DNA from: Alviniconcha marisindica
Lineage: Eukaryota > Mollusca > Gastropoda > Provannidae
NCBI GenBank assembly: GCA_018857735.1
Contig: JABMCL010002458.1
Location: 62,001-126,000, forward strand
Length of the DNA stretch: 64,000 bases
Reading direction: 5' to 3'
The translations under genes and the position numbers were made by a program. Under the pieces are notes generated by a model. That model saw only the letters and a list, made by a program, of their open reading frames with translations, ran no database searches and had not been told where the DNA came from. Shown piece by piece: positions 1 to 64,000 of the stretch (positions are counted from its first letter, which is position 1; each line of letters opens with the position of its first letter).

Positions 1-254
1 AATACGATTGTCTTGCCAAAATTGGCACTAAGGAAGCGTTCACATTGTTACTGGAAAACTAGGTCAATCGTCAAAGGGCAACATGTGCCGACTCGAACTG
101 ACAATCAGAGACAAAAATATATATATGGAAAAAAAATCATCATCATCATGGAAAAAAATCATCTTTTGTTGCAGATTTTGGCTGTAATCGGTAGATATGG
201 ATCTATTTTAATGATTGTGATGATATTTGTGACCCAAATAACTTTTTAAATGGT

Positions 255-589
255 CCAGTTTCAGTTTGCTGGAGGTCCTAGCACTTACAGAACTAATCTT
301 GTTTTAAATTAAAGGTGCATGCACTCTGTGCTATGTATATTTCAGTTTGCTGAAGGTCCAAGCACTTACAGAACTAATCTGTTTTAAATTAAAGGTGCAT
401 GTACTCTGTGCAGAACTAATCTATTTTAAATTAAAGGTGCATGCACTGTGTGCTGTGTCTGTTTCAGTTTGCTGAAGGTCCAAGCACTTACAGAACTAAT
501 CTGTTTTAAATTAAAGGTGCATGTACTCTGTGCAGAACTAATCTATTTTAAATTAAAGGTGCATGCACTGTGTGCTGCGTCTGTTTCAG
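255..589 (+). repeat. tandem duplication carrying an exon acceptor
   Basis: The acceptor TTTCAG plus TTTGCTGAAGGTCCAAGCAC occurs with pseudo-exon starts at 265, 346, 468 and 590 (spacings 81, 122, 122). Only the last continues into coding sequence; the others diverge after about 25 bp. Confidence 0.9.
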
Positions 590-855
590 TTTGCTGAAGG
601 TCCAAGCACTGGCTCCTCTAGCTGATGTGCTTGCTGCCAGCAACACACGCGTTGTTTTCATCGGCAGCTCCACCCCGGACCAGATGGCGGAATATCGTGA
701 GCGCACGGCTTTGATCCCTTTCTGCGGTGACCTGTTCACAGACCCCTCCGTGATCTTGTACAAGCACTTCAGCCTGAAGCGTGGCGTGTTCAGGTCGCTG
801 GTTAGACCTTTCTACACTGGCTTCAAAACGTACGGTGTCAAAGGAGTTATTGAAG
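590..855 (+). CDS. PRXL2C: PRXL2C-like exon (internal)
   Basis: The acceptor is GTTTCAG at 583-589 and the donor GAAG|GTTGGT at 855/856. The first base completes a codon from the missing upstream exon; the exon ends in phase 1. It encodes VFIGSSTPDQ, the DPSVILYKHF segment and the KRG motif. The exon start is the fourth copy of a duplicated acceptor (other copies at 265, 346 and 468). Confidence 0.85.
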
Positions 856-1993
856 GTTGGTGGAGGGACTGCAAGAGCTTCTTGTTTCCATGTGTGACAT
901 GGGGTGGGGGGGGGGGGGGGGGGGGGGGGTGGGTGGAGGTGGCTGTCATCTGGCTGTGGTCTGCCTCCTGGTTGACATGGGCCATTGGCGGTCAGACGGT
1001 TACTGAAATCAAAAACATAATAATTCAGCTTTTCTCCATATTTCAGCATGTGTAGGTTTCTGTGAAGAAGAAATTGGCAACTCCAGGGCCAGATGCTTCC
1101 AGCAAAGCAGTGTGAGGAGAGTCAGTGCCGTGGCTGCTGTCCTGTAATACACTGCGTGTTGCAGGTGTCCAACTGCTGTGCCGTGGCTGCTCTCCTGTAA
1201 CGCACTGCATGTTGCAGGTGTCCGACTTGCTGTGCCGTGGCTGCTCTCCTGTAACGCACTGCGTGTTGCAGGTGTCCGACTTGCTGTGCCATGGCTGCTG
1301 TCCTGTAACGCACTGCGTGTTGCAGGTGTCCGACTTGCTGTGCCATGGCTGCTGTCCTGTAACGCACTGCGTGTTGCAGGTGTCCGACTTGCTGTGCCAT
1401 GGCTGCTGTCCTGTAACGCACTGCATGTTGCAGGTGTCCGACTTGCTGTGCCATGGCTGCTGTCCTGTAACGCGCTGTGTGTTGCAGGTGTCCGACTTGC
1501 TGTGCCATGGCTGCTCTCCTGTAACGCGCTGCGTGTTGCAGGTGTCTGACTTGCTGTGCTGTGGCTAGTCTTCTTTAACACGCTGCGTGTTGCAGGTGTC
1601 CAACTTGCTGTGCCGTGGCTGCTCTCCTGTAACGTGCTCCGTGTGGCAGCTGTGCCGTGGCTAGTCTGCTTTAACATGCTCCGTGTGGCAGGTATCTGAC
1701 TTGCTGTGCCGTGGCTGCTCTCCTATAACGTGCTCCGTGTGGCAGGTATCTGACTTGCTGTGCCGTGGCTAGTCTGCTTTAACATGCTCCGTGTGGCAGG
1801 TATCTGACTTGCTGTGCTGTGGCTAGTCTTCTTTAACGCGCTACATGTTGCAGGTGTCCGACTTGCCAAAGAAACAGCCCATCTGGCCGGCGACTCCTGG
1901 CAGCAAGGGGGCACAATCCTGTTGGACAAAGATGAGAAGGTTCTTTACCAGGTACCTAATAAAATCTGCTGGTATTGGGTTGGTGGTGGTGGT

Positions 1994-2030
<37 letters not shown>

Positions 2031-2585
2031 GGTAGAGCAGCTGAACTCACTGTCTCATAGTTTGTGAGAACTTTAGGAGAATAGGTGATGGTGTCTTTAG
2101 ATTCTGCAGGTCTGTTTGGGACGACAACTGATAATTATGTGGTTTATGACTGACTTGAAAATTGTGAGATTTTTTATTTAAAAAAAAAGAAGTTTTGAAA
2201 TCATTATCACAGTATCAAGTGTTTGACATTCTTTTAGTACATTAATGGTAGATTTTTTTCTTCTTTTATGACAGGGACTCAGAAAGAAATGGGTTTAGTT
2301 TTAGTATAGGCAACAAGCCATTTTCAAACATATTTCACAAGCCTCAAAAAGAACAGATTTAGCAGCTTTTGTGGATTTTTATTTCTGCTTGTATCTATTT
2401 AATCATACTTTTTTTTAACCATTTTCTCTTCTGCACAGCATACAGAAGAGCACCCAGCTGATTGGCCCAGTATGGAAGATGTCCTGCAATTGGTCGGAAT
2501 CTCTGACAAGAAGGTGGACTACAAGAAAGCGCTGTCTGATTGGCTGAAAATGAGGGAAGAGAGCCGGACCCAGCAGAAACCCTGA
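590..2585 (+). CDS. PRXL2C: PRXL2C/AAED1-like peroxiredoxin-like protein (3' part, three exons)
   Basis: Three exons, 590-855, 1854-1951 and 2439-2585, join in frame (entry phase 2, then phases 1 and 0) to give 169 residues and a TGA stop. The hallmark of the AhpC/TSA-like PRXL2 family is visible: FIGSS after the first half of the thioredoxin fold, then DPSVILYKHFSLKRG, then GDSWQQGGTILL, and finally MEDVLQLVGIS close to the C-terminus. The same order and spacing is found in vertebrate PRXL2C (AAED1), a cytosolic thioredoxin-fold protein linked to redox and glycolysis control; that role is family knowledge. The N-terminal part, which would hold the CxxC-like redox site, lies upstream of the window, so activity cannot be judged. 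A basic, Glu-rich tail of about 20 residues extends beyond the usual end. Both internal acceptors sit at the end of tandem arrays that copy them. The choice of donor at 855 over a phase-compatible GTGTGA near 892 rests on protein length and is the weakest point. Confidence 0.85.
1120..1860 (+). repeat. 53-bp minisatellite ending at an exon acceptor
   Basis: Unit of 53 bp with core GTTGCAGGTGTCCGACTTGC; about 13 copies, more diverged between 1560 and 1840. Each unit contains the acceptor and the first ten or so bases of the exon at 1854. The last copy is the real exon start. Confidence 0.92.
1854..1951 (+). CDS. PRXL2C: PRXL2C-like exon (internal)
   Basis: The acceptor GTTGCAG ends at 1853 and the donor is CAG|GTACCT at 1951/1952. 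It begins in phase 1 and ends in phase 0. It encodes VRLAKETAHL followed by the family hallmark GDSWQQGGTILL. Its first bases and acceptor are the terminal unit of a 53-bp minisatellite. Confidence 0.87.
2439..2585 (+). CDS. PRXL2C: PRXL2C-like terminal coding exon
   Basis: The acceptor CTGCACAG ends at 2438 and the stop TGA is at 2583-2585. It encodes DWPSMEDVLQLVGIS, matching the conserved C-terminal SVLQLVGV region of the family, and then a charged tail. A strong donor-like GTGAGT begins at 2625, 39 nt after the stop, so a spliced 3' UTR is possible. Confidence 0.87.
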   Translation, partial: HTEEHPADWPSMEDVLQLVGISDKKVDYKKALSDWLKMREESRTQQKP

Positions 2586-3149
2586 AGCCTACGCTTTGAC
2601 CAGCACTGCCTTGGAGCCAGAATGGTGAGTGAAACTCCAGGAGTACAGGGAATTCACATTTACATGGCGCGCAGCAAGAACAACAGCTGTCATCGAGCTG
2701 TGGCAATAGCAGGAAAGCAGCCATCACAAGTGGTGTGTGGCTCTGAAGATGTGATGTGTTGAGGAGCTTGAGACAGCAGCTGCGGGCACAAAGCCAAGGA
2801 CATAAAGGAGGTCAAAAGAGGAAGCGATGAACGATCTTCCTTGCACGGACCAGGAAGGGCCATCATTCAGACCAACACCAGAACCGTTTCAATGGCAACG
2901 CTTGGGAAACGTCTGAGGATGGGGTGTAGCGCATAGCTTTACCATCCTGCACTGAACCAAACTGAACTGGAAACAAAGAGACATATATTCTCAGCTGTTG
3001 GCCGTAAGCCTTCTGAAGTATATTTTGCCTCATTGGAAAGAAATTGAAATAGTAAAAAGTCAGCATCAAAGATTTTTGTTGATGTCCCATTGCAGCAGGA
3101 GCAGACCTAAATGTACAGAACGACGACGAGTATCAGCTCGTTAAATGTC

Positions 3150-3545
3150 ATAGACACTTGTCAAGCATGATAGCTCACTTGTCAAGTATCATAACTCATT
3201 TGTCATGTAATGTAGCTCACTTCTCAAGTGTCCTAGCTTACTTCTCATGTATCATAGCTCACTTGTCAAGTGTCATAGCTCACTTGTCATGTATCATAGC
3301 TCACTTGTCAAGCGTCATAGCTTGCTTGTCATGTATCAGCTCACTTGTCATGTATCATATCTCACTTGTCAAGCATCATAGCTCACTCGTCATGTATCAT
3401 AGCTCACTTGTCAAGCATCATAGCTCACTTGTCATGTATCATAGCTCACTCGTCAAGTGTCATAGTTCTCTTGTCATGTATCATAGCTCACTTTTCATGT
3501 ATCATATCTCACTTGTCAAGTGTCATGGCTCACCTGTCATGCTGA
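3150..3545 (+). repeat. 21-bp minisatellite
   Basis: Core CATAGCTCACTTGTCATGTA, alternating with CTTGTCAAG forms; about 18 copies downstream of the PRXL2C-like gene. Confidence 0.9.
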
Positions 3546-3693
3546 GTTTCTGTCCTTTTTGGATTGTAAATGAATGCGATGGGTGAGTGATTATTGTGTG
3601 AGACTTGATCCCAGAAGGTACATCCTACAGTGTTAGCTCCTTGCTCGGGCCAGCGTCACAGTTGCTTTTGGGAGTGACTTGTTGGTTTTGTTG

Positions 3694-4112
3694 TCATAGA
3701 GTGAAAATCTTTTTTCTCCTTACTCATAGAGTGAAAATCTTTTCCTCCTTACTCATAGAGTGAAAATCTTTTTCTCCTTACTCATAGAGTGAAACTCTTT
3801 TTCTCCTTACTCACAGAGTGAAAATCTATTTTTTTCTTACTCATAGAGTGAAAATCTTTTTCTCCTTACTCATCGAGTGAAAATCTTTTTCTCCTTACTC
3901 ATAGAGTGAAAATCTTTTTCTCCTTACTCATAGAGTGAAACTCTTTTTCTCCTTACTCATCGAGTGAAAATCTTTTTCTCCTACTCATAGAGTGAAAATC
4001 TTTTTCTCCTTACTCATAGAGTGAAAATCTTTTTTCTCCTTACTCATAGAGTGAAAAGCTTTTTTCTCCTTACTCATAGAGTGAAAATCTTTTTCTCCTT
4101 ACCCTTTTCTTC
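3694..4112 (+). repeat. about 29-bp minisatellite
   Basis: Core CATAGAGTGAAAATCTTTTT then CTCCTTACT; about 14 copies. Confidence 0.9.
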
Positions 4113-4148
4113 CTGAGTAAAACAATATTGTTCGTACTTATACACCAA

Positions 4149-4243
4149 ATCTTACTGAAATACTATGTATAAACAAGCAAATCTTACTGAAATACTGTGT
4201 ATGAACAAGCAAATCTGACTGAAATACTGTGTATAAACAAGCA
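4149..4243 (+). repeat. about 34-bp tandem repeat, 3 copies
   Basis: Core AATCTTACTGAAATACTGTG then TATAAACAAGCA. Confidence 0.8.
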
Positions 4244-4629
4244 GTCTGCCGGCATTTTTCTGACACAACCCTAACAGCTTAAATTTACCTGGGCCAGGGG
4301 AAGCAACTTGGGCAGAAATACTGTGTTCGTAGTGGTTCATTTGTCCCCACTGCACATTTTCCTTGTATTTTTAGATTTTTCAGCACAAAGTTCTGCGAAA
4401 TGAAAACAGTGGATGGTTCTGGACTGCTTTGGCTTGGTGGGGTTCCAGCGCATTGTGTATACGTTAACCTCCCCATCGCCAATCTCCTGTGTATGTTTTG
4501 TTTATGTAGCACAGAGTTATGTGGACAGGAGCACCATCCCAGCCGCTTTGTTGTAAAGAGGTTCCTCTGTATATTTCATCTGCATGCCAAGTTATTGCTT
4601 GGACGAATCTCTGATTCCATGTTTTTCCA

Positions 4630-4960
4630 TTCCTCAGTATATTGATTTGACAAATGGTTCGCTTTTCCCAGTGCATTGTTTTGACAGACCTCCGTTTTCC
4701 ACATTTCCCAGTGCATTGACTTGACAGACCTCCATTTTCCATGTTTAACTTTTCCCAGTGCATTGTTTTGACAGACCTCTGTTTTCCACATTTCCCAGTG
4801 CATTGACTTACGACTTGACAGACCTCCGTTTTCCATGTTTAACTTTTCCCAGTGCATTGTTTTGACAGACCTCCGTTTTCCACATTTCCCTTTTCCCAGT
4901 GCATTGACTTGACAGACCTCCGTTTTCCATGTTTAACTTTTCCCAATCCATTGTTTTGAC
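4630..4960 (+). repeat. compound minisatellite
   Basis: Alternating units share TTGACAGACCTCCGTTTTCC and CCCAGTGCATTG; a diverged tail runs to about 5130. Confidence 0.85.
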
Positions 4961-5571
4961 AAATTTCTGTGAGTGGTTATTTTCCAGTTTTCTCTTCTCC
5001 CTGTTTAGTGCTTTGATGGTACTCTGTGACGGTTTCTTTCCAGTTCAGTGATTTGACACTTTGTGCGCCCATTTTCCAGATTTTCCTTTCCTAATTCGTT
5101 GTTTTTTATCAGTACTCTCCGTTTTCCAGATTTCCCTTTGTTTGCGGCTTGGCGCCTAGGTCTCCATGACTGCCAGGTGTGAAACTGACCTCTGAGCTGG
5201 AGCACCAGGCATGAAGATTTACCTGGCCTGAGGCGTCCAGTTCCAACTGACGAGTGATCGTCTCTGACTGACTGCTGCAGTGAAGATCAAATCAAATCAA
5301 ATCAATCCGTATTCTTCATAAACATATATGTGTGCATAAATGTGAATAATGTCTGTGACATTTCAGTTTGATTGTTAAAAAGAAATCAGTGCTATGCTAT
5401 GAATACATAAAATTGTTCAACACACACATCTATCTACAGCACTCCCTCACACACACCAACAGCGACGGCGTCCAGAGACTTGCCCCACAGCCCTGCAGCT
5501 TGGGCCTTGGGGCAAGATTGCGTGTGCTCAGTGCATGCATGCACCCCATGTTACTGGTCAGTCTTTTATTG

Positions 5572-5872
5572 GTGCACAAAGGCACAGTGTTATCAGTGCA
5601 TCAAGGCACAGCGCTATCAGTGCACAAAGGCACAGTGTTGTCAGTGTACAGAGGCAGAGCGTTATTGCAATGTTATCAGTGCACAAAGGCAGAGTGTTAT
5701 CAGTTCACAAAGGCACAGCGTTATCAGTGCATCAAGGCACAGCGTTATCAGTGCACAAAGGCACAGTGTTGTCGGTGTACAAAAGCACAGCGTTATTGCA
5801 GTGTTATCAATGCACAGAGGCACAGTGTTATCAGTACACAAAGGCACAGTGTTATCAGTGCCCAAAGGCACT
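5572..5872 (+). repeat. about 23-bp minisatellite
   Basis: Core AAGGCACAGTGTTATCAGTG; about 13 copies with two interruptions (TTATTGCAATG). Confidence 0.88.
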
Positions 5873-6338
5873 GACCCCGTCACAGGAAACGAACCCTGAT
5901 CCAGCCACTGTATCATAAGGCTGAGGGTTGGGGATGGGAGGGTGGGGTGCTGTTTTCACTTACATAAACACAACTGACAGCAGATTTGTTTCACATTGAA
6001 ACTTGTCTATTCTAAATGTGTCTGATATTCAGTGGTTTCAGTTACAGATGACACTGAATTGTTTCAGTGTACAATCACTTGATGTTGAATTGTTTCAGTG
6101 TACAAGCGTTTTTCGTGGATGCTGAAATGTGTACTTAGTTTGCTGAGAAAATTCTCCATATTTTGATATCAAGTTATACTTGGTGCTCTGTGTGCCACTG
6201 CTTGTGTCTGCCTGTTCGCATGCATGTCTTGATGCGTCCTGTGTATGACAGGTAATAGCAACACAAAGGATTAAAAAGGAACGCTTTGTATTTTTGCAGG
6301 AAAAAACAGGTACATCTTCATCTTCATTTGACACGAAA

Positions 6339-6344
6339 AATAAA
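6339..6344 (+). terminator. candidate poly(A) signal
   Basis: AATAAA on the plus strand is followed by GT-rich sequence. It is a candidate end for the PRXL2C-like transcript if the 3' UTR is about 3.7 kb long or spliced. Another AATAAA occurs at 9586-9591. Neither can be assigned without transcript data. Confidence 0.25.
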
Positions 6345-6743
6345 AAGCTGTAAAGCTGTGGTAAAGTGTTCAAGTTGTACTTATTTATTCTTTGTAGTAC
6401 TTTATATAAATGTTGTGATCCTTTGACCACCGTTTTTGATGGATTTCAATCTGATAATATTTTTGTATCGTAAGCGATTTGTATTTCAGTCTAGAATCGG
6501 TTCCTTGACCAAGGTATCTACATCATGTAACCATATATGTGTCAATCACTCACAAAAGGGGGGACAACTGCAGGGAAGATTATAAAATGACATTAATGGA
6601 GAGGGTTTGGGTATTTGTAGAGAGCAAGAAGGGACCACTGGTGATCATGCAACATGCTCCAATGATCATGCTTCACACTTTTTAAACATACGATGTCTGT
6701 GAGGTGGCAAAAGTGGTTCACGGAAACCGGACAATCTCTGTAA

Positions 6744-7042
6744 GCGGTCAGATAATGGCCCCCTGTTCCTGTACTGGAGCTGTGCTTAGCAAACACCCTG
6801 CTCCCTTCCCCGTCTAGAACACACACACACACATTGTCAGATAATGGCCCCCTATTCCTCTACTAGAGCTGTGCTTAGCAAACACCCTGCTCCCTTCCCT
6901 GTCTAGAACACACACACACATTCACACACACGCACACATTGTCAGATAATGGCCCCCTATTCTTCTACTAGAGCTGTGCTTAGCAAACACCCTGCTCCCT
7001 TCCCCGTCTAGAACACACACGCACACATTCACACACACACAC
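6744..7042 (+). repeat. about 100-bp tandem repeat, 3 copies, with (CA)n
   Basis: Core GATAATGGCCCCCTATTCCT through CTGTGCTTAGCAAACACCC, each ending in a CA run; starts near 6750, 6839 and 6944. Confidence 0.85.
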
Positions 7043-7301
7043 ACTGTGCTGCGTTTTTGTTTTGCTTCTGTTTAAAGTGCTGTAAAAACACCCCAAGTTA
7101 GTTACTCATCTTTGAGTCAAACAGTGTAACAGCTGGGACATTTGACCAACAGCTGATTTTTGGCTGGTATGTGCTGATCATAATGGGTAAAATACTGGAA
7201 ATTACTTGTTAACATGAACCCTGGACCATTCTGTGGTGTATGTGTGTATGCACAAGTGTCCATGAATGTGTACTTGGGTGTGTATGTACAGTGCATATGT
7301 A

Positions 7302-7346
<45 letters not shown>
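7302..7346 (+). repeat. (GT)n microsatellite
   Basis: A pure GT run of about 45 bp. Confidence 0.95.
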
Positions 7347-7347
<1 letters not shown>

Positions 7348-7432
7348 ACAGGTGTATGCATGCAGCAATGCGTGTGTGTCAGTCCCCTTGCTTGCTATTC
7401 AAATGGTAGGTTTTCAGCGAAACAAACATAGT

Positions 7433-8192
7433 TGACTTAAAATGTTTGTTTTTGTTTTTGAATGAGACCAACAGCCTGTTGACTTAAAATGTTTGTTTTT
7501 GAATGAGACCAACAGCCTGTTGACCTAAAATGTTTGTTTTTGAATGAGACCAACACCCTGTTGACTTCAAATGTTTGTTTTTGAATGAGACCAACATACT
7601 GTTGACTTAAAATGTTTGTTTTTGAATGAGACCAACACCCTGTTGACCTAAAATGTTTGTTTTTGAATGAGACCAACACCCTGCTGACTTTAAATGTTTG
7701 TTTTTGAATGAGACCAACATATTGTTGACTTAAATTTTTTGTTTTTGAATGAGACCAACATACTGTTGACTTAAAATGTTTGTTTTTGAATGAGACCAGC
7801 ACCCTGTTGACCTAAAATGTTTGTTTTTGAATGAGACCAACATATCGTTGACTTAAAATGTTAGTTTTTGAATGAGACCAACACCCTGTTGACCTAAAAT
7901 GTTTGTTTTTGAATGAGACCAACACACTGTTGACCTAAAATGTTTGTTTTTGAATGAGACCAACATATCGTTGACTTAAAATGTTAGTTTTTGAATGAGA
8001 CCAACACCCTGTTGACCTAAAATGTTTGTTTTTGAATGAGACCAACACACTGTTGACCTAAAATGTTTGTTTTTGAATGAGACCAACACCCTGTTGACTT
8101 AAAATGTTTGTTTTTGAATGAGACCAACACCCTGTTGACTTCAGATGTTTGTTTTTGAATGAGACCAACACCCTGTTGACTTCAAATGTTTG
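7433..8192 (+). repeat. 41-bp minisatellite
   Basis: Core AAATGTTTGTTTTTGAATGA then GACCAACACCCTGTTGACTT; about 18 copies with interspersed variants (ATATCG, ACACTG). Confidence 0.93.
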
Positions 8193-8753
8193 TGTTGATG
8201 ATGAAGTCATGCAGCTGAGTGTGCAGTGTGTATGGATCAGAGCAGCCACACCAACATAACACACAGCCCAAGACAGAAGTGACGTCCAGGTAAGACGTGT
8301 ATTGGATCCATCATGCAATGTTTTGTCGCAGACATAGAAATCATAGCTGATTTTCAGACGCAGAACTGACAGTGAGTTTATGAGTAACATCCCTTGACTT
8401 TGTGGGCAGAAACCCTGCTTCATCAAGGAACCAAAGGAAAAATACAAAATTCTGCAATCTGTATCTAAAAGTAAAACAACTCACTCATTCTTCTTATTCT
8501 TAATTTATTTCCCTAAACAATGGCACTACCCAAGTGTAATGCCCCCATGTTGCCCGCACCACACCATTTTGTCAGCAGACTGCTGGCCTTTTGGTTTGGC
8601 AACAAATGCAAAATGGATGGTTGCCTGTGTTCAGTGCTGTAACATAAAATCGTTTCTGCCCGAAACATATATCATTTTTGACAGTAGATACACAGCTCTC
8701 AGATCTGGTTATAAAAGGCACTGTATCTGGTTCCTGGTTCACTGCTGAAAAAC

Positions 8754-9115
8754 AAACCATTCCATTGTCTGGTTAGCAGGGTGCAGTGCTGTAAAGCTAA
8801 CCATTCTGTTGCCCGGTTACCAGTGCTGTAAACCATTCCGTTGCCTGGTTACCACGTGCTGTAAAACTAACCATTCCATTGTGTGGTTACCAGTACTGTA
8901 AAGTGAACCATTTCATTGCCTGGTTACCGGGGTGCAGTACTGTAAAGCTAACCATTTCCATTGCCTGGTGACCCAGTGCTGTAAAATGAACCATTCCGTT
9001 GCCTGGTTACCGGGGTGCAGTGTTGTAAAACTAACCATTCCATTGTCTGGTTACCAGTGCTGTAAAACTAACCATTCCATTGTCTGGTTACCAGTGCTGT
9101 AAAGCTAACCATTTC
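8754..9115 (+). repeat. about 38-bp degenerate minisatellite
   Basis: Core ACCATTCCATTGCCTGGTTA then CCAGTGCTGTAAA; about 9 copies of variable length. Confidence 0.85.
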
Positions 9116-9119
9116 CATT

Positions 9120-10720
9120 TTTGCCAGAAGATCCACAAACCTTGAATTTTAACAAAATGCTGACCAGGAAGTCATGTATTACACAATACATTATGCTTTC
9201 ATATAAACAGCAAATGAAGGCAGACCATCTATGTATGACAGGATGTGATGTGTATGTGTGCTCCCCCCCCCCCTTTGCCTTCTTAAACCATTATGCTTAT
9301 CCCATGTTTGTGCAAATATCTACAAGACGTTATACCAAATGATTAAGAAGTGAACAAACTGTCACACTGCAATCTAACCCATTGACATCGTAAAAAAGAA
9401 AAAGATCACAGGTCTGTTCTTGATCCTCTCTAAGCGAGTTCTGTCCTGCAGCAAGAAGAGATAGAGATATTACATCAAGGGGAAAAAGTCAATCCTTGAT
9501 GACCTTAACGGAGCCAGCCTTCTCACACCACCGTCTGTCCGAAAAGGCAGGCCTTTTTCTGAAGTGGTTAAATCAAAGATTTGGTAATAAAATGCTCCCC
9601 CGATTTTATATTCAACTTCTAAACCTAGCTTCAGTAGCAACGGACAACACTACTGGCGGCGACGAGTGTCCGACTGGGTTGCCACGCTGCACGCACTGCT
9701 TTGACAGAACAAGGTCACAGACGGCACTGCACCTTCTGACAATGTTTCCGACGCTTGAGTCGCACTCAAACCATCATCGATCCTCGCTTCAACTTTTTAT
9801 TTTGATCTCTTTCTGCCTGTTAGAGAAAGGCCTGCCTTCTTGGACAGACTGTGTGCCGTGAGAAGGCCAGCTCCTCTACGGTCATCAACAGCTTCATGCT
9901 CAAAACAGAACTATTATGCACATGCTACTACACGCTCCCTTTCCTAAACACACAGGTAAAAGGATCAGTTTTACTGAATAAGGCGTTGATGTTAATGTTG
10001 CACCACATGCTGAAGGAACGTGAGTGTCTGGCATCTCATCAGATCTGATTGCTGAGGAGCTAGAAGCACTGTATACCAGCGGGCCCCCAAACGGAACAGG
10101 AAGGAGCCGTCTGTGACAGATCCCATTCCACAGTTTGTCACACAATGTCCAGTCTTTGTTATTTCTGGCTAAATATAGTGTAACAGCAATGGCAGTGTTG
10201 ACTCACAAAACCACACAGGGTGAGCAAACGCCCCACAATGGGGGAAATGCACAACTTTGTTATTATTGTAACTGCACTCTTCTGTGACTGAAAAATGGGC
10301 CATAGTTGTCAACACTGTCAAGAATAGGTAAAACCAAAGAGAGGTAATACCATGCTATGGCTTTTGCTTAGACCCCCCCCCCCCCCCATATTGTCTCCCC
10401 ATAAAAAAAGAAAACACACATAAGACTTTAAAATGAACCCAGCCACAGTACATGGCAAGGGTCATTCCACAGGCTCCAATCGTTTAGGTGAGACAGTAAA
10501 TCGCATAATCAACACCATCACTATCATCACAGTAGAGCATTTTAAAGAAGGAAATCACATCCCCATGAGCATTGTAATGTAATAACCGGTTGAGATTTGT
10601 TGGGAACCGCACGTCATTCCCTGCATCAGACCTGCTGCACACAGCACACAGAACTGACCGGCTGGGACCAAACGGGAGAGTGAAAAAACAGGCTTCTTAG
10701 CAATGCACATACGCCGCTTT
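9120..10720. other. unique sequence without a recognised gene
   Basis: Contains the inverted repeat at 9494-9886, a C run at 10374-10387 and AT-rich sequence. Short open frames lack convincing splice sites or known motifs. Confidence 0.5.
9494..9886. repeat. long imperfect inverted repeat (foldback or MITE-like)
   Basis: Arms at about 9494-9561 and 9821-9886 are inverted copies: TTGATGACC, GGCCTTCTCAC, GTCTGTCC and AAGGCAGGCCTTT recur in order on opposite strands with small differences. The spacer is about 260 bp of unrelated sequence. It could be a MITE or a transcribed hairpin. Confidence 0.6.
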
Positions 10721-10724
10721 ACAC

Positions 10725-11005
10725 ATTGAGTGTAGCAGTGTACTGTAGCATTGCACGTAAGCCACAACAACACAGTGTAGCAGTGCACCTTACCATTGCA
10801 CGTAAGCCACAACAACACAGTGTAGCAGTGTACCTTAGCATTGCACGTAAGCCACAACACAGTGTAGCAGTGTACCTTAGCATTGCACGTAAGCCACAAC
10901 AACACAGTGTAGCAGTGTACCTTAGCAATGCATGTAAGCCACAACAACACAGTGTAGCAGTGCACCTTAGCATTGCACGTAAGCCACAACAACACACTGA
11001 CTGTT
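10725..11005 (+). repeat. about 43-bp minisatellite
   Basis: Core CAGTGTAGCAGTGTACCTTA then GCATTGCACGTAAGCCACAAC; six to seven copies. Confidence 0.9.
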
Positions 11006-11116
11006 GCAGCGCACAGTACAAAGTGAAATGCAAGCCAGCGCAGTACACAATATCAACACTCTTGAAGCTTTTCTCTCCGACCTACAATCCAGCTAGCACT
11101 AGTCCTGTTCTGTTTG

Positions 11117-11238
11117 CATGTGTGTGTGTGTGTGTGTGTGTGTGAGTGTGTGATGTGCGTAAGCCCAAAGTGTGTTGAGTGAGTGTGTGTGCGGCAGTAC
11201 AATGTTTTGAAGTTTGTTGTAATCAGTGTGTCTGTGTG

Positions 11239-11275
<37 letters not shown>
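11117..11275 (+). repeat. two (GT)n tracts
   Basis: GT runs at about 11117-11143 and 11235-11275, with GT-rich sequence between. Confidence 0.9.
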
Positions 11276-11276
<1 letters not shown>

Positions 11277-11664
11277 CATACACAAGCCCCATGTGTATGT
11301 GCATGTATAGCTTGACTGGAGAACTGAGTGTGCAGAGTGTTGACATCACACATCAACAGAGACCTGAAAACTGTGCCACCAGAGGGCAGCACTACCAATG
11401 GAGATCGGTCAGTGATAAAGAAGTGTCTCTAGTAATAAAAAAACCCCCCACCCAAACCCACAAAAAGGCAAATGAAACCAGCACAAGAAAAGGGGTGAAA
11501 ACCCAACCCCTAAAAACACAAAAAAATGATTTAAAAAGCAGAAAAAACAACAGCAAAACCCAACCCCCAAACCAAGTGTATCCTCACTCAACAAGGAGAC
11601 AGTCCAACATGCACTTGTACAATCCAGCCACAGTCATGGGTCAACTTTCGCCAGCTACAGTTCC

Positions 11665-11852
11665 AGAATGCCTTTTCCTCACAACCCATTCTAGGCAAAT
11701 GCCTTTTCCTCACAACCCATTCTAGGCAAATGCAAACTCCACCCAAAGGTCAGAGCAAACTCCACTCAAAGGTCAAAGCAAACTCCACCCAAAGGTCAGA
11801 GCAAACTCCACCCAAAGGTCAGAGCAAACTCCACCCAAAGGTCAAAGCAAAC
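11665..11852 (+). repeat. two short tandem repeats
   Basis: A 31-bp unit (CCTTTTCCTCACAACCCATT) twice, then about six copies of a 24-bp unit (GCAAACTCCACCCAAAGGTC). Confidence 0.85.
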
Positions 11853-11859
11853 TAACCAT

Positions 11860-12635
11860 AAAAATCAATCAACCAACAGATTTTCTAGTTACAATGTCAA
11901 TGGGACTTGATATCAGGAGACAAATGTAAGAGAAAGGGGGAAAACCATTGGTATATATATAATACACATACAGCTGATAACATTCACCACACACACGCAG
12001 CACATGCGTATAATTATACACATGCCGCATAACTATTATGGAATGATACTAAATTGTAAATACGGCCCCAAAACAAGCTATCACAAAGTTGTGGCAACAG
12101 ACCTATGCCAAGAAAGAAGCACACAGCCACACAGTTGCACACAAAACAAAGACAAAAGGACGACAGCACGTGAGCAGCGAATAACCCGCTTCCCCTGCCC
12201 TTCCCTCTTCACTGTTGTCAGTCAAAACACAAGTAACAAAGGCCCGTCAAGCACAGCGTAAAAACTAAATGTCAAAATAACAGGCAGTGAGTGAGACACA
12301 ATAATTCTGAATAGCAAAACATTCCTGAAAATACCATCTCAAAACTGGCCAAATCGTAAATTCCTAATTGTGACCAATGCAACAAAATATATTCTGATGA
12401 GATAATGTTTACTCACTGTTAATTATGAAAATTTCATCTGGCATTACTTGTCTTATTGTGCATGGCATCATACTGAAATGGCCCTCAATTATTACAAATA
12501 TTCCAAACTGGATTTTTCTTGCTCCTTGCAGTTGTAACCCCAGAGGGGTACTGACCTTTGACACCCTTGTGTGTCACTGACCTTGAACTAAGGTCACATA
12601 TAACTCTTTACTTTTAGGTTGCCCTCATTACATAC
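11860..12635. other. unique AT-rich sequence, no gene seen
   Basis: Precedes the LINE fragment at 12640. No splice-flanked coding frame or known motif was found. Confidence 0.5.
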
Positions 12636-12639
12636 TAGA

Positions 12640-12805
12640 CAAACTTCTATAAAGTTCAGAATGCAACAGCAAGGCTTGTGTGTAAAAGCTAAGAAATCTG
12701 ACCACATCATTCCTATTCTTCAAACTCTGCATTGGCTACCAGTAACACATTGCATTCAATACAAAATTTCAACTGCATTCAATACAAAATTTCAACTGTC
12801 TTGGA
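12640..12805 (+). mobile_element. non-LTR retrotransposon fragment (RT C-terminal region)
   Basis: Plus-strand reading gives, with frame changes, KVQNATARLV followed by DHIIPILQTLHWLPV and IQYKI. This is the conserved segment just after the reverse transcriptase in CR1/jockey-like LINEs (...HI.P.L..LHWLPV..RI.YKI). A short, decayed copy. Confidence 0.7.
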
Positions 12806-12929
12806 GGAGGTCACAGGAGTGAAGAATGAGTTGAAGACACTTTCAGCAATACTACAGCTTCAGTGACAGCGGTGTCTTATGTACAAGGAATCTTGCACAG
12901 AATAGGAGCAGGATGCAGACAGTGTTACA

Positions 12930-13352
12930 GACACAGACAGCGCATTAGCAAAAGAACAGCAACAGACACAGAAACAGACAGTGCAGTAACAACAGACACA
13001 AAAACAGACAGTGCAATAACAACACAGAGATACAGACAGTGCAGTAACAACACAGAAACAGACAGTGCAGTAACAACAGACACAGGAACAGACAATGCAG
13101 TAACAACAGATACACAGACAGACAGTGCAGTAACAACACACACAGAAACAGTGCAGTAACAACAGACACAGAAACAGACAGTGCAGTAACAACACACACA
13201 GAAACAGTGCAGTAACAACAGACAGAGAAACAGACAGTGCAGTAACAACAGACACGGAAACAGTGCAGTAACAAACAGACACAGAAATAGTGCAGTAACA
13301 ACAGACACAGAAACAGACAGTGCAATAGCAACAGACACAGAAACAGACAGCA
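12930..13352 (+). repeat. about 30-bp minisatellite
   Basis: Core ACAGACAGTGCAGTAACAAC then AGACACAGAAAC; about 13 variable copies. Confidence 0.9.
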
Positions 13353-13528
13353 CAGAAGCAATACAACGGCGACAGCCCTTACATCTGGGGCAATGGCCAA
13401 AGGACCCTCCCATTCAAAACAGCAACAAAATCCCACTTCACACTTGGCAAAAATGACCCTCTGATTTGATCACTGTGTTAATACCATGTTCATTCCATAC
13501 CAACCCAAGAACAGAACACTTCAGGAAG

Positions 13529-14098
13529 ACATAACCCTCATGACAGATCACCTCCCAGAGAGGTAACCCTCATGATGGATCACCCCCACAGAGGTAACCC
13601 TCATGATGGATCACACCACAGAGGTAACCCTCATGACAGGTCACCTCACAGAGGTAACCCTCATGATGGATCACACCACAGAGGTAACCCTCATGAAGGA
13701 TCATACCACAGAGGTAACCCTCATGACAGGTCACCCCACAGAGGTAACCCTCATGAAAGATCATACCACAGAGGTAACCCTCATGACTGGTCACCCATGC
13801 AGAGATAACCCTCATGACAGGTCACCCCACAGAGGTAACCCTCATGAGAGATCACCCCACAGAGGTAACCCTCATGATGGATCACACCACAGAGGTAACC
13901 CTCATGAAAGATCATACCACAGAGGTAACCCTCATGACGGATCACCCCACAGAGGTAACCCTCATGACTGGTCACCCATGCAGAGATAACCCTCATGACA
14001 GACTTACCATGAAGACATAGCCCTCATGACAGATTAGCCCATGGAGATATAGCCCTCATGAGATATATGCATGTGGAAATTTAGCCCTCATGACAGAC
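13529..14098 (+). repeat. 30-bp minisatellite
   Basis: Core AGAGGTAACCCTCATGATGG then ATCACACCAC; about 18 copies. The unit is a multiple of three and stop-free, which makes open frames on both strands. Confidence 0.92.
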
Positions 14099-14118
14099 CA
14101 TCCTGTGGAGTGACCAGC

Positions 14119-14456
14119 CATACCAGCGCACAGACCACATTCATGAGACCAGCGCACAGACCACATTCATGAGACCAGCGCACAGACCACATTCATGAGA
14201 CCAGAACACAGACCACATTCATGAGACCAGCACACAGACCACATTCATGAGACCAGAACACAGACCACATTCATGAGACCAGCGCACAGACCACATTCAT
14301 GAGACCAGCGCACAGACCACATTCATGAGACCAGCGCACAGACCACATTCATGAGACCAGCACACAGACCACATTCATGAGACCAGCACACAGATCACAT
14401 TCATGAGACCAGAACACAGACCACATTCATGAGACCAGCACACAGACCACACTCAT
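14119..14456 (+). repeat. 26-bp minisatellite
   Basis: Core GAGACCAGCGCACAGACCAC then ATTCAT; about 13 nearly uniform copies. Confidence 0.92.
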
Positions 14457-14559
14457 GCCCCACCTTCCTGTTATTATTCAATTTTTCAGTTTGGAATTTT
14501 CCCTTCTGTGCAGAGCTGCACTAAAAAACCTGAGTGTGACACAGCCCCCCACACACCTG

Positions 14560-14925
14560 CACAACAGCTACCCTTTTCTATAGCCACATACACTGGTATT
14601 CACACTTCCCCACACAACTCCCCTTTTCTATAGCCACATACACTGGTATTCACACTTTCCCACACAACTCCCCTTTTCTATAGCCACATACACTGGTATT
14701 CATACACTGGTATTCACACTTTCCCACACAACTCCCCTTTTCTATAGCCACATACACTGGTATTCACACTTCCCCACACAACTCCCCTTTTCTATAGCCA
14801 CATACATACTGGTATTCACACTCCCCCACACAGCTACCCGTTTCACATACATACTGGTATTCACACTTTCCCACACAACTCCCCTTTTCTATAGCCACAT
14901 ACATACTGGTATTCACACTCCCTTC
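14560..14925 (+). repeat. about 60-bp minisatellite
   Basis: Core CACAACTCCCCTTTTCTATA then GCCACATACACTGGTATTCA; about seven copies with internal duplications. Confidence 0.88.
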
Positions 14926-15210
14926 CACAGGCCAGTCTTCAGCTCCCTTTATTTCCATGAGGGTAAGAGAAAACAAGTGAGACGTACATACACTGCTCCT
15001 GTAAATGGAATGTGAACAGTACTGCCAATGGCGGCATAACAAAACACCCACATAATTATGCACATCTAAACACACTGTACATCAATTCAACACGTACACA
15101 TATTGTACAAAATGTACACCTTTCAAACAAGTACATCAGTTCAAATCTTTGGCTCAGAATACTTTTGACATTGTTGGATCAGATTTGTTTGTGTTTCATG
15201 GAATTAGCAT

Positions 15211-15372
15211 TCAGTGTGTGTGTGTGTAGGTGTGTGTGTGTAGGTGTGTGTGTGTAGGTGTGTGTGTGTATGTGTGTGTGTGTATGTGTGTGTGTGTGTG
15301 CACACATGTGCAAGTGTGTGTGTGTATGCATGTGTGCACATGTGTAAGTGTGTATGTGTGCGTGTGAATTTG
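15211..15372 (+). repeat. GT-rich compound microsatellite
   Basis: GTGTGTGTAG and GTGTGTGTAT units. Confidence 0.9.
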
Positions 15373-15444
15373 CATGCGTACATGATATGCATGTGTGTGA
15401 GTGCATTAACATGCCTCACCCATGTGTTGAACTATGACGAGAAG

Positions 15445-15580
15445 GGCACTTATTAACATTACATAAAAAAGCAGCCATCAAGCCAAGTATCACTGACACA
15501 CACAGAGACGCACTTATTAACATTACATAAAAAAGCAGCCATCAAGCCAGGTATCACTGTGACACACACAGAGAGACGCA
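15445..15580 (+). repeat. 63-bp duplication
   Basis: Two copies of ACTTATTAACATTACATAAA through CACACACAGAGACGC. Confidence 0.85.
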
Positions 15581-16970
15581 CTTTCACTTCAACTCTGCCA
15601 CACAATGCTGAGGTCAAAGAACGGAGTTCAAACACACTCGGTCAAGAACCCACCAAAAACAACACAATTAAGCTATCAAATCGAAAGCAAGTTGTCAGGA
15701 AAACCTTCTGTCAGTGGTCCAGAAAGCCCACAGTCAAAAGTTCCATGAAATAAAGAAGAAGCGCAAATGCTCAAATGACTCACAAACCTTTCGCAGAATC
15801 TGTAAATGCATAAATATTTGATTATCTCCCTGAAAGGACTCTCCAAACTCACGAAGAGCACTTTGTGGTGATGTTTTCTAAACATACTTTAACAATCACA
15901 TAAATTTCAAACTTACTGGAACAAGAACTCGCTAAGAAAACACAATGTGCAGATCTAGTTTGGGAGACACCCCTCTGACCTTGAAATGACGCTCAGGTCG
16001 TCAAAAGTGGCATCACCCTGCAGAATTAGACGTTAAAATCACGCAAAAAGTGAAAGACCTCACTCAAAAATGGTGGAAACAAAAGCAAATGTTATGATTC
16101 TTCACAGAACAGAAACTGCACCATTATCTCTACTGAACATGGTCAAAGTCTGTTTCCCCTAAAGTGCTATCAATACCCCACTGCCAACAAACCCGCTGCA
16201 CTGCAGTCAAAATGACTCTGAATGAGTGACTAGGGCTTTAAGTCGCACACTCTGAATATCCACCAAAGTTGTGTGCATACAACACTGTTTGGTTGTTACA
16301 TCGCTGGTACCATGTGAAACTACTGCTGTCTTGGTGCACATTCTGTGGACAGCATGCATCAGTTTAGAGAGTTATTTGAAAGCATAGGGTGCATCTGTAT
16401 TCAGCTGTAACCTGCCACTTGCACGTTTGGTACAATGACGTTTGGGATGCTTTAGGTTGGAGAAATGCATTCTTTTTAACACCACCAAAGTTTTGATGGC
16501 CATTATCTTTCCCAGAGGAGTGAATTGCCTTCTTTTTTAAGCATTAATAACCTTTTTAATTTCTACTCATTCATCTTCATAATTATAATCTCATAAATCA
16601 GCTGTGTCTGTCAAAAATTTGACTCCAAGAATTATGAAGAGTCCCAGATCCCAACAAAAGTTCGTATTCTTACAAATCACACCTGCGAGTTTTTCTTGCT
16701 ACCTCGGTACCTGTGTTTTATAACATGAGGAGCTCTTGCCATGCCAAAGGGTCAGCCCGACAACCCGACACTGACCATTACACAGTCACAGTCTTCACAC
16801 CTGTCCATTATCAACAGCCAATAAGAGTCGAGGTAAGTTGTCCCAAAGCCGGTTACTTACTTACTATTCCCAAACCCCCAGTGATTGGATGAGAACATGG
16901 GCCTGACATGATTCTGTCCACTTCTACTGTTCATTATGCACCGGATTTGTCGGTGTGCTCAACTCCACAG
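15580..16970. other. unique sequence, no gene recognised
   Basis: The largest repeat-poor stretch in the left half. No frame longer than about 70 codons is supported by splice sites, and no known domain was seen. Confidence 0.5.
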
Positions 16971-16974
16971 ACCT

Positions 16975-17475
16975 AGAAACCAGCAAAACAACAACTTCAT
17001 CTACTTGTCAGCCTAGGAACCAAGTATAACAGCAACCATCCTACTTATCAACCTAGCTACCAAGTATAACAGTAATCATCCTACTTGTCAACCTAGCTAC
17101 CAAGTATAACAGTAATCATCCTACTTGTTAACCTAGGTACCAAGTATAACAGCAATCATCCTACTTGTCAAACTAGGTACCAAGTATAACAGCATTGCCC
17201 TATTTGTCAACCTAGGAACCATGTATAACAGCAATCATCCTACATGTCACCTGGGTACCAAGTATACCAGCATTGCCCTACTTGTTAATCTAGGTATCAA
17301 GTATAACAGCATTGCCCTACTTGTTAATCTAGGTACCAAGTATAACAGCATTGCCCTACTTGTCAATCTAGGAACCAAGTATAACAGCAATCATCCTACT
17401 TGTTAACCTAGGAACCAAGTATAACAGCAATCATCCTACTTATCAACCTAGTCACCAAGTATAACAACAGCAGTC
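16975..17475 (+). repeat. about 40-bp minisatellite
   Basis: Core CAAGTATAACAGCAATCATC then CTACTTGTCAACCTAGGTAC; about 12 copies in two variants (AATCATCC and ATTGCCC). Confidence 0.9.
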
Positions 17476-17514
17476 ATTCTACTTATCAATGTGCTCATCT
17501 GCACACAAACAGAT

Positions 17515-18662
17515 CTCTACCCACCTACAGCCACAATTCCACTGACACACGCTGTCCTTATAGATGTAGTACATAGCTACAGCCATAATTCCACTGACAC
17601 ACACCATCCTTATAGATGTAGTACATAGCTACAGCCACAATTCCACTGACACACACCGTCCTTATAGATGTAGTACATAGCTACAGCCATAATTCCACTG
17701 ACACACACCGTCCTTATAGATGTAATACATAGCTACAGCCATAATTCCACTGACACACATTGTCCTTATAGATGTAGTACATAGCTACAGCCACAATTCC
17801 ACTGACACACACCGTCCTTATAGATGTAGTACATAGCTACAGCCATAATTCCACTGACACACACCGTCCTTACAGATGTAGTACATAGCTACAGCCATAA
17901 TTCCACTGACACACACCATCCTTATAGATGTAGTACATAGCTACAGCCACAATTCCACTGACACACACCGTCCTTATAGATGTAGTACATAGCTACAGCC
18001 ATAATTCCACTGACACACACCGTCCTTATAGATGTAGTACATAGCTACAGCCATAATTCCACTGACACACACCGTCCTTATAGATGTAGTACATAGCTAC
18101 AGCCATAATTCCACTGACACACACCGTCCTTACAGATGTAGTACATAGCTACAGCCACAATTCCACTGACACACACCGTCCTTATAGATGTAGTACATAG
18201 CTACAGCCACAATTCCACTGACACACACCGTCCTTACAGCTGTAGTACATAGCTACAGTCACAATTCCACTGACACACATCGTCCTTACAGCTGTAGTAC
18301 ATAGCTACAGTCACAATTCCACTGACACACACCGTCCTTACAGCTGTAGTACATAGCTACAGCCACAATTCCACTGACACACATTGTCCTTACAGCTGTA
18401 GTACATAGCTACAGCCATAATTCCACTGACACACATCGTCCTTACAGCTGTAGTACATAGCTACAGTCACAATTCCACTGACACACATCGTCCTTATAGA
18501 TGTAGTACATAGCTACAGCCACAATTCCACTGACACACATCGTTCTTATAGATGTAGTACATAGCTACAGCCACAATTCCACTGACACACATTGTCCTTA
18601 TAGATGTAGTACATAGCTACAGCCACAATTCCACTGACACACATCGTCCTTACAGCTGTAGT
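17515..18662 (+). repeat. 52-bp minisatellite
   Basis: Core TAGCTACAGCCACAATTCCA then CTGACACACACCGTCCTTA; about 22 copies with alternating ATAATT/ACAATT and TATAGATG/TACAGCTG variants. Confidence 0.93.
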
Positions 18663-19027
18663 ACCCAGTTTAACGGCAGTTATTCACCTGACACACGTTG
18701 CCCTTCGATGCTTGGTTGTCCCACCTCAGTGGGCAGATATAGAATGGCTTTGAAAACAAAACACTCAGTCCCTTTAAATGTCAACTGTACACCTGAGAAA
18801 AGCATGAAGAACCAGAAGACAACAAAAAAATTGATAATGCTATTCATAATTTAGTAAGTACAGTAAGTCATGAAAATTAGAACCATGAAGAAAAACAAAG
18901 CAAAAAAAACAACAACACACAAAATAAATTTAAATGTATTGTAGATTGTGATTTGATTTGATGAACTGACATTTTGACTTGTGGGAATCTGACCAGCTAC
19001 GCCAGGCAGTGGTACAATTGTTTTTGA

Positions 19028-19605
19028 CCATGAGTAGCACTTGATGCAGTGACCATGGTGATCATGAGTAGCACTTGATGCAGTGACCATGGTGATCATG
19101 AGTAGCACTTGATGCAGTGACCATGGTGACCGTGAGTAGCACTTGATGCAGCGACCATGGTGATCATGAGTAGCACTTGATGCAGTGACCATGGTGATCA
19201 TGAGTAGCACTTGATGCAGTGACCATGGTGACCGTGAGTAGCACTTGATGCAGCGACCATGGTGACCGTGAGTAGCACTTGATGCAGCGACCATGGTGAC
19301 CGTGAGTAGCACTTGATGCAGCGACCATGGTGACCGTGAGTAGCACTTGATGCAGTGACCATGGTGACCGTGAGTAGCACATGATGCATGACCATGGTGA
19401 CTGTGAGTAGCACATGATGCCATGACCATGGTGACTGTGAGTAGCACATGATGCAGCGACCATGGTGACCGTGAGTAGCACATGATGCCATGACCATGGT
19501 GACTGTGAGTAGCACATGATGCAGCGACCATGGTGACCGTGAGTAGCACATGATGCCATGACCATGGTGACTGTGAGTAGCACATGATGCCGTGACCATG
19601 GCGAC
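19028..19605 (+). repeat. 34-bp minisatellite
   Basis: Core ACCATGGTGACCGTGAGTAG then CACTTGATGCAGCG; about 17 copies. CACATGATG variants dominate the right half. Confidence 0.93.
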
Positions 19606-19913
19606 CACCAGTATGACATACAGGAGATGATGTTACATGTAACCAAACAGCTAGTGAGCTGTGCAAAAGAAAAAGTCCTGTTTAAACAGTCGCTTAAAAT
19701 TGGTAAAAACACGCGATGAATATTCCAGTTGAAAAACACACTTCCTCAGTCAACAAACTATGAGTAAAGACCAAAAACATGAGCAAAATGGAGATAAAAA
19801 ACAACAACTATGCAGCCACATCTGTTTAGAAGGTGGACGCAATAAACAATTTACAAATTTACATGATTGAGCCACACAAGAGTACACATGCATACACATG
19901 CATGTAAATACTA

Positions 19914-19949
<36 letters not shown>

Positions 19950-20134
19950 AAACTAAGTAACAAATAGACATGTAAATATTAAATAGCGTACACGCGCATG
20001 TAAATATTGACCAATGTGCACACATGTATTAATACAAAATAACGCACTCACACTAAATGCTGAATACCATCCATGTCCATGCAAGACCTCACACACAGGG
20101 ACTGGGGCCGCTTACAGCAGCAAGACTGAAGGTG

Positions 20135-21775
20135 TGTGGCACCGCACAGCGTTGTGCAGACAAGTACACTGGGTGGTCAGGGGCACCGCACAGCGTTGTG
20201 CAGACAAGTACACTGGGTGGACAGGGGCACCGCACAGCGTTGTGCACACAAGTACACTGGGTGGTCAGGGGCACCGCACAGCGTTGTGCAGACAAGTACA
20301 CTGGGTGGTCAGGGGCACCGCACAGCGTTGTGCAGACAAGTACACTGGGTGGACAGGGGCACCGCACAGCGTTGTGCAGACAAGTACACTGGGTGGTCAC
20401 TGTGGACAGGGGCACCACACAGCGTTGTGCAGACAAGTACACTGGGTGGTCACTGTGGACAGGGGCACCGCACAGTGTTGTGCAGACAAGTACACTGGGT
20501 GGACAGGGGCACCGCACAGCGTTGTGCAGACAAGTACACTGGGTGGACAGGGGCACCGCACAGCGTTGTGCAGACAAGTACACTGGGTGGACAGGGGCAC
20601 CGCACAGCGTTGTGCAGACAAGTACACTGGGTGGTCCCTGGGTGGACAGGGGCACCGCACAGCGTGTGCAGACTACACTGGGTGGACAGGGGCACCGCAC
20701 AGCGTTGTGCAGACAAGTACACTGGGTGGTCACTGGGTGGACAGGGGCACCGCACAGTGTTGTGCAGACAAGTACACTGGTGTGGTCACTGGGTGGACAG
20801 GGGCACCGCACAGCGTTGTGCAGACAAGTACACTGGGTGGACAGGGGCACCGCACAGCGTTGTGCAGACAAGTACACTGGGTGGTCCCTGGGTGGACAGG
20901 GGCACCGCACAGCATTGTGCAGACAGGTACACTGGGTGGTCCCTGGGTGGACAGGGGCACTGACAGCATTGTGCAGACAAGTACACTGGGTGGTCAGGGG
21001 CACCGCACAGCGTTGTGCAGACAAGTACACTGGGTGGTCAGGGGCACCGCACAGCGTTGTGCAAGACACGTACACTGGGTGGTCAGGGGCACCGCACAGT
21101 GTTGTGCAGACAAGTACACGGGTGGCAGGGGCACCGCACAGGTTGTGCAGACAAGTACACTGGGTGGACAGGGGCACCGCACAGCATTGTGCAGACAAGT
21201 ACACTGGGTGGTCACTGGGTGGACAGGGGCACCGCACAGCGTTGTGCAGACAAGTACACTGGATGGTCACTGTGGACAGGGGCACGCACAGCGTTGTGCA
21301 GACAAGTACACTGGGTGGTCAGGGGGACAGGGCAACGCACGCACAGCGTTGTGCAGACAAGTACACTGGGTGGACAGGGGCACCGCACAGCGTTGTGCAG
21401 ACAAGTACACTGGGTGGTCACTGGGTGGACAGGGCACCGCACAGTGTTGTGCAGACAAGTACACTGTGTGGTCACTGGGTGGACAGGGGCACCGCACAGT
21501 GTTGTGCAGACAAGTACACTGGGTGGTCACTGGTGGACGGGCACCGCACAGTGTTGTGCAGACAAGTACACTGGGTCAGGTGTCAAGTCACGAAGGGACG
21601 GCACCGCACAGTCTGTCAGACATACACGTGGTGTCAGTAGCACATGGGGCAGTACGGGGTCACTGGGTGACTGGCACAGTGTGTGCAGACATCACAGGGG
21701 CACGCACAGTGTTGCACACAAGTACACTGGGTGGACAGGGGCACCGCACAGTGTTGTGCACACAAGTACACTCAG
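20135..21775 (+). repeat. about 42-bp minisatellite, 1.6 kb
   Basis: Core GGGGCACCGCACAGCGTTGT then GCAGACAAGTACACTGGGTGG; about 36 copies, with optional TCACTGGGTGGACA inserts. Stop-poor in three frames, giving spurious long open frames. Confidence 0.94.
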
Positions 21776-21894
21776 ATGATGCACCAGAAGCCAGAATGAC
21801 GTCAAACTCCTGATTCAAGTCTGGTCCAGATCCCACATTATGCAGCAGTGGCTGTCCAGCCCTCAGCTCTGATGGGGTGTTACTGGCCGGGGTC
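21776..21894 (-). other. possible orphan exon between two arrays
   Basis: A unique island on the minus strand is open for about 37 codons: TPSELRAGQPLLHNVG, then SGPDLNQEFDVILASGASS. A weak acceptor-like CCGGCCAG lies at the right edge and a weak GAGTGTAC donor-like site at the left edge; both edges merge into arrays. It resembles a coding exon but has no partner exons. Confidence 0.25.
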
Positions 21895-22790
21895 ATGGTG
21901 TCGATGGCCACAGTGATAGTGCAGACACTGGACCAGCCGGGGTCATGGTGTCGACGGCCACAGTGATAGTGCAGACACTGGACCAGCCGGGGTCATGGTG
22001 TCGATGGTCATAGTGACAGTGCAGATGCAGGACCGGCCTGGGTCATGGTGTCGATGGCCACAGTAAGTATGCAGACACATGGCCACAGTAAGTATGCATA
22101 TACATGGCCACAGTAAGTATGCAGACACATGGCCACAGTAAGTATGCAGACACATGGCCACAGTACGTACATAGACAGAGGACCCACCCAAGTCATGGTG
22201 TCGATGGCCATAGCAACAGCACAGACACTGGACCCGCCCCGGGTCATGGCGTTGATGGCCATAGTGACAGTGCAGATGCAGGACCGGCCTGGGTCATGGT
22301 GTCGATGGCCACAGTAAGTATGCAGACACATGGCCACAGTAAGTATGCATATACATGGCCACAGTAAGTATGCAGACACATGGCCACAGTAAGTATGCAG
22401 ACACATGGCCACAGTACGTACATAGACAGAGGACCCACCCAAGTCATGGTGTCGATGGCCATAGCAACAGCACAGACACTGGACCCGCCCCGGGTCATGG
22501 TGTTGATGGCCATAGTGCAGACACTTGACCCACCCAGGTCATGGTGTTGATGGCCATAGTGCAGACACTGGACCCACCCAGGTCATGGTGTTGATGGCCA
22601 TAGTGCAGACACTGGACCCACCCAGGTCATGGTGTTGATGGCCATAGCAACAGTGCAGACACTGGACCCACCCAGGTCATGGTGTTGATGGCCATAGTGC
22701 AGACACTGGACCCACCCAGGTCATGGTGTTGATGGCCATAGCAACAGTGCAGACACTGGACCCACCCAGGTCATGGTGTCAATGACCCTG
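21890..22790 (+). repeat. compound minisatellite
   Basis: Core GGTCATGGTGTCGATGGCCA with CAGTAAGTATGCAGACACAT units; a block of about 240 bp is duplicated (22030-22250 and 22280-22500). Confidence 0.9.
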
Positions 22791-22935
22791 GTAGATATGC
22801 AGATGTAAGGATTTGCTCGGACATGGACGATATACACTTCATCATGTACACAAACACTGCTGAAGGTTACTCACTCTGAAATACTCATCCTCATCTTCTC
22901 CCCTCTGCACGCCCTACCCCCTTCCCTCCACATCC

Positions 22936-24790
22936 GTCCTCCACTGACAGAAGCCACAATCCTTATCTCGATCAGTCTCCTACAGTCACACACCCTCCGT
23001 GTTTCCACTGACAGAAGCCACAATCCTTATCTCGATCAGTCTCCTACAGTCACACACCCTCCGTGTTTCCACTGACAGAAGCCACAATCCTTATCTCGAT
23101 CAGTCTCCTACAGTCACACACCCTCCGTGTTTCCACTGACAGAAGCCACAATCCTTATCTCGATCAGTCTCCTACAGTCACACACCCTCCGTGTTTCCAC
23201 TGACAGAAGCCACAATCCTTATCTCGATCAGTCTCCTACAGTCACACACCCTCCGTGTTTCCACTGACAGAAGCCACAATCCTTATCTTGATCAGTCTCC
23301 TACAGTCACACACCCTCCGTGTTTCCACTGACAGAAGCCACAATCCTTATCTTGATCAGTCTCCTACAGTCACACACCCTCCGTGTTTCCACTGACAGAA
23401 GCCACAATCCTTATCTCGATCAGTCTCCTACAGTCACACACCCTCCGTGTTTCCACTGACAGAAGCCACAATCCTTATCTCGATCAGTCTCCTACAGTCA
23501 CACACCCTCCGTGTTTCCACTGACAGAAGCCACAATCCTTATCTCGATCAGTCTCCTACAGTCACACACCCTCCGTGTTTCCACTGACAGAAGCCACAAT
23601 CCTTATCTCGATCAGTCTCCTACAGTCACACACCCTCCGTGTTTCCACTGACAGAAGCCACAATCCTTATCTCGATCAGTCTCCTACAGTCACACACCCT
23701 CCGTGTTTCCACTGACAGAAGCCACAATCCTTATCTCGATCAGTCTCCTACAGTCACACACCCTCCGTGTTTCCACTGACAGAAGCCACAATCCTTATCT
23801 CGATCAGTCTCCTACAGTCACGCACCCTCCGTGTTTCCACTGACAGAAGCCACAATCCTTATCTCGATCAGTCTCCTACAGTCACGCACCCTCCGTGTTT
23901 CCACTGACAGAAGCCACAATCCTTATCTCGATCAGTCTCCTACAGTCACGCACCCTCCGTGTTTCCACTGACAGAAGCCACAATCCTTATCTCGATCAGT
24001 CTCCTACAGTCACGCACCCTCCGTGTTTCCACTGACAGAAGCCACAATCCTTATCTCGATCAGTCTCCTACAGTCACCACCCTCCGTGTTTCCACTGACA
24101 GAAGCCACAATCCTTATCTCGATCAGTCTCCTACAGTCACACACCCTCCGTGTTTCCACTGACAGAAGCCACAATCCTTATCTCGATCAGTCTCCTACAG
24201 TCACGACACCCTCCGTGTTTCCACTGACAGAAGCCACAATCCTTATCTCGATCAGTCTCCTACAGTCACGCACCCTCCGTGTTTCCACTGACAGAAGCCA
24301 CAATCCTTATCTCGATCAGTCTCCTACAGTCACACACCCTCCGTGTTTCCACTGACAGAAGCCACAATCCTTATCTCGATCAGTCTCCTACAGTCACACA
24401 CCCTCCGTGTTTCCACTGACAGAAGCCACAATCCTTATCTCGATCAGTCTCCTACAGTCACACACCCTCCGTGTTTCCACTGACAGAAGCCACAATCCTT
24501 ATCTCGATCAGTCTCCTACAGTCACGCACCCTCCGTGTTTCCACTGACAGAAGCCACAATCCTTATCTTGTTCAGCCTCCTACAGTCACACACCCTCCGT
24601 GTTTCCACTGACAGAAGCCACAATCCTTATCTCGATCAGCCTCCTACAGTCACGCACCCTCCGTGTTTCCACTGACAGAAGCCACAATCCTTATCTCGAT
24701 CAGTCTCCTACAGTCACGCACCCTCCGTGTTTCCACTGACAGAAGCCACAATCCTTATCTTGATCAGTCTCCTACAACCATGCATCCTCT
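22936..24790 (+). repeat. 64-bp highly uniform satellite-like array
   Basis: Core TCCACTGACAGAAGCCACAA, TCCTTATCTCGATCAGTCTC, CTACAGTCACACACCCTCCG; about 29 copies with only a few variant sites (CACAC/CACGC, CTCG/CTTG). CACGC copies appear only from 23821 on. Confidence 0.96.
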
Positions 24791-24906
24791 GCGTTTCCAC
24801 TTACATTGCTGGCCGTAAGGCAGGTTAAGAAACCTGAACCAGCATGTCCTTAGCTAGCTGTCGTCACTCGGGGAGAGCGTCTCCTATCACCCAGTTTGAT
24901 GCCACG

Positions 24907-25950
24907 TGACCCGCTGTGTGCTTGCTGTGGGAGGTGACCGCTGTGTGCCTGCTGTGGGTGGTGACCCGCTGTGTGCCTGCTGTGGGAGGTGACCCGCTGT
25001 GTGCCTGCTGTGGGGGTGACCCGCTGTGTGCCTGCTGTGGGAGGTGACCCGCTGTGTGCCTGCTGTGGGAGGTGACCCGCTGTGTGCCTGCGGTGGGAGG
25101 TGACCCGCTGTGTGCCTGCTGTGGGAGGTGACCCGCTGTGTGCCTGCTGTGGGAGGTGACCCGCTGTGTGCCTGCTGTGGGAGGTGACCCGCTGTGTGCT
25201 GCTGTGGGAGGTGACCCGCTGTGTGCATGCTGTGGAGTGACCCGCTGTGTGCATGCTGTGAGGTGACCCGCTGTGTGCCTGCGTGGAAATGACCCGCTGT
25301 GTGCATGCTGTGGGAAGTGACCCGCTGTGTGCATGCTGTGGGAGGTGACCCGCTGTGTGCCTGCTGTGGACAATGACCCGCTGTGTGCATGCTGTGGGAG
25401 GTGACCCGCTGTGTGCATGCTGTGGGAGGTGACCCGCTGTGTGCCTGCTGTGGCAATGACCCGCTGTGTGCTGCTGTGGGAGGTGACCCGCTGTGTGCAT
25501 GCTGTGGGAGGTGACCCGCTGTGTGCTCTGCTGTGGGTGGTGACCCGCTGTGTGCCTGCTGTGGGAGGTGACCCGCTGTGTGCCTGCTGTGGGAGGTGAC
25601 CCGCTGTGTGCCTGCTGTGGGAGGTGACCCGCTGTGTGCCTGCTGTGGGAGGTGACCCGCTGTGTGCCTGCTGTGGGAGGTGACCCGCTGTGTGCTGCTG
25701 TGGGAGTGACCCGCTGTGTGCCTGCTGTGGGAGGTGACCCGCTGTGTGCCTGCGGTGGGAGGTGACCCGCTGTGTGCTGCTGTGGGAGGTGACCCGCTGT
25801 GTGCCTGCTGTGGGAGGTGACCCGCTGTGTGCCTGCTGTGGAGTGACCCCTGGTGCCTGCTGTGGGAGGTGACCCGCTGTGTGCACGCTGTGTGCCTGCT
25901 GTGGAGGTGACCCGCTGGGTGCATGCTGTGGGAGGTGACCCGCTGTGTAC
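24907..25950 (+). repeat. 28-bp minisatellite
   Basis: Core GTGACCCGCTGTGTGCCTGC then TGTGGGAG; about 37 copies with single-base indels. All three minus-strand frames read through, which is an artefact. Confidence 0.95.
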
Positions 25951-26044
25951 AGTGATGGTCTTGCATTCTATGCACAACTCTGCAGGCCATCACACCCTCC
26001 GGAGCGAGCGGTTGTCATGGAAACTTGTTGCTTCCTGTACAAAG

Positions 26045-26755
26045 CTACCCACCAGACCCCTGTACATAGCAACCAACCCTCTGTACATAGCAACCAGCCC
26101 TCTATACATAGCAACCAGCTCCTGTACATAGCAACCAGCCCTCTATACATAGCAACCAGCTCCTTGTACATAGCAACCAGCCCTCTGTACATAGCAACCA
26201 GCTCCTTGTACATAGCAACCAGCCCTCAGTACATAGCAACCAGCCCTCTGTACATAACAACCAGCCCTCTATACATAGCAACCAGCTCCTTGTACATAGC
26301 AACCAGCCCTCTGTACATAGCAACCAGCTCCTTGTACATAGCAACCAGCCCTCTGTACATAGCAACCAGCTCCTTGAACATAGCAACCAGCCCTCAGTAC
26401 ATAGCAACCAGCCCTCTGTACATAGCAGCCAGCCCTCAGTCCATAGCAACCAGCTCCTTGTACATAGCAACCAGCCCTCTGTACATAGCAACCAGCTCCC
26501 TCTAGCCATAGCAACCAGCCCTCTGTACATAGCAACCAGCCCTCAGTCCATAGCAACCAGCTCCTTGTACATAGCAACCAGCCCTCTGTACATAGCAACC
26601 AGCTCCTTGAACATAGCAACCAGCCCTCAGTACATAGCAACCAGCTCCCTGTACATAGCAACCAGCCCTCAGTACATAGCAACCAGCCCTCAGTACATAG
26701 CAACCAGCCCTCTGTACATAGCAACCAGTCCCTGTACATGACAACCACACAATTC
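26045..26755 (+). repeat. about 21-bp minisatellite
   Basis: Core TGTACATAGCAACCAGCCCT; more than 30 copies, CCCTC and CTCCT types intermixed. Confidence 0.94.
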
Positions 26756-26811
26756 ATGGCAACACTCTGTAACACCACTCAGACATAGTTATGGTCCAGT
26801 TCCCTGTCCAC

Positions 26812-26955
26812 TAGACCATCTGTAACAGTTACAACACCAGCTAGACCATCTGTAACAGTTACAACACCAGCTAGACCATCTGTAACATTTACAACATCCA
26901 CCAGACCATCTGTAACAGTTACAACATCCACCAGACCATCTGTAACAGTTACAAC
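26812..26955 (+). repeat. 30-bp minisatellite, 5 copies
   Basis: Core AGACCATCTGTAACAGTTAC then AACACCAGCT. Confidence 0.9.
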
Positions 26956-26999
26956 AGGGTGCCTAGCCAGTGACATAAACTATTGCCCAGACTATTCAT

Positions 27000-27335
27000 A
27001 ACTTCACTTCAAAATCAGTCACACAAATTATTGCCTGGTGCAATTCACAACACCACTTCAAATTGAGTCACAGAAAATTATTGCTGGGTGTACCATTACT
27101 TTAAAGTCAGACACACGAAACTAATGCCAGGTGCTCTGTTTGCACCATCACTTTAAAGTCAGACACACGAAACTAATGCCGGGTGCTCTGTTTGCATCAT
27201 CACTTTAAAGTCAGACACACAAAACTAATGCCTGGTGCTCTGTTTGCACAATCACTTTAAAGTCAGACACACAAAACTAATGCCTGGTGCTCTGTTTGCA
27301 CAATCACTTTAAAGTCAGTCACACAAAATGAATGC
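27000..27335 (+). repeat. about 53-bp minisatellite
   Basis: Core ACTTTAAAGTCAGACACACA then AAACTAATGCCTGGTGCTCT; about six copies, more diverged at the left. Confidence 0.88.
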
Positions 27336-27420
27336 TCGGTGCTCAGCCAACCAGACCACTTTAACAACTGTCAGTTCAGTCAAACAACATTTTTGCCACT
27401 TTTCACAACAAAAGACAATG

Positions 27421-27444
27421 CCCCCCCCCCCCCCCCCCCCCCCC
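27421..27444 (+). repeat. C homopolymer
   Basis: About 24 consecutive C (G on the GRAMD1-like sense strand), 0.7 kb beyond its stop codon. Confidence 0.9.
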
Positions 27445-27768
27445 ATTCTGCACACAGACCCTGGCTGCCGTGGCAACGGGTTAACTGTCATCTGGCTTCC
27501 TCATTGCTCCTCTCAAGGACGCACACTGGTCTGGAACCCGAGCCATTCTGGCGTCTGTTGGTCTGGCCTTAAGTGCCGGGGACTGAGGTCGGTGCTCCAC
27601 GAGCAGTAAGCTAGCTGAGGAAGTTGGCTGTCGCATTCTGGGAGTGCGAGCCAGTTACAAGCTGCAAAGTCAGCCGTGATGTGACCGCAAGGCTCGCTAC
27701 CACCGCTTGACACCGCTCAAGTCACCATCACTCGTCCGTCTCTTGCTGAGTGGAAGGCTTGGTGGCTA

Positions 27769-27975
27769 CACAGCTAGCTAGCTTGGTGGGTTGTTCACTT
27801 ATCTCCAAGTTCTCCACGCCTGTATAGTCTCTCGCAGCATGAACACGCCGACAGCTAGCTAGCTTGGTGGGTTGTTCACTTATCACAGCTAGCTAGCTTG
27901 GTGGGTTGTTCACTTATCTCCAAGGTCTCCACGCCTGTATAGCCTCTCGCAGCATGAACACGCCGACAGCTAGCT
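27769..27975 (+). repeat. tandem duplication
   Basis: Copies of AGCTAGCTTGGTGGGTTGTT with ACGCCTGTATAG and GCAGCATGAACACGCCGAC. Confidence 0.85.
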
Positions 27976-28015
27976 CAGCTGCTTCTGAAGCTGCAGCTGT
28001 CTTTTCAGCACACAC

Positions 28016-28192
28016 TGGCTGGCAGCCAACTTGCTTGGTCGCTAGCTATGCTGTACCAGCCAACTTGCTTGGTCGCTAGCTATGCTGTACCAGCCAACTT
28101 GCTTGGTCGCTAGCTATGCTGTACCAGCCAACTTGCTTGGTCGCTAGCTATGCTGTACCAGCCAACTTGCTTGGTCGCTAGCTATGCTGTAC
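28016..28192 (+). repeat. 35-bp minisatellite touching the GRAMD1-like stop codon
   Basis: Core ACCAGCCAACTTGCTTGGTC then GCTAGCTATGCTGT; five copies. The stop codon of the GRAMD1-like gene lies in the right-most unit. Confidence 0.9.
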
Positions 28193-28268
28193 GAGGTTCT
28201 GGGTGTGAGCCAAACGACTGCGACCTTACTTCTAGACTGCTCTGAAGTGAGAGTAGCGAGTGCTTCAT
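28182..28268 (-). CDS. GRAMD1: GRAMD1-like exon 15 (terminal coding exon)
   Basis: The acceptor is CTGTTTTCAG|ATGAAG and the stop TAG is at 28184-28182. It encodes [16 protein letters not shown] and a short tail; vertebrate GRAMD1B continues LLDQ with a similar MKxSLxxLQ. The acceptor and ATG are copied in the 28-bp array at 28262-28487, and the stop codon lies in the first unit of the array at 28016-28192. Alternative last exons were weaker. Confidence 0.87.
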   Translation of the reverse strand: MKHSLLSLQSSLEVRSQSFGSHPEPRTA

Positions 28269-30053
28269 CTGAAAACAGGACAGAAAGATGGTTCATCTGA
28301 AAACAGCAAAGAAAGATGGTGCATCTGAAAACAGGAAAGAAAGATGGTGCATCTGAAAACAGGACAGAAAGATGGTGCATCTGAAAACAGGACAGAAAGA
28401 TGGTGCATCTGAAAACAGGAAAGAAAGATGGTGCATCTGAAAACAGGACAGAAAGATGGTTCATCTGAAAACAGCAAAGAAAGATGATTCTTTCACACAT
28501 GCTCAGAGAACCAAAGACACAGGTTTGCACTCAGGCAGAAGTGAGGAGTAGAAGAGAGACACCAAAGAGACAGGTTTGCAGTCAGGCAAAGGAGTGGAAG
28601 AGAGACACCAAAGAGACAGGTTTGCAGTCAGGCAAAGGAGTAGAAGAGAGACACCAAAGAGACAGGTTTGCAGTCAGGCAAAGGAGTAGAAGAGAGACCG
28701 AGCATTCATCACAAGAGACACCAAGAGACAGTTTGCAGTCAGGCAAAGGAGTGGAAGAAGACGGGACCAAAAGAAAAACAAAGCTTTGCAGTCAGGCCCA
28801 AGGAGTAATGAAGCAGAGACACCTAAAAGTAGCACATGCTTATCATGTCAGAAAGCATAAGGCATTAACAAAACATTAGCATACCAAAGAGACATGTTTG
28901 CAGTCAGGCAAAGGAGTAGAAGAGAGACACCAAAGAGACAGGTTTGCAGTCAGGCAAAGGAGTAAAAGAGAGACACCAAAGAGACAGGTTTGCAGTCAGG
29001 CAAAGGAGTAGAAGAGAGACACCAAAGAGACAGGTTTGCAGTCAGGCAAAGGAGTAGAAGAGAGACACCAAAGAGACAGGTTTGCAGTCAGGCAAAGGAG
29101 TAGAAGAGACATGGGAGGAGTAAAAGAGAGACACCAAAGAGACAGGTTTGCAGTCAGGCAAAGGAGTGGAAGAGAGACACCAAAGAGACAGGTTTGCAGT
29201 CAGGCAAAGGAGTGGAAGACAGATGGGAGGAGTAAAAGAGAGAAACAAAAGCTTTAAAGTGACGCTCCATATCTAGTCACTGTACACTGCCATGGTATCA
29301 CATGAAACAAATTCACTATAAATCACCATCATCTTCATCCACTGTACAGAAAGATAAGGCATTTAACAAAACATTAGCATCATTTTTTCTTGATGAGCCT
29401 CAATATCAGCACCCTAATAACGAGGCTTTACACTTGCTTCACAATGCAGCTGTTTGTTGTTTTCTATTTCCTGTTATCACACTGACCGCTGTCACTTCTC
29501 CATTGTGAAAGACGTCTTAGCACTAGCATTCTTCCGCTGTTCCCTTCTCTCTCTCCCTCACACACATGCATGCGCGCATGCACACACACACACACACACA
29601 CACATATACAATTCATCCAAAATAAGCACAAAAATGTGGAGGACTTCTCTTCCTTTGGACTCTTTGTGTTCCAGACCCCCCCCCCTCCCACACACACACA
29701 CACACACACATCTGCCCGACCTGAACCCCCCACTCCCTGACTGGTACCTGGTCCAGAAGCTGTATGGTGGTGTGAAGGATCTCCCTCCACTTGGACACCT
29801 CATCCTGGTGAAGGGAGCGCTGCTGTCGAAGCAAGTGGGCCCAGTCCTCCTGACTTCGGGGGTGTTGCCTGTCACACACACGCAGCAACATACTGACGAC
29901 TGTCACATACACACAGCAACATGCTGACAACTGTCACACACAGAGCAACATACTGACGACTGTCAAATACACACAGCAACATACTGACGACTGTCACATA
30001 CACACAGCAACATGCTGACGACTGTCACACACCCATCAACATACTGACGACTG

Positions 30054-30087
<34 letters not shown>

Positions 30088-33000
30088 CAACATACTGACA
30101 ACTGTTGCACACAGAGCAACATACTGACGACTGTCACACACACATATACACAGCAACATACTGACAACTGTCACACACAGCAACATACTGACGACTGTCA
30201 CACACACAAAGCAACATACAGATGACTGACACACACACAGCAACATACCGATGACTATCACACTCACATCAACAGCAACATACTGACGACTGTCACACAC
30301 ACATCACAGCAACATACTGACGACTGTCACACACAGACAACATACTGATGACTGTCTCACACACACAAGCAACATACGAGACTGTCACCACACACCACAC
30401 ACAACATACCAACACACACACACACACACAACATACTGACGACTGTCACACACACACCAACATACTGACGACTGTCACACCCAGATCAACATACCAATGA
30501 CTGTCACATATATACACAAATCAACATATGGATGACTGTCTCACACACACAAATCAACATACAGAGGACTGTCTCACACACAAATCAATATATTGATGAC
30601 TGTCGTATACACAAATTGACATATTGATGACTGTCACACACACAGGTCAACATACAGATGACTGTCTCACACACACAAATCAACATACAGATGACTGTCT
30701 CACACACACAAATCAACATACAGATGACTGTCTCACACACACAATCAACATACAGATGACTGTCTCACACACACAATCAACATACAGATGACTGTCTCAC
30801 ACACACAAATCAACATACAGATGACTGTACTCACACACACAACATCAACATACAGATGACTGTCTCACACACACAATCAACATACAGATGACTGTCTCAC
30901 ACACACAAATCAACATACAGATGACTGTCTCACACACACAAATCAACATACAGATGACTGTCTCACACACACAAATCAACATACAGATGACTGTCTCCAC
31001 ACACAAATCAACATACAGATGACTGTCTCACACACACAATCAACATACAGATGACTGTCTCACACACAAATCAACATACAGATGACTGTCACACACACAA
31101 ATCAACATACAGATGACTCACACATGCAAACCACATACAAATCAACATGCTGATGACTGTTCCACATGCAAATCAATATACTGATGACTGTCCACACACA
31201 TAAATCAATATACTGATGACTGTCCACACACATAAATCAATATACTGATGACTGTCACACGCATAAATCAACAGACTGATGAATTGGGGGTGTTGACTAT
31301 CACAGGAAAGGAAATAATTTCTTCGCGCCCAGTCATCCATGACAGAAACATCAGGGGACTGTCACAGATGAATGAACATACAGATGACCTTCAGGTGTTG
31401 CCAGCACACAGACAGTGCAACAATGCAGTGAGTGAACACTACTCACAGGAGGTTGTCAATTTCCTGGTCAGTGTGGGCTGAGTACAAGCCTGCTGTTGAC
31501 GCCTCCATCGCCCACAGCTTGTAGAACAGCACAGCGTTGAACATCACCAGCAGTATCAAACTGAAACCAACCAACCAACCAAGTGTTGAACATCACCAGC
31601 AGTATCAAACTGCAACCAACCAACCAACCAAGTGTTGGACATCACCAGCAGTATCCAACTGCAACCAACCAACCAACCGAGTGTTGAACATCACTGCAGC
31701 AGTATCCAACTGAAATGACTAACCAACCAATCACAGCACTGACCACACTCAAACTCGTAATCAAACTGAAATCAACCAATCACTGAATCAACTAACCACA
31801 GCACTGACCACACTCAAACTCGTAATCAAACTGAAATCAACCAACCACAACACTGACCATACTCAAACTCGTAATCAAACTGAAATCAACCAACCACAAC
31901 ACTGACCATACTCAAACTTGTAATCAAACTGAAATCAACCAATCACTGAATCAACCAATCACAACACTGACCACACTCAAACTCGTAATCAAACTGAAAT
32001 CAACCAACCACAACACTGACCATACTCAAACTCGTAATCAAACTGAAATCAACCAACCACAACACTGACCATACTCAAACTTGTAATCAAACTGAAATCA
32101 ACCAATCACTGAATCAACCAATCACAACACTGACCACACTCAAACTCGTAATCAAACTGAAATCAACCAATCACTGAATCAACCAACCACAACACTGCAC
32201 AGCAGAAGGTAAACCACAGCACACTGAACTGAAATTTCAACATCATCAGCAGAATTAAAATGGAATCAGTCAATTAGTGAATGACATCACCAGACCCCCC
32301 CCCCCCAAACGTCTGCTTGAGGACCCCAGACTGATCCCTGGCAGGTCTGTCTAGTTGGTTCATTTCAATCACTGTGGACAGGGACTCTCTTCTTGGTTCA
32401 TTTGAACCACAAGTCTATAAGGACTGCTATCTTGGTTCATTTGAACCACAAGTCTATAAGGACTGCTATCTTGGTTCATTGGAACCACAAGTCTATAAGG
32501 ACTGCTATCTTGGTTCATTGGAAACGGTCTATAAGGACTGCTATCTTGGTTCATTGGAACCACAAGTCTATAAGGACTGCTATCTTGGTTCATTTGAACC
32601 ACAAGTCTATAAGGACTGCTATCTTGGTTCATCGGAACCACAAGTCTATAAGGACTGCTATCTTGGTTCATCGGAACCACAAGTCTATAAGGACTGCTAT
32701 CTTGGTTCATCGGAACCACAAGTCTATAAGGACTGCTATCTTGGTTCATCGGAACCACAAGTCTATAAGGACTGCTATCTTGGTTCATCTGAACCACAAG
32801 TCTATAAGGACTGCTATCTTGGTTCATTCGAACCACAAGTCTATAAGGACTGCTATCTTGGTTCATTTGAACCACAAGTCTATAAGGACTGCTATCTTGG
32901 TTCATTGGAACCACAAGTCTATAAGGACTGCTATCTTGGTTCATTGGAAATGGTCTGTAAGGACTGCTATCTTGGTTCATTTGAAACGGTCTATAAGGAC

Positions 33001-34389
33001 TCTTTGTCTCAGTCTCTTCCTAGTTCATTTGAACCAAACTGTACTGGGACTACCGTCTTGGTTCATTTGGAACAGAAGCCTATAAGGACTACCTTCTGGG
33101 TTCACCTGAGATGGTAATCTACAGGTTTCATTGGAACCAGCAGTCTACAAAGACTACCTTCTGGGTTCACCTGAGATGGTAATCTACAGGTTTCATTGGA
33201 ACCAGCAGTCTACAAAGACTACCTTCTGGGTTCACCTGAGCTGCTAATCTACAGGTTTCATTGGAACCAGCAGTCTACAAAGACTACCTTCAGTGCTTCT
33301 ATGAAGCAGAGGCCCACAAGGACTGCCCCTCCACAGTTCACTTTCTTGGCTCATCACGAAGCAAAAGTCTACAAGGACTACATTTCCGTTCATTTAAACC
33401 AGAAGTCCGTTCCGAAATCACAACCAGAAGCTGATCAGTTCTAAGCAGGCTTCATGTCTGCCCGACAATGAAAATGAGGCTCTGTCACAGGTCAGGCTGA
33501 CATTTGCTTGTGATGCAAAAGGACAAAAGACAGGTTTCAGACCATTTTGCAGCACCTGCCAATCACACTGTAATGAGGCCACAAAGGCTCCTGCCGATCA
33601 CACTGTAATGAGGTCACAAAGGCACCTGCCAATCACACTTTAATGAGGTCACAAAGGCACCTGCCAATCACACTGTAATGAGGCCACAAAGGCTCCCACA
33701 AACACACCACTGTAATGAGGACACAAAGGCTCCTGCAAGCACACCACTGTAATGAGGTCACAAAGGCTCCTGCAAGCACACCACTGTAATGAGGTCACAA
33801 AGGCTCCTGCAAACACACCACTGTAATGAGGTCACGAAGGCTCCTGCAAGCACACCACTGTAATGAGGTCACAAAGGCTCCTGCAAGCACACCACTGTAA
33901 TGAGGTCACAAAGGCTCCTGCAAACACACCACTGTAATGAGGTCGCGAAGGCTCCTGCAAACACACCACTGTAATGAGGTCACAAAGGCTCCTGCAAACA
34001 CACCACTGTAATGAGGTCACAAAGGCTCCTGCAAACACACCACTAAGAAGCATGACTGCAGCTCTGACAAGGAAAGGCCACAGTTACTTACATGATGATG
34101 ATGACTCGAACCAGCGTGTCTGCATTGAGTCTGATCATTCCTTCCTCCTTCAGGCCCGCACCTGCACACAGGTCCGGGTCAGTCATGTGTCACCTCCAGC
34201 CATAAATTAACACATGATGTTGATGAGGAGGTTGATAATAATAACAGATAAGTTTTGTATAGCGCTATTCTCTGGTGTACACAAACTCACTGCAATTTAC
34301 AACATTCTCCAACATTTTCTAAGTGGGGATTTCTTTTTGATGGTAACATGTTCATGAAAGTAATACTTATATGACAATTAACAATGTAT

Positions 34390-34426
<37 letters not shown>

Positions 34427-37400
34427 TGGTGATGATGATAACCAGCATGCACACAGATAACCTGGACCAGCCCTGCAAAGTGATGTTGCCTGTGTCACTC
34501 ATGATGTTGATGATGTTGACAACCAGCATGCACACAGATAACTTAAATCAGCTCTGCAAAGTGACACTGCCTGTGTCACGAATGATGGAGATAATGGTAA
34601 TGATGAACATGACAGTGATGATGAATCTGATTACTCATGGTAATAGTGATGGTGATGATGCTGTAAGATGATGATGGTTACAGTAATGGTAGTAAGGATG
34701 GTGATGATTATGATCAGATTTAAACTAGATCATCTCCCCTCTTTTCAGTGAAGCACGTGTGTATCACCAGTCACAAAAATAACAGTGGTAACAAGTGGAC
34801 AGACAAACCAACCAACAGAATGACTAACAGACAAACCAACCAACAGAGTGACTAACAGACAAACCAACCAACAGACAAACCAACCAACAGAGTGACCAAC
34901 AGACACACTAACCGACAGATAAACCAACAGGGAGACAAATGGACAGACAAACCAACCAACAGACACACCAACCGACAGATAAACCAACAAGCAGACAAAG
35001 TGAGAGCTACACCAGCGAAGCACTAACACAACCAACCAACAGCCTAACCTCTGGTGGGGGAAGGGGGCGTGGACGAGGGCTGCCTGTCGCTCAGGGCGCG
35101 AGCCTGAACCATGGTGTCCGACACGCTGGCGTGCAGCTTCCGTCGGCGGCGCAGTTTCTTCTTGGACAGCTGGTGCTGGTGGCTGGGGTGATGGCTCTCC
35201 TGTCTCTCCGCCTCCCGTCGCAGGTGAGCCGCTGCCACACACCACACCTTGTGTCATTTTTTGTTCATCAGGAACCCTCGGCCACAGGCTCTTACAGGTG
35301 AGCTGTATCATTTTTTGTTCATCAGGAACCCTTGGCCACAGGCTCATAGAGGTGTCCGGAGACAAAGTTCAACCACTTTCAATGCCCCCCTTTTTTTTTC
35401 AAGGACCTAATGAACTTTAAGAAAGAACAAGCAGATTTTTTTAAATCTATAGATGCAACACTCAGTCACTGTCACACGCCTGAACAGGCCACCTTAAGCA
35501 ACCAATAAAAAGGCTGTTGTCATAAGCAACCAATAAAAAGGTTGTTGTCATAAGCAACCAGTAAAAAAGTTGTTCGTCATAAGCAACCAGTAAAAAGGTT
35601 GTCATAAGCAACCAATAAAAAGGTTGCTGCCTTAAGCAACCAGTAAAAAGGTTGCTGCCTTAAGCAATCCATAAAAAGGTTAAAAGACTCATTATTCTCT
35701 CCTCTTTAAATACAGAGGATATATATCACCATAGGAAATGAAATGAAAATGAAAACAATATCATCTCATTAATGGGAAAACAGCCTGCAGATGATATGCA
35801 GGAAAAAGGCCCATGTGAAAGCTGGGACCAAAGACGGCTGCTGGGTGAAATACTCACAGAGGTTCCTGAAGTAATCGGTCAGCCCGTTGACAGCACTTTT
35901 CTCTATCATCCCTGCAGCACAAAGCAACCGCAACCAGTCACACACCACCTGACTCCAACACCTATACCTCATCCCCACCGCAGACTGGCACCACAGGAAC
36001 TGCAGTCTAAGACTTGTCTGTCAACATCCCCACCACAGACTGGCACAACAGGAACTGCAGCCTAAGACTTGTCTGTCAACATCCCCACCACAGACTAGTA
36101 CAACAGGAACTGTAGTCTAAGACTGTCAACATCCCCACTACAGACTGGTACAACAGGAACAGCAGTCTAAGACTTGTCTGTCAACATCCCCACCACAGAC
36201 TGGTACAACAGGAACTGCAGTCTAAGACTTGTCTGTCAACATCCCCACCACAGACTGGTACAACAGGAACAGCAGTCTAAGACTTGTCTGTCAACATCCC
36301 CACTACAGACTGGTACAACAGGAACAGCAGTCTAAGACTTGTCTGTCAACATCCCCACTACAGACTAGTACAACAGGAACAGCAGTCTAAGACTGTCAAC
36401 ATCCCCACCACAGACTTGTAAAACATAAGCTCTTCAGTGTCAGACATCCCTAAACATTCCCATCACAGACATGTGGAACATAATCTACACACACATAGTG
36501 TCAGACTCACCCTTAAACATTCCCATCACAGACTTGTGGAACATAATCTACACACACATGGTATCACTCACCCTTAAACATTCCCATCACAGACATGTGG
36601 AACATAATCTACACACACATGGTGTCACTCACCCTTAAACATTCCCATCACAGACTTGTGGAACATAATCTACACACACATGGTGTCACTCACCCTTAAA
36701 CATTCCCATCACAGACTTGTGGAACATAATCTACACACACGTGATGTCAGACTCACCCTTAAACATTCCCATCACAGACTTGTGGAACATAATCTACACA
36801 CACCTGGTGTCACTCACCCTTAAACATTCCCATCACAGTTTTGTGGAACATAATCTACACACACATAGTGTCAGACTCACCCTTAAACATTCCCATCACA
36901 GACTTGTGGAACATAATCTACACACACATAGTGTCAGACTCACCCTTAAACATTCCCATCACAGACTTGTGGAACATAATCTACACACACATGGTGTCAC
37001 TCACCCTTAAACATTCCCATCACAGACTTGTGGAACATAATCTACACACACGTGATGTCAGACTCACCCTTAAACATTCCCATCACAGACTTGTGGAACA
37101 TAATCTACACACACATGGTGTCACTCACCCTTAAACATTCCCATCACAGACTTGTGGAACATAATCTACACACACGTGGTGTCAGACTCACCCTTAAACA
37201 TTCCCATCACAGTTTTGTGGAACATAATCTACACACACATGGTGTCACTCACCCTTAAACATTCCCATCACAGACATGTGGAACATAATCTACACACACA
37301 TAGTGTCAGACTCACCCTTAAACATTCCCATCACAGACTTGCGGAACTTGAGCTCGCTGGTTACTTGAACCCGACACTTGTTGAGGGAGACGCGGGTGAG

Positions 37401-40400
37401 GCAGTAGCGTAAGACCACATAGAAGGAGTCTCCATAGGGAATGCCGCCGTTGCAGCACTCACAGTCAATGCAGTAGGCCTTGCCCGGCTTGCTGTCCTTG
37501 TAACACACCTGCTCACACACACATCAACACACCTGCTCACATAGCAACACACACATCAACACACCTGCTCACATAGCAACACAGACATCAACACACCTGC
37601 TCACATAGCAACACACACATCAACACACCCGCTCACATAGCAACCCACACATCAACACACCTGATCACATAGCAACACACCCGCTCACATATCAACACAC
37701 CTGCTCACATAGCAACACACACATCAACACACCTGCTCACATAGCAACACACACATCAACACACCCCTCACATAGCAACCCACACATCAACACACCTGAT
37801 CACATAGCAACACACCCGCTCACATAGCAACCCACACATCAACACACCCGCTCACATAGCAACACACACATCAACACACCCGCTCACATCAACACACCCG
37901 CTCACATAGCAACACACATCAACACACCTGCTCACATAGCAACACAGCTGTTCATATAACAACACACACATCAACACACCTGCTCAAACATCAACACACA
38001 CATCAACACACCTGCTCACATAGCAACACACACATCAACACACCCGCTCACATAGCAACCCACACATCAACACACCTGCTCACATAGCAACACACACATG
38101 AACACATCTGTTCACACCTCAACACACACATCAACACACCTGCTCACATAGCAACACACACAGCAACACACACATCAACACACCTGCTGACATAACAACA
38201 CAGCTGTTCATATAACAACACACACATCAACACACCTGCTCACACAGCAACACACACATCAGCACACCTGCTCACATAACAAGACAGATGTCAACCCAGC
38301 TGTTCACATAACAAGACAGAAGTCAATCCACACTGTGTGAAAGACAAAGAGAGGTAGAGCAGTCGTGCAGTGTACTCCCACACTCAGCGACTGACCTGTC
38401 TCTCCGTGGAGGGCGAGGTGCGCGGGCCTATAGAGTTGTTGAGCGTCAAGGTGTAGCTGATGTTCCTCACTCGGTTTCCGTCTTCGTCTGGCTCTTCCTG
38501 CCAGGATGGGAGGTTGAGATCTGGGCCACAGAGCGAGGTAAGTAAGTAGATTGCTTTTTACACCCAGTCAACCAGGGCCACAAAGTAATTTGGTAAAGTG
38601 GGTTTTTACACCCAGTCAACCAGGGCCACAGTGGTTTTTACACTCAGTCAACCCAGGTCATAGTGAGGTAAGTAACTTGGTTTTTGCACCCAGTCAACCA
38701 GGGCCACAGTGGTTTTTACACCCAGTCAACCATGGCCACAGTGGTTTTTACACCCAGTCAACCAGGGCCACAGTGGTTTTTACACCCAGTCAACCAGGGT
38801 CATAGTGAGGTAAGTAACTTGGTTTTTACACCCAGTCAACCAGGGCCACAGTGAGGTAAGTAACTTGGTTTTTACACCCAGTCAACCAGGGTCATAGTGA
38901 GGTAAGTAATTTGATTTTTACACCCAGTCAACCAGGGCCACAGTGAGGTAAGTAACTTGGTTTTTACACCCAGTCAACCAGGGCCACACTGGTTTTTACA
39001 CCCAACCAGTGTCACAGTGATTTTTACAGCCAGTCAACCAGGGCCAGAGTGGTTTTTACACCCAGTCAACCAGCGTCACAGTGGCTGTATTCATACCATA
39101 CAGCAGCCAGCCTACTTCCACTCCAGTCACAGCTGGCTGTATTCATACCATACAGCAGCCAGCCTACTTCCACTCCAGTCACAGCTGGCTGTATTCATAC
39201 CATACAGCAGCCAGCCTACTTCCACTCCAGTCACAGCTGGCTGTATTCATACCATACAGCAGCCAGCCTACTTCCACTCCAGTCACAGCTGGCTGTATTC
39301 ATACCATACAGCAGCCAACCTACTTCCACTCCAGTCACAGTGGCTGTATTCATACCATACAACAGCCAGCCTACTTCCACTCCAGTCACAGCTGGCTGTA
39401 TTCATACCATACAGCAGCCAGCCTACTTCCACTCCAGTCACAGTGGCTGTATTCATACCATACAGCAGCCAACCTACTTCCACTCCAGTCACAGCTGGCT
39501 GTATTCATACCATACAGCAGCCAACCTACTTCCATTTCACTGTCACAGCTGGCTGTATTCATACCATACAGCAGCAGGGGGCAAGTATTCACGTGAACAC
39601 ACATGCATGTACACTTATGGGCACTCACACACACACAAAACCACACCCTACTTGCACACATACTCCCTTCACATACACACACACAACCACACCCCACTTG
39701 CACACATACTCCCTTCACATACACACACACAACCACACCCCACTTGCACACATACTCCCTTCACATACACACACACAACCACACCCACTTGCACACATAC
39801 TCCTTTCACATACACACACACAAAACCACACCTACTTGCACACATACACCCTTCACATACACACACACAACCACACCCCACTTGCACACATACTCCTTTC
39901 ACATACACACACACAAAACCACACCCCACTTGCACACACCCCCCCTTCCCCCCCCCCCTTCCCCCCCCACATACTTAGCCCTCGGAGACTGACCGAATGT
40001 TTTCTGGGAGCCCACAAAGACCCTGAAGAAGGGGGAGTCGGTGAAGATGTTCTCAAACACCTTGTCCACGTTGAGGTTGAACACCTCGTCCAGGTACAGC
40101 TTCTCCAGGTGCTGGTGGCCGCTGCACACCACCTCACCTGTCAAGTCAGTCAACACACAGGCTACAGCAAATCAGCCAACCAGTCTGCCAGTAAATCTAT
40201 CTCCCAGTCAACACTCAGGCTACAGCAAATCAGCCAACCAGTCTGCCAGTAAATCTCTCTCCCAGTCAACACTCAGGCTACTGCAAATCAGCCAACCAGT
40301 AAATCTCTCTCCCAGTCAACACTCAGGCTACTGCAAATCAGCCAACCAGTAAATCTATCTCCCAGTCAACACTCAGGCTACTGCAAATCAGCCAACCAGT

Positions 40401-43064
40401 AAATCTATCTCCCAGTCAACACTCAGGCTACTGCAAATCAGCCAACCAGTAAATCTATCTCCCAGTCAACACTCAGGCTACTGCAAATCAGCCAACCAGT
40501 CTGCCAGTAAATCTATCTCCCAGTCAACACATGCGCCTACTCAGTCAGCTAAGCAGTGTTGAAGAGCCTCATGTCAGTTCAACTGAAGAACTAGCCTCTT
40601 ACTCCAGATCACCTGTAGCATCGTCCCTTGTACCTTTTATCGTTATACAAGCCAAAAAACTGAAACGCTCACCCACCCCTCTACTTATTCCACAACCATT
40701 TCCTCTAAGAGGTTTGCTCTCTCTCCCCATCTCGTTCTTTTGGGGCTGGGGGGTTGGGAGGGTGGGGGGAGCTGGGGGAGGGGGTTTAATGACTGTCATC
40801 AGACACCAGTCAGGCTGGTGGGGGGGGGGGGGGGGGGCAGGGGGAGGGAGTTCAATGACATGTCATCTGACACCAGTCAGGCTGGTGGAGTAGGGTGGGG
40901 GTGGGAAGGGGGTTCAATTGTAATCAGACACCAGTCAGGCTGGGGGTAGAAGAGGGGGGGGGGGGGCAGTGGGAGGGGGGGGTCAGGGGGAGGGGGTTCA
41001 GTGATACTGTCATCAGACAGCAGTCAGGCTGTGGGGGGGGGGGGGGCGTGGGGGGGGGGGGGGGCAGGGAGAGGGGGTTCAGTGATGTCATCAGACAGCA
41101 GTCAGGCTGTGGGGGGGGGGGAGGGGGGGGGCAGGGGGAGGGGGTTCAGTGATACTGTCATCAGACAGCAGTCAGACTGGGGGGGGGAGGTGGGCAGGGG
41201 GAGGGGGTTCAGTGATGTCATCAGACAGCAGTCAGGCTGTGGGGTGGGGGGGGAGGGGGGGGGGCAGGGGGAGGGGGTTCAGTGATACTGTCATCAGACA
41301 GCAGTCAGGCTGTGGGGTGGGGGGGGGGGCAGGGAGGGGGTTCAGTGATGTCATCAGACAGCAGTCAGGCTGTGGGGTGGGGGGGGGGGAGGGGGCAGGG
41401 GAGGGGGTTCAGTGATGTCATCAGACAGCAGTCAGGCTGTGGGGTTGGGGGGGGGGGGGAGGGGAGGGGAGGGGGTTCAGTGATACTGTCATCAGACAGC
41501 AGTCAGGCTGGGGTGGGGGGGTGGGGTGGGGGGCAGGGAGAGGGGGTCAGTGATGTCATCAGACAGCAGTCAGGCTGTGGGGTGGGGGGAGGGGGAGGGG
41601 AGGGGGGGGAGGGGGTTCAGTGAACTGTCATCAGACAGCAGTCAGGCTGTGGGGGGGGGGGGGGGGGCAGGGGAGGGGGTTCAGTGATATGTCATCAGAC
41701 AGCAGTCAGGCTGTTGGGGGGGGGGGGCAGGGGTTCAGTGAACTGTCATCAGACAGCAGTCAGGCTGTGGGGTGGGGGGAGGGGGAGGGGGGGGTTCAGT
41801 GATACTGGCATCAGACAGCAGTCAGGCTGTGGTGTGTGTGTGGGGGGGGGGGGGGGGGCAGGGGGAGGGGGTTCAGTGATACTGTCATCAGACAGCAGTC
41901 AGGCTGGGGAAGGAGCTGTTCACTGAAGTCATGATCAGGGCTCATCTGGGCCCAGTGGCTACAAAAGGTTTGATGAGCCAACTGCTCTCTGTCCCTCCCT
42001 CATCACCCCACTCAACCATGGAACCAGCCAAGCAGTTTCCAGCCAGCCAGCCAGCCAACCAGCCAGCCAGATAGCCAGCCAGCCAGCCAAGTCCCACCAT
42101 CAGAAGCACAAGTCCTTACTGTCACTGTCTTCGGAAGTGTCGCCGTAGTCGGTGGGAGGGGAGCTAGTTGCCAGAAGAGCGGGGGCAGAGAGGACAGAAG
42201 GGGATTGGTTGAACACTTCATCCGACACCAGCGCGTCTGTGTCCTCGTTGCTAGGCACCGCCATGCTGTCGTTGGGCGCCGGGTGATCCGACGAGTCTGT
42301 CAGGTCCTGGAGATGAAAGGGCACCCCGTCAGCATGCTGTAGCCCATCTTGGGCACCAAATGCGCACAACGTCCACAGGCTCCCTGCGTGTCCCAGGGGC
42401 CCCGGTACCACGGACAACTCAGAGCCAGGACACTCTTTAGTGCAGATCTTGGGAATCAAAGCACACCCAGTCACCATTCTCACCTGTGGCTGGTGAATGA
42501 ACGCACGTAAAACAAGCACGTACAGTATGTCTTTGGGACCAAAGTAGGCATGCTATTGTATGTCTTGAAGACCAAGATACACCAAGTCAGCATACTCTTG
42601 TATGTCTTGAAGACCAAGGTACACCAAGTCAGCATGCTTCTGTGTGTGCTGGGGACCAAAGTACACCAAGTCAGAATACTCTTGTATGTATTGGGGACCA
42701 AAGTACACCGAGTCAGCATGCTTCTGTGTGTACTGGGGACCAAAGTACACCGAGTGAGCATGCCTTTGTGTGTATTGGGGACCAAAGTACACCGAGTCAG
42801 CATGCCTTTGTGTGTACTGCGGACCAAGGTAGGCCAGGTCAGTATGATGTATCAGAAGAAGAAAAAAGACAGGTATCTTGTAGAAAAGAACATGAAATCC
42901 AAAAAATCAACCTCTTGATGTGTTACAAACCAGTTATTTATCTCTCTCTCAGATTATACAGTGTTACAAACCAGTTATCTATCTATCTCTCACATTATGC
43001 AGGATGTTACAATCTGTTATCTCTCTCTCTCTCACACACATTATGCAGGGTGTTACAAACCAGT

Positions 43065-43126
<62 letters not shown>

Positions 43127-43195
43127 TTATACAGGGTGTTACAAACCAGTTCTCTCTCTCTCTCTCACACATTATGCAGGGTGTTACAAACCAGT

Positions 43196-43236
<41 letters not shown>

Positions 43237-46200
43237 ACATTATTCAAACGAGAGAAAAAGAACCTGTACCCTTAAGGAAAAGGTGACAGCCAACTTAGAG
43301 TCTGCTCTATTAAAATGAAAATAAACCATGAGACATCCTCTTTGAAGAAATGAAAACAAAGAAGATCACAGCCTTTTTGTCTTTCTTCTTTTCTTTCTTT
43401 CTTTTGGTATCAAAATTCCACATCCACCCCTTCTCCCATTTGATTTGAATTTTCCACTGCCACTGTGATCATCCACCTACGTTGTTTCAACAAAAGATGT
43501 GATCTAAAATAATTGCTTCCTCCATCTCCTTGAATAAGACCTATTTTCTGTTATCAGACCTGGGATTCTGATGGCAAAAACTGGTCCACAATCATTTGGA
43601 ATCTTTTTTCCAGCACACTGCAGTATTGCAATGCCAGGTTTTCACTCTCTTCCGACACTCACAATGGTCACAGAAAAACTCCACACCTGTCAGCATCCAC
43701 ACCTGTCAGCATCACACTGGTCAAGATGGATTGGAGGACAACCTGACAGCATCACACTGGTCAAGATGGATTGGAGGACAACCTGACAGCATCACACTGG
43801 TCAAGATGGATTGGAGGACAACCTGACAGCATCACACTGGTCAAGATGGATTGGAGGACAACCTGACAGCATCACACTGGTCAAGATGGATTGGAGTACA
43901 ATCTGACAGCATCACACTGGTCAAGATGGATTGGAGGACAACCTGACAGCATCACACTGGTCAAGATGGATTGGAGTACAATCTGACAGCATCACACTGG
44001 TCAAGATGGATTGGAGGACAACCTGACAGCATCACACTGGTCAAGATGGATTGGAGGACAACCTGACAGTGTGAGACTAGCACAGGCCCAAGCACTCAGC
44101 GCACTCCAGGCACAGGCCCACACCACGCCTACCTTCTGGCTAACATAAAGCCTGACAGTACCACAGGCACACACCATGCCTACCTTCTGGCTAACATAAA
44201 GCCTGACAGTACCACATCATGCCCACCTTCCGGCTAACATAAAGCCTGAGAGTACCACAGGCACACACCATGCCTACCTTCTGGCTAACATAAAGCCTGA
44301 CAGTACCACATCATGCCCACCTTCTGGCTAACATAAAGCCTGACAGTACCACAGGCACACACCATGCCTACCTTCTGGCTAACATAAAACCTGACAGTAC
44401 CACATCATGCCCACCTTCTGGCTAACATAAAGCCTGACAGTACCACAGGCACACACCATGCCTACCTTCTGGCTAACATAAAGCCTGACAGTACCACATC
44501 ATGCCCACCTTCCGGCTAACATAAAGCCTGACAGTACCACAGGCACACACTATGCCTACCTTCTGGCTAACATAAAACCTGACAGTACCACATCATGCCT
44601 ACCTTCTGGCTAACATAAAGCCTGACAGTACCACATCATGCCTACCTTCTGGCTAACATAAAGCCTGACAGTACCACATCATGCCTACCTTCCGGCTAAC
44701 ATAAAGCCTGACAGTACCACATCATGCCCACCTTCCGGCTAACATAAAGCCTGACAGTACCACATCATGCCCACCTTCCGGCTAACATAAAGCCTGACAG
44801 TACCACATCATGCCCACCTTCCGGCTAACATAAAGCCTGACAGTACCACATCATGCCCACCTTCCGGCTAACATAAAGCCTGACAGTACCACATCATGCC
44901 CACCTTCCGGCTAACATAAAGCCTGACAGTACCACATCATGCCCACCTTCCGGCTAACATAAAGCCTGACAGTACCACATCATGCCCACCTTCGGGCTAA
45001 CATAAAGCCTGACAGTACCACATCATGCCCACCTTCGGCTAACATAAAGCCTGACAGTACCACATCATGCCCACCTTCTGGCTAACATAAAGCCTGACAG
45101 TACCACAGGCACACACCATGCCTACCTTCTGGCTAACATAAAGCCTGACAGTACCACATCATGCCCACCTTCTGGCTAACATAAAGCCTGACAGTACCAC
45201 ATCATGCCCACCTTCTGGCTAACATAAAGCCTGACAGTACCACATCATGCCCACCTTCTGGCTAACATAAAGCCTGACAGTACCACATCATGCCCACCTT
45301 CCGGCTAACATAAAGCCTGACAGTATCACATCATGCCCACCTTCTGGCTAACATAAAGCCTGACAGTACCACAGGCACACACCATGCCACCTTCTGGCTA
45401 ACATAAAGCCTGACAGTACCACATCATGCCCACCTTCTGGCTAACATAAAGCCTGACAGTACCACAGCACACCCATGCCTACCTTCTGGCTAACATAAAG
45501 CCTGACAGTACCACATCATGCCTACCTTCTGGCTAACATAAAGCCTGACAGTACCACAGGCACACACCATGCCTACCTTCTGGCTAACATAAAGCCTGAC
45601 AGTCACGCACATTCATGCCCACCTTCTGGCTAACATAAAGCCTGACAGTACACATCATGCCCCTCTGGCTAACATAACCGACAGTACCACATCATGCCCT
45701 ACCTTCTGGTACAAAACCCCGTACCACTCATTGCCTACCTGCAGTGGCTTACATAAATGCTCTACAGTACCTGGCATTCATGCCTACCTTCTGGTAGACA
45801 TAAGACACTGCACAGTCCCTAGGCACACAGCCACCTACATTGGTACTAACCTGTACCACACCACACATGCCTACTTTCTGCTAACTGGCTATCAGTTAAC
45901 CTGACAGTACCCCAGGACACATCATGCCTTTCCTTTTGGCACACAGACTCTACATACTCTTAGGCACACACCATCAGTTTATGTTCTGTATGCATCCTCA
46001 GGCTTCAGCTTTATCCCCGTGTAGCAGCATGACATCGTCCTCTGTAGGGCCCAGCACTTCAGTATCTCTGTAGGATCACTGACACTCCTGACGTTATCTC
46101 TGCACACAGACACTTCAGTGTATCTCTGTAGCACACTGACACTTCAGTTTATCTCTGTAGTACACTGGCATTTCAGTTTATCTCTGTAGTACACTGGCAT

Positions 46201-49105
46201 TTGTTTATCTCTGTAGCACACAGACATCACACTTTATCTCTGTAGTACACAGCCACCTCAGTTTATCTCTGTAGCACACAAACACCTCACTTTATCTCGT
46301 TAGCACACAGACACCTCAGTCTACCTCTGTAGCACACTGACACTTCAGTTTATCTCTGTAACACAGATACTTCTGTTTAACTCTTAGCACACCACATTTC
46401 AGTTTATCTCTGTAGTGCTCAATGGCATTTCAGTGTATCTCTGTAGCACACTGCCATTTCAGGTTATCTCTGTAGAATAATGATACTTCAGGTTATCTCT
46501 GTAGAATAATGACACTTCAGGTTATCTCTGTAGAATAATGACACTTCAGGGTATCTCTGTAGCACAGTAACACTTCAGTTTGTCTCTGTAGAATAATGAC
46601 ACTTCAGTTTATCTCACACAGTAACACTTCAGTTTGTCACTGTAGAATAATGACACTTCAGGTTATCTCTGTAGAACAATGACACTTCAGTTTATCTCGC
46701 CTTGTAACACTTCAGTTTGTCACTGTAGAATAATGACACTTCAGGTTATCTCTGTAGAATAATGACACTTCAGGTTATCTCTGTAGCACAGTAACACTTC
46801 AGTTTATCTCTGTAACAAAGTGACATTTCTGTTTATCTCTTTAGCACACCAAAACTTCAGCCAATCTCTTTAGTAAGACTTCACCAAACCCAAATTATGG
46901 TTTATTTCTTTAGAATGACTTCAGCTAAACACCAACACTTCAGTTTATCTCTTTAGAAAGACTTAGCTAAACACCAACACTTCAGTTTATCTCTTTAGAA
47001 AGACTTAGCTAAACACCAACACTTCAGTTTATCTCTTTAGAAAGACTTAGCTAAACACCAACACTTCAGTTTATCTCTTTAGTAAGACTTCCCAGCTAAC
47101 ACCAACACTTCAGTTTATCTCTTAGTAAGAGCATTCCTAACTTGAACACTTCAGTTTATCTCTTCAGTATTCAGCACTTCAGTTTTTAAAGCACCACTAC
47201 ACAACACTTCAGTTTATCTCTTCAGTAAGACTTCAGCCAATTTTCTTTAGTAACTTCAGCTAACACCAACATTCAGTTTATCTCTTCAGTAAGACTTCAG
47301 CTAACACCAACACTTCAGTTTATCTCTTCAGCAAGACTTCAGCTAACACCAACACTTCAGTAAGACTTCAGCTAACACCAACACTTCAGTTTATCTCTTC
47401 AGTAAGACTTCAGCTAACACCAACACTTCAGTTTATCTCTTCAGTAAGACTTCAGCTAACACCAACACTTTAGTTTATCTCTTCAGTAAGACTTCAGCTA
47501 ACACCAACACTTTAGTTTATCTCTTCAGTAAGACTTCAGCTAACACCAACACTTCAGTTTATCTCTTCAGCAAGACTTCAGCTAACACCAACACTTCAGT
47601 AAAACTTCAGCTAACACCAACACTTCAGTTTATCTCTTCAGTAAGACTTCAGCTAACACCAACACTTCTACTGATCTCTTTAATATGAGCACCAGTCTAG
47701 TTCGTCTTTTAGTAAGAGACTGACTTGACATAACATACACCTCAAATATCTCTGCAGTAAGGCATGGGCTGCCTTCAGCAAAGGACCAGCTAAACATCGA
47801 CACTTCCACTGATCTCTTTAGTCCGACATCAAATGAGCATCAACACCTCAACTATCTCCTTAGTGAGATTAGTCAGCTGCACACCAGCACTCTACAGCTC
47901 ATCTCTCTGGCCAGTGAAACATGAGACTGACAAGAAGGCGTCACTGACTAGCCAGTGAAACATGAGATTGACAAGAAGGTGTCGCTGACTAGCCAGTGAA
48001 ACATGAGACTGACAAGAAGGCGTCGCTGACTAGCCAGTGAAACATGAGACTGACAAGAAGGCGTCGCTGACTAGCCAGTGAAACATGAGACTGACAAGAA
48101 GGCGTCGCTGACCAGCCAGTGAAACATGAGACAGACAAGAACACCTCACTGACCAGCCAGTGAAACATGAGACGGACAAGAACACCTCACTGACCTGCTC
48201 CATCAGGTTGTTCTGCCAGATGCGGAACAGCATCATGTAGGTTTTGTCGCGAGCGCCGTAAGAAGTGAAGAAATATTTCTCGGTGGTGGTGGTGATCTGG
48301 ATGGCGTTGGGGATGACGCGGGCTGTCCTCTCCTTGGTGATGGCCGTGATGTCCTTGCAGGCAATCGTCAGCTGCAACAGGGCACCACCATCAGCCATGT
48401 TTTCAGTGATTGAAAGAGGTCATGACAGAGCAAAGTGTACAATACTTTACTTGTCAATAATTTTTAAGAGAAAACAAATCTGAGACAAGAGTTGTAGAGT
48501 GAGAAAGAATAGATGGGGGATTACTGATTTTTTAACATGCTGTCATTGTGTAAACTATGACATTTACATTAGGGTGACAGTGAGAGAAAGAGAGAGACAG
48601 AAACAGAATGAGGAACAGAGAGATGAGACGGGAAAAGAGAGAAGAAAAAAAATATAACAAAAAAAGCATGCGACAAAGAGAGATGGGGAGAAAATGGAGG
48701 CAGGACAGAACAAGAGAGAGACAGAGACTCTGAGAGAGAGAGAGAGACAGCGACACAGAGAGTAGAGAAAGGCAGAGAGAGCGAGAGAGATGGAGAAAGA
48801 CTGAAAAAGAGAGAAACAAAAAGAGAACAAGAGAGAGTCCGACAGAAAAAGAATCAGACAAACATGCAGAAAGTGAGAGACTGTCAGACACAGCGAGAAA
48901 CAGACAGAGAGAAAGAGAGACAGACAGAGAGAAAGAGAAACAGACAGAGAGAAAGAGAGACAGACAGACACAGCAAGAAACAGACAGAGAGAAAGAGAAA
49001 CAGACAGAGAGAAAGAGAGACAGACAGAGAGAAAGAGAGACAGACAGACACAGCAAGAACAGACAGAGAGAAAGAGAGACAGACAGACAGTCGGAGAGAG
49101 AGAGC

Positions 49106-49153
<48 letters not shown>

Positions 49154-50607
49154 GACAGAGAGACAGAGAGAGAGCGACAGAGAGACTGAGAGAGACAAAG
49201 AGAGAGAGAGAGAGCAGGGAAAAAAGAAGCCAGAAGAAAGGCCAGAATAAAATGGAAGCAGAGTGCACCGGGCAAAAGCAGAGAGGGCAACTGACCACAG
49301 TCTCCCAGCGGAAGATGTTGGCATAGAAACAGACCCAGTTCTGGGAGATGTACATCCGGCCCTGCACCAAGATGTCCTTCTGCAGCGCGCACGAGTAATC
49401 TGACACAAGCAGGCATGAGGGGGTTAGAGATCGTGTCAACGTACACAGTCCTCTTTTGATTACATCAGCTTCTAGTGTCACCCTCACCTTAAGAACAGCT
49501 AACCAATCTTTTCACACAACACTCCAAGTGGTGACGGTGAACCACAACTTTTGGTCACAAGTTTGAATACTATAGTTCAGAAGATAATTATTATCTGGAC
49601 AAACGGACACATTTCAATATATGCCCCTTTACATTTATTACAGGGGGGTATAGTAATACCAGAATCTAATGAAATACTTCTGAAACAACATCCTCTTAAG
49701 GTATATAACATGAAGCGTCCAAGACTGAAGTAAAATTCCAAGATCAAATTCCAAGTGAAAGTATGACAAATATTCTACTCACCAACAATTAGACGTTCAT
49801 CCTTGGGAATGTCCTTGAAAGTTTTCCTGAAATCTTCGCTGCGTGATTTGTATGTTGGACTCAGCATCTGCGTGCACACACAATCATTTAAAAAAAACAT
49901 TCCCCCATCCCAAGCTCTGGTCATTATGTCAGTGTCCAGTCCTTATTCCAGTGTCCAGTCATGACATCAGTGTCCAGTCCTTACATAATACATACAGTCA
50001 TTACGTCAGTGTCCAGTCATTACATCAGTATCCAGTCATTACACACAGTCACAATGTCAGTGTCCAGTCATTACATACAGTCATTACATCAGTGTCCAGT
50101 CATTACGTCAGTGTCCAGTCATTACATCCAGTCATTACGGCAGTGTCCAGTCATTACGTCAGTGTCCAGTCATACATCAGTGTCCAGTCATTACATCCAG
50201 TCATTATGTCATTGTCCAGTCATTACGTCAGTGTCCAATCACACATCAGTGTCCAGTCATTACATCCAGTCATTACGTCAGTGTGCAGTCCCCCCTTCCC
50301 TGTGGACCGGTCTGGTCATCACACCACAATACCAAGTCTGGCTACAAAGGTGGAGTGGTCCAGAAGACACTGTCCCAACAAAACTCAGACACACCCTATT
50401 ACCATAAGTAAAATATATATGATATTGATAAGTGATTCACGTATTTTATATATGTGCCGGCCACTGCACTTTCTTTTTGAGGGTATAAACAAGACAAATT
50501 CTGTGAAAAATCCACTGTTGCTTGGAGTTATGCTGAGCAGTAAAAATCTACTGCAACAGACCATCCCAGCCCCCCCCCCCCCCCCATCCCATGGTATACA
50601 CATGTGT

Positions 50608-50668
<61 letters not shown>

Positions 50669-52458
50669 ATGCAAGCGTGTGTGGTGTGTGTGCATGTTTG
50701 TGCGTGTGCTCTGTGCATTTAGAGCAGAGAAAATCATTGACTGACCCATCACCTGCTCACAAACTGTCTTGAATTCGCTAACAATGCACTGACCACTGGT
50801 AATGCAGAAAGTGAAAATGCTTAATCTGCTCACCGTGTACCATGCTGCCTTCTTTTTCTTGTCACCTTTTGAGCCCTTGGCTGCTGACAAAGGCATCTGA
50901 TCCAAGGACCTTGACCCTCCCTCCGACATTGCCCCGTTCCATGAATCCACACTTAGGTTCAAGTCCAGGGACTTCTCTGAGCACCTATCCAGAATGTTCT
51001 CCAACGATCGCTCAAACGACCTCTCCCTGGAATGTCTGCCTGTCGACAGCGTGCGAGCCCCGTCCTTTTCCGAAGTGGAATCTGACATGGAGTCTGACTT
51101 CTTGTCCGCCAGCCCCATGATGACGGATGCGCTGTGACTGTGGTGGGGGAAGTCCAGGCCCGAGCCGGCCCCGCCTTCCGACAAGGTCATCTCACTGCGG
51201 CTGCTTTTCTCCGAGCCCGCAGGCAACTTCTCCGGAGACCAGGAGCGGCGAGCGTCCACCCGCTCGTTGACCGGCGATGGTGACCCAAGCCGGAAATCAA
51301 CCTTGTCCCTGGAAATCAAAGGAAGAGTGAAGTCGGGGAGAAAATTACATGAGTTGAACAGGTTAGAGGGATGACCAGCTTTCAAACCTTCACGAGTTAT
51401 AACATGGGCCTGGGTACAAGGCAAAGGAGGAAAACGTTTTTTGTTTTTTTACACATTAACCAGGGTTCAGACATAACTATGTGCAAGATGCACACACGCG
51501 CGTGCACACACACACACACACACACGCACGCACACACATGCACACCCCCACACATGCACACACACACACACACACACACACACCCATGCACACACACACC
51601 CCCACACACACACGCACACGCACACACACACACGCACGCACACACACACACACACGCACACCCCCACACCCACACCCACACACATGCGTGCACACACACA
51701 CACACACACACACACAAACATTGTACAAACTGATATGGGTGAAGGACAATGTCACCAACTCAAATATTCTGAGAAGAGAAATGTCTTGTTTGTTTTTTAA
51801 GGAAGACAGAGTACTAGCAGAGTCTGAGTGCCTGATGTCTTGGGGGGGACTGTGTTCCAGATGTGGAGGCCGCAGTGTGAAAGCCATGGGTTTTGCAGTT
51901 GAAGCGTTGGAGTTTGAGCAGGCATGTGTCTGACAAAAAAGACCAGAATGAGTGGGAAGGACTGTAAAGGTGTAGTAGCTCAGAAATATAAGAGGGGGCA
52001 GAACCTGTGATTGTGTTGTAATGCATACAAGCAGTTTTGTATTTTATTCATTCAGAAATTGGGAGCCAGTGGAGTTGCTGTAGGAGAGGAATAGACATGT
52101 ATGTCTGTTGGAATGAGATGTGTTTTGTACTGAGTGAGCACACATCTGTGTCTGTGTACCATGCTGTGTACCATGCTGTGTGCACTGTTTGTGTGTACAG
52201 TGTGCACACATCTGTGTCTGTGTACCATGCTGTGCGCACTGTTTGTGTGTCTGTGTACCATGCTGTGCGCACTGTTTTTGTGTACAGTGTGCACAGATCT
52301 AATCTCTGTGTCTGTGTCAGTGGGCCTGTTCAACAAGCTGCCAGCACACCCACCCATCCCTGTAGTCTGAAGCGGCCGTCGCCTGCGGGTCCTGGCTGGC
52401 AGTGGTGCCACAGGCATTCAGGGACTCCTGGCTGGACATCACAGTGTCCGTCTGGTGT
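28182..52458 (-). CDS. GRAMD1: GRAMD1/Aster-family sterol transfer protein (15 exons, one expected exon not found)
   Basis: Fifteen exons on the minus strand (listed separately) join with matching phases at every junction into about 734 residues from the candidate ATG at 52439, close to human GRAMD1B in length. Order: Ser-rich disordered N-terminus (1-185); WYT.LSPTYK and a GRAM domain (188-309) with [19 protein letters not shown] and [11 protein letters not shown]; acidic linker (310-371); ASTER/VASt sterol-binding domain (372-545) with [14 protein letters not shown] and YCLTRV; basic linker (545-604) with a KKKLRRRRK stretch; one membrane helix (about 621-645) ending in LFYKLWAME; and a tail with VSKWREIL and LLDQMK. 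Family knowledge: Aster proteins are ER-anchored, bind phosphatidylserine and cholesterol through GRAM at plasma-membrane contacts, and move cholesterol to the ER. Odd points: the W-H-x-C-Y-G/DDED segment expected after LMEQ is absent, and several junctions are embedded in tandem arrays. Whether it is orthologous to 1A, 1B or 1C cannot be said; invertebrates usually have one copy. Confidence 0.93.
28262..28487 (-). repeat. 28-bp minisatellite copying the exon 15 acceptor
   Basis: On the minus strand each unit reads CCTGTTTTCAGATG followed by CACCATCTTTCTGT; eight copies. The last is the true exon 15 start. Confidence 0.93.
28540..29230 (+). repeat. 46-bp minisatellite
   Basis: Core GAGACACCAAAGAGACAGGT then TTGCAGTCAGGCAAAGGAGT; about 12 copies with a diverged break at 28690-28880. 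Confidence 0.92.
29748..29868 (-). CDS. GRAMD1: GRAMD1-like exon 14 (C-terminal tail)
   Basis: The acceptor is GTGACAG|GCAAC and the donor ACCAG|GTACCA. It encodes [19 protein letters not shown] and [17 protein letters not shown], matching the luminal tail of GRAMD1 proteins. Phase 2 to 0. The acceptor is the end of a long CA-rich array. Confidence 0.94.
29870..31262 (-). repeat. CA-rich minisatellite starting at the exon 14 acceptor
   Basis: On the minus strand units read TGTGTGACAG then TCGTCAGTATGTTG (29870-30500) or GAGACAGTCATCTGTATGTT (30500-31130). The TGTGTGACAG matches the real exon 14 acceptor. Confidence 0.92.
31447..31560 (-). CDS. GRAMD1: GRAMD1-like exon 13 (membrane helix)
   Basis: The acceptor is GTTTCAG|TTTG and the donor CTCCT|GTGAGT. 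It encodes [19 protein letters not shown], the diagnostic ER-anchor helix and FYKLW motif of GRAMD1 proteins. Phase 2 at both ends. The first 25 bases and the acceptor are repeated three more times upstream in the intron. Confidence 0.94.
31535..31720 (-). repeat. repeat copying the exon 13 acceptor
   Basis: Four copies, including the real one, of an acceptor CAG followed by TTTGATACTGCTGGTGATGT; the intron side is (GGTT)n-like. Confidence 0.92.
31728..32205 (+). repeat. about 50-bp minisatellite
   Basis: Core ACTGACCACACTCAAACTCG then TAATCAAACTGAAATCAACC; about eight copies. Confidence 0.9.
32387..33010 (+). repeat. 39-bp minisatellite
   Basis: Core GGTTCATTTGAACCACAAGT then CTATAAGGACTGCTATCTT; about 16 copies. 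The unit is divisible by three and stop-free on both strands; GGTTCA...TGAACC is near-palindromic. Diverged relatives continue to 33300. Confidence 0.94.
33552..34048 (+). repeat. about 38-bp minisatellite
   Basis: Core GTAATGAGGTCACAAAGGCT then CCTGCAAACACACCACT; about 13 copies. Confidence 0.92.
34092..34161 (-). CDS. GRAMD1: GRAMD1-like exon 12 (start of membrane helix)
   Basis: The acceptor is TGTGCAG|GTG and the donor TCAT|GTAAGT. It encodes [20 protein letters not shown], running into the hydrophobic helix. Phase 1 to 2. Short exon, supported by phase agreement and the split membrane segment. Confidence 0.85.
34235..34330 (-). mobile_element. retroposon 3'-end fragment
   Basis: On the minus strand AGAGAATAGCGCTATAC is followed by an ATT-rich tail, the same signature as in the copies at 56721-57156. 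Short fragment inside a GRAMD1-like intron. Confidence 0.45.
34391..34424 (+). repeat. (CA)n microsatellite
   Basis: A CA run of about 34 bp, followed by GATGAT-rich sequence to about 34720. Confidence 0.9.
34795..35045 (+). repeat. ACCAACCAACAGAC-type tandem repeat
   Basis: Short degenerate units (CAACCAACAGACAAACC) reach to within 4 bp of the exon 11 donor. Confidence 0.85.
35049..35231 (-). CDS. GRAMD1: GRAMD1-like exon 11 (basic linker)
   Basis: The acceptor is GTGGCAG|CGG and the donor AGAG|GTTAGG. It encodes a strongly charged segment with [10 protein letters not shown] and [11 protein letters not shown], then a Ser/Pro-rich end, like the basic linker before the membrane helix in Aster proteins. 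Phase 1 at both ends. Confidence 0.88.
35495..35680 (+). repeat. about 29-bp minisatellite
   Basis: Core AGCAACCAATAAAAAGGTTG then TTGTCATA; about seven copies. Confidence 0.88.
35858..35911 (-). CDS. GRAMD1: GRAMD1-like exon 10 (ASTER/VASt end)
   Basis: The acceptor is GCTGCAG|GG and the donor CTCT|GTGAGT. This 54-bp exon encodes [17 protein letters not shown], the conserved C-terminal helix of the VASt domain. Phase 1 at both ends. Confidence 0.93.
35965..36425 (+). repeat. about 57-bp minisatellite
   Basis: Core CAGTCTAAGACTTGTCTGTC then AACATCCCCACCACAGACTG; eight copies. Confidence 0.9.
36425..37340 (-). repeat. 62-bp minisatellite copying the exon 9 donor
   Basis: On the minus strand units carry TCCACAAGTCTGTGATGGGA, ATGTTTAAGGGTGAGT and a spacer; about 15 copies in two lengths (with or without AGTCTG). 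The real donor of exon 9 at 37316/37315 is the right-most copy. Confidence 0.94.
37316..37508 (-). CDS. GRAMD1: GRAMD1-like exon 9 (ASTER/VASt, Cys-rich)
   Basis: The acceptor is GAGCAG|GTGTGTT and the donor AAGG|GTGAGT. It encodes [35 protein letters not shown] and [14 protein letters not shown]. Phase 0 to 1. It carries five cysteines in a short stretch where vertebrate Asters are mostly free of them. It is flanked on both sides by arrays whose units contain its acceptor and its donor. Confidence 0.94.
37500..38330 (-). repeat. minisatellite copying the exon 9 acceptor
   Basis: On the minus strand units carry CTATGTGAGCAGGTGTGTTG; the real acceptor is GAGCAG|GTGTGTT. About 22 copies with CACACACAT-type fillers. 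Confidence 0.92.
38396..38520 (-). CDS. GRAMD1: GRAMD1-like exon 8 (ASTER/VASt)
   Basis: The acceptor is TGGCCCAG|ATC and the donor GACAG|GTCAGT. It encodes [18 protein letters not shown] and [15 protein letters not shown], the middle of the VASt fold. It enters in phase 1 and leaves in phase 0. The intron sequence next to the acceptor is the seed of the 38545-39075 array. Confidence 0.93.
38545..39075 (+). repeat. minisatellite seeded next to the exon 8 acceptor
   Basis: Core GGTTTTTACACCCAGTCAAC, CAGGGCCACAGTGAGGTAAG, TAACTT; about 14 copies in short and long forms. The GGGCCACAG...GAGGTAAGTAA part also abuts exon 8. Confidence 0.9.
39078..39575 (+). repeat. 52-bp minisatellite
   Basis: Core TGGCTGTATTCATACCATAC then AGCAGCCAGCCTACTTCCAC; ten highly similar copies. 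Confidence 0.93.
39625..39940 (+). repeat. 46-bp CA-rich minisatellite
   Basis: Core ACCACACCCCACTTGCACAC then ATACTCCCTTCACATACAC; seven copies, then a C-rich run. Confidence 0.92.
39994..40137 (-). CDS. GRAMD1: GRAMD1-like exon 7 (ASTER/VASt start)
   Basis: The acceptor is CTTGACAG|GT and the donor TTCG|GTCAGT. It encodes [18 protein letters not shown] and [17 protein letters not shown], matching the first strand and helix of the VASt domain. Phase 1 at both ends. Confidence 0.94.
40145..40530 (+). repeat. 50-bp minisatellite next to exon 7
   Basis: Core CAAATCAGCCAACCAGTAAA then TCTATCTCCCAGTCAACACT; about eight copies, beginning within 10 bp of the exon 7 acceptor. Confidence 0.92.
40790..41915 (+). 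repeat. G-rich minisatellite (60-80 bp)
   Basis: Units contain CATCAGACAGCAGTCAGGCT followed by long G runs and GGGTTCAGTGATACTGT; about 16 copies. Many runs of 8-14 G could form G-quadruplexes in DNA. The sense RNA of the GRAMD1-like gene would be C-rich. Confidence 0.94.
42038..42090 (+). repeat. (CCAG)n microsatellite
   Basis: CCAGCCAGCCAG units about 30 bp beyond the exon 6 donor. Confidence 0.9.
42120..42306 (-). CDS. GRAMD1: GRAMD1-like exon 6 (acidic linker)
   Basis: The acceptor is CATCTCCAG|GAC and the donor GACA|GTAAGG. It encodes [17 protein letters not shown], then a Ser/Pro/Asp-rich stretch ending SEDSD, as in the linker between GRAM and ASTER domains. It enters in phase 0 and leaves in phase 1. 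It is phase-compatible with exon 5, but family alignment predicts at least one exon between them. Confidence 0.85.
42530..42845 (+). repeat. 42-bp minisatellite
   Basis: Core GGGGACCAAAGTACACCGAG then TCAGCATGCTTCTGTGTGTACT; seven to eight copies. Weaker relatives approach the exon 6 acceptor at 42310-42480. Confidence 0.92.
42940..43240 (+). repeat. (CT)n and TGTTACAAACCAGTT repeat
   Basis: CT runs separated by CATTATGCAGGGTGTTACAA units, six copies. Confidence 0.92.
43685..44068 (+). repeat. 40-bp minisatellite
   Basis: Core GACAGCATCACACTGGTCAA then GATGGATTGGAGGACAACCT; nine nearly identical copies. Confidence 0.94.
44085..45990 (+). repeat. 43/51-bp dimeric minisatellite
   Basis: Units share CTTCTGGCTAACATAAAGCC and TGACAGTACCACA; long forms carry GGCACACACCATGCCTAC, short forms TCATGCCCAC. 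They alternate long-short at the left, then mostly short. After about 45640 the units decay abruptly with many indels. Confidence 0.94.
46050..46880 (+). repeat. about 30-bp degenerate minisatellite
   Basis: Core ACACTTCAGTTTATCTCTGT then AGCACACTG or AGAATAATG. Confidence 0.88.
46885..47680 (+). repeat. 42-bp minisatellite
   Basis: Core CACTTCAGTTTATCTCTTCA then GTAAGACTTCAGCTAACACCAA; about 16 copies, related to the array to its left. Confidence 0.92.
47917..48195 (-). repeat. 41-bp minisatellite copying the exon 5 donor side
   Basis: On the minus strand units start GTCAGCGACGCCTTCTTGTC; the real donor region reads GTCAGTGAGGTGTTCTTGTC. Seven copies including the real one. Confidence 0.93.
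48195..48371 (-). CDS. GRAMD1: GRAMD1-like exon 5 (GRAM domain)
   Basis: The acceptor is GTTGCAG|CTG and the donor GAGCAG|GTCAGTG. It encodes [37 protein letters not shown] and IWQNNLMEQ, with phase 0 at both ends. The donor and the first bases of the following intron are the end unit of a 41-bp array (47917-48195). Confidence 0.95.
48575..49245 (+). repeat. GA-rich microsatellite region
   Basis: Long AGAGAGACAGACAGAGAGAA-type purine tract; polypyrimidine on the gene's sense strand. Confidence 0.93.
49296..49399 (-). CDS. GRAMD1: GRAMD1-like exon 4 (GRAM domain)
   Basis: The acceptor is TGTCAG|ATTAC and the donor GTG|GTCAGT-like. It encodes [19 protein letters not shown] and [15 protein letters not shown], the best conserved block of the GRAM domain. 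It enters in phase 1 and leaves in phase 0. A GA-rich array begins about 50 bp beyond the donor. Confidence 0.95.
49783..49867 (-). CDS. GRAMD1: GRAMD1-like exon 3 (GRAM domain start)
   Basis: The acceptor is CACGCAG and the donor GTTG|GTGAGT. It encodes [19 protein letters not shown] and DERLIV, the conserved start of the Aster GRAM domain. It enters in phase 0 and leaves in phase 1. Confidence 0.93.
49925..50290 (+). repeat. about 18-bp minisatellite
   Basis: Core GTCCAGTCATTACGTCAGT, degenerate, about 18 copies, beginning 57 bp from the exon 3 acceptor. Confidence 0.9.
50609..50667 (+). repeat. (GT)n microsatellite
   Basis: A pure GT run of nearly 60 bp, next to a C run at about 50572-50586. 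Confidence 0.95.
50834..51308 (-). CDS. GRAMD1: GRAMD1-like exon 2 (disordered N-terminus)
   Basis: The acceptor is TTTCCAG|GG and the donor ACG|GTGAGC at 50834/50833. It encodes a Ser-, Glu- and Arg-rich low-complexity region, typical of Aster N-termini, ending in a basic [12 protein letters not shown] stretch just before the GRAM domain. It enters in phase 2 and leaves in phase 0. It is the longest exon of the gene, at 475 bp. Confidence 0.88.
51490..51720 (+). repeat. CA-rich microsatellite
   Basis: CA runs broken by CGCA, TGCA and CCCC motifs, between exons 1 and 2 of the GRAMD1-like gene. Confidence 0.93.
51745..52090 (-). mobile_element. non-LTR retrotransposon fragment (RT C-terminal region)
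   Basis: Minus-strand reading gives [10 protein letters not shown], then [16 protein letters not shown] and [10 protein letters not shown]. It closely parallels the fragment at 59105-59587 (SGPAYLSELLHVYTPS, RKTHGFRAFS), so both come from one LINE family. It lies in the intron between exons 1 and 2 of the GRAMD1-like gene, in the same sense. Confidence 0.75.
52135..52320 (+). repeat. about 55-bp tandem repeat, 3 copies
   Basis: Core GTGTCTGTGTACCATGCTGT then GCGCACTGTTTGTGTGTAC; ends about 35 bp from the exon 1 donor. Confidence 0.85.
52354..52458 (-). CDS. GRAMD1: GRAMD1-like exon 1 (candidate start exon)
   Basis: The acceptor TTTTTCAG abuts 52458 and the donor GATGG|GTGGGT is at 52354/52353. 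An ATG at 52439-52437 opens a frame reading [18 protein letters not shown] and ending in phase 2, which fits the next exon. The frame stays open for six codons upstream of the ATG, so translation may start in an earlier exon. The acceptor shows that at least one upstream exon exists. Confidence 0.7.
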
Positions 52459-52494
52459 CTGAAAAACACTCACACCTGTACAGGGAGCATTAGC

Positions 52495-52910
52495 AACAGT
52501 TCCAGCCATGGCAAAAGGTCACATTTTACTGACCCAACATTTCCAGCCATGGCAAAAGGTCACATTTTACTGACCTAACATTTCCAGCCATGGCAAAAGG
52601 TCAGATTTTACTGACCTAACATTTCCAGCCATGGCAAAAGGTCACATTTTATGACCTAACGTTTCCAGCCAAGGCAAAAGGTCACATTTTACTGACCTAA
52701 TGTTTCCAGCCAGGCAAAAGGTCATGTTTTCCTGACCTAACATTTCCAGCCATGGCTAAAGGTCATGTTTTACTGACCTAACATTTCCAGCCATGGCAAA
52801 AAAACAAAAAAATGTTTTACTGACCTAACATTTCCAGCCATGGCAATAAAATCTGTTTTACTGACCTAACATTTCCAGCCATGGCAATAAAATATGTTTT
52901 ATTGACCTAA
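52495..52910 (+). repeat. about 42-bp minisatellite
   Basis: Core ACATTTCCAGCCATGGCAAA then AGGTCACATTTTACTGACCTA; ten copies, starting about 35 bp from the exon 1 acceptor. Confidence 0.92.
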
Positions 52911-52934
52911 GAGTAGGAGTACTAGGACTTGACC

Positions 52935-53700
52935 TTCAGCACATACTCTAACTCAAACCCCAAAACACCCCATACTCTAACTCAAACCCAAAAAACACCC
53001 CATACTCTAAGTCTAACTCCAGTAAAAAGGTCTCCCATACTCTGTTTCAAGGAAATGGATACTACAACTGCAAGCAGGATGGTCTCATATCTTATTCATA
53101 ACTCAAGTAAAAGGGTACTACAACTGCAAGCAGGATGGTCTCATATCTTATTCTTAACTCAAGTAAAAAGGTACTACAACTGCAAGCAGGATGGTCTCAT
53201 ATCTTATTCTTAACTCAAGTAAAAAGGTCCCCATTATGGGGCCCATACTCTAACTCAAAAGATACCCTTTACTCTAACTCCAGTAAAAAGGTCTCCCATA
53301 CTCTAACTCAGGTACTACAAGTAGAATGGTCTCATACCATAACTCAAGTAAAAAGGTCCCCATTATGGGGCTCATACTCTAGGTCTAATTCAGATAAAAA
53401 GAGGTCCCATACTCTAACTCAAATAAAAAGAGGTCCCATACTCTAACTCAAATAAAAAGAGGTCCCATACTCTAACTCAAATAAAAAGAGGTCCCATACT
53501 CTAACTCTAAATAAAAAGAGGTCCCATACTCTAACTCAAATAAAAAGAGGTCCCATACTCTAACTCAAATAAAAAGAGGTCCCATACTCTGACTCAAATA
53601 AAAAGAGGTCCCAAATAAAAAGAGGTCCCAACTCCCATACTCTAACTCAAATAAAAAGAGGTCCCATAACTCATATAAAAATAGATCCCATTCTCTAACT
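52935..53700 (+). repeat. about 29-bp minisatellite
   Basis: Core ACTCAAATAAAAAGAGGTCC then CATACTCTA; more than 20 copies, interrupted by GCAAGCAGGATGGTCTCATA units. Confidence 0.9.
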
Positions 53701-53701
53701 C

Positions 53702-54012
53702 AGATGGTGAGCCAGTTTGGCCTAGCGGTGAGGCGTTAGGCTGGTAAGCGGAAGGACCTCAGTATGATACCATTTCGACTCTCCTTTCTCTTCAAAAAGG
53801 TTGTGAATTTGTGGACACCGTCTTGTGACTTTGTCCATCACTTCCTACTGAAACATTCAAATGGCTCTCATCGCTGCCCATCTTAATGCAGGAATCATTC
53901 TGGTGGTGACAGTGTTGTGACAGGTATATAATCTCCCTCTTCCCCCACCTCCATACCCCCTTCCCCCCGTCCCTAATAAGCCTTATGGTTTCTGTGGACG
54001 TTAAGCACCATG
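53702..54012 (+). mobile_element. tRNA-derived SINE-like element
   Basis: Starts with an A-box-like TTTGGCCTAGCGGTGAGG and a weak B-box-like TTTCGACTCTCC about 45 bp later, as in tRNA heads of invertebrate SINEs. It continues with unique body sequence and ends with GTGGACGTTAAGCACC, a familiar SINE 3' ending type. It interrupts a minisatellite. Confidence 0.6.
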
Positions 54013-54019
54013 TTTACTT

Positions 54020-54571
54020 ACTTTACTAACTGAGATAAAAAGGTCTCCAATACTCTAACTCAAGTAAAAAGGTAACTGCAAGCAGGATGGTCTCCTACTT
54101 TAAAGAGGTCCCCATTATGGGGCCCACACTGTAGCTAAATAAAAAGATATCCCATACTCAAGTAAAAATGTATCCCAATTCAAATACTTTATCTCCCGTA
54201 AATAAAAAGGTTCCCCATAGATTTTAAGTTAATTTAAAGTATATAATAAAAAATATAAACACACACACACACACACACAAACTGAAGTAGGTATAGGATG
54301 GTCCCATGCATTTTAACTCAAGCAAAAAGGTCCCCCATATACTCTAGCTCAAATAAGAAAGGTACCCATACTCACTCAAATAAAAATGCCCACTTTACAA
54401 AGGTTGCCGAAATCTTAAGTTAGAGAGCACTGCATACTCATTCAAGTAGGACAATGACTCAGTTGCACTTGACATTTTTCATGCTGATGTGACATCTATA
54501 AGGTGCCAAGGATGGTTTATGTAAACCGGTCAGACAGTTACTGTACTGGTCACATACATGGCCTTATTACC

Positions 54572-54627
<56 letters not shown>

Positions 54628-55460
54628 ACTTTGTATGTACATATACACTCTGTCTCTGTTTTATTTTTTGTTTGTTTTTACCACCGTTTTGTTTAGTTAG
54701 TTTCTTTCTTTTGTTTTGAGAAGCAGTCAAACAAAATAACAGCCAGTACAGCTGACCAACTGCTAACTTCCCCCCAGTATGCACTGATCTTAGTCAGTTA
54801 TTCAGTATCTGCTCATCCAAACCCTGGTAACCCCACCCTTTAATAGTTTGTCAGTAAATTAAAAGATACCTCCTACTGACATAGTCAAACTCAAACAGGG
54901 CACTTCCATTTTATACTTTCACTCAAGTAACAAGGCCCCCATACTCTTATTCTTAAGCAAAAAGGCACCCCACATCCTAACTCCTGTAAAAATATACTCC
55001 ACACCCTGCTGAAGTACCACCTTAACTAAAAAGAACAGAAGACCCCCTAAAACTTAAAGGCTACACTAACTCAAGTAAGCAGGCCCAAAATAACCAACTG
55101 AAAGTGAAAGTAGTCTAGCAAGTAAAATGGCCCTCCATACTCTCCCACAAAAAGGTCCCCTTACTCTAACTCAAGTAAAAAGCCGCCAAACTCTAACTCA
55201 AGTAAAAAAGCCCCCATACTCTAAGTCTAGCTCAAGTAAAAAAGCCTCCATACTCTAAGTCTAACTCAAGTTTATAAAAAAAAAACTCTAAATCTAACTC
55301 AAGTAAAAAAAGCCCCCACACTCTAACAGTCTAAGTCTAACTCAAGTAAAAAAAGCCCCCAAGTCTAACTCAAGTAAAAAAAGCCCCCATACTCTAACAG
55401 TCTAAGTCTAACTCAAGTAAAAAAGCCCCTACACTCTAACTCAGGTAAAAAGGCTTTCAT
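54020..55460 (+). repeat. degenerate continuation of the ACTCAAGTAAAAAGG repeat
   Basis: Diverged copies of CTAACTCAAGTAAAAAGGTC continue on the far side of the SINE-like element, with a (CA)n tract at about 54574-54628 and unique stretches. Confidence 0.8.
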
Positions 55461-56127
55461 ACAGGGTTCACATTAACCAGTAGTTTCTGGTATTTTACTG
55501 GTTAAAAATAAAATCAACATCATACCAGAAAAAAATCAGCAACCACATAGAAGGAGTCTCTAGAGCAACTGGTCAGATACATTTACCACCTGTTATTTGG
55601 TTTGACTAGTTCTAAAAAAATCAATTAAAAAAATCAATAAATTGTGTAAGTAAGATTAAGAGAGACAGCATATCGTGTGGAGTGGTGGGGTGTGTGTGTG
55701 TGTGTGTGTGTGTGGTAGTAGTACTGACCACTGTGTGTCTGATCAGTTACAATGATTATTTGACCGGTTTCCATGAACCGCTTTCACCACATTGTAGTCA
55801 CTGATGTCACACCAGTTTGAAAAATGTTTAGCACAATCACTGTACTTAGTCCTGTTTTGGGGGCTGCTCTGTGCTAAATTCTGGAACTGAGCAAATTCCA
55901 ACTCTGCATGGAACAAAATCGCAAAGTAGGATTACTAGGAATCAGTTAAATTCCACAAAATATATCAAGAACCAACATTTAAAAGGTGGTAAAACTAAAA
56001 GCAATGAGTGTGCCCCATTTATATATACATAATTATGCCAGTAGTCCTGTCACTGACACTGTGACATTGGTCATTGTCAACATATTTAATGAAGATTAAA
56101 ACTGTTGGGTTAGGGTTGCTCATGAAA

Positions 56128-56183
<56 letters not shown>

Positions 56184-56720
56184 AGTTATCTCAACCTGTC
56201 ACAGTGTCTGCAAAAAGCCAACAGTGATTTTTTCAATAGTACTTAGTAGCCTTATCAACATTTATAATTTAAAAAAATAAAGCAAACTGACATGTATACA
56301 TACTAATACAAAACACAGTTTTACCCCTCAGTAAAATTAATTTACATGAAATATTTATTACACTCACAGATCTAGTCACACAAGAATATTCCAACAAGCA
56401 ACATTCCAACTTTGCACCTGAGGCAATTTCAGAATTATGCAGGCAATTCAAGAACTGGTAGTGGTACTGGTAGTAATTTTAGGAATTCACACTTTGAGCT
56501 GCTTAGTTCTGGAACCGAGCAAATTCCAACCTTGCGCAAGTCACGATTATGTGCATAAATGGTGTGTGCCGGCATCCAGATTAATACATCATTATTCTGG
56601 TCCCTACTGGTTCATAGGATTATACTGAAAAGAATTTTATGACCGGCCCTGCATGTCTGAGAATGAATGTTGATATATTTCACGTGGCATCAGCCATGCA
56701 ACAACCACAGAGCGCTACCA
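55460..56720. other. unique AT-rich sequence with (GT)n and (GA)n tracts
   Basis: Contains GT at about 55692-55714 and GA at about 56112-56182. No exon was recognised. Confidence 0.5.
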
Positions 56721-57156
56721 CTACACCACTTCCGTGGATATTAATAATATGCGCTATAAAAGGATACAGTCACTCATTCAGAATCACATGCCAATGTACA
56801 CAGTGAGTCTGCTCGAGAGCAGAGAATAGCGCTATATAAAAGCTATGAATATGAATAATAATAATTATACATCATCTGATCATGTCAAATGATGAAAATT
56901 CTAAACATAAAAGTTTGCAATTTGTATGTCCCCTTTGCACTACACCACTTCCGTGGATATTAATAATATGCGCTATGAAAGGATACAGTCACTCATTCAG
57001 AATCACATGCCAATGTACACAGTGAGTCTGCTCGAGAGCAGAGAATAGCGCTATATAAAAGCTATGAATAATAATAATAATAATTATACATCATCTGATC
57101 ATGTCAAATGATGAAAATTCTAAACGTAAGTTTGCAATTTTTATGTCCCCTTTGCA
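56721..57156 (+). repeat. 219-bp tandem duplication with retroposon-like tail
   Basis: Two nearly identical copies start at 56721 and 56940 (CTACACCACTTCCGTGGATA). Each contains AGAGAATAGCGCTATATAAA followed by an AAT-rich stretch, resembling the 3' end of a molluscan retroposon. Small differences (ATAAAAG versus GTAAG) show some age. Confidence 0.8.
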
Positions 57157-57239
57157 GTCACCAGATCCCCCGCAACAAAGTAATAATCACTCGACCATTG
57201 TTTAATAATAAAATAAAATAAAGTGCTGCCCACGTGCTT

Positions 57240-58037
57240 CGTCCACACTAAGCCCGTCGAAGGCGTTGATTGGCTGCAGATCATCTGTCAGTCAGAGGAC
57301 TGCAAGTGGTCAGTTACTGTCAAAATAGCACGTTCTTTCAGTAATATTCACTCTCATATTTTTGAGTTATTTACAGTAAATAAAAACAATAGTAACACAA
57401 CACTGTGTCGGATCAAATTTTTCGCGTTTTTTGAAACTTTTCTCAGTCAAACTCATTGAACCCCTTGTTGAGGATTCTGATATATATATGGGGCAGCTTA
57501 GCGGCACGTCGCCGAACTATTGCGAAACCCGTCCTCTTGATGTTCTTACCGTGAAGCACCGAGCCGTGGGGAGTTTCTGGGAGACTCAGCAAATGATGTC
57601 ACGCTTGGGGCGGACTCAACATGAAACAGCACAGATTGTTTATGTTTGGTTTCTCTGTTGTTGGTAGGGCTTCCATGGTCGTTATCCACGTACGAACGTC
57701 GGTACTCGACCGTCACAACCCCCCTCTTACCTTGTCGGCTCATTGTCGTTCACGTGAATGTAATAAATTAAGAGAAATACACTTCATAATGCGAAAAATC
57801 GAAGTTCCAATGTTTACCGCATTATGTTGACTATCACGTACGACAGAAGCGGAAGTGTAAATGCTACATCAGTTTCGCATTCTGCTGCAGTAAACGTAAA
57901 TAATTCTGACTTTGTTTCTTGAAAAACACTACACGTAAAGCAATATATTATGGCTAGCATAAAACATTCAAGTAAAAACGAGGTAAAATAAAGGCAGAAT
58001 CCCAACATTCTTTTGAAATACGAAATTATAGGCTATA
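57240..58037. promoter_or_regulatory. probable promoter region between divergent genes
   Basis: This unique interval, relatively rich in CG dinucleotides, separates the start of the plus-strand gene at 58038 from the minus-strand GRAMD1-like gene. It includes CACGTG E-box-like sites near 57224 and 57750. On the minus strand an ATG near 57740 is followed by MSRQ and a good donor (CAAG|GTAAGA), a possible first exon for the GRAMD1-like transcript. Its phase does not fit exon 1 directly, so another exon or a non-coding role would be needed. Start sites are not visible. Confidence 0.4.
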
Positions 58038-58115
58038 ATGGTAGCTCTGCGTAGCGCGCGTTCCAGAGACGAGATCAAAGCAGAGATGGACGAGTTTAGC
58101 GAAGACGACAGGAAA
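58038..58115 (+). CDS. unrecognised gene, exon 1
   Basis: The ATG at 58038-58040 and 26 codons end at the donor GAAA|GTAAGC. The translation is Arg- and Glu-rich. No upstream in-frame coding is needed; the start was chosen as the first ATG after the probable promoter. Confidence 0.72.
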
Positions 58116-61100
58116 GTAAGCGATGAAACTGACTATTTTTCTTGATTGGATTTAGAATTGTGTCATGTTGAAGCTGTGGTTTCATTTGTGTGCTCGATCT
58201 AGGCCTTCGGTCCGATGTGTAAGGTGTTTCTTTGTGCTTATCAGTTTCAGAATGGTTCACAGTCGTTGCTATGTTGGTGACTGTAGACGCTGTCTCCTTT
58301 CTAAGTTTTCGTTGTTTTCATCGTCATATCAGATTTTAGCCTTTTGCCTGCTAATTTGTCTTATGGTTTATATTATGCTCAACATTATTCTTAAGGAGTG
58401 CTGCGTAAATTGACCTGGCTTGTTTTTGTCAGTTACCTTATAATTATATAAAGTTATATGTTTCCAATGTTTATCTAGAAGGTTTTTGAAGTCCTGAGTT
58501 TAGTGTTCCTGCTAATAGTAATTAATACGATGTTGGATGGCAAGCTGTTCCATTTGTTTATAGCTCTGTTAGTAAAAAAAAATGTGCATACTGATTAGTA
58601 AGAACTGCCTTATGTAGTTTGAAAGGATGTCCTCTAGTTCCAGCAGATTCATGTAGCTTAAACAAGGAACAAACACTGAAACAGTCTCGTGTCATGATCA
58701 TAATATTAATAACCATGTATAATTTTAAAAGTTTCAATCATATCCCCTCTTGCTCTTCTGCATTCCAAGCTTGGTAATTTTAGTACCATTAGTCTTTGTT
58801 CATTCTCCAGGTTGTTCATGCCAGTAAATTAGTAATAGACTGATACATTTCGTAAAGCATCTTTGCACATTTTAATAATAATAATGTACATTTATCATGC
58901 GCTCATCAACGCCTGAGTGCTCACATGATACATATTAACCTAAATATGATATTCTATACACATGCAGAGCATAGTTCTACCAAAACAATTTACATAAAGT
59001 ATTATTTATATAAAAAAAAAACGCACTACACACACACACACACACACACACACACTGACTGTAGCAGAAACTGGGTACTGATATTAGTTAGGATGGAAAT
59101 ACCGTGAGAAGAGGAAGGTTTTCAGTTTGGCTTTAAAGGATGACAGGTTTGAGCAGTATCTGAGGTCTTGTGGGAGTGAATTTCAAATGTGGGGTTCGAA
59201 GCAAGAGAAGGCGCGGAAGCCATGAGTCTTGCGTTTGTATTGTTGGATTTCCAGCATGCGGGTGTCAGAAGAAGAGCGTAGTGTACGAGATGGAGTGTAG
59301 ACATGCAGCAGTTCAGAGAGGTAAGCAGGACCAGAACCATTTATAGCACTGAAACACATACAAGCGACTTTATACTTAAACGTTCTGAAATGGGAAGCCA
59401 GTGCAGTTTTTCCAGGAGAGGTGTTGAGTGTTGGTGAGGGGTGCCAAGAGAACAAGTCTTGCAGCAAAGTTCTGAATTTTCTGGAGAGGTTGGATGACAG
59501 AATTAGGTGTACCCATGAGGAGACAGTTGCAGTAGTCAAGCCGTGAAAGGATATAGGAAGTAACAAGAGTACAAGTTATATTTTTTATTAAACAAGGTGC
59601 CCGCACAGCATTACCATATTCTAAAATAGGTCTAACTAATGATTTCAAAAGTGATACCATAATCTCTTTGTGTTTATGGTATAAACTTTATATTGAATGT
59701 TTGTAACGTGTGACCATGCTGCTATTCTATTTTCTTTTCTGACAGTCTCATTTATAAGCTGTTCAGATTTTAGTTCTTTATCAACAAAACTCCCCAAAAG
59801 TAACAAAACACAGACTGGCCAAAACCAGAGCAACTTGATCCAGCCACTGGCCCACAAGCATAACTTCATTCTTCTGACAAAACTCTTGCAGTTGCACATC
59901 TCCAAACGTGTCAGGAAAATATATAAATATTATAAGATGAGCAGCTTGGTGTTATAGTTCCTCTGGTAAACGGTAACTTCATTTTTCTGACAAAACCCAT
60001 GCATACAGATCTCCAAACCTGCCAAGAACTAAGATAGTAAGAAGAGAAGCTTGTTAATGTTACTGTAGTTTGTACCCCCTTCACATAATGTGTAACTTGA
60101 TTTATAGTTCATATAACTGAGAAAAATAATGTAATAATCTGACAGTGAGCAACATTCCAACTTCATGTATGAGGCAATGCAGAAATTGACCAGGTAATTT
60201 GGGCTATTCTGGTATTGCCTGTTGGCACTTGCTTTGGAATTCCCACTTTGAGCAGCTGTTACTTATGTATGCCCCCCCCCCCCCCCCCTTCCATTTAAAG
60301 ATTGAAGCCTTTGTCTTAGTCTTAGTTTGTGTGTGTGTTGTGTTGTGTTGTGTTATAATCTATTCTAATGTTGAGCCCATTACAACTGACCTGCACCTTG
60401 TAGGTTAAAGAGTTATTGATCTGAAATGAATTGGGGGGGAAAAAGAAGATTGAAAGTGATTTCAGTCAGTTCTTAATGTTGTAAAAAAGAAAGAAAATAA
60501 AAAGAAATTTATCCCCCCCCCCCCACCCCCAATGATTTTACCATTGCCTTCATCTGATTGTTGTAAATTGACAGGCCTTGCTTCACCAGAATCAACCCTA
60601 CGATGAGTCACTGGAAGTCCCTGATGCTGAGGAGATTGCCAGCACGTATTCGCCAACCCCGCGTGTTCCAAACCCCTCTGGTGAGAGCTGGCTACAGTAC
60701 CTGTCATTGTACACTGGCAGCTGTGTCACTTATACCTATACTGGATTGATTTAGTTTGAAACAACAGTCAGGCAGGGTTTGGAGGCATGCCTAATCATTG
60801 TGTTGTATCGGGCGATTCAGGCAGGGTTGTTAACTCCCTCGACTTTTGCCCGGCATCGCTTAAGTCCCTTGGATGCTTTTACTTCCGGTGCGTACTTTCT
60901 TCACAATGGTAGACGGTGACAGTGAATTTGCGAATTTTACACTGCCAACTTTAAAGGCATTTTTGGAGGCCCGTAGTCATAATGTATCTGGCAATAAGCA
61001 ATAACTTGTTGCTCATGCTATAGAATGCCCGAAAACACATTTTTTCTACAAACTCGCGACCTTCTGGTCAGCCAAAAAACGACGCAAAGACACTTTTTTC

Positions 61101-63344
61101 CACCATCCACTTTCCATGGTAATTTTTGCAACTGCAACAGTATTGGCATTTGTACTGCTTCACGATTTTAGGTTCAACTTCCACTGTTATACACAGCGTG
61201 AAGCAACACCTACTCAGAAATCGGCCTGGAAGTGCACTGCGACCTCTCACGACTTCTTGTGCGAAAGATTACAAAGCGCATTCACTCTAGCAAACCAGCT
61301 TCGCTGAATCGCCCAATAGAAGGCATCTACAGATAGTCTTTCAGTGTTTCACCAAGGTGGTCATCTCACTGCAGTGCTTATGGCATTACAGTTCTTGTCA
61401 TACAGCTGTCAGTTCTATGGCCAAATCAGCTGTCAGTCAAAATGTGTCAGCTGTCTGTGAACAAGAGACACAGATGCAGACTTCTTGATCATGCTGGCAG
61501 TTCAGTGAGACCTGTGGTGACGTTGTGTCTGGAAGTCTTTCGAGAACAAAAAGTACAATGGCACCTTTTGAAGACAACCTCCTTCAACATGAGATTATGG
61601 AACTTACAAAATGATTTAAATCAATAAATGTAATAATAATAGATAATTCTTATAAAGCACCAGTTCTTCAATGCGAGTTAAAGAACTTGAACTCACTGGG
61701 CTGTACTTGAACCATATTTTAAGACAGAATGATGGTCTGTTTCTTTATTTGAGTGCCACTGTAAATTATTTAAAAAAAAGTTAACATTGATCAATGTGAG
61801 CCTAGGCAACTTTTAAAATGATGTATTCAGCAAACTTTGAGTGAACCTGGTTCAGTTCAAGAATGGTAAGATCTGTCTGTGTGCTCAGAAAAACTTTACG
61901 GATCATTACATGCACTCTACCCCATCTCTCAGGGGTTTCTATAACTTGGTCTTTGAATTCAATTTGAAACATTTCCAGTGTTTGTCTGACTGACAGTGAC
62001 CTTTCAGTGACCTTTCAAGAAAGATTGCCAAGACTCTGATCCCAGAGTGCGTGTAACTTTGTAAGTTGTAAGTTAAATGACATTGTAAGTCTTCTCTTTT
62101 TCAGCTGCTTGAGTTGTTTGTTTCATTTACAATCAGTTTGAAAGAAGAGTTGATACAGTTTATTTACAACTGTGTTTATTTTGGCACAGAACACAGGTTA
62201 TACCTGCTGATATTTCTTTCATGGGACCACCCCATTAAACATGCAGTCCACTGATTATCAGTAAAGTTTTTCTTTTCTTTTAAATGTTGTAAATAAAGAA
62301 GAGTGTGTTAATGCTGTGAGCGATTTGGCACTCCGCCTGCTGACCACTGAACTGTTGACATGAAACTTGATGGGAAGACTCCTTCAGACCCAAGGGTCCT
62401 TTGAACCTGTAGCCTAGGTAACACCTCCTTTCTTAATTAAACAATAACGCTAAAGAGCCAAACACAGAAAAGGTTCAAAAGATGATGCTGTTTCTTATTT
62501 TGACAAAATACAATGCTCTTTTTCAAGCTACAAAACGACACTTAAACAGTGAAATATGATGCAAAATGAGATGGAGAGCTGAGACACATAGACTGTTTTA
62601 GGTTGAGCTGTGTTGTTTTCGTGTGCAGTGCTTGGAAGGTTGTTGAAGGTTATTAAAGCAAAGTGTTCACCGTGTGAAGTAAACAGAGGGTGACACTGAC
62701 AGTGATGTATCAGTAAGTCAGTAAGTGTGGCCCTGTTTGTCAGGTAGCTCTGTGGGCTTATGGCACTCTCAGTCTCACACCAGCAGTCCGGAGTTTAAAT
62801 CTCAGTGGAACCTTTTTCTCTCTCCTTTATCCCCACCCCTTTTTTTTTGGGGGGGGGGGCGGGGGTAGCATCTGAAACACCAGCATCAATAAATGTGTGC
62901 AATGTTTTCTTTCTTTCTCTGTGTGTATTTCTGTATCTGTGTGTCAACATTGACATCATCAGAAATAGCATCAGTGCTGTAGAATAGCTGGCTGAAGTGG
63001 GTGTTCTCAAGTGGGTGTCCTCAAATGGGTGTTCTCAAGTGGGTGTTCTCAAATGAATGTTCTCAAGTGGGTGTTTTATCAGTGTTGTATCTGACATTTC
63101 CCACAGGTCTGTAAAGGTTTTTTTCTTTTCTTTTTCTTCGCACACTTTCCTGTTAACATTTGCTGTCTACAATCCAGTTGTGATCTCTAGTTTGCCCCCC
63201 ACCCCCCACACCCCCATCTGTTTGTCTTTGTCTTGAATTTTGCAAACTATTTTGACTGTTATTGTCTGTAAGTCTAAGTTTTCATGTTGATTAATTTTCT
63301 ACTGACAGTGAAAGCTCGCGAGGCGCTGCAGCTGAATCGACAAG
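58038..63344 (+). CDS. unrecognised gene, first three coding exons (5' part)
   Basis: Exons 58038-58115, 60575-60680 and 63309-63344 join in phases 0 and 1 and leave the window in phase 1. The ATG opens MVALRSARSRDEIKAEMDEF, then an acidic SEDDRK, then LHQNQPYDESLEVPDAEEI and a Pro/Ser-rich STYSPTPRVPNPS, then VKAREALQLNRQ. All donors and acceptors are canonical. I do not recognise the family: the 73 visible residues are charged and probably partly disordered, with no catalytic motif, signal peptide or membrane segment. The rest of the gene lies to the right of the window. The first intron holds nested LINE fragments. Confidence 0.7.
58440..58850 (-). mobile_element. LINE fragment A, 3' part (CR1-like ORF2 end)
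   Basis: Minus-strand reading, with frame changes, gives EQRLMVLKLPSLECRRARGD, MIETFKI, RGHPFKLHKAV and FFTNRAINKWNSLPSNIV. This is the classic end of CR1-type ORF2. It continues, after an interruption, the fragment at 59585-59905. Confidence 0.8.
58873..59587 (-). mobile_element. LINE fragment B inserted into LINE A
   Basis: Minus-strand reading gives TLVTSYILSRLDYCNCLLMG, a degenerate middle, then SGPAYLSELLHVYTPSRT and RKTHGFRAFSCFEPHIW, and ends in a non-coding part with a (CA)n tract and a terminal ATT-rich tail near 58873. It separates two halves of LINE A, so it inserted later. Family differs from A. Confidence 0.75.
59585..59905 (-). mobile_element. LINE fragment A, 5' part (reverse transcriptase end)
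   Basis: Minus-strand reading gives LLGSFVDKELKS, VRKENRIAAW and LLKSLVRPILEYGNAV, the standard CR1-like block just downstream of the RT active site. Its continuation (EQRLMVLKLPSL...) is found 0.7 kb away beyond an inserted LINE. Confidence 0.8.
60575..60680 (+). CDS. unrecognised gene, exon 2
   Basis: The acceptor is TTGACAG|GCC and the donor CTCTG|GTGAGA. It encodes LLHQNQPYDESLEVPDAEE and STYSPTPRVPNPS, open only in this frame. Phase 0 to 1. Confidence 0.72.
60810..61314 (+). mobile_element. non-autonomous DNA-transposon-like element with a SAP-domain start
   Basis: GGGCGATTCAG at 60810-60820 and its exact reverse complement at 61304-61314 bound 505 bp. Inside, an ATG at 60906 opens MVDGDSEFANFTLPTLKAFL, then ARSHNVSGNK, a TAA, and in the same frame LVAHAIECPKTHFFYKL. 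The pattern LKxFLxxR...VSGNKxxLVAxA is a SAP DNA-binding motif, common at the start of invertebrate transposon proteins. The TAA sits at a Gln/Glu-like position, so this is a broken remnant. No clear target duplication is seen. Confidence 0.55.
61320..62740. other. intron sequence of the unrecognised gene
   Basis: AT-rich and unique, with a retroposon-like tail near 61625-61715. No further exon with matching phase was found. Confidence 0.5.
61625..61715 (-). mobile_element. retroposon 3'-end-like fragment
   Basis: On the minus strand CAGTGAGTTCAAGTTCTTTA runs into GGTGCTTTATAAGAATTATC and an ATT-rich tail, the layout of retroposon 3' ends elsewhere in the window. No coding part remains. Confidence 0.35.
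62745..62815 (+). mobile_element. tRNA-like head of a decayed SINE
   Basis: About 70 bp with an A-box-like GTAGCTCTGTGGG and a B-box-like GGAGTTTAAATCTCAG at tRNA spacing, followed by pyrimidine- and G-rich simple sequence. It is not an intact tRNA: the boxes are degenerate and no clear acceptor pairing is seen. Confidence 0.4.
63309..63344 (+). CDS. unrecognised gene, exon 3 (36-bp microexon)
   Basis: The acceptor CTACTGACAG ends at 63308 and the donor is ACAAG|GTGACC. The 36 bp encode VKAREALQLNRQ, phase 1 at both ends, so skipping it keeps the frame. Base composition is clearly unlike the AT-rich surroundings. Confidence 0.6.
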
Positions 63345-63625
63345 GTGACCATCCCATTGTACAAACCCTGGTTCCTGCACAGTGTCCCCTGTTCACTTTC
63401 TCAGTTCCTTGGTTCGCTTTGTGCATTGGCCATTGCCTTACTATTAGTACTTAGTGTAAAGTTGCTTACCTTGTGTTACCACTACCAGTGTCTGTGTTTT
63501 TTCTGGATGTTGTGTGTTGGAATGTGATTCTGTAAACGTCACAAGCGATCAGAGTTGAGCTGGATCCAGTTTGATTCAAATGCTTGAAGCATGTAGTTTC
63601 TGTTTGTGGGTTGCTGCCACTCGTC

Positions 63626-64000
63626 CAGTTACCTTAAACCCTTGGTGGGGGGGGGGGGGGGGGTCTACCCCCCAAACCAGGGTCAGTGGGGAGGGTTAAG
63701 GTCTACCCCCAAACCGGGGTTAGTGGGGAGGGTTAAGGTCTATCCCAAAAAAGGGGTTAGTGGGGAGGGTCACGGTCTACCCCCCAAACCAGGGTTAGTG
63801 GGTACGGTTAAGGTCTACCCCGAAACCGGGGTTAGTGGGGAGGGTTAAGGTCTACCCCACAAACCGGGGTTAGTGGGAAGGGTTATGGTCTACCCCCAAA
63901 AAGGGATTAGTGGGGAGGGTTAAGGTGTACCCCCAAAAAGGGTTAATGGGGAGGGTTACGGTCTACCCCCAGAAAAGGGATATTGGGGAGGTTTAAGGTC
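63626..64000 (+). repeat. G-rich 40-bp minisatellite at the window edge
   Basis: Core GGGGTTAGTGGGGAGGGTTA then AGGTCTACCCCCAAACC; about nine copies, running off the window. The GGGTTA motifs recall telomere repeats but the period is 40 bp. Confidence 0.92.

Follow-up and report, generated by a model that had tools for sequence, protein, structure and literature searches.

The window analyzed here, a stretch of 64,000 nt, contains a GRAMD1/Aster-like gene on the minus strand and a PRXL2C-like gene on the plus strand. Both genes were modeled by homology, using spliced protein-to-DNA alignment of the Pomacea and Aplysia GRAMD1 proteins and of three PRXL2C relatives, which yielded GRAMD1 exons A-D and F-O and PRXL2C exons a-c, with reading frames that are continuous over the introns (Table 1). 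In the GRAMD1 product, exons C and D encode the GRAM domain and exons G to J encode the VASt domain (Pfam), the PDB matches include yeast LAM6, Aster-C and Aster-A, and the closest protein relatives come from Pomacea and Batillaria. The PRXL2C-like product contains the AhpC-TSA_2 domain (Pfam) and has gastropod relatives that include proteins from Nucella, Littorina and Pomacea. Taken together, the relatives of both genes assign the DNA to a gastropod, probably one of the caenogastropods. Five open reading frames, located at 51.8-52.0, 59.2-59.7 (two), 9.4-9.9 and 63.6-63.8 kb, contained no Pfam family.

The order of the GRAMD1 exons agrees with that in the homologous proteins, and the copied splice sites that are the subject of this work lie within introns; the homologous proteins are consistent with splicing at the site nearest to the exon. 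A conserved GRAMD1 exon of 48 codons is missing between D and F in the spliced alignment, in an array-rich intron of 5.9 kb. Candidate placements at the position of this exon (45747-45679 and 42720-42667/42625) were dropped because the similarity was not clear, as were two placements obtained with the Aplysia protein only (34472-34462 and 27582-27573). The alignments started exon F at 42336 or 42306 and exon L at 34161 or 34147; we took 42306 and 34161, respectively. The limits of the GRAMD1 gene, namely the acceptor at 51308 and the end at 28215, are outside the homology support, and the exon upstream of PRXL2C exon a is outside the window. Two of the 32 splice junctions, the acceptors of GRAMD1 exon A (51308) and PRXL2C exon a (590), were placed by eye. 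By count, the GRAMD1 exons numbered 5, 8, 9, 13, 14 and 15 in an earlier note on this DNA correspond to D, H, I, M, N and O.

Arrays of tandem repeats with a period of at least 10, as detected by TRF, make up 51% of the window and 65% of the GRAMD1 locus, and cover 57% of the segment from 3.2 to 28 kb compared to 19% of the segment from 52 to 64 kb. Once shorter periods are included, 72% of the intron bases of both genes lie in arrays. The intronic arrays are skewed on the sense strand, with G exceeding C in 26 of 38 array rows and T exceeding A in 30 of 38, and the GRAMD1 intron sequence outside the arrays is skewed in the same direction.

Minisatellites at splice junctions

The two genes jointly provide 32 junctions (17 acceptors and 15 donors). 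At each of these, the sequence was slid on itself by 12-499 bases, and the reach of the repeat into the exon and into the intron was measured. At 8 of the 32 junctions, we found a minisatellite that spans or abuts the junction and whose units repeat that junction. Seven cases are clear in this self-shift test, namely the D and I donors, the M, N and O acceptors, and the PRXL2C a and b acceptors. The eighth, the I acceptor, shows a shorter match of 7 exon and 9 intron bases, and was counted because most of its copies follow one another at 32 bp, the final spacing being 24 bp. Two borderline cases were excluded from the count: the H acceptor has 11 intron bases that are found again at 6 upstream places, with TG replacing the AG of the junction, and at the K donor, there is a loose match of 1 exon base and 19 GGTT-rich intron bases. 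The remaining 22 of the 32 junctions gave no array signal in the self-shift test. Arrays were found at 6 of 17 acceptors and at 2 of 15 donors, a difference that is not significant (p=0.23).

Table 1. Gene models and junction arrays in the window. Exon bp, exon sequence covered by the array; share, fraction of the unit that is exon sequence; dinucleotide, copies that retain AG (acceptors) or GT (donors).
Feature	Position	Strand	Unit (bp)	Exon bp	Share	Copies	Dinucleotide	Evidence or remark
Array over PRXL2C exon a acceptor (590)	288..610	+	42/122	21	0.50	2	AG 2/2	full-junction copies at -122 and -244
PRXL2C-like exon a (AhpC-TSA_2)	590..855	+						Pfam, spliced alignment; acceptor 590 placed by eye
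Array over PRXL2C exon b acceptor (1854)	1125..1866	+	54	13	0.24	12	AG 12/12	
PRXL2C-like exon b	1854..1951	+						spliced alignment
PRXL2C-like exon c	2439..2579	+						acceptor without array; the three alignments stop at 2573, 2579 and 2576
GRAMD1/Aster-like gene, exons A-O	28215..51308	-						domain, structure and protein matches, spliced alignment
Array at exon O acceptor (28268)	28266..28486	-	28	3-5	0.11	7	AG 7/7	
Array abutting exon N acceptor (exon from 29868)	29869..31282	-	~31-33	0	0	34 candidates	AG 30/34	
Array over exon M acceptor (31560)	31536..31730	-	49	25	0.51	3	AG 3/3	
Array over exon I donor (37316)	36437..37347	-	61-63	32 (coding)	0.52	14	GT 13/14	
Array over exon I acceptor (37508)	37508..38318	-	32	7	0.22	24 candidates	AG 16/24	
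Array beginning 1 bp inside exon D donor (48195)	47910..48195	-	41	1	0.02	6	GT 6/6	array end 48182 by TRF, carried to the junction by the self-shift test

The earlier note had reported this layout at eight or more places. Eight of the nine sites that it named were recovered, including both PRXL2C-like acceptors (590 and 1854), which are supported by the self-shift test and by the comparison of copies; the ninth, the H acceptor, is the borderline case with TG in the copies. The arrays were also said there to end exactly at the splice site, which applies to D, N and O (0-5 bp), whereas the other five arrays run 7-32 bp into the exon.

Apart from their location, the junction arrays are much like the rest. 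When 9 junction rows (the N array accounts for two) were compared to the 29 other intronic array rows, the median unit was 42 versus 43 (p=0.96), and the differences in copy number (p=0.13), identity (p=0.90) and length (p=0.23) were not significant. By a simple consensus, a strong acceptor-like site is present in at least half of the units in 5 of the 29 other rows, and a GTRAGT donor in none of the 29; splice-like motifs, therefore, are not confined to the junction arrays.

Sequence from other contigs bears on the two PRXL2C-like arrays. The proteins P0127, P0128 and P0130 (labeled 'ena') are 97-99% identical to the PRXL2C-like query over the covered 58% of its length; P0128 reads through a unit of the exon a array into exon a, and P0130 holds exon a. 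P0138, whose longest contig equals that of P0130 in length (97,322 bp), is an antisense reading of the exon b array and its upstream flank, from another contig, in which the junction peptides recur six times with a period of 16-17 residues, that is, with a unit of about 50 bp, compared to 54 bp in the window. Because the proteins from other contigs read through them, the a and b arrays are, as judged from these translations, real, and the same flank combined with units of different length may point to turnover of the b array. This outside support covers the a and b arrays only, and the six GRAMD1 arrays are known from the present assembly alone.

Copied splice sites and exon edges

Sliding comparison with the real junctions yielded 102 aligned copies over the eight arrays, of which 89 retain the GT or AG, some of the N and I acceptor rows being doubtful matches because the units are GT-rich. 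The claim that every unit carries the splice site thus nearly holds, with 13 copies lacking it. Of the 14 copies in the I donor array, 13 are identical to the real site over the last 16 exon bases and GTGAGT. Mismatches to the real junction are rarer in the dinucleotide (15 of 204) than at the other core positions (421 of 2160). We considered selection on the decoys as the cause of this difference and dropped it: the reference junction is itself constrained, and within the copies, the dinucleotide is not distinctive. The dinucleotide is invariant among the copies in six arrays (in one of these, a single copy was tested), and in the five of them with at least 3 copies, the same is true of 58-85% of the other columns. 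The N and I acceptor arrays show about as much variation in the dinucleotide as in the remaining columns. Thus, neither preservation nor purging of the copied splice dinucleotides is clearly indicated.

The variation of the exon-derived columns was assessed in the seven arrays in which more than one copy was tested. In five arrays (I donor, M, O, b and I acceptor), these columns are less variable than the other columns of the unit; in the D array, the single exon column is more variable than the rest, and the N array has no exon columns. The low variation could hint at constraint on the copies but is not a proof of it because resemblance to the junction was the criterion by which the copies were chosen.

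Units of different arrays were said to differ wholly. This is roughly the case, although 10 of the 28 unit pairs are more similar than mononucleotide shuffles at p<0.05, several of these pairs involving GT-rich units on both sides. The 54 bp unit of the exon b array is a multiple of three, and the part of this array at 1148-1549 is open in the frame of the exon, stopping short of the exon itself. We nevertheless rejected the possibility that the arrays are coding because most of the units have lengths that are not divisible by three, with 28, 31-33, 41, 49 and 61-63 bp shifting the frame.

The direction of copying can be read from the exon-derived residues. Several stretches of such residues are common to other gastropods, namely FRK.VMGM.KG at the end of exon I, ILLVMF at the start of exon M, LLK in exon a and RLA in exon b; in the case of the I donor units, which include 32 bp of coding sequence, the encoded peptide is conserved in Pomacea and Batillaria. 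Since these exon residues are shared with other gastropods, the exon sequence is the older one, and the intronic copies were derived from the exon edge.

The share of exon sequence in the unit does not exceed 0.52 in any of the eight arrays (Table 1), which is unlikely under uniformly distributed breakpoints (P=0.005; KS p=0.03, or 0.02 with the 122 bp period for exon a). This finding fits the proposal made in the earlier note that selection on exons fixes the edge of the array. Exon-rich units may be spliced as exons and then lost; because the cut-off of 0.52 was picked post hoc, from the eight values themselves, we treat this result as a lead.

Array positions and chance expectation

We compared the positions of the arrays with three null models, which were based on the present-day coverage, on the present-day edges and on arrays collapsed to their founders. 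Under the coverage null, in which junctions have the same probability of being covered as intron bases, 22.9 of the 32 junctions would be expected to lie in arrays, and far fewer do (P(X<=9) = 4e-7), a deficit that is expected if arrays cannot reach far into exons. Present-day edges are located within 4 bp of a junction in 3 cases versus 0.8 expected (P=0.05) and within 32 bp in 10 cases versus 5.6 expected (P=0.04), and P is 0.11, 0.13, 0.21 and 0.30 for distances of 10, 20, 64 and 128 bp, respectively, in a comparison that favors an excess because refined edges were used at the 8 positive junctions and TRF edges elsewhere.

We regard the founder-collapsed null as the proper one for the birthplace of arrays because later copies alter the length of the intron but not the place where the unit was born. 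Under this null, each of the 38 intronic array rows is reduced to one unit, so that 9,474 bp of intron remain, 18.1% of which is founder sequence; a single founder per array and the absence of lost arrays are assumed. For the 38 rows, 5.8 of the 32 junctions are expected to fall within founder units and 8 were observed (P>=8 = 0.21; the corresponding values are 0.36 for 7 and 0.11 for 9), and across eight settings without merging, 5.6-7.8 are expected, with P>=8 of 0.18-0.54. When rows that are pieces of one array are joined (two for N and three for 38678-39064), which leaves 31 arrays, 4.7 are expected, and P is 0.19, 0.09, 0.04 and 0.014 for 7, 8, 9 and 10 junctions, respectively. Addition of the borderline H and K cases, that is, 10 observed, gives P=0.014 with merging and P=0.05 without. 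Edges within 4 bp of a junction number 3 versus 1.9-2.3 expected under the founder null (P about 0.31).

Thus, for the two genes counted, an excess of junction arrays over chance is not established. The same applies to the suggestion that duplications start at exon edges, given P>=8 of 0.09-0.54 across the founder nulls; a mild preference of array birth for exon edges is possible, and is nominally significant with H and K included. A founder-collapse count is the kind of simple null that is needed before targeting is claimed.

Published parallels and the origin of the arrays

Contrary to the assertion that no described system has this layout, the layout itself has been published. In amphioxus, minisatellite-like tandem duplications across exon-intron boundaries, known as 'mirages', have been described in Adh3 and in the globins BflGb6 and BflGb9 (PMC3087553), and TnC and PGBD5 are further cases (PMC3902484). 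These mirages have units of 10-72 bp in Adh3 and of about 150-160 bp in the globins, many of them with AG or GT; the copy number of the BflGb6 mirage is unequal between two haplotypes, RT-PCR results suggest that splicing of the globins is undisturbed, and one mirage was apparently misassembled in the draft genome (PMC3087553). The arrays described here are similar in that the repeat spans or abuts the boundary (in the N array, with 0 bp of exon), at donors or acceptors alike, and in that many units carry AG or GT. They differ in the mollusc host, in the involvement of 8 of 32 junctions in two neighboring genes within a locus that is 65% minisatellite, and in the presence of some 30 copies beside one junction.

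Other parallels are more distant. The human IFI6 (6-16) gene reportedly contains a minisatellite that provides multiple splice donors (Turri et al. 1995), and two downstream repeat units are reported to serve as donors, resulting in three mRNAs (PMC4526556); in both cases, a minisatellite supplies multiple donor sites, but the use of the donors is reported for IFI6, whereas the present arrays are DNA observations. In human segmental duplications, variable minisatellites with units of about 30 bp at exon-intron boundaries are proposed to form new introns, and half of the variable repeats are in the coding sequence of recent gene copies (PMC2812944); here, units of about 30 bp are found as well, but the genes are conserved and the repeats are intronic. 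Tandem genomic duplication of AGGT, a route of intron gain, also copies the splice signals; the duplicated segment then becomes a new intron, unlike the copies analyzed here, which sit inside introns, with the exon order of the homologues retained. Finally, CeRep25B is a minisatellite in C. elegans introns with a reported link to splicing (PMC4039745). Among the papers listed in searches of open-licence literature, none reported the junction-minisatellite layout in molluscs; what is new here, within that literature, is the phylum, along with the density and the counts.

We consider it likely that the junction arrays are mirage-type minisatellites that arise mainly as a by-product of very frequent intronic tandem duplication, and such duplication, combined with selection on exons, best explains the unusually dense mirages of this mollusc. 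This explanation is supported by the match to the founder density (8 junctions against 4.7-7.8 expected), by the resemblance of the junction arrays to the other intronic arrays, by exon shares of 0 to 0.52 in 8 of 8 cases, by the exon-derived residues in the I donor, M, a and b units, by the possible turnover of the b array, and by the published mirages. Weighing against it are the merged null (P=0.09, and 0.014 with H and K), the nominal excess of edges, the lower variability of exon-derived columns in 5 of 7 arrays, the assumptions of the founder null, the small basis of two genes, and the post hoc choice of the share cut-off.

Under the by-product model, tandem duplication would by chance affect a segment of about 28-62 bp lying across an exon edge, and because the copy nearest to the exon retains the full exon behind it, a normal message would be produced and the duplication tolerated. 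Slippage or unequal exchange would then add copies, with the exon-side end of the array fixed at the first breakpoint, less than one unit into the exon, so that only the intron lengthens. The coding copies in the introns, which by their sequence derive from exons, record this movement from the exon edge into the intron. The lack of founders that are more than about half exon suggests that selection may have eliminated copies with more exon sequence, through their use by the spliceosome. Exon definition presumably directs splicing to the correct site, given that some of the copies agree with the real junction for tens of bases.

The merged null, which gives P>=8 of 0.09, or 0.014 when the borderline junctions are added, also speaks for targeted birth, whereby a process linked to transcription or splicing, such as R-loops, a paused polymerase or nucleosome edges, would start duplications at exon edges. 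The nominal edge excess, found at two of six distances, and the G- and T-richness of the intronic arrays on the sense strand are compatible with such a process. However, none of the eight unmerged founder-null settings shows an excess (P>=8 0.18 to 0.54), 22 of the 32 junctions have no array and 2 more are borderline, the non-array GRAMD1 intron is skewed in the same direction, and the junction arrays are like the other arrays; we consider targeted birth unlikely. A broader reading, in which repeats in this snail lineage preferentially arise at transcribed exon edges, a large share of the junctions across the genome lies beside fields of near-identical decoys that exon definition bypasses, and selection caps the exon share, appears, taken as a whole, doubtful as well. 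The copied sites could also be kept because of a role in splicing, serving, for instance, as alternative or stepwise (recursive) sites in the manner reported for the IFI6 donors. The retention of GT or AG in 89 of 102 copies, the low count of dinucleotide mismatches, the limited variation of the exon-derived columns in most arrays, the 54 bp unit of the b array with its open stretch in the exon frame (albeit not continuing to the exon), and the link between a minisatellite and splicing reported elsewhere for CeRep25B (PMC4039745) would agree with such a function. Nevertheless, it seems improbable, given that other columns are as invariant as the dinucleotide within the copies, that the dinucleotides of the N and I acceptor arrays are about as variable as the other columns, that most unit lengths would shift the frame, and that the unit of the b array differs in length in another contig.

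That the arrays or their copy numbers were created or distorted by the assembler appears very improbable: the a and b arrays are also traversed by proteins predicted from other contigs, where the flanks are similar and the units different, and the units inside the arrays are not identical to one another. The 48-codon exon missing from the D-F intron nevertheless makes a local error possible, and an amphioxus mirage was apparently misassembled (PMC3087553). Insertion of mobile elements at exon edges, be it introners or a transposon bearing a minisatellite, is contradicted by the data and is the least credible of the alternatives. The units of an introner family share sequence across insertion sites. 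In the present case, unit pairs share at most a GT-rich or splice-consensus similarity, and the units hold sequence of the host exon, at least 1 bp in 7 of 8 arrays and at least 7 bp in 5 of 8; nothing beyond the presence of repeated DNA in introns favors a mobile origin.

The presence of the mirage layout in a mollusc, beyond amphioxus, suggests that it can arise wherever intronic minisatellites are dense and not through a chordate-specific process alone. The arrays are, in addition, natural constructs for the choice of the spliceosome among near-identical sites, as in the case of the I donor with its 13 matching donors.

A conserved exon of the GRAMD1/Aster-like gene

A tblastn search of the window gave no match (best chance hits, ~21 bits) to a conserved exon that, in the Pomacea protein, corresponds to residues 140-187 (PMPSKELWQWIHYNYGDELGLTSSDDDYV...). 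Exons D and F, which flank its expected place, are both in phase 0, so that skipping the missing exon would keep the reading frame. It is possible that the exon was lost, or that it falls in an assembly gap within the array-rich intron between D and F.

Open reading frames

Part of the minisatellite array at PRXL2C-like exon b (1148-1549) is open in the reading frame of that exon. The upstream copies, if used, would add 18-residue repeats to the protein, although the frame is closed between this open stretch and the exon. The motif common to two other frames (Table) resembles the terminal part of a reverse transcriptase of the LINE type; a Pfam scan of both frames gave no match.

Table. Coordinates of features in the window
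Feature	Position	Strand	Remarks
Introns of the two genes	255-51308		sense strand of the arrays mostly richer in G and T
Long G run, 33, imperfect	901-933		PRXL2C intron, shortly past exon a
Exon b array	1125-1866		PRXL2C; 54 bp units
Long G run, 36, perfect	1994-2029		PRXL2C intron, shortly past exon b
600-residue open frame	20011-21813	+	largely minisatellite units
Intron between exons D and F	42307-48194	-	GRAMD1
Open reading frame	51814-52047	-	motif ..SELLH.Y.PS..
Open reading frame	59183-59575	-	motif ..SELLH.Y.PS..

Base composition of the intronic arrays

On the sense strand, G exceeds C in 26 of the 38 intronic array rows and T exceeds A in 30 of the 38. GRAMD1 intron sequence outside the arrays is skewed in the same direction, towards G and T.
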